From an uncultured bacterium (GTDB lineage Bacteria > Cyanobacteriota > Vampirovibrionia > Gastranaerophilales > Gastranaerophilaceae): a DNA stretch of 33,635 bases. The notes below the pieces were generated by a model, which was given only the letters and a program-made list of their open reading frames with translations, did not search any database and was not told the origin of the DNA. The stretch spans positions 1 through 33,635 of the forward strand of contig CASDVD010000075.1 in the NCBI GenBank assembly GCA_949284155.1, read 5' to 3'. Position 1 is the first letter of the stretch, and the number at the start of each line of letters is the position of its first letter. This document shows positions 1 to 33,635 of this stretch, in pieces. Made by a program: the position numbers and the translations under genes.

Positions 1-22
1 AAAAAACATTAGCCGATAAAAA

Positions 23-107
23 CGGAGAGGGTGGGATTCGAACCCACGGTGCATTGCTGCACACAGACTTTCGAGGTCCGCACCTTAAACCACTCGGACA
101 CCTCTCC
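23..107 (-). tRNA. tRNA-Ser (anticodon CGA)
   Basis: Read on the minus strand, this folds as a class II tRNA. The 7-bp acceptor stem is GGAGAGG/CCTCTCC (101-107 with 24-30), followed by a D arm, an anticodon stem CGGAC/GTCTG and the loop CTCGAAA. A long variable arm and a T arm with GGTTCGAATCC follow. The anticodon CGA (71-73) reads the serine codon UCG, and the long variable arm fits serine. The discriminator base is G at 23. CCA is not encoded, so it must be added after transcription. Confidence 0.96.
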
Positions 108-117
108 TTCTTTTTTT

Positions 118-146
118 ATTATATATTTTTAAATCTTAAACTGCAA
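118..146 (-). promoter_or_regulatory. Promoter of tRNA-Ser
   Basis: On the minus strand there is a -35 box TTGCAG (141-146), a 17-bp spacer and a perfect -10 box TATAAT (118-123). The -10 box ends 10 nt before the tRNA 5' end, a normal distance for a stable-RNA promoter. Confidence 0.7.
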
Positions 147-183
147 TGTAGCAAATATTTTTTTGTTTGTTTTTAAAAAAAAT

Positions 184-441
184 ATGGAAAATAATATATC
201 ATTCACAAAACTTTTGTTTCTAAAATCTGCATCAAATACATCCCGTACTTTCGCTGAAATTCTTAATGACAGATTACTCAACGCTGTCAACAGCATTTGC
301 AATAACTCAGCTGTTTCTATTGTGCACAACTCAAACGAGACAGTTTTTTCCGCCAAAGTCATCAATGGACACAGCAATCCTTTTGAAATCGACGATGAAG
401 AATTTTCCGTAACCGTCATCGATGACCCTAATATTTTGTAA
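184..441 (+). CDS. Small hypothetical protein, 85 aa
   Basis: I do not recognise this family. The protein begins MENNISFTKLL and ends with an acidic tail containing IDDEEFSVTVIDD. It has no signal peptide and no membrane segment. I chose the ATG at 184; the reading frame extends back to a TTG at 163, but that adds only a short lysine/phenylalanine stretch. No clear ribosome binding site precedes the ATG. An overlapping minus-strand frame is open for 114 codons, but its composition is less protein-like. The gene lies between the divergent tRNA and a LUD gene on the same strand. Confidence 0.5.
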   Translation: MENNISFTKLLFLKSASNTSRTFAEILNDRLLNAVNSICNNSAVSIVHNSNETVFSAKVINGHSNPFEIDDEEFSVTVIDDPNIL

Positions 442-511
442 TAACACGTTTTTTGATGAAAAAATTTATACATTTTGCTAAAATAAAGTCATACAAATCA
501 GGGAGTTTATT

Positions 512-1162
512 ATGACAGATTTTTTTAAACAAAGAAATGAAAAACTAGGACAAAAAGTAGTTGAAGCTCTTCAAAAACGCCACTTTGAAGCGTATTTTTG
601 TAAGTCTAAAGAAGATGCATTGAAACAAGCATTGGAACTCATTCCCCACAATCACACAATTTCCTGGGGCGGCTCAATGTCTATCAGCGAAATTGGGCTG
701 ACCAGCGCATTAAAGTCCAATAATTACAATATCATCGACCGTGACAGTGCAAAAAATCCGGAAGAAAAAAAAGAACTCACAAGAAATGCTCTTTTCGCAG
801 ACACATTTTTGCTCAGCGCTAATGCAATTTCCGAAGACGGGCAGCTCGTTAATATCGACGGAACAGGAAATCGAATCGCAGCTTTAGCTTTTGGGCCTTC
901 TAATGTAATCGTTATTGCAGGAATGAATAAAGTGGTCAAAACGCTTGATGATGCTGTTGAAAGAGCAAGAACCATTGCTGCACCCGTAAATATGCAGCGT
1001 ATTGCCTCAATGATTGAACGAAAAACACCTTGCGCTATCAACGGCAGCTGTGCTAATTGCACAAGCGAAGATTCTATCTGCTCACATATAATAATTACAA
1101 GATTGTGTTCACCAAAAAACAGAATAAAAGTTATTCTCGTAGGTGAAAATCTCGGATATTAA
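512..1162 (+). CDS. LUD-domain protein (LutC/YkgG-like, DUF162)
   Basis: A 216-aa stand-alone LUD-domain protein. It matches the short form common in anaerobes and usually annotated as a lactate utilization protein. Visible hallmarks are the early TISWGGSMS segment, the VNIDGTGNRIAALAFGP segment and the C-terminal cysteine cluster (CAINGSCANC followed by C and SH), then RIKVILVGENLGY. LutC takes part in lactate oxidation with LutA and LutB, but neither is present here, so the substrate is unknown. The cysteines could bind a metal or an Fe-S cluster; that is inference. The start is supported by AGGGAG 9 nt upstream. hydG follows 64 bp downstream from its own promoter. Confidence 0.85.
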   Translation: MTDFFKQRNEKLGQKVVEALQKRHFEAYFCKSKEDALKQALELIPHNHTISWGGSMSISEIGLTSALKSNNYNIIDRDSAKNPEEKKELTRNALFADTFLLSANAISEDGQLVNIDGTGNRIAALAFGPSNVIVIAGMNKVVKTLDDAVERARTIAAPVNMQRIASMIERKTPCAINGSCANCTSEDSICSHIIITRLCSPKNRIKVILVGENLGY

Positions 1163-1194
1163 AAAACTTTTTAAGTAGCCGAAAAAAAACTGCG

Positions 1195-1203
1195 TGATAT
1201 AAT
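1195..1203 (+). promoter_or_regulatory. Extended -10 promoter upstream of hydG
   Basis: TGATATAAT is a perfect extended -10 element (TGnTATAAT) 24 bp before the hydG start. No good -35 box lies 16-18 bp upstream, as expected for extended -10 promoters. Confidence 0.6.
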
Positions 1204-1226
1204 AGGGTTGGAAAGGGTGGGGTATT

Positions 1227-2648
1227 ATGTACAATCCAAAATCACACAAGGCTGAAGAATTTATTGACCATGAAGAAGTTCTGGCTTCTTTAGAGTATGC
1301 AGAAAAAAATAAAAATAATATTGAAGTTATTGACAAAATTTTAGAAAAAGCCAGACAGAAAAAAGGGCTTTCTCACAGGGAAGCCGCTGTTTTGCTCGAT
1401 TGCGAAATAGAAGAAAAAAATAAAGAAATATTTGAACTGGCAGAGCAGATTAAAAAAGACTTTTACGGAAACAGAATAGTTTTGTTTGCTCCTTTGTATC
1501 TTTCTAACTATTGTGTTAACGGTTGTGTATATTGTCCTTATCATTTGAAAAACAAACATATCCCCAGAAAAAAATTGACTCAGGAAGAAATCAAAAATGA
1601 AGTTATTGCACTGCAAGATATGGGGCATAAAAGAATCGCCATTGAAGCCGGAGAGGATCCCGTTAACAACCCCATTGATTACATTCTTGAATCAATAAAA
1701 ACTATTTACAGCGTAAAGCATAAAAACGGTTCTATTCGCAGGGTCAACGTTAATATCGCAGCAACAACAGTTGAGAACTATAAAAAACTGCATGATATAG
1801 GCATAGGTACATATATTCTGTTTCAAGAAACTTATAATAAAGAAACCTATGAAAGACTCCACCCGACAGGCCCTAAGCATAACTATGCATACCATACGGA
1901 AGCAATGGACAGAGCAATGGAAGCCGGCATAGATGACGTGAGCCTCGGTGTACTGTTCGGATTGGAATTATATCGATATGAATTCAGCGCATTACTTATG
2001 CATGCCGAACACCTCGAAGCCGCTTTTGGAGTCGGCCCCCATGCGATAAGCGTCCCGAGAATTAAAAAAGCTGACGATATTGATCCTTCAGCTTTTGATA
2101 ACGGTATTGATGATGACATTTTTGCCAAAATAGTTGCCTGTATCAGAATCGCAACACCTTATACCGGAATGATTATCTCCACAAGAGAATCTGCTGAATG
2201 CAGAGAAAGACTGCTGCATCTGGGCGTATCTCAAATTTCCGGCGGTTCAAAAACAAGTGTAGGAGGATATTACAATCCTATGCCCGACTGGGAAGATTCC
2301 GCACAATTTGATGTTTCCGACAGACGACCGCTTGATGAAGTTATCAAATGGCTTATGGAACTCGGGTATCTGCCGAGCTTCTGTACTTCCTGCTACAGAC
2401 AGGGCAGAACAGGCGACAGATTTATGGAAATTTGCAAAAGCCAGCAAATTCATAACTTCTGTCATCCGAACGCAATACTTACATTAAAAGAATATCTTGA
2501 AGATTACGCTTCTGACGAAACAAAACGAATCGGTGAAGAACTTATTAAAAAAGAAGTCGAAATTCTTGAAAGCGGAGAAAAAGTCAAAACCGCAGTTATT
2601 GAAGATTTGAAAAAAATTGAACAAGGCGAAAGAGATTTTAAATTCTAA
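1227..2648 (+). CDS. hydG: [FeFe]-hydrogenase maturase HydG (radical SAM tyrosine lyase)
   Basis: HydG cleaves tyrosine with S-adenosylmethionine and makes the CO and cyanide ligands of the hydrogenase H-cluster. The 473-aa length is normal for the family. The radical-SAM cluster motif CX3CX2C is at C96, C100 and C103 (CVNGCVYC). The diagnostic HydG C-terminal motif CX2CX22C is intact at C386, C389 and C412 and should hold the second Fe-S cluster, where the CO/CN chemistry occurs; this separates HydG from ThiH. The start ATG follows GGTGGGG. The partner maturases HydE and HydF and the hydrogenase itself are not in this window, so hydG stands alone here. A strong terminator follows directly. 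Confidence 0.96.
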   Translation: MYNPKSHKAEEFIDHEEVLASLEYAEKNKNNIEVIDKILEKARQKKGLSHREAAVLLDCEIEEKNKEIFELAEQIKKDFYGNRIVLFAPLYLSNYCVNGCVYCPYHLKNKHIPRKKLTQEEIKNEVIALQDMGHKRIAIEAGEDPVNNPIDYILESIKTIYSVKHKNGSIRRVNVNIAATTVENYKKLHDIGIGTYILFQETYNKETYERLHPTGPKHNYAYHTEAMDRAMEAGIDDVSLGVLFGLELYRYEFSALLMHAEHLEAAFGVGPHAISVPRIKKADDIDPSAFDNGIDDDIFAKIVACIRIATPYTGMIISTRESAECRERLLHLGVSQISGGSKTSVGGYYNPMPDWEDSAQFDVSDRRPLDEVIKWLMELGYLPSFCTSCYRQGRTGDRFMEICKSQQIHNFCHPNAILTLKEYLEDYASDETKRIGEELIKKEVEILESGEKVKTAVIEDLKKIEQGERDFKF

Positions 2649-2679
2649 TTTTAAATTCTAATTTAAACATTGACAGACT

Positions 2680-2711
2680 AAAAAACCGGAGAGTGTTATC
2701 TCCGGTTTTTT
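2680..2711. terminator. Bidirectional terminator between hydG and the convergent gene
   Basis: A perfect 12-bp inverted repeat (AAAAAACCGGAG / CTCCGGTTTTTT) has an 8-nt loop, with A and T runs at the two ends. It can end transcription from both sides and sits 2 bp from the end of the convergent gene. Confidence 0.9.
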
Positions 2712-2713
2712 GT

Positions 2714-3358
2714 TTACTGATTTCTAACTCTAATTTTCAGCTTTGGAAACAACGGGTCATTTGAACCAAAATGCGAATAGATAATAGTCTGAGGCCTTTT
2801 TACTTCAAATATACCCTTTATTAATTCATAGCAGTTCCCGGGTTTATGCTCAAACTGGTACTTATAAAAATCCATGCCGGTATCATTCAAAAGCAAAAAT
2901 GTTTTTCTCTTAAACCACGGTTTTTCCAGCGTTATACTGCCATTATTAAAATGTGAAATTTTAACGATTTGCACATCAGGAAAATATTTTTTTATTTCAC
3001 CTTCTGGCAGAATATCACTAACTATCTTCTTTCCGTCATAAGTTATATTATAAAATTTTAAAGTATGAGCGTTATATCCGATGAATTTCTGCCCGTCCAG
3101 AAATTCATATGTACTATTTATTCCGAAACGGATATTGTTATACTCTAATTCGCTAAACCCGCCCGTCCCCGTAGTTATATATTTAGTGAAAAGCACCGGA
3201 CAGTGTGTTGTTTCCGCAGACCACGATTTTTTAGCAGGATTGTAACAAATTTTTTGGCCGTCCTTTATCCCGTTGAGCATATCAGCTTTGTAATTATAAG
3301 AAAAAGCTGCGTTACAGGTTAATAACAGTACAAGTGCTAACAAAATTTTACGTTTCAT
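2714..3358 (-). CDS. Secreted or periplasmic hypothetical protein, 214 aa
   Basis: I do not recognise the family. The N-terminus is a classical signal peptide: MKRK, a leucine-rich core of about 12 residues, then a likely signal peptidase I site after AAFS (about residue 20). The mature part is beta-rich with many aromatic and lysine residues (WFKRKTFLLLNDTGMDFYKY). Two cysteines in the first 55 residues (ICYNP and THCPV) could form a disulfide. AGGGAAAA lies 6-10 nt before the ATG. The gene is divergent from the YkgJ-like gene and convergent with hydG. Confidence 0.75.
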   Translation of the reverse strand: MKRKILLALVLLLTCNAAFSYNYKADMLNGIKDGQKICYNPAKKSWSAETTHCPVLFTKYITTGTGGFSELEYNNIRFGINSTYEFLDGQKFIGYNAHTLKFYNITYDGKKIVSDILPEGEIKKYFPDVQIVKISHFNNGSITLEKPWFKRKTFLLLNDTGMDFYKYQFEHKPGNCYELIKGIFEVKRPQTIIYSHFGSNDPLFPKLKIRVRNQ

Positions 3359-3416
3359 TAATTTTTCCCTATAAATATTTTATCGTTATAAAATATTTAT
3401 CATAAACAATAAAAGG

Positions 3417-4022
3417 ATGCAGCCGTTACAATTTACAATGAATATAAATTATCATCATTATCTGAATTTTATAAATGAAAAACTAAAAAATTTTTTTGAA
3501 AGCCAAGAACCATATATATTTTGCCATAAAGGCTGCTCTTTGTGCTGCAAAAACTCCCAATTCCCTTATTCTCAAATTGAAATTCAATATCTCAAAGAGG
3601 GTATTGCAAAACTGGAAGACAAATTGCGTTCTGAAATTCAGTTGAAAATAAAAAAAATCATAGAAAAAAAGAAAAATTATAAAGGAAAAAACTTCAGGTA
3701 TGACTGCCCGTTTCTTATTAATAACGAGTGCACAATATACGAACACAGGGGCATTTTATGCAGAGCGTTCGGATTAATGACACACCATGAAAACGGTAAA
3801 GTAAAAGTTCCTTTCTGCTGCTATAAGGGATTAAACTACTCTAATGTAATGAATCTTCAAAAAAAAACTATATCCGTAAGAAAATTTAAAAAACTTGCAA
3901 CAGACAAAGAACCGCTAGGATTTAATATCAGCTATGTATCATTGACACATGAAGACTTTGAAGAAGAATTTAATTTGAAATTCGGAGAAAAAAAGCCTTT
4001 AATAGACTGGTTTATAGATTAA
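3417..4022 (+). CDS. YkgJ-family cysteine-cluster protein (UPF0153-like)
   Basis: A 201-aa protein with the two cysteine groups typical of the YkgJ/UPF0153 family. The first is CX3CX2CC at C36, C40, C43 and C44 (CHKGCSLCC). The second is CPF..ECTIYEHRGILCRAFG at C97, C105 and C115, followed by CC at 134-135. The family is thought to bind zinc or an Fe-S cluster; its biochemical role is unknown. The ATG at 3417 has AAAAGG directly before it, which is too close to be an ideal Shine-Dalgarno. The alternative ATG at 3438 (MNINYHHYL) is equally possible on sequence grounds. The middle, residues 60-90, is a lysine-rich probable coiled helix. Confidence 0.8.
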   Translation: MQPLQFTMNINYHHYLNFINEKLKNFFESQEPYIFCHKGCSLCCKNSQFPYSQIEIQYLKEGIAKLEDKLRSEIQLKIKKIIEKKKNYKGKNFRYDCPFLINNECTIYEHRGILCRAFGLMTHHENGKVKVPFCCYKGLNYSNVMNLQKKTISVRKFKKLATDKEPLGFNISYVSLTHEDFEEEFNLKFGEKKPLIDWFID

Positions 4023-4086
4023 TTATCTCATTTCCCGCAATTTGAACATCATGCACATCTTTCATAAATAGCGCAATATCTGCACT

Positions 4087-4293
4087 TCACTTTTTAAATC
4101 TATATGACTCCAGAAGTCCGATATGAGCAGCAGTAAATAATACACCCAAAAGACCGGGAATTCTGTGAGATTTTTTAAGCTTGGCAGCAGCATAACTAAC
4201 CCCGACAGATGCCGCAGCCGCATAGCCGGTAATTTTCACATAATTCGGACGTTTGCTTTGTATACCCCCGGAAATATTTCTTACTTTCATCAT
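4087..4293 (-). CDS. Small membrane protein with MKVRN leader, 68 aa
   Basis: An unrecognised small protein. The leader MKVRNISGGIQSKRPNY is followed by two hydrophobic stretches (about residues 19-37 and 45-62) and a basic end (YRFKK), so it is probably a membrane hairpin. The leader closely resembles that of the GH77-like protein starting at 11502 (MKVRNIQSGINFGRS). Two ATGs are adjacent; GGA lies about 8 nt before the first (4293), while comparison with the other leaders favours the second (4290). It lies 19 bp downstream of the AsmA-like gene on the same strand and is probably co-transcribed with it. Confidence 0.7.
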   Translation of the reverse strand: MMKVRNISGGIQSKRPNYVKITGYAAAASVGVSYAAAKLKKSHRIPGLLGVLFTAAHIGLLESYRFKK

Positions 4294-4312
4294 TATTTTT
4301 TCCGATAAACCG

Positions 4313-7084
4313 TTATTTTATTTTCTTTAACGAAGACAGGAAGTTGTTATGTTCAACATCACCGTCTACCTTTGTCAAAAAGACCTGACAGTCTCTTTCA
4401 TCAGCTTCAATTGGTGGAAGCTGCTTCAACTCGGCAGCATAATACAGGCTGTCATTTCTTCCGCTCAGAGAAACTCTGTTCGCCAGACTGTTCAATGAAA
4501 GATTTCTCAGTGCGCCTGCAAAGCCCTTATTTTTATTGCTGAACTTTGTATAAATCCGCAAAGAAGCATCTCTGGATTCCAAATCAAAACGTCCGATAAT
4601 AAAGGAACTGAGCTGCGGTGCAGAAGATTTAATCATTATTTTTTCTACTACATTATCCTTAATAGCCAAATCACCGATAATTCTGTCAAAATTACCCTCC
4701 GGTATATTAACCAGATCAACAAGCGTAGACGGACTAATCATCGCCATCGGATTTCTGAATAATGCAGCAAATTTCAATACATATTCAATTAATCCAATCT
4801 TTCCGATTGTCCCTTTTTTAATTTCAAACTTTATGGAACCATTGAGTTTTAAAGAATCATCCGTATTCAGCTCAATCAAACCGCTGGCTTTACCTGAAAT
4901 TTCTTTTTTCAGTGCAAGCAATGATGTTGCCAGAATATCAGAATTAATATCTTTAACTCCCAATCTCACACTATATATATGTTTTTTCAAATCACAAATA
5001 ACTTTACAAGAAGAAATTCCCTCAGCAAAGTCAAATCTGTTCGACTGAACCTGCAAAACACCGTTTCGGTCAAGCGTAAGGTTAGCTTTCAAATTACCGA
5101 TATTTATATCATTATAAGAACCCTTGACCAGATGCAGTATACATTCTTCTATAACGAGCAATCCGGTATCAAATGTATACGAATCATAGTCATCTTCCTT
5201 TGCATCCTGCTGTGCAAGAGTTGATTTTTTATCCACTCCGCTTACCGCAGAAGTATTTTGATTATTAAATGATTTCATCAATTTATCAATATCGATATTA
5301 TCAACAGTCAAATTAACATTTTTTATGATTATCGGGAATATCAATTCATTAACCATATTGCCGCTCAATTCATACTGTGAACGTTTAAACCTTCCTTTTG
5401 AATCCAGATAAATACGATTCTTGTCAGAATAGAAATTTCCCTCTTTAATTGAAAGTCTCATAGACGGAACTCTGACACTTTCAATTTTCAAATGTCCATC
5501 CAGCTTAGGAGTTTTATCCATTTCAACAACTCTCAATTTTCCGGCAATTGTACCTTTTCTAAACATTCTCTGGCCGATGAGAACATTCAAAAACTCACTC
5601 GGCAGCGGTTTTGGAATTTCAAATCCCAAATCTTTAATCAGAAGTTTTGCACAATCAACATTTCCGCTGATAGTAAGTATTGGTTTTACACCTTTTGAAT
5701 TTTTATCTAAAACAGATGCAATGTAATAGTTTATTTTCTTTATATTCAAAAGATTATTTTCAAAGTGTAAATCAGCAGTCAAAGCTCTGTCATAGTTAAC
5801 AGGGCTCAATGAAGCTCCGTCAACCAGAATATCTTTACCCTTAGCGATTTTTGTCATCCATAATATATCAATTTTGTTATATATAGATTTAACATACATT
5901 TTCATGTTTGAATCGCCTGTGAGCGTCAACGGACATCCGACAATTTTCGATATATAATCTTTTGTCAATTCATTAGTCGCAACACCGTTCGCCTCTATAT
6001 TTATATCAACAGACTTCATATAATCTTTGACAGTGCCGAAAAAGTCTATGCTGTTTTTTTTGTTTGAGCCGTACCAGCCTTTGAAATTTTTCAATTCTAT
6101 ATCGTTTTTGGAAATAGCGACAAATCCTTCAGATAAAACGACCGGCAGGTTATTCAAAGGGATTACCTTTAAGGAAGCTTTATTTAAATTAACAGCACCG
6201 CTTAAACCGTCGTTTGTCATGTTAATTTTAAAGTCAAAATCACCCTTTATATCTTTGAAAAATATCAGCATTTCCTTGCCGTTGGGAACAATCAGGTTTG
6301 ACTCCAACAATTCAACCACATTTTTAATATCAAATTTCTTTGAAAATACTGTTAAGTCAAATTTTCCCTCATCGTCTGAAATACTGTTGATAGAGATTTT
6401 AGAATTATTAACTCCAAGCAGTCCGTTTTTTATATGCAATTTACGGTCTTGAATATAAACATTTCCATTGTCTGAAAGTGAAATTTTTATATTTTGATTA
6501 TTTTTGTTTACATCAATATTTAAATCAAAGCGTACATATTTCGGATCTCTTTCACTTGTGATTTCCATATTTTCACCGGAAACTTTGACTGTCGTATCTT
6601 TATCAAGTCTGTATACAATAAAACACTTTTTCAGATATAACAATGAATCGAACCACTGAACTCTCCACTGTGATTTCTTTTTTTCTTTTTGCTCTTCCTG
6701 AGGGAAAAGTTCTGTTATCTTATTTACATCTACAAATAAATTATCCAAACCGACCTGTTTTAGCACAATCCGTTTTTGCAAAATTTTTGAAAAAGAAATT
6801 ATTGTATTAAAGTTTTCTACATCCAGAAGAGTTTCTGCACCCTTAGTCATTTTAATTTTGTCAACCTTGAATGCGAGAACAGGAGAAAGGCTTGTTTTCA
6901 AAACAGGACTGTCTATTTGAAGATTAACCCCTGCGGATTGCGACAAAGTCTCTTTTATCTTATTTTGTATTTTCACGCTCGAAACAAGTTCAGGCAGGAC
7001 TTTCAAATATAAAACAAAAGGCAGGGCAATTATAACCCCGGCTAATACACAAACAGATATTATTATTTTCCAATTTTTACACAT
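4313..7084 (-). CDS. AsmA-like envelope protein, 923 aa
   Basis: A very large protein with one N-terminal membrane anchor (about residues 5-27) and a long beta-rich region expected in the periplasm. The C-terminal part (GTIGKIGLIEYVLKFAALF, then SPSTLVDLVNIPEGNFDRI, then NVVEKIMIKSSAPQLSSFI) matches the AsmA-like C-terminal domain. AsmA/TamB/YhdP-type proteins form bridge-like grooves between the membranes and are linked to lipid transport and outer-membrane homeostasis, so this gene supports a two-membrane envelope. I chose the ATG at 7084, with GAGAG 10 nt upstream; an in-frame TTG at 7093 lies too close to that site. The small MKVRN-leader gene follows 19 bp downstream. Confidence 0.8.
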   Translation of the reverse strand: MCKNWKIIISVCVLAGVIIALPFVLYLKVLPELVSSVKIQNKIKETLSQSAGVNLQIDSPVLKTSLSPVLAFKVDKIKMTKGAETLLDVENFNTIISFSKILQKRIVLKQVGLDNLFVDVNKITELFPQEEQKEKKKSQWRVQWFDSLLYLKKCFIVYRLDKDTTVKVSGENMEITSERDPKYVRFDLNIDVNKNNQNIKISLSDNGNVYIQDRKLHIKNGLLGVNNSKISINSISDDEGKFDLTVFSKKFDIKNVVELLESNLIVPNGKEMLIFFKDIKGDFDFKINMTNDGLSGAVNLNKASLKVIPLNNLPVVLSEGFVAISKNDIELKNFKGWYGSNKKNSIDFFGTVKDYMKSVDINIEANGVATNELTKDYISKIVGCPLTLTGDSNMKMYVKSIYNKIDILWMTKIAKGKDILVDGASLSPVNYDRALTADLHFENNLLNIKKINYYIASVLDKNSKGVKPILTISGNVDCAKLLIKDLGFEIPKPLPSEFLNVLIGQRMFRKGTIAGKLRVVEMDKTPKLDGHLKIESVRVPSMRLSIKEGNFYSDKNRIYLDSKGRFKRSQYELSGNMVNELIFPIIIKNVNLTVDNIDIDKLMKSFNNQNTSAVSGVDKKSTLAQQDAKEDDYDSYTFDTGLLVIEECILHLVKGSYNDINIGNLKANLTLDRNGVLQVQSNRFDFAEGISSCKVICDLKKHIYSVRLGVKDINSDILATSLLALKKEISGKASGLIELNTDDSLKLNGSIKFEIKKGTIGKIGLIEYVLKFAALFRNPMAMISPSTLVDLVNIPEGNFDRIIGDLAIKDNVVEKIMIKSSAPQLSSFIIGRFDLESRDASLRIYTKFSNKNKGFAGALRNLSLNSLANRVSLSGRNDSLYYAAELKQLPPIEADERDCQVFLTKVDGDVEHNNFLSSLKKIK

Positions 7085-7137
7085 AACTATCAAACTCTCA
7101 TCAAACCTATTCTCAAAGATTTATAAAAAACAATAAA

Positions 7138-7167
7138 ATTATAGCATAATATAAATCATTATTTGAA
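7138..7167 (-). promoter_or_regulatory. Promoter of the AsmA-like gene
   Basis: On the minus strand, TTCAAA (7162-7167) and an extended -10 TGCTATAAT (7138-7146) are 18 bp apart. This implies a 5' leader of roughly 45-50 nt before the ATG at 7084. Confidence 0.55.
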
Positions 7168-7617
7168 CTAAACAGCCGCTTTTACAACAGCTTTTTTTAC
7201 ATAAGTTTTTTCATTAATACTTATACACGGCATATGAGCATCTTCCGGAGTAAAGATTAAAAACATACCTTTTGATGCGTTGAGAAAACTGCCTTTTCCT
7301 TCTAAAAATTCAATGTCATCAGACTCATTATAATCTGTGAGTTTTGTACAATTCGAAATATTCGTATAGCCGAGTTTTTCTTCTCCGCTGATAATATACT
7401 GTATATCTATATATTTTTTATGAGCTTCAAATTTTCCTTCCGATTCGGGTTTTGTGTAATAATCCTGAACACTGATAAATATTTCATCTTTGCTGATTTC
7501 GTATTTTCCGTTTTCCATTGATTCAAGATTTGCATTCCGGATATATTCCAGACCTTTCTTTATTCTTTCGCCAAGACCATAATAAAATTTTGCATTTTCA
7601 ATTTTATCTATTATCAT
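7168..7617 (-). CDS. YhcH/YjgK/YiaL (EbgC-like) family protein
   Basis: A 149-aa protein of the DUF386 cupin-like family that includes YhcH, YiaL and the EbgC subunit. Family hallmarks are FEAHKKYIDIQYIISGEE, with its conserved histidine, and the later FLIFTPEDAHMP, which supplies further metal-ligand-type residues. Members are linked to sugar or sialic-acid catabolism (anomerase-like roles), but no sugar catabolic genes sit next to it, so the substrate is unknown. The start is well defined by GGAGG 8 nt upstream. It is divergent from the RNA methyltransferase gene. Confidence 0.87.
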   Translation of the reverse strand: MIIDKIENAKFYYGLGERIKKGLEYIRNANLESMENGKYEISKDEIFISVQDYYTKPESEGKFEAHKKYIDIQYIISGEEKLGYTNISNCTKLTDYNESDDIEFLEGKGSFLNASKGMFLIFTPEDAHMPCISINEKTYVKKAVVKAAV

Positions 7618-7676
7618 TTCTGCCTCCGTTTATACTTATTAATTATTATCTATCAAAAATTTTTAACGCATCAGCA

Positions 7677-7685
7677 TGTTATAAT
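7677..7685 (+). promoter_or_regulatory. Extended -10 promoter of the SpoU-family methyltransferase gene
   Basis: TGTTATAAT (TGnTATAAT form) lies 30 bp before the ATG at 7716. No recognisable -35 box is present at 16-18 bp. Confidence 0.5.
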
Positions 7686-7715
7686 TAAAAAAAATGAATA
7701 AAAGCAGATAAAATA

Positions 7716-8474
7716 ATGACTGAAATAACAAGTCTTTCAAATCAACAAATAAAAGAGGCTGCAAAACTGCAGCAAAAAAAATTCAGACTTCAATCGGGAC
7801 TTTTCCTCCTTGAAGGCTATAAAGCTATTCATGAAGCGTTTAATTCCGGAATAGAAATAAAAACCGTATACACAGAAACAAAACATGCAAAAAAATTTGA
7901 TTTCATAAAAGAAAAAATAGTAACAGTCTCCGAGCAGGTACTCAAAAAACTTGCGACAACAGAAAGCGCACCTGAAGCAGCAGCTGTCGGCGTACAGAAA
8001 AAATATACTGTTGAAGAAATACAAACACTAAAAAAAATTGTGCTTTTAGAAAATATAAAAGATGCGGGGAATCTGGGAACAATCATCCGCTCGGCCGCTG
8101 CTTTCGGAATCGATGCGATTGTAACGGCTAAAGATACCGCTGATATTTATAACCCCAAAGTTGTCAGAGCCGCTGTCGGAGCACTTTTTAAAATCCCTGT
8201 GGTTAAAATATACGATTTGCCTGAATTCAGAAAAAAATTTTACAGGCACAAATTCATTGCAACAGTAGTAAATTATCCGAATTCAAAAAATCCCTCTTCA
8301 ATAAACTACAACGAGCCGTTTGTGCTTTTATTCGGCTCGGAAGCCGACGGCTTAACCGATGAGGCTGTCAATCTTTCAGATATTAAGACCACCATTCCTA
8401 TTAGCACCAGGACGGAATCTTTGAATTTATCTGCCGCTGCTTCAATTATGTTCTATATTTGCGCTAATTATTAA
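7716..8474 (+). CDS. SpoU/TrmH-family RNA 2'-O-methyltransferase (RlmB-like)
   Basis: A 252-aa SPOUT methyltransferase. An N-terminal substrate-binding domain with KKFRLQSGLFLLEGYKAIHEA (residues 21-41) precedes the trefoil-knot catalytic domain. The three SpoU motifs are intact: motif 1 NIKDAGNLGTIIRSA (113-127), motif 2 FGSEADGL (206-213) and motif 3 IPISTRTESLNLSAAAS. These proteins 2'-O-methylate a ribose in rRNA or tRNA using S-adenosylmethionine. The subgroup resembles the TrmH/RlmB proteins annotated in Firmicutes and Cyanobacteria; the exact target nucleotide cannot be told from sequence alone. The ribosome binding site is weak (GCAGAT). Confidence 0.9.
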   Translation: MTEITSLSNQQIKEAAKLQQKKFRLQSGLFLLEGYKAIHEAFNSGIEIKTVYTETKHAKKFDFIKEKIVTVSEQVLKKLATTESAPEAAAVGVQKKYTVEEIQTLKKIVLLENIKDAGNLGTIIRSAAAFGIDAIVTAKDTADIYNPKVVRAAVGALFKIPVVKIYDLPEFRKKFYRHKFIATVVNYPNSKNPSSINYNEPFVLLFGSEADGLTDEAVNLSDIKTTIPISTRTESLNLSAAASIMFYICANY

Positions 8475-8843
8475 AAAAGATAAAGCTATATTATTTTTTA
8501 AATATTTGAGAAGATAGCCGTTGTTCCATGGTTTCAAGTCTTTTTTAAGATTTATAAAAGAAGTTATTGTAAATTTTTCATAAAGTGTACTAAATCCACT
8601 CATTATCAATGTTTTCGCTATTGCTACACCGGTAAAATTGTAAAAGAAAAAGCATGGAAAGCTCAAAAATTGCCCGAAGTGAGAAAGTTTGTTTTAATAT
8701 AAAGATGTTCGGAATTTATTTGATGTTTAAATCATCACGGAGAAACAAAATTCTTCGGAGGAATTAACCGGCTGATTCAGCCTGATTTTTGCACGAAAAT
8801 TCATATACATCGTTTAACCGATAAATAAAATTTCAAACACGAC
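8475..8843. other. Gene-poor stretch with short open remnants and small hairpins
   Basis: About 370 bp carry no convincing gene. A minus-strand frame stays open from about 8694 to 8442 and reads fairly protein-like (a hydrophobic part, then KKDLKPWNNGYLLKYLKN), but it has only a TTG start and no ribosome site. A plus-strand frame at about 8723-8828 gives a 34-residue peptide containing GETKFFGGINRLIQPDF with no start codon. Both could be remnants of decayed genes or chance. Small inverted repeats include GATG/CATC near 8722-8736 and GGCTG/CAGCC at 8770-8782, the latter followed by a T run. I found no cobalamin riboswitch. Confidence 0.4.
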
Positions 8844-8849
8844 TATAAT
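8844..8849 (+). promoter_or_regulatory. Probable -10 box of the cobO promoter
   Basis: A perfect TATAAT lies 41 bp before the cobO start codon and has only a weak -35 region. If used, transcription starts near 8856 and leaves a leader of about 35 nt, too short for a cobalamin riboswitch. Confidence 0.45.
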
Positions 8850-8889
8850 ACAGATAGGAAATTATTTTCTATCAATCGGAGGAAGAATC

Positions 8890-9423
8890 TTGTTAGAACA
8901 CGGATACATACAAATCTACACCGGGGACGGAAAAGGAAAGACAACAGCATCACTAGGATTGGCATTGAGAGCATTGGGCCACGGTTGGAAGGTAATGATT
9001 ATCCAGTTCACCAAAGGAGATCAGGGAACCACATACGGTGAGATTGCTTCTGCCGGAAAATTCATGGAAAATCTTGAAGTTCATCAATTCGGTATGGACA
9101 GAGTTGTTTATAAACATAATGTTTGTATGGATGACTATAAAGAAGCTAAAAAAGGCTGGGAATTAGCTAAAAAAGCAATACAAAGCGGTGAATACCAGCT
9201 GGTAATTCTGGATGAACTTAATATTTGTATCGCCATGAATATGATTAAAGTTTCAGAAGTTAAAGAAGTTTTATTGAATAAGCCTGAAAACCTTGAAATT
9301 GTGTTGACAGGAAGATATGCTCATCCGGAGCTTATTGCTCTTGCGCATTTGGTTACTGAAATGAAACCTATCAAACACTATTTCGATATGGGTGTTATGG
9401 CAAGACAAGGTATCGAATATTAA
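8890..9423 (+). CDS. cobO: Cob(I)yrinic acid a,c-diamide adenosyltransferase (CobO/BtuR type)
   Basis: CobO transfers the adenosyl group of ATP to cobalt in corrinoids, making the adenosylated form of vitamin B12. The 177-aa length is typical. The Walker A motif GDGKGKTTA is near the N-terminus, followed by the family segments LGLALRALGHG and IIQFTKG, then the LVILDELN Walker B-like motif and VLTGR. The start codon is TTG, fixed by a strong GGAGG 7 nt upstream. No other cobalamin genes lie nearby, so it may serve salvage of imported corrinoids. A terminator follows 55 bp downstream. Confidence 0.94.
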   Translation: MLEHGYIQIYTGDGKGKTTASLGLALRALGHGWKVMIIQFTKGDQGTTYGEIASAGKFMENLEVHQFGMDRVVYKHNVCMDDYKEAKKGWELAKKAIQSGEYQLVILDELNICIAMNMIKVSEVKEVLLNKPENLEIVLTGRYAHPELIALAHLVTEMKPIKHYFDMGVMARQGIEY

Positions 9424-9477
9424 CGCAAATAATCCTTAAAGGGATTAGCGGAAATATACGGAGAAATGGGGAAATAC

Positions 9478-9504
9478 GGGAGGTTTAAAAACTCCCTTTT
9501 TTTT
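9478..9504 (+). terminator. Rho-independent terminator after cobO
   Basis: A 5-bp GGGAG/CTCCC stem (9478-9482 with 9492-9496) has a 9-nt loop and is followed by eight Ts. A weaker inverted repeat (AATCC/GGATT, near 9431-9446) lies just upstream. Confidence 0.75.
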
Positions 9505-9528
9505 ATTTTGTATTTTCCGCATTATAAA

Positions 9529-11502
9529 TTAATTTTTGTCCTTTTTAGGGAAGAATTTTATTACAGCAGCAATGCCAACCAAAATACCGGCAAAAACAAA
9601 TGCCGCTTTTGTTTTTGTATTGCCTGCCGTTATTGGTTTCCCTTTTCCTTTCAGATTGGCTGCAGCGTCTTGTGCCGGTTCTTTTTCATTTAGTATATTT
9701 TTGTATTTCACAATTTTTGAATAAAGTTCAGGATTTGCTTCATTCAATCCTTTTGCGACAAAAACCTTTTCTAAAGCATCCATTATGTTCAGACCAAATC
9801 CCTCATTAACAGCTGCCATATACGCCTGTTGAAAATTTGCCGGGATTTTATATCTGTAAGCAACATTAGTACTAAATGTCTGCTGGTCAAATCTTTCAGA
9901 CCGGCCAAAGACATCCATGTAAAAAAAGTAATTATTTTTTGCGCTCATTATTTCGGCAAATTTTGCTTTAGCAAATTGAACAGGTTCTTTCAATATTCCT
10001 TTTTTGATATGCAAGATATCGGAAAGAGGTTGTATTTGCTCAAATTTATGAAATTCAGCGACGGTTTTTCCGTTGCGTTTTACATTGTCCGCAGCACAAT
10101 TCGCTATTTGACGCAGAGGCTGAGGGTCATGATTTCCGACACCTATAATAAATCTGTCCGGATTCCACTTTAACTCTTTGGTAAATGCATGATTAGATCC
10201 CCAGCCTTCATGCATATATGTTGTACCGAGTACTTTTGTTCTTTTTTCAACACATTCTCTGAGCTTGTTATCCTTAAACAGCGCAAAATCAGACGGGTCA
10301 GCCTCAAACTCATGGCTCAACAACCCTGTATCAAAATCGTTGCCTTTAACCTCTTTAACGTAATTGTCAATTAAATCTAAAATTTTTCCGCCAAATTCCG
10401 GCTTCATAACATGCCTGCCGTCACGTGAAATAAGTTTCGGCTGCACATAATTCCAAGATGCATCGAACCTCAATGTATCATAGCGTTTTGCAAAAAATTG
10501 AACTTTCTCCTTCAGAACTTTAGAAATTTCACTATTCGGATCAGTTAATTTCTCAAAATCCGGAGCAATAAACTGCCAGCTGACTGAGCCCATGAAGTAA
10601 TTTCTGTTAAACGCCTTTGGATGGCGCCATATCAAATCCGGCGAAAATTTTAGCGGACAATCGCCGACAAGTTTTAAACCTTTTTTATTCAGCATCTTGC
10701 GTGCTTTTTGAAGATGTTCATCCGCCAAAAACTGTTTAAACTTGTGAAAATCGGCAAATTCCTTGCTTTCATTTTTAAGCTTTTGCAGCCGTTCAGCTTT
10801 GCCGGGCGGATTAAAATCGGGATTGTATAAATTTCTGTCCAGTTCATCCGGCCATTTTTCATAGTTTCTGTCATTGTGAAGCTCGGCCAAATAATCATAA
10901 AGCGCTTTATCTTCAAGTCTTTCTTTGTTTTCAGCCACATACTTTTTATAGCGCAATTTAACGGGATTTTCCTCCGTCAGCCTTTTGAAACGCTCATGGG
11001 CCTTTTTTAACGCCCTCTCATTGGGACTGTTAGAATCAACTACATTTTCATAATTTACCAGCTTATCATTCAAAGAGCCCGAATTATAACGAACAACACT
11101 GTCAAATTCATCTTTTTTAAGAATTGCTGCATATTCAGGTGTAGTTAGAAGATATGTATTTATAACATGATTTCCCAAAGCGGTAGAATCACCGCCATAG
11201 GCTATATAAGTCCCCTTAACCCCGTACGTCTGATTTTGAGGAAGAACTTTCACTTCATTAATCCCCAGATATGTCTTCATCATGTCGAAGAATTTCATAG
11301 ATTCTTCAGATGTAAGATTACCGACACCGGTATTTTTTTCAGGAGACTGCGGAAGACATGCATCATGCACTATCAATATGGAACGCCCTGTTTGACCCGC
11401 AAGCTTTTTAGCCTCATCCCTGACCGAGGTAAATTCCTTAATTTCCTCATTTTGAAGAGACCTGCCAAAATTTATACCGCTTTGGATATTTCTAACTTTC
11501 AT
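9529..11502 (-). CDS. Divergent GH77 (MalQ-like) 4-alpha-glucanotransferase with C-terminal membrane tail
   Basis: A 657-aa protein. The core resembles glycoside hydrolase family 77 amylomaltase: a segment FHKFKQFLADEHL, then GLKLVGDCPLKFSPDLIW (about 275-292), matching the family IGDxPIFV..DSADVW region. RYDTLRFDASW keeps the nucleophile aspartate (D347). LLSHEFEAD keeps an acid/base glutamate candidate (E398), and GVGNHDPQP keeps the transition-state HD (H458, D459). MalQ rearranges alpha-1,4-glucans. Two features are unusual: an MKVRNIQSGINFGRS leader shared with other genes here, and a C-terminal hydrophobic helix (about 633-651) ending PKKDKN, suggesting a tail anchor. I chose the ATG at 11502 (GAGAG 9 nt upstream) over the GTG at 11508. 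Activity is unproven because the motifs are divergent. Confidence 0.78.
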   Translation of the reverse strand: MKVRNIQSGINFGRSLQNEEIKEFTSVRDEAKKLAGQTGRSILIVHDACLPQSPEKNTGVGNLTSEESMKFFDMMKTYLGINEVKVLPQNQTYGVKGTYIAYGGDSTALGNHVINTYLLTTPEYAAILKKDEFDSVVRYNSGSLNDKLVNYENVVDSNSPNERALKKAHERFKRLTEENPVKLRYKKYVAENKERLEDKALYDYLAELHNDRNYEKWPDELDRNLYNPDFNPPGKAERLQKLKNESKEFADFHKFKQFLADEHLQKARKMLNKKGLKLVGDCPLKFSPDLIWRHPKAFNRNYFMGSVSWQFIAPDFEKLTDPNSEISKVLKEKVQFFAKRYDTLRFDASWNYVQPKLISRDGRHVMKPEFGGKILDLIDNYVKEVKGNDFDTGLLSHEFEADPSDFALFKDNKLRECVEKRTKVLGTTYMHEGWGSNHAFTKELKWNPDRFIIGVGNHDPQPLRQIANCAADNVKRNGKTVAEFHKFEQIQPLSDILHIKKGILKEPVQFAKAKFAEIMSAKNNYFFYMDVFGRSERFDQQTFSTNVAYRYKIPANFQQAYMAAVNEGFGLNIMDALEKVFVAKGLNEANPELYSKIVKYKNILNEKEPAQDAAANLKGKGKPITAGNTKTKAAFVFAGILVGIAAVIKFFPKKDKN

Positions 11503-11551
11503 AAACACATACTCTCTTGTATAAAAACAGAAATAAAATAAATTTGCTACT

Positions 11552-11560
11552 ATTGTATCA
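11552..11560 (-). promoter_or_regulatory. Extended -10-like promoter of the GH77-like gene
   Basis: On the minus strand TGATACAAT (TGn plus TACAAT) lies about 50 bp before the ATG. No clear -35 box is present. Confidence 0.4.
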
Positions 11561-11647
11561 TTCAGAAATATTTTTCTTACATTTCATAACATTTCTTAAA
11601 AATATTTTAATTATTTAATACAATCAGCACAATTATAATTTATCGGT

Positions 11648-11653
11648 TATACT
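11648..11653 (+). promoter_or_regulatory. Possible -10 box of the rfbCBA operon
   Basis: TATACT lies 22 bp before the rfbC ATG; another TATAAT is at 11634-11639. Neither has a good -35 box, so the choice is uncertain. Confidence 0.3.
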
Positions 11654-11675
11654 TATAAAGTTGGAGAAAGAAAAA

Positions 11676-12233
11676 ATGCCTTTTAAATTTGAAAAATTAG
11701 ATATCAATGATGTTGTCCTTATAACCCCCAAAATTTTTCCTGATGAACGGGGATTTTTTACAGAAACATATAAAAAATCAGAATTCTGTAAAAATGGTAT
11801 AAAAACAGAATTTGTTCAAGACAACCATTCAAAATCAGCCCAAGGGGTGCTGCGGGGATTACATTACCAGAAAAAGCCCAAAGCACAAGCAAAACTTGTC
11901 CGCTGCACAAGCGGAAAGATTTTTGATGTAGCGGTAGACTTAAGAAAAGACTCAAAAACTTTTGGAAAATGGACTGGTGCAATTCTTTCGGAAGAAAATA
12001 AAAAAATGCTTTTTATTCCGGAAGGCTTTGCCCACGGATTTATTGTCCTCAGCGACTCAGCTGAATTAATGTATAAAGCCTCCGATGAATACTCGCCCGA
12101 AAATGACAGGGGAATAAGATATAATGACCCTGAAATCAATATAGACTGGGGAGTTGAGTTTGAACCACTTGTCAGTGAAAAGGATAAAAATCAACCGTTT
12201 TTAAAAGATACAGTTGAGGAGGATTTATTTTGA
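11676..12233 (+). CDS. rfbC: dTDP-4-dehydrorhamnose 3,5-epimerase
   Basis: RfbC (RmlC) epimerises C3 and C5 of dTDP-4-keto-6-deoxyglucose on the way to dTDP-rhamnose. The 185-aa cupin shows the family segments PDERGFFTETY, FVQDNHSKS, GVLRGLHYQ (with the catalytic-type histidine), the FIPEGFAHGF motif and YSPENDRGIRYNDPEINIDW. I chose the ATG at 11676, with GGAGAAAG about 9 nt upstream. An in-frame TTG at 11661 would swallow that ribosome site. Its stop codon overlaps the start of rfbB by 4 nt, so the two are translationally coupled. Confidence 0.95.
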   Translation: MPFKFEKLDINDVVLITPKIFPDERGFFTETYKKSEFCKNGIKTEFVQDNHSKSAQGVLRGLHYQKKPKAQAKLVRCTSGKIFDVAVDLRKDSKTFGKWTGAILSEENKKMLFIPEGFAHGFIVLSDSAELMYKASDEYSPENDRGIRYNDPEINIDWGVEFEPLVSEKDKNQPFLKDTVEEDLF

Positions 12234-13207
12234 AACTAGTAGTAACAGGCGGTGCCGGCTTTATCGGAAGTTGTTTCATCAGACATATTCTTTCTGTATA
12301 TCCCGATTATAAGGTTATCAATCTTGATGCTTTGACTTATGCCGGTAATATCCAAAATCTTGATGATGTTAAAGACAATCCTAATTACAGCTTTATTCAC
12401 GGAAATATTTGCGACAAAAAATTAGTTTCCGAAATATTAAAAGAAGCGGATGCAGTTGTAAACTTTGCCGCAGAAAGTCATGTTGACCGTTCAATAACAG
12501 GGCCTGAAATATTTGTTGAAACAAATGTACAAGGCACTTTGAATCTTCTGCAATGCGCAAAAGATTCAGGTATAAACCGCTATCTTCAAGTTTCTACCGA
12601 TGAAGTCTACGGTACATTGCCAAAAGACGGATACTTTTATGAAACAACACCTCTGGCGCCTAATTCACCGTATTCCGCATCAAAGGCCGGTGCTGATTTG
12701 CTTGTGAGGGCATATTTTGAAACATACAAATTACCTGCATTAATTACCCGCTGTTCTAATAATTACGGGCCTTACCAATATCCTGAAAAGCTTATTCCCT
12801 TCTTCATTTCACAACTATTAAAAGGTGAAAAGGTTCCGGTATACGGTGACGGATTGAATGTACGTGACTGGCTTTATGTTTACGACCATTGCAAAGCTAT
12901 TGATGTTGTTTTGCATAAAGGAAAAGAAGGAGAAGTATACAATATCGGCGGACATAACGAAAAAACAAATCTTGAAATAACAAAAATCATTCTTGATGCG
13001 ATGGGAAAAGACGAATCGTCAATAAATTTTGTTAAAGACAGATTGGGACATGACAGGCGCTATGCTATTGATAATACAAAGATACAATCGGAATTAGGCT
13101 GGAGACCTTCATTAACTTTTGAAGAAGGTATAAAGCTGACCATTGACTGGTATTTAAACAACCAAGAATGGATTAAACAAATAGAAAAAAAGAAAGGTGC
13201 GGCATAA
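12230..13207 (+). CDS. rfbB: dTDP-glucose 4,6-dehydratase
   Basis: RfbB (RmlB) converts dTDP-glucose to dTDP-4-keto-6-deoxyglucose with bound NAD. The 325-aa short-chain dehydrogenase-type protein shows the Rossmann motif GGAGFIGS (7-14), the active-site TDE (123-125) and the YxxxK pair (Y148, K152, in YSASKAGAD). The conserved RCSNNYGPYQYPEKLIP segment of the family is intact. The start is TTG, with GAGGAGG about 7 nt upstream inside the end of rfbC; the 4-nt overlap is TTGA. rfbA begins directly after its stop. Confidence 0.95.
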   Translation: MKLVVTGGAGFIGSCFIRHILSVYPDYKVINLDALTYAGNIQNLDDVKDNPNYSFIHGNICDKKLVSEILKEADAVVNFAAESHVDRSITGPEIFVETNVQGTLNLLQCAKDSGINRYLQVSTDEVYGTLPKDGYFYETTPLAPNSPYSASKAGADLLVRAYFETYKLPALITRCSNNYGPYQYPEKLIPFFISQLLKGEKVPVYGDGLNVRDWLYVYDHCKAIDVVLHKGKEGEVYNIGGHNEKTNLEITKIILDAMGKDESSINFVKDRLGHDRRYAIDNTKIQSELGWRPSLTFEEGIKLTIDWYLNNQEWIKQIEKKKGAA

Positions 13208-14086
13208 ATGAAAGGTATCGTTCTTGCAGGCGGCGCCGGAACCAGACTTTATCCGAGCACAATGGCAGTTTCGAAACAGCTTCTGCCTATTTATGACAAA
13301 CCCATGATTTATCATCCGATATCTGTTTTAATGCTTGCCGGTATACGGGATATTTTGATTATTTCAACGCCGGATGATCTGCCCAACTTCAAAAAATTGC
13401 TCAAAGACGGTACCCAATTCGGCATTAAATTTACTTATAAAGAGCAGCCTTCTCCTGACGGACTGGCTCAGGCTTTCATTCTTGGCGAGGAATTTATAGG
13501 AAATGACCCGGCAGCTTTAATACTCGGCGACAATATTTTTTACGGCCCGGGTTTTTCCGGAATGCTCAGAAAAACCGTAACTGATATTGAAGAACACGGC
13601 GGCGCCGCTATTTTCGGCTATCAGGTGAAAGATCCGGAACGCTTCGGAGTCGTTTCTTTTGACAATAACGGATTTGCAAAGACTATTGAAGAAAAACCCG
13701 CATCGCCAAAGTCTAATTATGCAGTAACCGGACTGTATTTTTACGACAATAATGTGATAAACAATGCAAAATCACTGAAACCTTCCGCAAGAGGAGAGCT
13801 CGAAATCACTGACCTGAACAAAATATACCTTCAAAATAAGCAATTAAAAGTTCAAATATTAGGCAGAGGCTTTGCCTGGCTGGATACGGGGACTCATCAT
13901 TCTTTGCTTCAGGCTTCTGAATATGTCCATACCATTGAAGAAAATCAGGGCATAAAAATAGCTTGTCTTGAGGAAGTTGCTTTCCGGATGGGTTTTGTGC
14001 ACAAAGAAGTTTTATTAGAAAATATTTCCGGATACAAAAATAATGAATACTTTGAATATGTGAAAAAAATCCTTTCTCAAGATTAA
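13208..14086 (+). CDS. rfbA: Glucose-1-phosphate thymidylyltransferase
   Basis: RfbA (RmlA) makes dTDP-glucose from dTTP and glucose-1-phosphate, the first step of the dTDP-sugar route. The 292-aa length is normal. The nucleotide-binding motif [11 protein letters not shown] is near the N-terminus, followed by [25 protein letters not shown] and [20 protein letters not shown]. The ATG follows the rfbB stop without any gap. The operon order is C-B-A and there is no rfbD (the reductase that finishes dTDP-rhamnose). The last step is either encoded elsewhere or the keto-sugar feeds a different product. Confidence 0.96.
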
Positions 14087-14089
14087 ATT

Positions 14090-14419
14090 TTAAATAATTA
14101 TATCTATATTTTCACCTAAATCTTTTTTAATTTTATCCAATACTGTCTGCACATTTTCCGGATTATCAGAAAAAGCAGAATTAAGTTCATCTGTTGCACT
14201 TTTTAATTTGGGATACTTACCTGTTATTTTCTCACCGATAATTTGCGCATGATACTTAAATCCTCTATTGCCGACTATCGGCTTTTCACAAAAGGTATTC
14301 AGCACCTTCTTTATTCCGTTCATTCCGCCGGAATATAGCACTTTTTGAGTAGTAACACCTAAAACATCTAATGTATTCAGTTGAGCACTGAACGATGGTG
14401 AATAACTTCTAGTTTTCAT
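14090..14419 (-). CDS. Small protein with PSFSA leader, coupled to the deiminase-like gene, 109 aa
   Basis: Not recognised. The start MKTRSYSPSFSAQLN carries a leader of the PSFKG kind seen in several genes here. The rest is soluble and helical (LKSATDELNSAF, then VQTVLDKIKKDLGENIDIII). I chose the ATG at 14419 because it overlaps the stop of the upstream gene as ATGA, a classic translational-coupling arrangement; an earlier in-frame start at 14458 lies inside that gene. Coupling suggests that it acts with the deiminase-fold protein, perhaps as a partner; that is inference. It is convergent with rfbA, 3 bp away. Confidence 0.7.
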   Translation of the reverse strand: MKTRSYSPSFSAQLNTLDVLGVTTQKVLYSGGMNGIKKVLNTFCEKPIVGNRGFKYHAQIIGEKITGKYPKLKSATDELNSAFSDNPENVQTVLDKIKKDLGENIDIII

Positions 14420-15747
14420 TTTATTTTCACTTTCGTTGGAATTTCCGCACACATACAATGAATACCGCCCTGAAATTCAGGCAAAAATTCTTTAGCTATC
14501 GCATCATTTTCACCCGATACAAAGTAGACTTTTTCCTCTTTTACATAAGGTTTTATACTTTCAAGAAATTTTTTCTTCATGCTGAAGCCGATTTTTTTCT
14601 CAATTTCATCGGTAATAAATAATCCTTTATCAAATAAAGAATTATTAGTAATATAAACTAATTCATCATTATTATTTTTGAAAACTACAGCATTTAAATA
14701 ATTATGAAGCTGCTTGAGAAAAAAATCCTTCTGCCTTCCGGGAGAATGGTTTTCATATATTTCATAAATCCTTCCCGGAACTCTTATAGTTTCAAAACCG
14801 GCCTCATTCAAAACTTTCTCAACTTCAGGCGCTTTCGGATACGGGTTAAGCGACATAATTTTTTGTATTTGTTTCATGCCCATACCCAAAGCCATAAAAA
14901 CTTTTTGATATTTCAAAGAGTCTATGCTCGATTGAATTTTATACATTTTTTCACAAACTTTATCAAAGCCTTCGGATAATGCTGATACAGTAAGTTCATC
15001 ATCGGCAACAAGCACACGTTTTTTATCCAAAGGACGAATGAACATGTCGAGGTGATAATCCGCCTGAGGAATCACATGTACTTTATCAACCTCAAACATC
15101 TTTTTTATTTTATCTATGCTGAATTTTTTCAGCTCATCTTCCCCTATCAGAAGTTCATCTTTCGCCTTTTCAGTTTGCACAAGAAAAAAATTTCCGCCCG
15201 GTATATGAGTCCGGCGTCTTAATTTTTCAAGAATTCCAGAGTACTCTTTAATATCTTTATCTATTAGATTTTTTTGAATTAATTTCCGCTCTTGTGTAAG
15301 CTCATTAACACCGTATACAAATTCAACATTTCCTAATTTGCACTTTGGAAGATTAACCATAAAAGACAAAAAATTTTGCAAATCTTCTATATTAGTCCCG
15401 CTTCTTACATCTTGCTGAGTTTTATCAAAATTAAGATTAAAAAACTTTTTTACAACTTCCGTTTCTCCAAATTCCTCAAAACATTGAAGTTTATTTTTGA
15501 CAACAGTCCAAAAATCCTGCGCCCAGCACCCTTTTAATATAGGCTGCTCACCGACACTGTTTTTGCTTATTGTAATACCGGCTTCATTCCTGTTCAAAAT
15601 ATACAGGGGCAAATTTTCTTTTTTTGTTATTTCAAGCATTTCTCCGGCTATACCGCAATAATTTGAATTCATTAGAATCCCTCCGAGTTTGCGTGCATCA
15701 TAGCCTTTGAATGAAGGTTTTGCTAAATTAAATGAATCTACTCTCAT
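14416..15747 (-). CDS. Deiminase/amidinotransferase-fold enzyme (agmatine-deiminase/PAD-like) with PSFKG leader
   Basis: A 443-aa protein whose motifs fit the guanidino-modifying enzyme fold. GCWAQDFW (D78) resembles the WARD substrate motif, and IPGGNFFLV (184-186) the conserved GGN. YHLDMF (H232, D234) resembles the catalytic HxDM, and GGIHCM near the C-terminus (C431) resembles the GGIHC nucleophile loop of agmatine deiminase. All three catalytic residue types are present, so activity on arginine, agmatine or a peptidyl arginine is possible. Sequence similarity outside the motifs is low and the substrate is unknown. The N-terminus MRVDSFNLAKPSFKG is the shared leader, not a signal peptide. 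AGAG lies 5 nt before the ATG. It overlaps the next gene by 4 nt. Confidence 0.75.
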   Translation of the reverse strand: MRVDSFNLAKPSFKGYDARKLGGILMNSNYCGIAGEMLEITKKENLPLYILNRNEAGITISKNSVGEQPILKGCWAQDFWTVVKNKLQCFEEFGETEVVKKFFNLNFDKTQQDVRSGTNIEDLQNFLSFMVNLPKCKLGNVEFVYGVNELTQERKLIQKNLIDKDIKEYSGILEKLRRRTHIPGGNFFLVQTEKAKDELLIGEDELKKFSIDKIKKMFEVDKVHVIPQADYHLDMFIRPLDKKRVLVADDELTVSALSEGFDKVCEKMYKIQSSIDSLKYQKVFMALGMGMKQIQKIMSLNPYPKAPEVEKVLNEAGFETIRVPGRIYEIYENHSPGRQKDFFLKQLHNYLNAVVFKNNNDELVYITNNSLFDKGLFITDEIEKKIGFSMKKKFLESIKPYVKEEKVYFVSGENDAIAKEFLPEFQGGIHCMCAEIPTKVKIK

Positions 15748-15821
15748 ATATACTCTAAATCAGTAATAAAATTTTTTTGCTATAGATAGCAAAAAAAATC
15801 TATTTTGATTTTAATTTGTTT

Positions 15822-16487
15822 ATGAAAGTAGAAAATAATATATCAAAAATCATTTCACAACCCGTCAGCTATCAAAAGCCCAAAATAAACTCTCAGGAAA
15901 ATTTGAATACAAAAACAGAACCTCTTGATAAAGAAATCAAATATGCAGCAGGATTCCTCGGCGGCTGCGCCTTTGCAGGGATTATAATGTACGGCGGACG
16001 AAACAATTTTGCAAAACTTATTACAAAAATCAAAAATAAACCTCCAAAAACTAATGAAAACTTCCCGAGAAAAACAGATGACATTTTGCAGCAGGCTGAA
16101 GAAGTTTTAAAAGATAAGTTGAAAAACAAAACGCCGCTTGATATGGCAGATAATATGACACTTGAAGAAATAATTTACTACAAAAATTTCGTAAAAGAAG
16201 ATTTGCTTGAAAAATTAGACTATGCAATTGTATATAAATATCTGCATAAAAAATGTGATGCGGATTTATACATCAAAACAATGGACAGTTATATAAATAA
16301 TAAGATAAATCAAAAAAAATGTTTATCATCAGGAACATTTGACGCTATGAAAGTACTTATTAAAGCATACGTTAAAACAAACCAAAAAGAAAAAGCCGTT
16401 GATATATGCGAACGATTTATTACAAATAACAATATGGATTTTCGGGTTGACAAAATAAAGCAATTTTTAACAGATTTAACCTCATAA
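15822..16487 (+). CDS. One-TM hypothetical protein with MKVEN leader, 221 aa
   Basis: Not recognised. The N-terminus MKVENNISKI is followed by a hydrophilic stretch, a single glycine/alanine-rich membrane segment (about 41-58) and a lysine-rich linker. The helical C-terminal domain (about 95-221) has a repeat-like pattern (AIVYKYLHKKCDADLYIKTM, MKVLIKAYVKTNQKEKAVDI) reminiscent of TPR-type helical hairpins. I chose the ATG at 15822; a TTG at 15816 is also in frame. No ribosome binding site is visible. The 3' end overlaps the convergent peptidase-like gene by 6 bp. Confidence 0.65.
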   Translation: MKVENNISKIISQPVSYQKPKINSQENLNTKTEPLDKEIKYAAGFLGGCAFAGIIMYGGRNNFAKLITKIKNKPPKTNENFPRKTDDILQQAEEVLKDKLKNKTPLDMADNMTLEEIIYYKNFVKEDLLEKLDYAIVYKYLHKKCDADLYIKTMDSYINNKINQKKCLSSGTFDAMKVLIKAYVKTNQKEKAVDICERFITNNNMDFRVDKIKQFLTDLTS

Positions 16488-17330
16488 TAATTTTGTTCCC
16501 GCAAGTTCCATTATGTAATCAAAATATTTGTCAGTAATTTTATCACCTTCGCTATATGCCTCAATCTCAAGCAAATTGTTTCTGTAAGCCTTATATTGCT
16601 CATCAGTGTAATCACCTGACAAATGTACATAATCCCTTTTGGCCTGAACATATTTCTGTGCTTTTTTACCTTGTTCACTGTTATAAGGAATTAAACCGTA
16701 TTCTTTAACGGCAAGTCTCTCTTTTTCTCTCAATTTCTCATATATAAGAGGAAACTCGGATTTAAAAGCAGACACACTGCCATAACCTGATTCTACTAAC
16801 GCATCAGCGCCAAGCCCCTCTGTCCTTATAATATCCATGCTCTGCACAAAATGCTTTATTTCATGCTTAATTGTATTGATAATACTCACCTTTGTACGGG
16901 ATTCAGCATTATTTATCATAATCTCATCCACCATTGCAAACCAGCTGCCCACAGTATTGCTCTCTTTAGATTCAAACTTCAACTGCGGTCTGAGTTTTGC
17001 ATATCCGGAATCGTTTATAAATTCATCAAATACAGCAATAGCAAATTCTTTTTTATTCTTTGTATTTTGAATTTTTGAAAAAGTATTTATCTCCTTTAAT
17101 GTAAACCCCTTATTCAAAAGTTTTTGTACAGCCTCGATTTCTTTTTGCGTAAGATATTTGCAATACTCCGAAGATTTTTCAGCAAGTTCTTTTTGCAGCA
17201 CATTTACTGCTTTTGATATACTTCTTTGTCCCGCTGAAAGCACAAGAACGCCTCCGAGCACACAAGCCGGTGTAATGTAATTTTTATACCTGTTTATTGT
17301 TGTATCGCTTTTTACATTTCTTACCTGCAT
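16482..17330 (-). CDS. Putative membrane-anchored zinc peptidase (HExxH) with MQVRN leader
   Basis: A 282-aa protein. The leader MQVRNVKSDTTINRYKNY is followed by one membrane segment (about 19-34). The later part carries HEIKH (H156, E157, H160), the HExxH signature of zinc metallopeptidases, inside a helix (NTIKHEIKHFVQSMD). A downstream LEIEAYSEGD (E255/E257) could provide the third zinc ligand of a gluzincin-type site. I do not recognise a named family, so substrate and activity are inferred from motifs only. No ribosome site is evident before the ATG. It overlaps the convergent gene by 6 bp and is followed by no obvious terminator. Confidence 0.65.
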   Translation of the reverse strand: MQVRNVKSDTTINRYKNYITPACVLGGVLVLSAGQRSISKAVNVLQKELAEKSSEYCKYLTQKEIEAVQKLLNKGFTLKEINTFSKIQNTKNKKEFAIAVFDEFINDSGYAKLRPQLKFESKESNTVGSWFAMVDEIMINNAESRTKVSIINTIKHEIKHFVQSMDIIRTEGLGADALVESGYGSVSAFKSEFPLIYEKLREKERLAVKEYGLIPYNSEQGKKAQKYVQAKRDYVHLSGDYTDEQYKAYRNNLLEIEAYSEGDKITDKYFDYIMELAGTKLL

Positions 17331-17361
17331 ATTTATTTAAAACATGTAATTAATTTTTTTG

Positions 17362-17664
17362 TTATTTATCACCTGTACAAAATTCTTCAGCTTCATTTTT
17401 TTGAACAGAAGGCAGGTTATTTCTATATCTGTAATATAAAAATATATCCGTGAGTAAAAACGCCATATTAAGAATATAAAGCCATATAACAAAATCAAGA
17501 CTGTACAAAATTTTATGCAATATTCCAAATACATATCCCAACAAAATTAAATAAGAAAAATAAATGCTTTTGCCCTGAACACATTTCGCTTTATATGTTT
17601 TGTAAGCTGCAACAGGCCAGCTTACCCCAAAACATACCATCATTCCGGCTTCAAATATACTCAT
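17362..17664 (-). CDS. SemiSWEET/PQ-loop-like membrane protein
   Basis: A 100-aa protein with three predicted membrane helices (about 4-21, 34-52 and 56-78). That is the three-helix bundle of SemiSWEET/PQ-loop transporters, which dimerise to move sugars. The N-terminal helix has SWPVAAYKTYKAKCVQGKS, in the position of the usual PQ-loop segment but with W-P where P-Q is normal. The third helix ends in a basic, then acidic tail. I chose the ATG at 17664, which has a strong GGAGGT 8 nt upstream; an in-frame start at 17700 would include that site. It lies upstream of, and on the same strand as, the peptidase-like gene (31 bp away). Confidence 0.7.
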   Translation of the reverse strand: MSIFEAGMMVCFGVSWPVAAYKTYKAKCVQGKSIYFSYLILLGYVFGILHKILYSLDFVIWLYILNMAFLLTDIFLYYRYRNNLPSVQKNEAEEFCTGDK

Positions 17665-17750
17665 TCTGTCTACCTCCCGCTTTATAAATAAGATTACCAC
17701 CGCACAAATATTATGTAAAATTTTATTTTTTCAGCATACGAATCTAACAA

Positions 17751-17759
17751 TGATATAAT
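17751..17759 (+). promoter_or_regulatory. Extended -10 promoter of the flavoprotein gene
   Basis: TGATATAAT, identical to the element upstream of hydG, lies 23 bp before the ATG at 17783. No -35 box is seen. Confidence 0.6.
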
Positions 17760-17782
17760 TAAAATACCGGAAGGAGAAAATT

Positions 17783-18409
17783 ATGAAAGTATTACTTTTA
17801 AACGGAAGTTCTAACCCAAAAGGCTGCACCTACACAGCTTTATGCGAAATTGCATCAGTTCTGAATCAGGAAGGAATAGAAACTGAAATATTCCAATCAG
17901 GAAACAAACCAATAAGAGATTGTATCGGCTGCGGTGCCTGTAAAAAAACCGAGAATTCTTGTGTCTTTGACGATGATTTAGTCAACAGCTTTATTGCAAA
18001 AGCAAAAGAAGCCGACGGGTTTATCTTCGGCTCTCCGGTCTATTATGCCCATCCGTCGGGAAGAATTCTTTCAATTCTGGACAGGGCATTTTTTGCAGGA
18101 AAAAAGAATTTTGAATTTAAACCCGCAGCTGCAATCGTATCCGCAAGACGTGCCGGCACCACTGCCTCTATAGACGCAATAACAAAACATCTCACAATCA
18201 ACAACATGCCCGTTGTTTCATCAAACTACTGGAATATGGTGCACGGAAACACTCCTGAAGAAGTAAAACAAGACAAAGAAGGTCTTCAAATATTGAGAAT
18301 TCTCGGCAAAAATATGGCATGGCTTTTAAAATCAATAGAAGCAGGTAAACACGCCGGTATCCAAATCCCTCAAAATGAAGAAAAAATTTGGACAAATTTT
18401 ATAAGATAA
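17783..18409 (+). CDS. Flavodoxin-family NAD(P)H reductase, iron-sulfur-flavoprotein-like
   Basis: A 208-aa flavodoxin-like-fold protein. The FMN phosphate-binding loop is LNGSSNPKGCTYTAL (7-20), and FGSPVYYAHPSGRILSILDR follows in the usual flavin-contact position. A compact cysteine group C47, C50, C53 and C60 (CIGCGACKK and later C) matches the CX2CX2CX4-7C motif of iron-sulfur flavoproteins (Isf). A [4Fe-4S] cluster is therefore plausible, although many flavodoxin-family reductases keep such cysteines without proof of a cluster. A strong GGAAGGAG precedes the ATG. It is monocistronic, with its own promoter and terminator. Confidence 0.88.
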   Translation: MKVLLLNGSSNPKGCTYTALCEIASVLNQEGIETEIFQSGNKPIRDCIGCGACKKTENSCVFDDDLVNSFIAKAKEADGFIFGSPVYYAHPSGRILSILDRAFFAGKKNFEFKPAAAIVSARRAGTTASIDAITKHLTINNMPVVSSNYWNMVHGNTPEEVKQDKEGLQILRILGKNMAWLLKSIEAGKHAGIQIPQNEEKIWTNFIR

Positions 18410-18423
18410 ATGTAAAATACCTG

Positions 18424-18460
18424 AAAATAACTCTAAAATATTATTTTAGAGTTATTTTTT
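18424..18460. terminator. Strong bidirectional terminator
   Basis: A perfect 16-bp inverted repeat (18424-18439 with 18443-18458) has a 3-nt loop and ends in a run of Ts. The opposite strand has an equivalent run, so it can serve both the flavoprotein gene and the convergent ATPase gene. Confidence 0.9.
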
Positions 18461-18478
18461 CAGGAAAGTATATTTCGT

Positions 18479-20332
18479 CTATTTAAATTTTACGCTCAAA
18501 GTCCTCAGTGAATTTAATATAGCAATCACTGACACTCCGACATCGGCAAAAACAGCACCCCACATCGTAATCAGTCCAAACGCTCCCAATAACAAGAACA
18601 ATACTTTTATTCCAATAGCAAAAACAATATTTTCTTTAACTATAAATAAAGTTTTTCTCGCAATTCTGACAGCCAGACTTATTTTTGAAGGATTGTCATC
18701 CATAATTACAACATCCGCAGCCTCTATAGCCGCATCAGACCCGAGAGCGCCCATGGCTATACCGGCATCCGCCCTCATTAAAACAGGCGCATCATTAATT
18801 CCGTCTCCGGCAAATAAAACACTTTTTCCGGACTGCTTATTATTGATAAATTCCTCAAGTTTTTCCACTTTTTGTGCCGGCAAAAGCTGAGAATGTACCT
18901 CATCAATATCAAGTTTTTCAGCAGCATCCCGGGCCGCAGATTCAGTGTCGCCTGTTAACATTACAACCTTTGATTTCAGCTTTTTCAACTCACTTACAGT
19001 CTTGCGGGAATCATCTTTTATTTCATCGGAAATTATTATATAACCTGCATAAACACCGTCAATAGCTGTATAAACAACACTTCCCGCTTTTTCTATAATT
19101 TCAAATGAAATTCCGTTTTCTTTCATCAATTTTTCATTACCGGCAAGCACCTCTTTCCCTTCCACGACGGAACGCACACCGCAACCGGCAATCTCTTTTA
19201 CATCATTAACATTCTCCGGCACAGATTCTATGCCGTAAGCCTTTTTTAATGAATGGGCAATAGGATGTGAAGAAAAAGATTCGGCTATTGCTGTATATTT
19301 TAAGAGTTCATACCCGCTAAACGGTTCCACCGGCTCAATACGTGTTACATTAAAAACACCTTTTGTTAATGTACCGGTCTTATCAAAAATAACATATTGA
19401 GGATTAGCCAAAACCTCCAGATAATTGCTTCCTTTGATTAAAATACCGGCCTTTGAAGCACCGCCGATACCGCCAAAAAATCCAAGCGGAACAGATATTA
19501 CCAGCGCACAAGGACAAGAAATTACCAAAAATGTCAATGCCCGCCTCAACCATTCAGAAAATTCAGCCCCCTGAATTAGCAGCGGCGGCAATATCACAAG
19601 CAGCAAGGCTGATATAACAACAACCGGCGTATAATATCTTGCAAACCGTGTTATAAATTTTTCAGTCTTAGCCTTCTTGCTGCCGGCATTTTCAACGAGC
19701 GCCAAAATCTTTGACACGGTAGATTCAGAATAAGGTTTAGTAACTTTGATTTTTAAAACACCGTTGAGATTTATAGTTCCGCTCAACACTGAAGAACCGC
19801 TCCTCACATCCTCAGGAACAGATTCACCTGTCAATGCGGCACTGTCAACAAGAGCATTTCCCTCCAACACCACACCGTCCAGAGGGATTTTTTCTCCCGG
19901 CATAACAGTAATAACATCACCTGCATTCACCTGTGCAGGATTTACTTTTATTATATTCCCGTCTTTCTCTATATTTGCGTAGTCCGGTCTTATATCCATC
20001 AAACCGATTATTGAACGACGGGATTTTTCAACCGCATAAGACTGAAACAATTCGCCAACCTGAAACAATATCATCACCATAACAGCTTCAGGATATTCGT
20101 TTATTGCAAAAGCTCCTATTGTAGCTATACTCATCAAAAAATTTTCATCAAAAATTTCTCCTTTTAATATATTTTTGAAAGCAGCTTTGACAACCTCAGC
20201 TCCGGCTATAAAATATGCAATGAAAAAGACCGCAAATCTCAAGACACCCTGAGGCTGAAATAATACCGCCAGAAAAAATACTGCTGCTGCTGCAATAATT
20301 CTCGTCAGAGTCTCTTTTTGTTCTTCATTCAT
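18479..20332 (-). CDS. Heavy-metal P-type ATPase, Zn/Cd/Pb type (ZntA/CadA-like)
   Basis: A P1B-type efflux ATPase that pumps soft divalent metals out of the cytoplasm. The 617-aa form starts directly with membrane helices and has no N-terminal metal-binding (HMA) domain. Key motifs are TGES (168-171), the metal-site CPC (273-275 in SCPCALVISVP), DKTGT with the phosphorylated D317, SHP (H356, P357) and GDGINDAP (from 509). In the last helices, K576 (GIKVLFLLLG) and D597 (VFADVG) are the residues of the Zn/Cd/Pb subgroup. I chose the ATG at 20332, with GGAGG 8 nt upstream. It is divergent from an ArsR/SmtB regulator and has an operator 18 bp upstream of its start. Confidence 0.95.
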   Translation of the reverse strand: MNEEQKETLTRIIAAAAVFFLAVLFQPQGVLRFAVFFIAYFIAGAEVVKAAFKNILKGEIFDENFLMSIATIGAFAINEYPEAVMVMILFQVGELFQSYAVEKSRRSIIGLMDIRPDYANIEKDGNIIKVNPAQVNAGDVITVMPGEKIPLDGVVLEGNALVDSAALTGESVPEDVRSGSSVLSGTINLNGVLKIKVTKPYSESTVSKILALVENAGSKKAKTEKFITRFARYYTPVVVISALLLVILPPLLIQGAEFSEWLRRALTFLVISCPCALVISVPLGFFGGIGGASKAGILIKGSNYLEVLANPQYVIFDKTGTLTKGVFNVTRIEPVEPFSGYELLKYTAIAESFSSHPIAHSLKKAYGIESVPENVNDVKEIAGCGVRSVVEGKEVLAGNEKLMKENGISFEIIEKAGSVVYTAIDGVYAGYIIISDEIKDDSRKTVSELKKLKSKVVMLTGDTESAARDAAEKLDIDEVHSQLLPAQKVEKLEEFINNKQSGKSVLFAGDGINDAPVLMRADAGIAMGALGSDAAIEAADVVIMDDNPSKISLAVRIARKTLFIVKENIVFAIGIKVLFLLLGAFGLITMWGAVFADVGVSVIAILNSLRTLSVKFK

Positions 20333-20349
20333 GTTATGCCTCCTTACGA

Positions 20350-20365
20350 TTGAACAGTTGCTCAA
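20350..20365. promoter_or_regulatory. ArsR/SmtB operator, site 1
   Basis: TTGAACA-GT-TGCTCAA is a near-perfect inverted repeat (6 of 7 pairs). It strongly resembles the TGAACA-N2-TATTCA core of the known smtA operator. Its centre is 33 bp (three helical turns) from site 2, and it lies between the ATPase -10 box and start codon, where a bound repressor would also block elongation. Confidence 0.75.
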
Positions 20366-20375
20366 CTATATTATT

Positions 20376-20405
20376 ATAATAATTGAATAACTATTCAAAT
20401 GTCAA
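20376..20405 (-). promoter_or_regulatory. ATPase promoter with operator site 2 in the spacer
   Basis: On the minus strand a perfect -35 TTGACA (20400-20405) and TATTAT (20376-20381) are 18 bp apart. The spacer is filled by the perfect 7-2-7 inverted repeat TTGAATA-N2-TATTCAA (20383-20398), leaving one base on each side. A repressor bound there would cover both boxes. An alternative -10 TATAAT lies at 20373-20378, with 21-bp spacing. Confidence 0.8.
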
Positions 20406-20433
20406 GTCCGTTTTAATAATCATTTACAACAAA

Positions 20434-20463
20434 TTGACAATTGAACAACTCTACAACTATACT
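20434..20463 (+). promoter_or_regulatory. Repressor promoter with operator site 3 in the spacer
   Basis: A perfect -35 TTGACA (20434-20439) and -10 TATACT (20458-20463) are 18 bp apart. The spacer holds TTGAACA-AC-TCTACAA (20441-20456), matching TTGAACA-N2-TGTTCAA at 12 of 14 positions, with one base on each side. The layout mirrors the ATPase promoter and implies autorepression. Confidence 0.75.
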
Positions 20464-20515
20464 AAACTAGAAACATTAAAGCAAATTTAGTATAGTTTCT
20501 TAAAGCTATACTAAA
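20457..20515. repeat. Three copies of the 10-mer CTATACTAAA / TTTAGTATAG
   Basis: Copies are at 20457-20466 (CTATACTAAA, covering the -10 box), 20486-20495 (inverted) and 20506-20515 (direct). Copies 2 and 3 form a perfect 10-bp hairpin with a 10-nt loop in the 5' leader of the repressor mRNA. Copies 1 and 2 could form an alternative inverted pair with a 19-nt gap. Confidence 0.8.
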
Positions 20516-20549
20516 TAATTTTAAACGAATTTCCGTAAAGGATTTTAAT

Positions 20550-20900
20550 ATGACAACAAAACAAACAGACTGCGAAGCAGCAAACCAAAAACTGGTAGAT
20601 AAAATACGCCCCAAAATGCCGCATATGAAGCTTTTGTATGAATTATCGGATTTTTTTAAAGTAATGGGCGACAGCACAAGAATACAACTGCTATGGGCGC
20701 TTGAAGAAAGTGAAATGTGCGTTAGCGATTTAGCAGTACTTTTGAATATGACTAAATCAGCAGTCTCTCATCAGCTTAAAGTACTCAGAACAGCCAAACT
20801 TGTACGGGCTCAAAAAAAAGGCAAAAATGTATACTACGCTCTTGACGATGAACATGTGAAAATAATTCTTGAAAAAGCACTTGAGCATGTCAGTGAGTAG
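20550..20900 (+). CDS. ArsR/SmtB-family metal-sensing repressor (zinc-type, alpha5 site)
   Basis: A 116-aa winged-helix repressor. The recognition helix is in LAVLLNMTKSAVSHQLKVLR (61-80), and RAQKKGKNVYYALDD forms the wing. The C-terminal helix contains D100-x-H102-x10-H113-x2-E116, the alpha5 zinc-site pattern of SmtB, CzrA and ZiaR. A cysteine in EMCVSD (C57) sits where alpha3 cadmium/arsenic ligands occur in relatives, but the full CxC is absent. Zn(II) binding should release DNA and induce the divergent ATPase. AAAGGA lies 8 nt before the ATG. The tail ends 14 bp from the convergent 691-aa gene. Confidence 0.95.
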   Translation: MTTKQTDCEAANQKLVDKIRPKMPHMKLLYELSDFFKVMGDSTRIQLLWALEESEMCVSDLAVLLNMTKSAVSHQLKVLRTAKLVRAQKKGKNVYYALDDEHVKIILEKALEHVSE

Positions 20901-20914
20901 GGCTCAATACAGAA

Positions 20915-22990
20915 TTATAAATTAATTTTTACACCTACCATAACACTTGAATTATTTCTGGTTTTGTTTAGTGCGTCTGATTCTTTTGTATATCCCACAG
21001 AAAGTGCGGTCTTTTCATTCAATTTTGCACCTACAGATACAGAAAACTTTTTATTATTTTCAGTAAGTTGATTAAAGCCTCCGACAGAAAGATTCTGACG
21101 GACTATTGATACATTGGAGTTTCCAAAAATAGTCACATCTGTGCCGGCTGGTCTATATTCAGCAGCAACGCCTCCTGATATTCCACTATCTTTTGCAGGC
21201 TGAGTAATCACTGCATGTGCATTTACCCCGGCCATTATTTCAAAATTATCAGATAAATCATATTTTACAGAAGATGCGGCATTAAGTTTAATACCCGGTT
21301 GGATTTTTGGCTTTTGTTCACCGCTTGTCAACCCTAAGTCCGCAACTAATCCGGTATTTATAATATTATTCAATGTAAACTTTCCAACAGTATTATTCAT
21401 TCCAATACCATCTTCAAGTACAAGTCTTGCATCACCAAAAATACCACCGGCATCATGAATGTCATCTGTTTTAGCTGCGATAGAAAAACCACCCTCCAAC
21501 GTAGCTTTTCCTATATTAGTAATTTCAGTTTTATCTGTTTGAATAAGATTTGTTTTCTTTCCCAAAGCTCCTTTAAAAAAAGCTGACACATATTTTTGAT
21601 TAAGTTCAGTCATTTTTAGAGGTAATTTGACCTTGCCTTTAGTTTCTACTTCTACATATTTTCTGCCTGCCAAATCTTCCGGTCTTGGTACGTATTCTAT
21701 TCCCAAAAAAGTCTTATATAAATCTTTCATTCTTTCTATTTCATCAGGAGTCATTCCTTCTTGGATATGGTAATTTTCGGGATTTTTCATACCTTGAGCA
21801 AACTGCTCGTCAACTTCTTTTTGAATTTGTTGTTTTGTCTGCTCATTATAGGAAGCAACTAACCCTCTTGCTGTACCTTCTGTATATGAGACAATACCTT
21901 TTGTTTCAAAAAACACCTCAGAGTCATCATTTTTCTTATTTATGCCCTTATACTCCGATTTTAATCCAATACTTTGGGAATTATGAAATATTGAAGATTC
22001 ATTTGTATTCTTGTATTGCAAAGAAAGAGCAGCTTCTCTGGGATTCATTTCTTCATTTTTAACTATTTGCACACCAGCATCAGCCGTAACATTCCCAACC
22101 GATGAAATTTCAACCGAGCCGTTTATAGATGACTTTTTATTAATATCAAAATCAAAAGGAGTTTCACTATTATAATCACGTTTATCCATTTCATTCCCGA
22201 AAGCAGCTTCATCTTTCATCGCAAATTCCTGATAAGAATGATTTTCATCTATAATTGTTATATAGCCGCAGCTTTCGAGTTTGCCGCTTTTATAGACTTC
22301 CCTGATTGCATCTTTAATATTTGCGGCATCTATAACAGTAGCTTCAGAATAGTTATTAAATACATATTTTCCATCACTGCGTTGATATAAAAGAGTTGTA
22401 TGATTGCTGCCATCATTAGTACCACAGAGCAAAACAGCATTAATGCCACAATCATTAAGAGTTTTCATCAAAAATTCATGAATAGTTGTGCAAATCAAAC
22501 CGCTTAACTCTTCACCGGTTTCTGTATTTAAAATTTTATCAAGCACTTCAGTTTGAGAAGCCCCTATGTCTTTATGAGTTACTTCACTGTCATAAGAATC
22601 TTGAAGGTCGCCTAATATTGAAGATACGGTATTTTGTAGAAGCTCCTGATTATCTTTATTATTTAGAATATATGACTTTAAATATTCATAGCAATTTTCA
22701 GAATTATGTCCTTGATTTTTATAGTTCTTTAATTGGCTTACAGTAAGATTTTCAGGCTTAGCGTCTTTACGCCATTCAAGCTCTTCATTATTATCTAAAT
22801 AACGACGTTTTACTACGGAATAGTCATAAGTCGTATTACCAGGTTTATATTCTCCGTTTTTTATTAATGATTCATTTTTGAAAATCAAATCAGCATTCAC
22901 GTCAAAATGAATACTGTCTTTTTGAATATCCGTTGGCATTTCAGAATCGACATGTGCATCGCTGCCAATCTTTTTACTTTTATTTTCCAT
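20915..22990 (-). CDS. Large protein with transglutaminase/papain-like Cys-His-Asn part and beta-rich tail, 691 aa
   Basis: Not recognised as a named family. The N-terminal third (about 140-240) contains CTTIHEFLMKTLNDCGINA (C167), then DGSNHTTLLYQ (H197) and DGKYVFNNYSEA (N212/N213). This Cys...His...Asn order and spacing resemble transglutaminase-like or papain-fold cysteine enzymes. The second half is rich in alternating polar/hydrophobic strands (GGFSIAAKTDD, FSVSVGAKLNEKTALSVGY) and ends VMVGVKINL, like outer-membrane or adhesin beta structures. There is no signal peptide, so any export route is unclear. No strong ribosome site precedes the ATG. It is convergent with the ArsR gene. Confidence 0.7.
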   Translation of the reverse strand: MENKSKKIGSDAHVDSEMPTDIQKDSIHFDVNADLIFKNESLIKNGEYKPGNTTYDYSVVKRRYLDNNEELEWRKDAKPENLTVSQLKNYKNQGHNSENCYEYLKSYILNNKDNQELLQNTVSSILGDLQDSYDSEVTHKDIGASQTEVLDKILNTETGEELSGLICTTIHEFLMKTLNDCGINAVLLCGTNDGSNHTTLLYQRSDGKYVFNNYSEATVIDAANIKDAIREVYKSGKLESCGYITIIDENHSYQEFAMKDEAAFGNEMDKRDYNSETPFDFDINKKSSINGSVEISSVGNVTADAGVQIVKNEEMNPREAALSLQYKNTNESSIFHNSQSIGLKSEYKGINKKNDDSEVFFETKGIVSYTEGTARGLVASYNEQTKQQIQKEVDEQFAQGMKNPENYHIQEGMTPDEIERMKDLYKTFLGIEYVPRPEDLAGRKYVEVETKGKVKLPLKMTELNQKYVSAFFKGALGKKTNLIQTDKTEITNIGKATLEGGFSIAAKTDDIHDAGGIFGDARLVLEDGIGMNNTVGKFTLNNIINTGLVADLGLTSGEQKPKIQPGIKLNAASSVKYDLSDNFEIMAGVNAHAVITQPAKDSGISGGVAAEYRPAGTDVTIFGNSNVSIVRQNLSVGGFNQLTENNKKFSVSVGAKLNEKTALSVGYTKESDALNKTRNNSSVMVGVKINL

Positions 22991-23093
22991 TATAATTACT
23001 CAATAATATCCCTTATGTTTATAAAGTATTTTTTGCACAAAAAATTGCTTAAAATTGTAAATAAGTTGAATTTTTATTAAGTAATGCAGGTAA

Positions 23094-23990
23094 TTATTTA
23101 AGCTGTCTTTTTAAATCACTTCTGACTTCTGATAAAGGGCCGCTATTCGGGTCTTTCAAATTGTCAAAATACTTTTTGACATAAACAACTGGAAATTTAG
23201 GAATCCACCCCAATTTCATGAAGATAGAAACAGTTTCAGCACCCTGAGAAAGCATCAATTCATCAATAGTTTCTTCATATGCCGGAGAAATAGATGAAAG
23301 AAGTTTCAATGAATAATCAGCAAGAGTCAAAACCGAATAACCGGAAAGCACTCCCGTATTTTCAACAAGATGAGTGACCTTAAAATCTTTGTCATTGATT
23401 TTGACTTTTTGAACACCCTCAGGCAAAACGATATCAGATGATGTCATTCTCTCAATCTCGTACCATTCACCTTCATATTTAAGTCTTAACTTATGCGGGT
23501 TAGGCATATAAATATCGTCAAAATCATTATTTAAGAGTTTATTTCCTTCATAGTCAACAATACCGTATTTATAATTTTTACAAACTAAGAACATTTTTCC
23601 GAAAAGAGGATCAATTGAAGAATACTCGGGCGGGATTATTGCGCTGCCGGTTTCATCATACAAACCATAATCTCTTTCATTGCCGAGTTTTGCATATTTG
23701 CCGAAAACTCTTTCCGCATGTCTGTATTTTGGCTTGACAAGATATTTACCGCTGCTGTCTATAATACCAAAACGGTTCTTTTTCTGAGCAATCCAGGAAT
23801 TATCCCCGAGAGGTATGAGTTTCTTATACTCAGGTTTTACAATAATACTATTATTTTTATCTTTTAATCCAAAAAGGCCGTCCTCACTATAAGTCTGTAC
23901 ATCAAAATAGCTGACTGCTCCGGTTTGAGTGCAGTACACTGGACTTCCCAGTAAAACTAATAAACCCAATAAAACAATAATTCTTCTCAT
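23094..23990 (-). CDS. WG-repeat protein, secreted, 298 aa
   Basis: A signal peptide (MRRIIVLLGLLVLLGSPVYC) is followed by about four WG (KWG) repeats: GLFGLKDKNNSIIVKPEY, RFGIIDSSGKYLVKPKY, DYGLYDETGSAIIPPEY and KYGIVDYEGNKLLNNDF (residues about 35-165). The C-terminal half is a separate domain with no recognised function. WG repeats form beta-structures found in envelope-associated or secreted proteins; the ligand is unknown. The C in the signal peptide lacks a proper lipobox. I chose the ATG at 23990; a GTG at 24008 is also in frame. It is divergent from fliP, with 102 bp between the starts. Confidence 0.8.
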   Translation of the reverse strand: MRRIIVLLGLLVLLGSPVYCTQTGAVSYFDVQTYSEDGLFGLKDKNNSIIVKPEYKKLIPLGDNSWIAQKKNRFGIIDSSGKYLVKPKYRHAERVFGKYAKLGNERDYGLYDETGSAIIPPEYSSIDPLFGKMFLVCKNYKYGIVDYEGNKLLNNDFDDIYMPNPHKLRLKYEGEWYEIERMTSSDIVLPEGVQKVKINDKDFKVTHLVENTGVLSGYSVLTLADYSLKLLSSISPAYEETIDELMLSQGAETVSIFMKLGWIPKFPVVYVKKYFDNLKDPNSGPLSEVRSDLKRQLK

Positions 23991-24034
23991 ACTCTGATGA
24001 TACCACAAAGTATAAGAAAAGTTAACGAAATGGC

Positions 24035-24054
24035 ACTCTAATGTGACATAGAGT
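24035..24054. repeat. Inverted repeat in the WG-repeat gene/fliP divergent region
   Basis: A perfect 6-bp inverted repeat ACTCTA/TAGAGT has an 8-nt spacer (ATGTGACA), centred about 48 bp before the fliP start. It could be a regulator site for fliPQR-flhB, but no regulator can be assigned from the sequence. Confidence 0.4.
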
Positions 24055-24092
24055 AAAATAAAAAATAAGTATCGTTTAATTATAGGAAAAAA

Positions 24093-24863
24093 ATGAATAA
24101 AAAGTTTGCCATTAATAACTTTATAGGGATTTTATTTGTATTTTTTATAATATTTATTACAGCCGGCGGAGCGGAGGCAGCAGTAGCATTCCCGACAATA
24201 ACAGTGGGAATGGGAGACGCAAACACACCGCAGGAATTTACGCAGGGTGTACAAATACTTGTTTTGCTCACGATATTAACTCTGGCACCGAGTATTTTTA
24301 TCATGACAACAGCCTTTATCCGGATAATAATTGTTCTGGCGCTAACCCGTCAGGCAATAGGTATGGCATCTTTACCGCCGAATCAGGTTCTGGCGGGTCT
24401 GGCTTTAATATTAACATTTTTCGTAATGGCACCCACTTTCAACAAAATTAACGAAACAGCCATACAGCCTTATATGAACAACCAGATTACCCAGCAGGCA
24501 GCGCTGGAACGTGGTATTAAGCCAATGAGAGAATTCATGATAAAACACACGGAAGAGAAGGAGCTGGGATTATTTTTGAGTATGGCCAAAATTGAAAAGC
24601 CAAAAAATTGGGAAGATGTACCGACTTATACATTGATTCCGGCATTTGTTATTACAGAATTGAAAACGGCTTTTAAAATAGGTTTCATCATATTCCTTCC
24701 CTTTCTGGTAATCGATATCGTTGTAGCAAGTATTCTTGTATCAATGGGTATGCTTTTCTTGCCTCCGGCAACGGTTGCAACACCGTTCAAACTTATCCTT
24801 TTTGTAATGATTGACGGATGGTATCTGATTACCAAAACATTGCTTGAAGGTTTCATAACATAA
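24093..24863 (+). CDS. fliP: Flagellar type III export protein FliP
   Basis: FliP is the core of the export gate in the inner membrane. It forms a pentamer with FliQ and FliR that moves flagellar subunits. The 256-aa protein begins with a cleavable N-terminal hydrophobic leader (about residues 8-27, ending GGAEAA), typical of FliP. The conserved segments follow: LTLAPSIFIMTTAFIRIIIVL, ALTRQAIGMASLPPNQVL, YTLIPAFVITELKTAFKIGF, then FLPFLVIDIVVASILVSMGM. AGGA lies about 7 nt before the ATG. It heads a tight operon with fliQ, fliR and flhB. Confidence 0.96.
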   Translation: MNKKFAINNFIGILFVFFIIFITAGGAEAAVAFPTITVGMGDANTPQEFTQGVQILVLLTILTLAPSIFIMTTAFIRIIIVLALTRQAIGMASLPPNQVLAGLALILTFFVMAPTFNKINETAIQPYMNNQITQQAALERGIKPMREFMIKHTEEKELGLFLSMAKIEKPKNWEDVPTYTLIPAFVITELKTAFKIGFIIFLPFLVIDIVVASILVSMGMLFLPPATVATPFKLILFVMIDGWYLITKTLLEGFIT

Positions 24864-24893
24864 TAATTAAAAAATTTAAGGAAAATAAAATAA

Positions 24894-25163
24894 ATGGAAG
24901 ATACACAGTTTTTAACAATAATACAAAATGTTTTTATATTAACACTATTAATGGCCACACCTATACTGGTTATCAGCATGATAGTAGGTCTTGTAATAAG
25001 CATATTTCAGGCCGTTACACAAATTCAGGAAGCAACATTGACTTTCGTTCCCAAAATTCTCATAGGAATACTGACTCTCATAGTGCTTATGCCCTGGATG
25101 CTGAGTACTTTTATCAGCAGAACCAATGAATTATTCGGCTATATAGAAACAATAATTCATTAG
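24894..25163 (+). CDS. fliQ: Flagellar export protein FliQ
   Basis: An 89-aa protein with two membrane helices, as expected for FliQ, an inner-membrane subunit of the export gate. TPILVISMIVGLVISIFQA and TQIQEATLTFVPKI are the characteristic family segments. AAGGAAAA precedes the ATG. It lies 30 bp after fliP and 11 bp before fliR. Confidence 0.95.
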   Translation: MEDTQFLTIIQNVFILTLLMATPILVISMIVGLVISIFQAVTQIQEATLTFVPKILIGILTLIVLMPWMLSTFISRTNELFGYIETIIH

Positions 25164-25174
25164 GCGGAGGTTTG

Positions 25175-25960
25175 ATGCAGCCTGATTTATTAATGCTATT
25201 ATCACCTAAAAATATTGTCATTTTCGCAATAATATTTACACGTATCAGCGGAATGATTATGTCTGCACCTTTGTTTTCAACTTTTCCGATACCGATACAG
25301 GTAAAAATCTGGCTCACGGCGCTGGTATCTTTCATTTTATTCCCGATAATATCGTCAACACTGCCTTTTTCCGTACCTGCCTCATTTCCGGAGTTGAGCA
25401 TATATTTGCTTCGTGAATTCGGTGTGGGATTTATGATAGGATTCATTGCAAATCTTATATTTGCAGCTGTTCAAATAGGCGGAGAATTCATAAGTATTCA
25501 AATAGGTATTTCAATGAGCCAGATATTAAACCCTGAAACCGGACTCAGCACGCCGGTGCTTGCACAGATATATATAATTTTTGTTGCCTTTGTTTTTATG
25601 GCCTTAAATGCTCACCAGTGGCTTTTTGCAGCAGTATACAGGAGCTTTAAGACATTCCCTCCGGGATTGGATTTTGTTTTTACCGGTTCAGTTGTTGAAC
25701 ATATAGTAAGACTTTCCGGAGAAATGTTCGCTATTGCCATAAGTATGATTTTACCTATTTTCTGTGTTATGTTTGTTGCTGAGGTATTAATGGGCTTTAT
25801 GTCAAAAATGATGCCTCAGATGAATATATTCATGGTGGCAATACCGCTCAAAGTCTATCTGGGTTTGATTCTTATGTTAATGTTTATTTCACCGACAGCG
25901 ACTTATCTGGCGAACACGATTGAATCCTACCTGAAAGGTATTGTAGAAATGATGATATGA
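25175..25960 (+). CDS. fliR: Flagellar export protein FliR
   Basis: A 261-aa, five- to six-helix inner-membrane subunit of the flagellar export gate. Typical segments are IFTRISGMIMSAPLFST, the LREFGVGFMIGFIANLIFAAV stretch (a fraction of the FliR family core) and GLSTPVLAQIYIIFVAFVF. I chose the ATG at 25175, which has GGAGG 4 nt upstream; the in-frame TTG at 25172 overlaps the ribosome-site spacing. The stop lies 7 bp before flhB, so the two are probably coupled. Confidence 0.94.
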   Translation: MQPDLLMLLSPKNIVIFAIIFTRISGMIMSAPLFSTFPIPIQVKIWLTALVSFILFPIISSTLPFSVPASFPELSIYLLREFGVGFMIGFIANLIFAAVQIGGEFISIQIGISMSQILNPETGLSTPVLAQIYIIFVAFVFMALNAHQWLFAAVYRSFKTFPPGLDFVFTGSVVEHIVRLSGEMFAIAISMILPIFCVMFVAEVLMGFMSKMMPQMNIFMVAIPLKVYLGLILMLMFISPTATYLANTIESYLKGIVEMMI

Positions 25961-25967
25961 GGAAAGA

Positions 25968-27059
25968 ATGAGCGCAGCGGAAAGGACAGAAGAAGCCACC
26001 CCCAAGCGGCGGGAGGATGAGCGTAAAAAAGGTAATATAGCAAGAAGTCAGGATATGACCTCTTCTCTTTCTATCAGCGCAGCAGTCGGACTGCTGATTA
26101 TGCTTTCTTCTTTAATTTTGCACAAAATCAAATCACTGATGGAATATGCTTTCACGCATATTCATCCTGAGGAAATTGAGATAAATGATGTCATTGCACT
26201 ATTCAGTCCATATGCAAAAGCATCTGGAGAAATTTTGCTGCCGTTTCTTTTAGGGTTGATGATTATTACGGCAATTGCCGTACGTGTTCAGGTGGGGCCG
26301 CTTTTTGCACTTGAAAAAATCAGACCCAAAATGGATAGATTCACAATGGGCCAGATTATGCAAAGTTTGAAAAGGATGTTTAACCCGTTTGAGCCTAAAA
26401 ACCTCGTCGAAATAGCAAAATCTCTGGCGAAAATGGCCATTGTAGGGTACAGCGGATATTCAGTTTTGCAGTCAAGAAAAGATGAACTGTACGGACTGGT
26501 CGGTGTTGATATAAATACAGCCCTCGCTGTTTTAGGCAGCATTTTGCTAAATATGACAATCAATATGTGTGTAGCTATGCTTATTCTGGGTTTTATTGAC
26601 AAAAAATACCAGAATTACGAATACGAAAAATCAATAAAAATGACCAAACAAGAGGTCAAAGACGAATATAAAAATATTGAAGGGGATCCGACCGTTAAAG
26701 CAAAAATCCGCTCTGTCCAGATGCAATTTATGAAACAAAAAATGATGAGTGCAGTTCCTCAGGCTGATGTTGTGGTCGCAAACCCTACACACTTTTCGGT
26801 TGCAATAAAATACGATAAAACTAAGGCGCCTGCACCGATTGTAGTCGCAAAAGGCGTAGATTACATGGCCTTTAAAATAAGAGAAATCGCCAAAGCAAAT
26901 GATGTACCTATAGTTGTTAACAAACCTCTTGCGAGAGCATTATATAAACTGGTCAAAGTAGATCAGGCAATTCCTGCGGAATTGTACGTTGCAGTTGCTG
27001 AAATACTTGCATTTGTTTACAAAAAGGATAAACATCTGCATTCTTCAATTAAAGTGTAG
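25968..27059 (+). CDS. flhB: Flagellar export switch protein FlhB
   Basis: FlhB switches the export substrate from rod/hook to filament proteins. The 363-aa length is standard. The N-terminus SAAERTEEATPKRREDERKKG is the family start, four membrane helices follow, and the cytoplasmic tail holds the self-cleavage motif NPTH (N272, in VANPTHFSVAIKYD). The intact motif and normal tail (PIVVNKPLARALYK) indicate a working switch. GAGG lies 7 nt before the ATG. flhA is not adjacent: the next gene is typA after 68 bp. Confidence 0.96.
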   Translation: MSAAERTEEATPKRREDERKKGNIARSQDMTSSLSISAAVGLLIMLSSLILHKIKSLMEYAFTHIHPEEIEINDVIALFSPYAKASGEILLPFLLGLMIITAIAVRVQVGPLFALEKIRPKMDRFTMGQIMQSLKRMFNPFEPKNLVEIAKSLAKMAIVGYSGYSVLQSRKDELYGLVGVDINTALAVLGSILLNMTINMCVAMLILGFIDKKYQNYEYEKSIKMTKQEVKDEYKNIEGDPTVKAKIRSVQMQFMKQKMMSAVPQADVVVANPTHFSVAIKYDKTKAPAPIVVAKGVDYMAFKIREIAKANDVPIVVNKPLARALYKLVKVDQAIPAELYVAVAEILAFVYKKDKHLHSSIKV

Positions 27060-27127
27060 CATTGCAGAGGAAATTTTTCTGTATTATGATGTTAGCAGAT
27101 AAAACATTAAGCTGAACGGAAATAACA

Positions 27128-28915
27128 ATGGAAAATAAAAATTTAAGGAATATCGCTATCATAGCGCACGTTGACCATGGTAAAACCACACTGGTCGATT
27201 GTATGCTGAAACAAAGCGGTGTTTTCAGAGAAAATGAAGTAGTGCAGGAACGTGTTCTTGACAGCAATGATTTGGAAAAAGAACGTGGTATCACAATTCT
27301 CGCCAAAAATGTTTCAATTAAATATAAAAATTACAAAATTAATGTTGTTGACACACCGGGCCACGCAGACTTCGGCGGAGAAGTTGAACGTGTGCTCGGC
27401 ATGGTTGACGGAGCACTGCTTATCGTAGATGCGGCAGAAGGGCCTATGCCGCAGACAAGGTTTGTACTGTCCAAGGCTCTTGAACTCGGTATAAGAGTTA
27501 TTGTTGTTATCAATAAAATTGACAAGCCTGCAGCAGACCCTGATAATGCACTGAACAAAGTGTTCGACCTGTTCACGGAGTTAACGGATAATGAATATCT
27601 GATTGATTTTCCTGTTATCTATTCAAGCAGTTTAATGGGCTTTGCCAAAAAAGAGCTTGAAGATGAATCAAAAGACATAACACCTTTGCTTGATTCAATT
27701 ATAGAAAATATAAAACCGCCGTCAGGCGATGCAACTAAACCGCTTCAATTCCACGTAACAACACTGGATTACAATGAATATGTCGGCAGAATTGCTATCG
27801 GCAGAATCGTAAACGGCGTAATTCATACTCAGGAACAACTCAGCCTTATGAAAGCTGACGGTTCTGTTGTCAGAGGAAAGGTAAACAAATTATACGGATT
27901 TGAAGATTTAGGCAGAGTCGAAATTCAGGAAGCCTCTGCAGGAGATATTGTCGGTGTCGCAGGATTTGCTGATATACATATCGGAGAAACGCTTGCTCCG
28001 TTAGATAATCCGGTTGCACTGCCTCTCATCAAGGTAGATGAACCTACTTTACAGATGATTTTTTCTGTAAATGACAGTCCGTTTGCCGGACAGGAAGGAA
28101 AATTCGTCACCAGCAGACAGCTGCGCAAACGCCTCTATCAGGAATTAGAGAAAAATGTAAGCTTAAGAGTTGAAGATACTGAAAATACCGATATGTTCAG
28201 AGTTTCAGGACGTGGTGAACTGCACTTAAGTATACTCATCGAAACTATGAGACGTGAAGGCTACGAATTTCAGGTTTCAAAACCGGAGGTTATTTATAAA
28301 ACTATTAATGAAGAAGTTTATGAACCTTATGAAAACCTTCTTATTGATGTTCCTGAAGAATGCGCCGGGTCTTGTATTGAAAAGCTTGCCGGACGCAAAG
28401 GCGAAATGCTCGAAATGTCAATGACCGGCAACCGTTCAAATATGAGATTTTCAATCCCCGCAAGAGGTCTAATCGGATTCAGAAGTGAATTTATTCGAAT
28501 GACACGGGGTGAAGGTATTATGAACCATACTTTTGAAGAGTATAAACCATATGCCGGCGACATTCCCCGTCAAAGAAGCGGTTCTTTGATTGCATTTGAA
28601 GAAGGAGAAGCTATACCCTATGCGCTGGGTCAATTTGAAGACAGAGGCGTCTTTTTCATTACACCCAAAACTAAAGTATACCGTGGAATGATTGTCGGAG
28701 AATGCAACAGACCTCAGGATATACCTGTTAATGTATGCAAAACTAAAAAATTGACAAATATGAGAAGCGCTACAGCTGATGTTATGGTTACATTACAGGC
28801 ACCACGCCAGATGTCGCTTGAAGATTGTCTTGAATATATTGCAGACGATGAATTAGTCGAAATTACACCTAAAAATGTAAGAATAAGAAAAGCTGATTTG
28901 GTTAAATTCAGATAA
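27128..28915 (+). CDS. typA: Ribosome-associated GTPase TypA/BipA
   Basis: A translational GTPase related to EF-G and LepA that binds ribosomes and helps assembly and stress responses. The 595-aa length is typical. The G1 motif AHVDHGKT (13-20), G2 (ERGITI), G3 ([11 protein letters not shown]) and G4 (NKID) are intact, and the BipA-specific C-terminal region ([19 protein letters not shown]) is present. A weak CGGA precedes the ATG at 27128. It follows flhB but is a housekeeping gene, and it lies head-to-tail with the minus-strand paralogues. Confidence 0.97.
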
Positions 28916-28948
28916 TATAAATTTGTTTGTAAATCTGCCTTATTCAAA

Positions 28949-30631
28949 CTAATTCAATGTTCCCAAAAAAGATGAAAAAGTCTTATTCATTGTAGAGTTA
29001 GGAATTTCCATTGAATCAAGATGCTGAACAGATTGCGCAATCTGTTTGTCCCCTCCGGCAGTCTTTTCTGCTCTGCTTTTTTCAACGCTTCTTGTTATTG
29101 CAATATTAAGTTTTGGAATACCGACACCCAGAACAACACCTGAATATACATATCCCAGAGCTTGTGCAATATTTTTATATTTTATTCGTTTGCTGACAGA
29201 GTTGAAAGCCTCTTGCAATTTTTTGTCCGAACCTGCGGATTTAACTTTATTAGCCAGAGCCTCCATCAGTTTTCCGTAAGAAAGTTTTTTACCGTTAGAA
29301 TCCAAAACATCAATGCCTGCTTCTTTCAATACAGGATAAAGAATTTCTTCATGAGACTTAACTTCTGCTTTTGTAATCCAGTTCCAGCCTTTTTTCAGCC
29401 CTTTAAGATTTTGTGCATTATATGTTTTTTCATCATAATTAATTAAAGACTTGTCCATTTTATTGGCAGCAAGCTTAGAAACAAAGCCGCCCAATATAAG
29501 CCAGTTTACAAAACCGAGAGTATCTTTTATTGTGCTTTCACGTAATTCATCTTTATTCCGTGCAGCAACCATACGGCTGAAAATTGTCGTTGCATATATC
29601 AGTTTAAATTGAGGAATAGTAGGAACCATACCTTTATATTGAAGTTTTGGCAAAAATTTCTCTTTTTCAAAAGGTGCAATGGTTCTCATCATGGCAGCGG
29701 CTATACCAGCTCCCATGGCAGTTTTCAACGCTTTAAACCCGAATGATTTATCGGGTTTTGCATCTTCATTACCGACAAAGCCCTCTTTACCTGTACGTTT
29801 TTTTGTCATATATGCATTTAACGGCTGCAAACTCATTCCGACAGCCATCGGAACCGCAAGCCCGCCCAGAGCGGTAGTAGTTTTCAACCTTTTAAGCACT
29901 TTAACAAACTCTGCATCAGTAAGTTTTGAAACATTAGCCTTGTCCAGAAACGCTTTTTTCAGTGAAAATGCGTCATTCAGTATACTTTCTAAGCTTCCTT
30001 CAACAGAATAAGCCCCGTTTGTCAGTTTTAAGTTTTCTGTTGCACCAATATCCGCAGCAATTTTGAATTTTGCTTCGTTGTATATTTTTGAAGGAATTTT
30101 ATATTTATCGGTATTTGCAGAAGAAAGAAGTTTGCTGACTTCTTCTATCGTTGATTCGCTCAGCTTTTTATACGGATTTGCTTTATCAACAGGATTATAG
30201 CCCTGAAGCTCTTTTAAAACACTTCTGTAATAATCATCAGAAGCGGCATTTTGTTCTATAAACTTTGAAAATACATCTATAGAATCATTATTGTTAAACA
30301 GCAAATGAGCTTTAACACCATTTGCTTTATTAAAAGCATGAGAAATAAGATAACCTGCGCCTAATCCCACTAAACCTGCAAATGAATGGTTTAATGTAGA
30401 GCTGAATTCTCTTGCTGCAGTTTCTACACCGGCATCAGGATTTCTTGCCGTGTCAACCACTGTCCTTGGCGTATCCATAAAAGCAACATCGACAAATACC
30501 GCTCCCAGTGCAGGATTAGTATTTAAGAAATTAAAAGCGGTTGAAAGAATTTCTGCTCCGCCTCTAAAGCTTTGTTTATGATTTTGAACTTTTCCTTTTT
30601 GTTGAATATTTGGATGTATTGCTGTTATCAT
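28949..30631 (-). CDS. Multi-TM lineage-specific protein, paralogue A, 560 aa
   Basis: Not recognised. The leader MITAIHPNIQQKGK, then QSFRGG (residues 20-25), precedes a conserved segment with PRTVVD (55-60). Later come a GKEG segment (YMTKKRTGKEG), the stretch SRMVAARNKDELRESTIKD and a C-terminal membrane-like segment (VLGVGIPKLN). At least four hydrophobic stretches are likely (about 85-100, 255-275, 305-325 and 500-520). The upstream neighbour shares the same motifs in the same order, so these are tandem paralogues. AAGGCG precedes the ATG. It lies 14 bp downstream of paralogue B and is probably co-transcribed. Confidence 0.75.
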   Translation of the reverse strand: MITAIHPNIQQKGKVQNHKQSFRGGAEILSTAFNFLNTNPALGAVFVDVAFMDTPRTVVDTARNPDAGVETAAREFSSTLNHSFAGLVGLGAGYLISHAFNKANGVKAHLLFNNNDSIDVFSKFIEQNAASDDYYRSVLKELQGYNPVDKANPYKKLSESTIEEVSKLLSSANTDKYKIPSKIYNEAKFKIAADIGATENLKLTNGAYSVEGSLESILNDAFSLKKAFLDKANVSKLTDAEFVKVLKRLKTTTALGGLAVPMAVGMSLQPLNAYMTKKRTGKEGFVGNEDAKPDKSFGFKALKTAMGAGIAAAMMRTIAPFEKEKFLPKLQYKGMVPTIPQFKLIYATTIFSRMVAARNKDELRESTIKDTLGFVNWLILGGFVSKLAANKMDKSLINYDEKTYNAQNLKGLKKGWNWITKAEVKSHEEILYPVLKEAGIDVLDSNGKKLSYGKLMEALANKVKSAGSDKKLQEAFNSVSKRIKYKNIAQALGYVYSGVVLGVGIPKLNIAITRSVEKSRAEKTAGGDKQIAQSVQHLDSMEIPNSTMNKTFSSFLGTLN

Positions 30632-30645
30632 TGTTTCGCCTTATT

Positions 30646-32205
30646 TTATATAGTCTGTTTACTTAAATTGCCTTCAGCTTCCGTAAAATTTGTTCCGAAA
30701 GCCTGGAATGCTTTTTGGGCATATACACTGTGGGGGAAAATTGTAGGATATGAATGATATCTGTTTATCGTCATTTCAAGCTCTTTTTTTCGTTTTGATT
30801 CAGTCTGCTTTCTGACATACCATGGAACAAGAATACCCAAAAGCAGCATTGAAAAGCCTAACGAACTAATTTCACACAGTGAACGGAGATTTTTAGCCTT
30901 TTTAGAAATCTGTCCTGCTTCGTCAAATGATTTCAGGTTCGTTTCTCTGGCCCAATATTTGAATCTGTCTATAATATTATTTGATTTTGGCTTATCAGAA
31001 AGATAATTGAATAAATCTGTTTTATCTTTGCTGAATTTTTTGATTAAAGAACCAACGCCCTTATTAACATAATCACCGAAGAAATACAAACTGCAAAAAG
31101 TTGCTATATCACGGAATGTAGCTTCTCTGAGCTCATTTTCATCTTCTGAAGCAAGCATTCTGCTTGCAAAAGTAGAAGTAGCTATCCAGCGGCACTGATC
31201 CATCGACGGCAGAATCTTGTTAAACTGCAAAGACGCAAGGCTCGGCTTTTCTTTTAAAGAAAGCAGCGCTACACCAACCATCAACGCAGCGGCACCAAGC
31301 TTTTGCATCCAAAAGCCCGCTTTTTCTTTTTGCGTCATTTCCTTTTTTGTATTTTGCCGAATGAAATCTTTATAAATCGGTGCGCCCTCTTTGCCCGAAG
31401 ATTTACGGGTAATCCAGCGATTTATGGACTGAACTGAAGCAGCCAGCGGTATTATTATTGCTAAACCGGTTAAACTCTTTTTGTTCGCAAATTTCACTGC
31501 CTTTTCATAAAAAGACTTTAATTTCTCAGAGTCCATTTCCTTAAAAAGTTTTCCGCAATCAACCGTATCTCTGAGGAAAGTTCTAAAATCTATATTAAAA
31601 GGCTTTTCAGAACCATGAAATCTAATATGTTCCGCACCTTTTGTATTTTCTATAAAAAGTTCATAAACTTTTTTCAGTTCTTTTTTGTCTTTTTTTCCGT
31701 GTATAATTTCTTTGACAAGCTCTCTTGAGTCATGGACATGCTGTTCGTTCACATCAACGTCTATCCATTTTTTGCCGACATTAATCTGCATATCCTTAAA
31801 TATGCCGTCAACATACTTATCAACATTATTCACCTTTGAATAACGGGTATGAAGTTCTTTCAGGCTGTACTCATTAGCCCATAAATTTGATAATCCTTTA
31901 TAATCTTTATTAAATAATTCAAAAACTTTTGCCGCACCCAAAACAAAAAATCCGGGAATCAAACAGTTCACAACAAGTCCTGATGACTCTCTTCTGAAAG
32001 TTTCAGCAGCAGCAAAACCGTTCGTTTTTGCATCAACAACGGTTCTCGGTATGATAGCTGTTGCAGCATCTATAACTGAAACACCCACCATCGGATATGT
32101 GTTACATTGCTGCAGAACCCATGTTGCAGCATCCAAAGGCCCTGCCTTAAATGATGGTGTGATTTTATTATTCAGATTTGTATTAATGCTAACTTTATCA
32201 ATCAT
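30646..32205 (-). CDS. Multi-TM lineage-specific protein, paralogue B, 519 aa
   Basis: Not recognised. After the leader (PSFKA at 17-21), the protein has PRTVVD (53-58), INRWITRKSSGKEG, and SRMLASEDENELREATFRD, in the same order and spacing as paralogue A. Hydrophobic stretches lie near 80-97, 245-260, 300-320 and a C-terminal segment LLLGILVPWYV. Sequence identity outside the motifs is low, so the duplication is old. No good ribosome site precedes the ATG at 32205. The shared motifs suggest a common fold and probably hetero-oligomer formation with A, but no function can be assigned. Confidence 0.75.
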   Translation of the reverse strand: MIDKVSINTNLNNKITPSFKAGPLDAATWVLQQCNTYPMVGVSVIDAATAIIPRTVVDAKTNGFAAAETFRRESSGLVVNCLIPGFFVLGAAKVFELFNKDYKGLSNLWANEYSLKELHTRYSKVNNVDKYVDGIFKDMQINVGKKWIDVDVNEQHVHDSRELVKEIIHGKKDKKELKKVYELFIENTKGAEHIRFHGSEKPFNIDFRTFLRDTVDCGKLFKEMDSEKLKSFYEKAVKFANKKSLTGLAIIIPLAASVQSINRWITRKSSGKEGAPIYKDFIRQNTKKEMTQKEKAGFWMQKLGAAALMVGVALLSLKEKPSLASLQFNKILPSMDQCRWIATSTFASRMLASEDENELREATFRDIATFCSLYFFGDYVNKGVGSLIKKFSKDKTDLFNYLSDKPKSNNIIDRFKYWARETNLKSFDEAGQISKKAKNLRSLCEISSLGFSMLLLGILVPWYVRKQTESKRKKELEMTINRYHSYPTIFPHSVYAQKAFQAFGTNFTEAEGNLSKQTI

Positions 32206-32553
32206 AATTAATTACAAATTCATGGATGTGACGGCTATATCCCTGCCTTTATCATAACAAGTCCGTATACAAATACAAATCCGCTCAAAAAAAAAATTGC
32301 TGTTAAAAAATGTTAATCTTAAAACTCTTATGAACATTTTGGTGTTTTTTTTTTAAACAATACAAATATTTTTTTTAAAAACCAATTATTACGCTATTTT
32401 AAAAAGACAATCATACATAAACCGGCTTCAAAATTCAACTTTACAATTTTTAACAAATAAATTGTAAAAATTTATTTACAAACAGGAATACATCATTAAA
32501 GTTTTTTCAGAAAGTGTCGATAACTAAAATACAGAGACAACAATGGAGCTAAA
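32206..32553. other. 348-bp AT-rich intergenic region between divergent genes
   Basis: No gene is seen. The region is more than 70 percent A+T by eye, with A and T runs of eight to ten bases (near 32286-32296 and 32344-32378), and must hold the promoters for both flanking genes. Nested inverted repeats lie at 32440-32476 and are listed separately. Confidence 0.6.
32440..32476. repeat. Nested inverted repeats
   Basis: TTTACAATTT (32440-32449) and AAATTGTAAA (32459-32468) form a perfect 10-bp inverted repeat. AATAAATT (32456-32463) and AATTTATT (32469-32476) form a second one sharing the middle arm, so the two hairpins are mutually exclusive. The site is about 80 bp before the small gene at 32554. 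Confidence 0.6.
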
Positions 32554-32814
32554 ATGTCAGAAAACAATATCCTGAAACAACCATTTGGCATGAACATAAA
32601 AATGCCGACACGCACCATTCAGCAAGGTAAAGAAACGGTTGAAAAACATGTTGGCGGTGTTTTTGAGCCTCTTTTCAGCTTTATTGAAGATAATCAGCCG
32701 GTATTTAACGGTTCCATTGCAGAAGAAATTGAAAAATATAATTTGATGACATACAACACCGGTGCAATGTTAAGAAACGCGCAGGCTCAAATAACATTTG
32801 ACATAAAAGGTTAA
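32554..32814 (+). CDS. Small hypothetical protein, 86 aa
   Basis: Not recognised. A soluble, slightly acidic protein with no signal peptide or membrane segment. It begins MSENNILKQPFGMNIKMPTR and ends MLRNAQAQITFDIKG. GGAGC lies 5 nt before the ATG, and a strong terminator follows 34 bp downstream, so it is a genuine single-gene unit. Its long upstream region suggests independent regulation. Confidence 0.72.
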   Translation: MSENNILKQPFGMNIKMPTRTIQQGKETVEKHVGGVFEPLFSFIEDNQPVFNGSIAEEIEKYNLMTYNTGAMLRNAQAQITFDIKG

Positions 32815-32848
32815 ACAAATTTTTAAAATTCTATCCCCTCAATACATT

Positions 32849-32875
32849 AACGAAACGCAAGTTTCGTTTTTTTTT
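32849..32875 (+). terminator. Rho-independent terminator after the 86-aa gene
   Basis: An 8-bp stem AACGAAAC/GTTTCGTT (32849-32856 with 32861-32868) is closed by the stable tetraloop GCAA (GNRA type) and followed by a run of Ts to 32875. Confidence 0.88.
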
Positions 32876-32893
32876 ATTTATAATTATTTCATT

Positions 32894-33430
32894 ATGCAGA
32901 TTACAGGCGGATATTTAAAATCAAGAAAAATCATTTCACCAAAAAGTGAAAATGTCAGACCGACGCTTTCAAAAACCAGAGAAAGTGTTTTCAACATACT
33001 AATGAATATAATAAATTTTGAGGATAGTTCATTTCTTGACGTTTTCGCAGGTTCCGGAATTATGGGAATAGAAGCTGCCTCCAGAGGCTTTAATGATGTT
33101 TTTTTTGTAGAAAAAGACAAAAAAACTTACTTTTTATTAAAAGAAAACTTAAAAAATCTAGGGCTTAACCTCAAAATTTATTACGGAGACTCAAACAGGG
33201 TTCTAAAAACGCTTGATAAAAAATTCGATGTAATTTATGCAGATCCGCCGTATAAAGCAAATTTATATAACAGTATTATAACAGTCATAAAAGAAAAAGA
33301 GATTTTGAACACCGGAGGAATTTTAATACTTGAGCATCCGGAAGATGAACTTATTAATACAGACGGATTCAAACTGATAAAACAAAAAAAATACGCCGAC
33401 AAAATCATTACATACTTAAACAGAGCTTAA
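32894..33430 (+). CDS. rsmD: 16S rRNA (guanine966-N2)-methyltransferase RsmD
   Basis: A 178-aa class I methyltransferase that modifies guanine 966 of 16S rRNA. The N-terminus has ITGGYLKSRKI and VRPTLSKTRESVFNIL, characteristic of RsmD. The S-adenosylmethionine site is LDVFAGSGIMGIEAASRG (48-65), and the catalytic DPPY is at 117-120. The ATG at 32894 has no clear Shine-Dalgarno and lies 18 bp after a terminator. The 3' end overlaps the convergent maf gene by 4 bp (33427-33430). Confidence 0.93.
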   Translation: MQITGGYLKSRKIISPKSENVRPTLSKTRESVFNILMNIINFEDSSFLDVFAGSGIMGIEAASRGFNDVFFVEKDKKTYFLLKENLKNLGLNLKIYYGDSNRVLKTLDKKFDVIYADPPYKANLYNSIITVIKEKEILNTGGILILEHPEDELINTDGFKLIKQKKYADKIITYLNRA

Positions 33431-33635
33431 AACTGCCGTTCAAACTCAATGAGCATCCCTGAAACAGTTTCAAGAGGGAGACCTACTATATTAGAAAACG
33501 ACCCTTCAATATCTCTGACAAAATGATTGTCCAATTCCTGTATTCCGTATGACCCAGCCTTATCCAGCGGGCGGAATGCCATTATATAACCTTTAATATC
33601 ATCATCGGAAAGTTCATTAAAAGTAACCAGACTGG
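33427..33635 (-). CDS. maf: Maf-like nucleotide pyrophosphatase, C-terminal part (cut by window edge)
   Basis: The 68 C-terminal residues of a Maf/YhdE-type protein, which removes pyrophosphate from modified or noncanonical nucleoside triphosphates. The peptide contains DKAGSYGIQELDNHFV and DIEGSFSNIVGLPLETV. These match the Maf C-terminal signature (DKAGxYxIQ...IxGxxxNVVGLP). The N-terminal part lies beyond base 33635. It is convergent with rsmD, overlapping by 4 bp. Confidence 0.92.
   Translation of the reverse strand, partial: SLVTFNELSDDDIKGYIMAFRPLDKAGSYGIQELDNHFVRDIEGSFSNIVGLPLETVSGMLIEFERQF

Follow-up and report, generated by a model that had tools for sequence, protein, structure and literature searches.

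Leader genes of the window

The window, by which we mean the whole stretch of 33,635 nucleotides analysed, contains eight genes to which an initial annotation had assigned a shared N-terminal leader, described as M-K/Q/R-V-R/D/E-N followed by a polar linker and P/N/Q-S/N-F-K/G/R-G/A. All eight starts are present (Table 1). Five show the full pattern under the fitted model described below (scores 8.4-12.0), which is Ile or Val near residue 3, an Asn/Ser-rich linker and then [P/I/V][S/N]F[G/K/T/S][G/A], whereas the other three lack the Phe motif; the proposed consensus narrows to a motif specific to Phe that follows a linker rich in Asn and poor in acidic residues. The five start at 11502 (GH77), 14419, 15747, 30631 (paralogue A) and 32205 (paralogue B). 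Since A and B are homologous (26-27% identity), these represent four body families.

Table 1. Leaders, weaker candidates and a C-terminal element in the window
Feature	Gene product	Position	Strand	Sequence or basis	Score
C-terminal hydrophobic helix and Lys-rich tail	GH77 protein 9529-11502	9532..9606	-	sequence reading
Leader	GH77 protein 9529-11502	11461..11502	-	MKVRNIQSG-INFGR	11.3
Leader	109-aa protein 14090-14419	14384..14419	-	MKTRSY-SPSFSA	9.3
Leader	443-aa protein 14416-15747	15703..15747	-	MRVDSFNLAK-PSFKG	12.0
Leader	paralogue A 28949-30631	30557..30631	-	ends QSFRGG	8.4
Leader	paralogue B 30646-32205	32140..32205	-	ends PSFKAG	10.0
Weak candidate		4234..4290	-	MKVRNISGG start, RPNYVK; no Phe in range	unscored (no Phe)
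Weak candidate		15822..15884	+	MKVENNIS start, PVSYQK; without Phe motif	3.6
Weak candidate		17277..17330	-	MQVRNVKSD start; no Phe in range

Judged by coordinates the ATG at 14419 overlaps the stop of the upstream gene, and the score of this protein was computed from that ATG, the gene caller having chosen an upstream TTG instead. The first three residues alone are unspecific: the proteins starting at 17783 (MKVLLLNG) and 32894 (MQITGG) also begin with M[KQ][VI], and an M[KRQN][IV] start is found in 167 of the 2033 proteins sampled, 44 of which score above 8.

A PDB search with the GH77 protein identified one 4-alpha-glucanotransferase. The body of the 443-aa protein had no Pfam, PDB-sequence or NCBIfam match, and the HExxH protein gave only sub-threshold matches to SecA and HTH domains. 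Predicted structures were too poor for use (mean pLDDT 34.5 for paralogue A and 33.8 for 14416-15747). A single scan of genome contigs returned one relative. The 691-aa protein encoded at 20915-22990 has no Pfam match above cut-off; its C-terminal half appears strand-like and glycine-rich by eye.

In the close relative L006, which shows 82% identity to the window in paralogue A, the linkers of A and B differ from those of the window, with an indel in the B linker. The residues M-I and the motif S-F-x-x-G are invariant in A, B and both L006 relatives, the motif in spite of only about 26% identity between A and B. The GH77 leader pattern is likewise kept in relatives, with variable linker length. 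The protein starting at 17330 has a Tyr-Lys pair at the place of the Phe motif, both in the window and in its L006 relative. A further leader-like gene (...NQSFKG) lies at L006:4444-5220, close to orthologues of genes from the window's right-hand end; the window showed no counterpart.

Frequency of the leader

Leaders were counted in a 2.24 Mb sample from six genomes of the order, the window's own and five others (403 kb of G000, 400 of G031, 348 of G070, 289 of G012, 400 of G013 and 400 of G015). Gene starts were obtained with a simple dicodon caller, resulting in 2033 proteins of at least 60 aa, among which orthologues across genomes are not independent. The leader model scores residues 2 and 3, the composition of the linker and the eight positions surrounding a Phe, the Phe motif being searched over residues 8-48 (median index 16). 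All model scores are in-sample except the held-out counts, for which each genome was scored by a model made from the other five.

In-sample, 87 of the 2033 proteins score above 8 with the full model and 89 after refitting. Held-out, 40/2033 do so, against a mean of 5.6 for shuffled sequences with the first three residues kept and 6/8422 for windows at internal Met residues, and a leader profile is thus more frequent than in shuffled controls, a comparison that the initial annotation had called for. By genome the held-out counts are 9/368 (G000), 6/387 (G031), 11/289 (G070), 8/253 (G012), 4/371 (G013) and 2/365 (G015), which means that leaders are thin in the families of the latter two, f7 and f3. 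The full model found no score above 8, and one above 6, in a small outside control of 221 proteins from unrelated bacteria (182 from Lactobacillus salivarius pMP118, 32% GC, and 39 from Escherichia coli K-12), two of which have the bare motif.

Regular expressions detected the signal less widely than the joint model. With the loose pattern F[KRTSGQA][GA] enrichment was weak or absent in the first four genomes sampled; the strict pattern was enriched in G000 (5/188 versus 0/1021 body windows) and G031 (6/362 versus 3/2151), and not in G013 (0/353) or G015 (1/328). Whole-genome counting of leaders with DNA patterns was abandoned, since the patterns were either too scarce or almost equalled by control patterns. 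The leader does exist, if in a narrower form than first described: a few percent of the lineage's proteins, with unrelated bodies, begin with a shared short polar tag centred on a Phe.

Two-part architecture and residue preferences

The Phe motif occurs at residues 7-48 in 56 of 2033 proteins and at residues 49-90 in 11 of 1926, which makes it about five times commoner near the N-terminus. It is Phe-specific: the Phe version has 56 N-terminal and 13 body matches, the Tyr version 16 and 7, with Ile/Val at residue 3 in only 2 of the 16, and the Leu and Ile versions show no N-terminal enrichment.

Ile/Val at residue 3 is found in 29 of the 56 motif-positive and 336 of the 1977 motif-negative proteins (odds ratio 5.2, p 5.6e-9). 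The motif expression had been written after inspection of the model, the seeds of which had Ile/Val at residue 3, therefore the association was recounted without seeds; with 13 seed matches removed it is 19/46 versus 333/1974 (odds ratio 3.5, p 1e-4). By genome the p-values are 0.012 (G000), 0.039 (G031), 0.084 (G070), 0.0046 (G012), 2e-5 (G013) and 0.27 (G015). For motifs at residues 61-102 the association is absent (0/13).

Composition and signal peptide figures were taken from the motif-only set, since model-chosen sets are partly selected by composition. Residues 2-25 of this set are rich in Asn (13.6% versus 6.9%) and poor in acidic residues (6.8% versus 10.8%). A hydrophobic 12-mer in the first 40 residues, as expected for the core of a Sec or Tat signal peptide, is present in 3/56 versus 341/1977 proteins, which bears out the earlier suggestion that the leader is no classical signal peptide; 3 of the 89 model-chosen proteins have a signal-peptide-like segment, in a set for which the model itself disfavours hydrophobic linkers. 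Anchoring, which had also been suggested, is not the common theme because the majority of the tagged proteins is soluble, a TM-like segment occurring in only 12 of the 56. In the 13 leaders that were located among 30 GH77 loci the motif codons vary synonymously (four codons for Gly, five for Arg), hence selection acts on the protein.

Leader proteins and their ordinary copies

Compared by blastp with the leader removed, the 50 proteins that score above 7 held-out make up 44 body families, which supports, for six genomes of the order, that the leader is attached to unrelated bodies. A Pfam scan of 92 of 93 candidates (one, crossing a stretch boundary, was omitted, and some of the 93, for instance signal-peptide proteins, are clearly false) matched 47 families, GH77 being the commonest with five members. 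Detailed scans of 40 candidates left 33 without a domain above cut-off, the other seven being a GH77 enzyme, an M16 peptidase, two glycosyltransferases (one GlgA-like), an AAA ATPase, a sigma-70 factor and a PRPP synthetase. The sigma-70 family factor, encoded at L137:7175-8191 in G012, has a strong leader (MKINFNTISFKSG).

Leader genes cluster: the next gene is also a leader gene in 20/88 cases versus 67/1880. Islands of leader proteins, mostly domainless where scanned, are seen at L131, L128 and L126 of G070 and are reminiscent of accessory effector repertoires.

Several leader-bearing enzymes are divergent extra paralogues beside ordinary copies, where this was checked. In G013 the PRPP synthetase with the leader is a second, lower-scoring copy (122 bits versus 182.7), a high-scoring copy being present by match, with starts unread, in all seven genomes searched. 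In addition to its GlgA-like protein with a leader, G012 has a GlgA of ordinary length, as found in five of seven genomes; in G013 and G007 the sole GlgA-domain protein is one divergent copy (start unread). GH77 copies in G000, G012, G013 (two) and G070 score 8.1 to 11.6, and other GH77 copies, in G070 and G015, begin directly in the enzyme (-3.1 and 1.8). The initial annotation held that housekeeping genes lack the leader; this stands for those GH77 copies and for GlgA of G031 and G015, for which the starts were read, whereas most ordinary copies were called leader-free indirectly, from frame length or match start alone.

Of 30 GH77 loci, a set that includes the window's GH77, 15 have a TM-like 19-mer within the final 75 residues. 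Several GH77 loci end in Ala.

Type III export apparatus in the order

FHIPEP was matched in all 98 genomes of the order that were searched and in full length in 97, G045 having a partial type only; two of the FHIPEP frames hold a stop. FliP is present in 97/98, with two or more copies in most flagellin-bearing genomes, and rod-domain proteins are found in 97/98, including most of the flagellin-less ones, while flagellin itself is encoded in 35. Across the class FHIPEP was found in 80/117 genomes, and not in the listed members of families f8 and f13.

The full-length FHIPEP matches form two score classes, of 858-891 bits (32 places listed) and of about 668-736 bits. A copy that we name FHIPEP2 falls in G013 below the NCBIfam cut-offs for both FlhA (677 versus 772) and SctV (580 versus 692). 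With 872.6 the other FHIPEP, which was read in G012, clears the FlhA cut-off. Two FliF copies each are present in G000, G007, G012, G013 and G015. G031 and G070, which have leaders but no flagellin, have a single FliF, located within about 3 kb of FHIPEP2. The second locus of G013 encodes an FlgE/F/G-type D1 protein, two rod-domain proteins, a transglycosylase, FliE, FliF, FliH and FHIPEP2, in addition to two proteins without match and, by position and sequence, a putative FliI-type ATPase. The order encodes a second FliP/FHIPEP/FliF set.

This second apparatus does not fit a flagellum, since flagellin is missing from 63/98 genomes. In the part of PMC3459982 available, a secretin marks non-flagellar type III secretion systems and flgB, flgC and fliE are flagellar markers; a system of that type does not fit either, given the rod-domain proteins and FliE of the G013 locus, where none of the ten scanned proteins is a secretin. 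In the window, fliP-fliQ-fliR-flhB-like genes lie in a row at 24093-27059 and, to judge from the FliP score of 265.6 bits, belong to the flagellar set rather than to the second apparatus. Open frames of about 600 aa in G053:C8, G041:C9 and G049:C3 match only the last third of FHIPEP (119-131 bits) and could be a further FlhA-like type.

A soluble FlhA-C-like protein beside GH77

There is also a third relative of FHIPEP, about 495 aa long, in which only the cytoplasmic domain of FlhA is matched (3mix, E 3.4e-26). As read in G013 it is without the membrane half and begins with a part of its own, which sets it apart from the full-length FHIPEP2; the same joining of an own N-terminal part to the FlhA cytoplasmic domain was observed at L079:13538-15019 and in other genomes. 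Nothing alike appeared among the literature matches listed, as judged by titles and abstracts.

The protein is encoded in 37 of the 38 family-f1 genomes searched (the G000 copy, a fragment at a contig end, was omitted). In 26 of the 37 a GH77 gene lies directly downstream on the same strand, the matched parts being 66-290 bp apart; one more genome has a GH77 gene 4 kb away and the other ten have none listed nearby. The GH77 match begins at query residue 2-16 in 25 of these 26 neighbours, whose starts were placed by match start rather than from the letters.

Discussion

The leader is probably an address label. We consider it a putative N-terminal, non-hydrophobic export signal for a flagellum-derived type III apparatus, with a probability of about one half. 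The acid-poor start with Ile/Val at residue 3, the retained type III gate, the FlhA-C-like gene upstream of GH77, the divergent extra copies and the chlamydial precedent discussed below speak for export, and the genomic context suggests it without proving it. According to this proposal either the gate or the soluble FlhA-C-like protein would recognise the leader, with the Phe motif as docking contact, and the leader proteins would leave the cell through the second apparatus, which is kept even where flagellin was lost. A more specific version appears rather unlikely to us as it stands: that the soluble FlhA-C-like protein is the receptor that reads the Phe tag and that dozens of unrelated proteins per genome, alpha-glucan enzymes included, leave via the flagellum-derived apparatus. 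Such a tag and receptor would, just as tentatively, amount to a novel code of protein targeting used across an entire order of gut bacteria.

The leader resembles the type III effector signals described in the sections of PMC2668754 at hand, which occupy the first 20-30 residues of unrelated bodies, have no hydrophobic core and prefer Ile as residue 3, Asn as residue 5, Ser/Gly as residue 8 and Ser as residue 9; the preferences reported above for Ile/Val-3, for Asn and against acidic residues are of this kind, and the gate components FHIPEP and FliP are nearly universal in the order. The signals described there have no fixed motif, whereas the leader has a recurring Phe motif. Three flagellins that were examined also have Ile at residue 3. 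A fixed Phe motif is, to our knowledge, new for type III signals.

A parallel for the enzymes is found in Chlamydia trachomatis, where GlgA, GlgB, GlgX, GlgP and MalQ have working type III signals in their first 20 residues, according to the portion of PMC4829429 available. The GH77 and GlgA-like leader proteins are relatives of the 4-alpha-glucanotransferase and glycogen synthase of that pathway, which likewise combines an N-terminal non-Sec signal with a type III gate. By analogy these proteins would be plausible cargo, and the alpha-glucan enzymes among the leader proteins may act outside the cytoplasm. The likeness has limits: in the chlamydial pathway the enzymes themselves are tagged, whereas here it is divergent copies beside ordinary ones, where checked, and the chlamydial case involves secretion and a host vacuole.

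Several observations fit export less well. Among the chief difficulties are G045, which has a leader on GH77 and yet no full-length FHIPEP, the leader on the sigma-70 factor of G012, which is awkward for export, and the depletion of small acidic chaperone-like neighbours beside leader genes (3/175 versus 228/3761). The flagellar gate recognises a Phe with a hydrophobic residue at +4, and in the leaders V, I, L, M or F at +4 is about as frequent as in the background (0.35 versus 0.32). Rod, hook and FlgD-like proteins that were examined have low leader scores, and in G013 the protein at the place of FliK scores 2.2 in spite of its Val-3 and LSFKA. Early flagellar subunits, as far as described in the part of PMC8983047 at hand, resemble the leader in combining a small hydrophobic N-terminal signal with a second downstream site and differ from it in their gate motif. 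Our literature search gave no account of the leader or the apparatus in this lineage among the matches listed.

The main rival of export is an intracellular sorting tag, a short linear motif by which proteins would dock onto a hub such as a polar scaffold, a condensate or a membrane site without any exit; we hold this possible, at well below even odds. Leaders on proteins such as a sigma factor, an AAA ATPase and one PRPP synthetase copy speak for it, as does the TM-like helix near the C-terminus of half the GH77 loci, and an Asn-rich segment with a conserved Phe would seem typical of docking motifs, but no candidate hub was found, Ile/Val-3 and the acid-poor start match published export signals and the clustering of leader genes is what might be expected of accessory export repertoires. 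That the leader has no function as protein, and only reflects AT-rich start codons that aid translation, is very improbable, despite the many Asn and Ile codons of the leaders and the low GC content of the genomes (30-39% in called genes): synonymous codons vary in GH77 leaders, Phe far exceeds Tyr, Leu and Ile in the motif, Shine-Dalgarno sequences are alike (14/29 versus 1043/1977) and the AT-rich pMP118 gives 0/182.

Bacterial microcompartments usually recruit cargo by short terminal tags, so that a shell-directed tag could be imagined, but a BMC shell domain was detected in none of seven genomes, in a search that did give matches in E. coli and Synechococcus among 14 control genomes, and this reading is very improbable. 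Export through another machine, either type IV pilus/T2SS-like or a type IV secretion system, with the type III set as a flagellar remnant, is improbable too: T2SS cargo needs Sec or Tat signals, which are rare here (3/56), and a remnant would hardly retain FliP, full-length FHIPEP and rod genes in about 97/98 genomes. In its favour, the available part of PMC5877343 reports partial flagellar gene sets along with type IV pili in Gastranaerophilales, and that of PMC4451040 proposes a type IV secretion system in Vampirovibrio.

If the leader is indeed a type III export signal, the exported proteins of this gut lineage, most of it uncultured, could be listed with a single short profile, the 'partial flagellum' retained by its non-motile members would be explained, and there would be a type III signal whose contact residue can be mapped. 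If the tag acts inside the cell instead, it would be a sorting code for which we know of no name. Under either reading the leader is directly testable.

Follow-up and report, generated by a model that had tools for sequence, protein, structure and literature searches.

S1 and S2, a two-branched family of unit-built, putatively membrane-embedded proteins from the class Vampirovibrionia

We report a family of predicted membrane proteins with two related branches, S1 and S2, whose building block is a unit of about 220-500 aa; depending on the lineage, the units are genes of their own or are joined N-to-C by fusion. The family appears, from profile searches, to be confined to the class Vampirovibrionia (Melainabacteria). 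The units fall into four kinds (S1N, S1C, S2N and S2C), and we see roughly even chances that these homologous units form a heteromeric complex in the inner membrane. The window analysed here, i.e. the whole stretch of 33,635 nucleotides, belongs to a draft genome of 1.79 Mb and carries two members of the S1 branch, genes A and B (Table 1).

Genes A and B lie on the minus strand, separated by 14 bp, and are transcribed in the order B to A. Their products align by BLASTP with 26% identity over 368 columns (E=1e-21), a value far beyond chance, by which they are true paralogues; the first-pass annotation had rightly read them as tandem duplicates. Each of the motifs it listed is found in both proteins, in the same order and where it had placed them, among them PRTVVD (residues 55-60 in A and 53-58 in B) and GKEG (residues 281-284 and 271-274), whereas two further conserved elements were missing from its list, namely the E-T..RE that closely follows PRT and the tail motif K[TA]F..F, in which K, F and F are invariant in 16 aligned members. 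Its supposition of strict motif retention is upheld across 78 order-level S1 members, in all of which the leader F, P55, E70, N272, L501 and G502 (numbering of A) are conserved, while R56 (97%), R74 (95%), E75 (97%), R353 (99%), E362 (99%) and D370 (99%) are nearly so. The PRTVVD...ETAARE loop of A would lie around the junction of two helices predicted at residues 40-63 and 65-104.

Table 1. Positions of the S1 genes, their units and motifs, and other features in the window
Feature	Coordinates	Strand	Basis or remark
Gene A (S1, second of pair)	28949..30631	-	ATG start; 560 aa, two-unit protein
Gene B (S1, first of pair)	30646..32205	-	ATG start; 519 aa, two-unit protein
A N-unit (about residues 15-290)	29762..30589	-	hhalign of unit profiles
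A C-unit (about residues 291-530)	29042..29761	-	hhalign of unit profiles
A leader SFRG (residues 21-24)	30560..30571	-	F invariant in 78/78 order-level members
B leader SFKAG (residues 18-22)	32140..32154	-	motif reading, conservation
A PRTVVD...ETAARE charged loop, N-unit (residues 55-75)	30407..30469	-	conservation
B PRTVVD...ETFRRE charged loop, N-unit (residues 53-73)	31987..32049	-	motif, conservation, model
A QPLNAYMTKKRTGKEG (residues 269-284), after third hydrophobic segment of N-unit	29780..29827	-	motif, conservation, unit alignment
B QSINRWITRKSSGKEG (residues 259-274)	31384..31431	-	motif, conservation
A SRMVAARNKDELRESTIKD, charged loop of C-unit (residues 352-370)	29522..29578	-	motif, conservation
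B SRMLASEDENELREATFRD, charged loop of C-unit (residues 348-366)	31108..31164	-	motif, conservation
A LGVGIP, third hydrophobic segment of C-unit (residues 501-506)	29114..29131	-	conservation, hydropathy
B LGILVP (residues 456-461)	30823..30840	-	conservation, hydropathy
A C-terminal tail motif KTFSSFL (residues 550-556)	28964..28984	-	alignment, 16 members
B C-terminal tail motif KAFQAFG (residues 498-504)	30694..30714	-	alignment
GH77-like protein	9529..11502	-	Pfam 4-alpha-glucanotransferase, E 8e-21; leader INFGR; C-terminal hydrophobic segment
443-aa protein	14416..15747	-	leader PSFKGYDARKL
FliP, then putative FliR- and FlhB-like genes	24093..27059	+	FliP by Pfam
86-aa gene	32554..32814	+	divergent from B
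Terminator-like hairpin	32849..32868		downstream of 86-aa gene

Although A and B had thus been correctly paired, the whole protein proved not to be the basic element of the family: this is half a protein, and a second branch exists besides S1. The N- and C-terminal halves of A and B correspond in two co-linear blocks, and profile-profile comparison relates S1N to S1C at 1.7e-4, which is modest for N-C homology inside S1 alone, S1N to S2C at 7e-7 and S2N to S2C at 5e-6, as against 1.4e-18 for S1N with S2N and 1.1e-19 for S1C with S2C (reversed controls gave 0.0027 or worse). Judged by these profiles, A and B are each an internal repeat of two homologous units. Separate genes encode the S1 N- and C-units at five loci of relatives (L063, L103-L105 and L235); in distant families, a gene of about 467-494 aa corresponds chiefly to the N-terminal region of the S1 profile and one of 232-289 aa to its C-terminal region. 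By the S1 profile, the distant 490+283 aa pairs are N- and C-halves, and the alternative that they are counterparts of A and B was discarded.

Behind the F-x-G leader that heads most units, each unit has two hydrophobic segments forming a hairpin with the charged R...E..RE loop between them, then a mostly helical domain, a third hydrophobic segment and a basic tail. S1 and S2 share both defining marks of the unit, namely the R...E..RE loop between the first two hydrophobic segments and the match to a unit profile. By averaged hydropathy, S1N, S1C, S2N and S2C each have three hydrophobic segments, whether the member is near or distant; fused S1 has an extra hydrophobic segment before the hairpin of the C-unit, and the first segment of that hairpin falls below the plotted cut-off.

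The S2 branch was found by profile search and is related to S1 unit by unit. On contig C24 of the genome that carries the window it consists of two overlapping genes coding for an N-unit of 316 aa and a C-unit of 329 aa, and many relatives and genera have it as a single fused gene (about 650 aa). In one relative (G044, contig C198; L235 6413-10264), S2N, S2C, S1N and S1C are four consecutive single-unit genes overlapping by 1-4 bp, and in three distant ones (L063, L104 and L105) the S1N-S1C and S2N-S2C pairs form a divergent cluster; most Gastranaerophilales carry S1 and S2 at separate places in the genome. Across 59 genomes, counted with weak cross-matches between S1 and S2 excluded, 45 have both branches, 6 only S1, 3 only S2 and 5 neither, an association with a Fisher P of 0.004, uncorrected for ancestry. 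Some genomes thus lack both S1 and S2, and the system is therefore dispensable.

The overlapping genes and the N-C fusions are our main argument for one complex; the separate loci of S1 and S2 in most Gastranaerophilales and the genomes with only one of the two branches count against it. We posit that the four unit kinds may assemble into a single pseudo-symmetric heteromeric inner-membrane complex, in which N and C units would sit side by side, thereby accounting for their fusion; the F-x-G peptide might dock between the subunits or to a shared partner. In Gastranaerophilales, duplication of fused S1 gave rise to B and A. The hetero-oligomeric membrane assembly that the first-pass annotation had suggested gains indirect support from the four overlapping single-unit genes of the relative. 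The family, its repeat, its split and fused arrangements, the four-gene operon and the conservation of the motifs are demonstrated, whereas the membrane location, the physical complex and the part played by the leader are what we infer.

The strongest rival, which we rate as rather unlikely, is that two homologous halves make up a channel or secondary transporter, as in families whose half-size proteins pair and later gave rise to fused versions; each S1 or S2 pair would then be complete in itself, with A, B and S2 acting independently on different substrates. This reading is favored by the homology of the halves and their occurrence both as single genes and in fusions, by conserved charged residues beside hydrophobic segments, and by a further S1 paralogue clade that, in three genomes, precedes a DtxR-like metal regulator by 21-57 bp. 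Nevertheless, no match to a transporter family or a solved transporter was obtained, the hydrophobic segments are sparse and weak and are set apart by a large helical domain, and the adjacency of S1 and S2 in one operon favors one joint system. The third paralogue clade (L054 6839-8920, L087 6360-8507 and L099 5749-7885) is on the same strand as the regulator, whose L054 copy matches the iron-dependent repressor in Pfam; we treat this neighbor of one paralogue clade as a lead only.

Because the hydrophobic segments are weak, with averaged hydropathies of 1.0-2.1, membrane insertion is a prediction. It is conceivable, if improbable, that the proteins are instead soluble or peripheral helical scaffolds in which these segments are core helices, as might be suggested by their weak hydrophobicity, especially in A (single-sequence maximum 1.42), and by the long continuous helices of the predicted models. 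Against this, S1N, S1C, S2N and S2C all have the segments at corresponding positions, and the third reaches an averaged hydropathy of up to 2.1 and leads into a basic stretch. For A and B, the AlphaFold models are themselves weak (mean pLDDT 65 and 67), and at that confidence display the same order of helices and strands, rather than the lack of a common fold that would have told against the first-pass reading; Foldseek searches with these models, which are too weak for the result to be trusted, returned nothing significant (best E-values of 0.12 and 0.64).

The F of the leader is present in 81 of the 83 N-units, with G, S, N or A at +2 in 80 of these 81, and is invariant in the 78 order-level S1 proteins despite the variable tail that surrounds it. 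Fused S2 retains the leader internally, where its C-unit begins (F in 17/17, G at +2 in 15/17), while C-units overall are less strict (F in 26/31 S2C units). The leader, which the first-pass annotation had counted among the shared motifs, is accordingly conserved in the family without being special to it, being found also on unrelated proteins of the lineage and conserved among their orthologues. In genome G077, it is enriched at true starts (38/1047) over pseudo-starts at internal methionines (54/5149; P=2e-8); a first, cruder enrichment test, made before these internal-Met controls were used, had been unconvincing.

Several such proteins can be named. The window codes for a GH77-like protein whose closer homologues in relatives have similar SFGR-type leaders and whose more distant GH77 homologues do not, and for a 443-aa protein most of whose homologues in other genera have F-x-G just before the domain. 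In G077 (L066-L145), some 26 proteins combine a polar tail with a start-proximal motif of the F-x-[GAN] type, and none of the ten of these that were scanned scored above the Pfam cut-off. An internal SFKG is also found in a paralogue of the family itself, a 612-aa protein encoded on contig C56 of the window's own genome (L065 7001-8839), where it opens the S1/S2-like part that lies behind a DUF1893 (TM1506) domain.

One might take the leader as a mark for export by a dedicated system of the lineage, with A and B being inserted in another membrane, a reading consistent with its presence on the GH77-like, 443-aa and other unrelated proteins and its enrichment at true starts in G077. We regard this as quite improbable: in fused S2 and the 612-aa paralogue the motif is internal and cannot be an N-terminal signal there, and S1 and S2 have no constant neighbor genes, export genes included. 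The internal leader of fused S2 thus makes a signal confined to the N-terminus unlikely, and a purely N-terminal export signal was rejected for both of these internal occurrences. Our own reading is that the leader may be a docking peptide. A profile search of genome G020 recovered neither S1 nor S2, and this genome keeps the leader on a GH77-like protein; hence the leader does not require S1/S2, and these cannot be its sole receptor. A broader and unlikely extension would be that F-x-G is a Vampirovibrionia-wide docking code that heads unrelated domains and addresses a common receptor, S1 and S2 being its most conserved users and forming a membrane machine of a new kind by which the leader-bearing proteins would be organised there.

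The first-pass annotation knew no name for this family, and none emerged from the five libraries searched. NCBIfam and PHROGs, queried with A and B only, gave no match above threshold (best PHROGs E 0.12, not significant), nor did Pfam, PADLOC-DB or PDB sequences queried with A, B, the S1 members and profile, S2 and the single units; the sub-threshold matches are isolated, with none repeating among members. When 35 S1 members were scanned individually, no Pfam family was matched by more than one of them, and S2 and the single units had nothing at the Pfam cut-off except the separate DUF1893 domain of the C56 paralogue. No match was found by tblastn in 50,697 phage records, no S1 member was confirmed on viral contigs, and the anti-phage defence profiles of PADLOC-DB gave nothing significant. 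A known transporter, phage or defence family was therefore rejected for want of a match in these libraries, and the match to a transporter or phage family that would have told against novelty did not appear. In the literature searched, no title or abstract pointed to a description of such a family. The novelty we propose is at the level of the protein family, and a solved structure could still reveal a known fold.

With A as a single BLAST query, S1 was detected in 51 of 59 relatives from the order Gastranaerophilales, often as an adjacent pair. Profile search of 244 genomes of the phylum found S1 in 106, a few of them with weak matches; all 106 belong to the family or at least the order of the window's genome, and none of the genomes sampled outside the class has it. 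Two further families of the class have S1 as split halves; their weak matches rise to about 1e-38 or better (longer gene) with iterated profiles, which unite 83 full-length or long S1 members with the split halves from the distant families. In a tree of 78 members, A and B fall into separate groups (38 rows, SH-aLRT 100, and 26 rows, SH-aLRT 97, respectively) beside other paralogue clades. Both the A and the B clade contain members from the same three families (f1, f6 and f7), whence the duplication precedes the split of at least these three, bearing out its presumed old age.

The genes around S1 and S2 differ between genera and offer no consistent hint at a function; no constant neighbor was found in the survey of relatives, and a conserved operon partner was rejected. 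The 86-aa gene divergent from B is 94% identical in the nearest relative; it was dismissed as a partner, as it adjoins S1 only in one subclade and occurs in genomes without S1. In four distant relatives (L063, L064, L104 and L105), a diadenylate cyclase gene (DAC/CdaA; L063 10145-11119, Pfam match on this copy) lies tail-to-tail with S1C. Elsewhere in the window, the gene for FliP and the putative FliR- and FlhB-like genes that follow it would make up an export cluster of flagellar type, directly ahead of TypA.

Animal guts commonly harbor non-photosynthetic relatives of Cyanobacteria, of which, to our knowledge, almost none has been cultured. Being near-universal among the order members studied, absent outside the class among sampled genomes and without a match in any library searched, the putative membrane system offers a good handle on what sets Melainabacteria apart. 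Because split as well as fused versions occur naturally, and because one relative has a compact four-gene operon, it can be tested in E. coli.

Two known systems invite comparison. The PRAT signature of Tim17/22/23 reads [GA]-x2-[FY]-x10-R-x3-D-x6-[GAS]-G-x3-G, and the R-x3-D of A followed by x6-[AGS] resembles part of it. Nevertheless, A reads F46-x9-R56-x3-D60-x6-A67-G68, so that R comes one residue too early; neither A nor B has the final G-x3-G, and in B the [GAS]-G is replaced by A-A. Neither protein thus carries the signature, and Pfam gave no Tim17/22/23 match. The second is the SWEET/SemiSWEET system, comprising half-size and fused two-half membrane proteins. Pfam finds no MtN3/saliva domain in S1, S2 or the single units, and S1/S2 differ from these proteins in having no sequence match to them, a domain of at least 100 residues between segments 2 and 3, and, in fused S2, no extra segment. 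The likeness, offered as an analogy, would be one of plan: the S1/S2 unit likewise has three hydrophobic segments and occurs either as a free half or in a fused two-half protein, and fused S1 has an extra hydrophobic segment between its halves.
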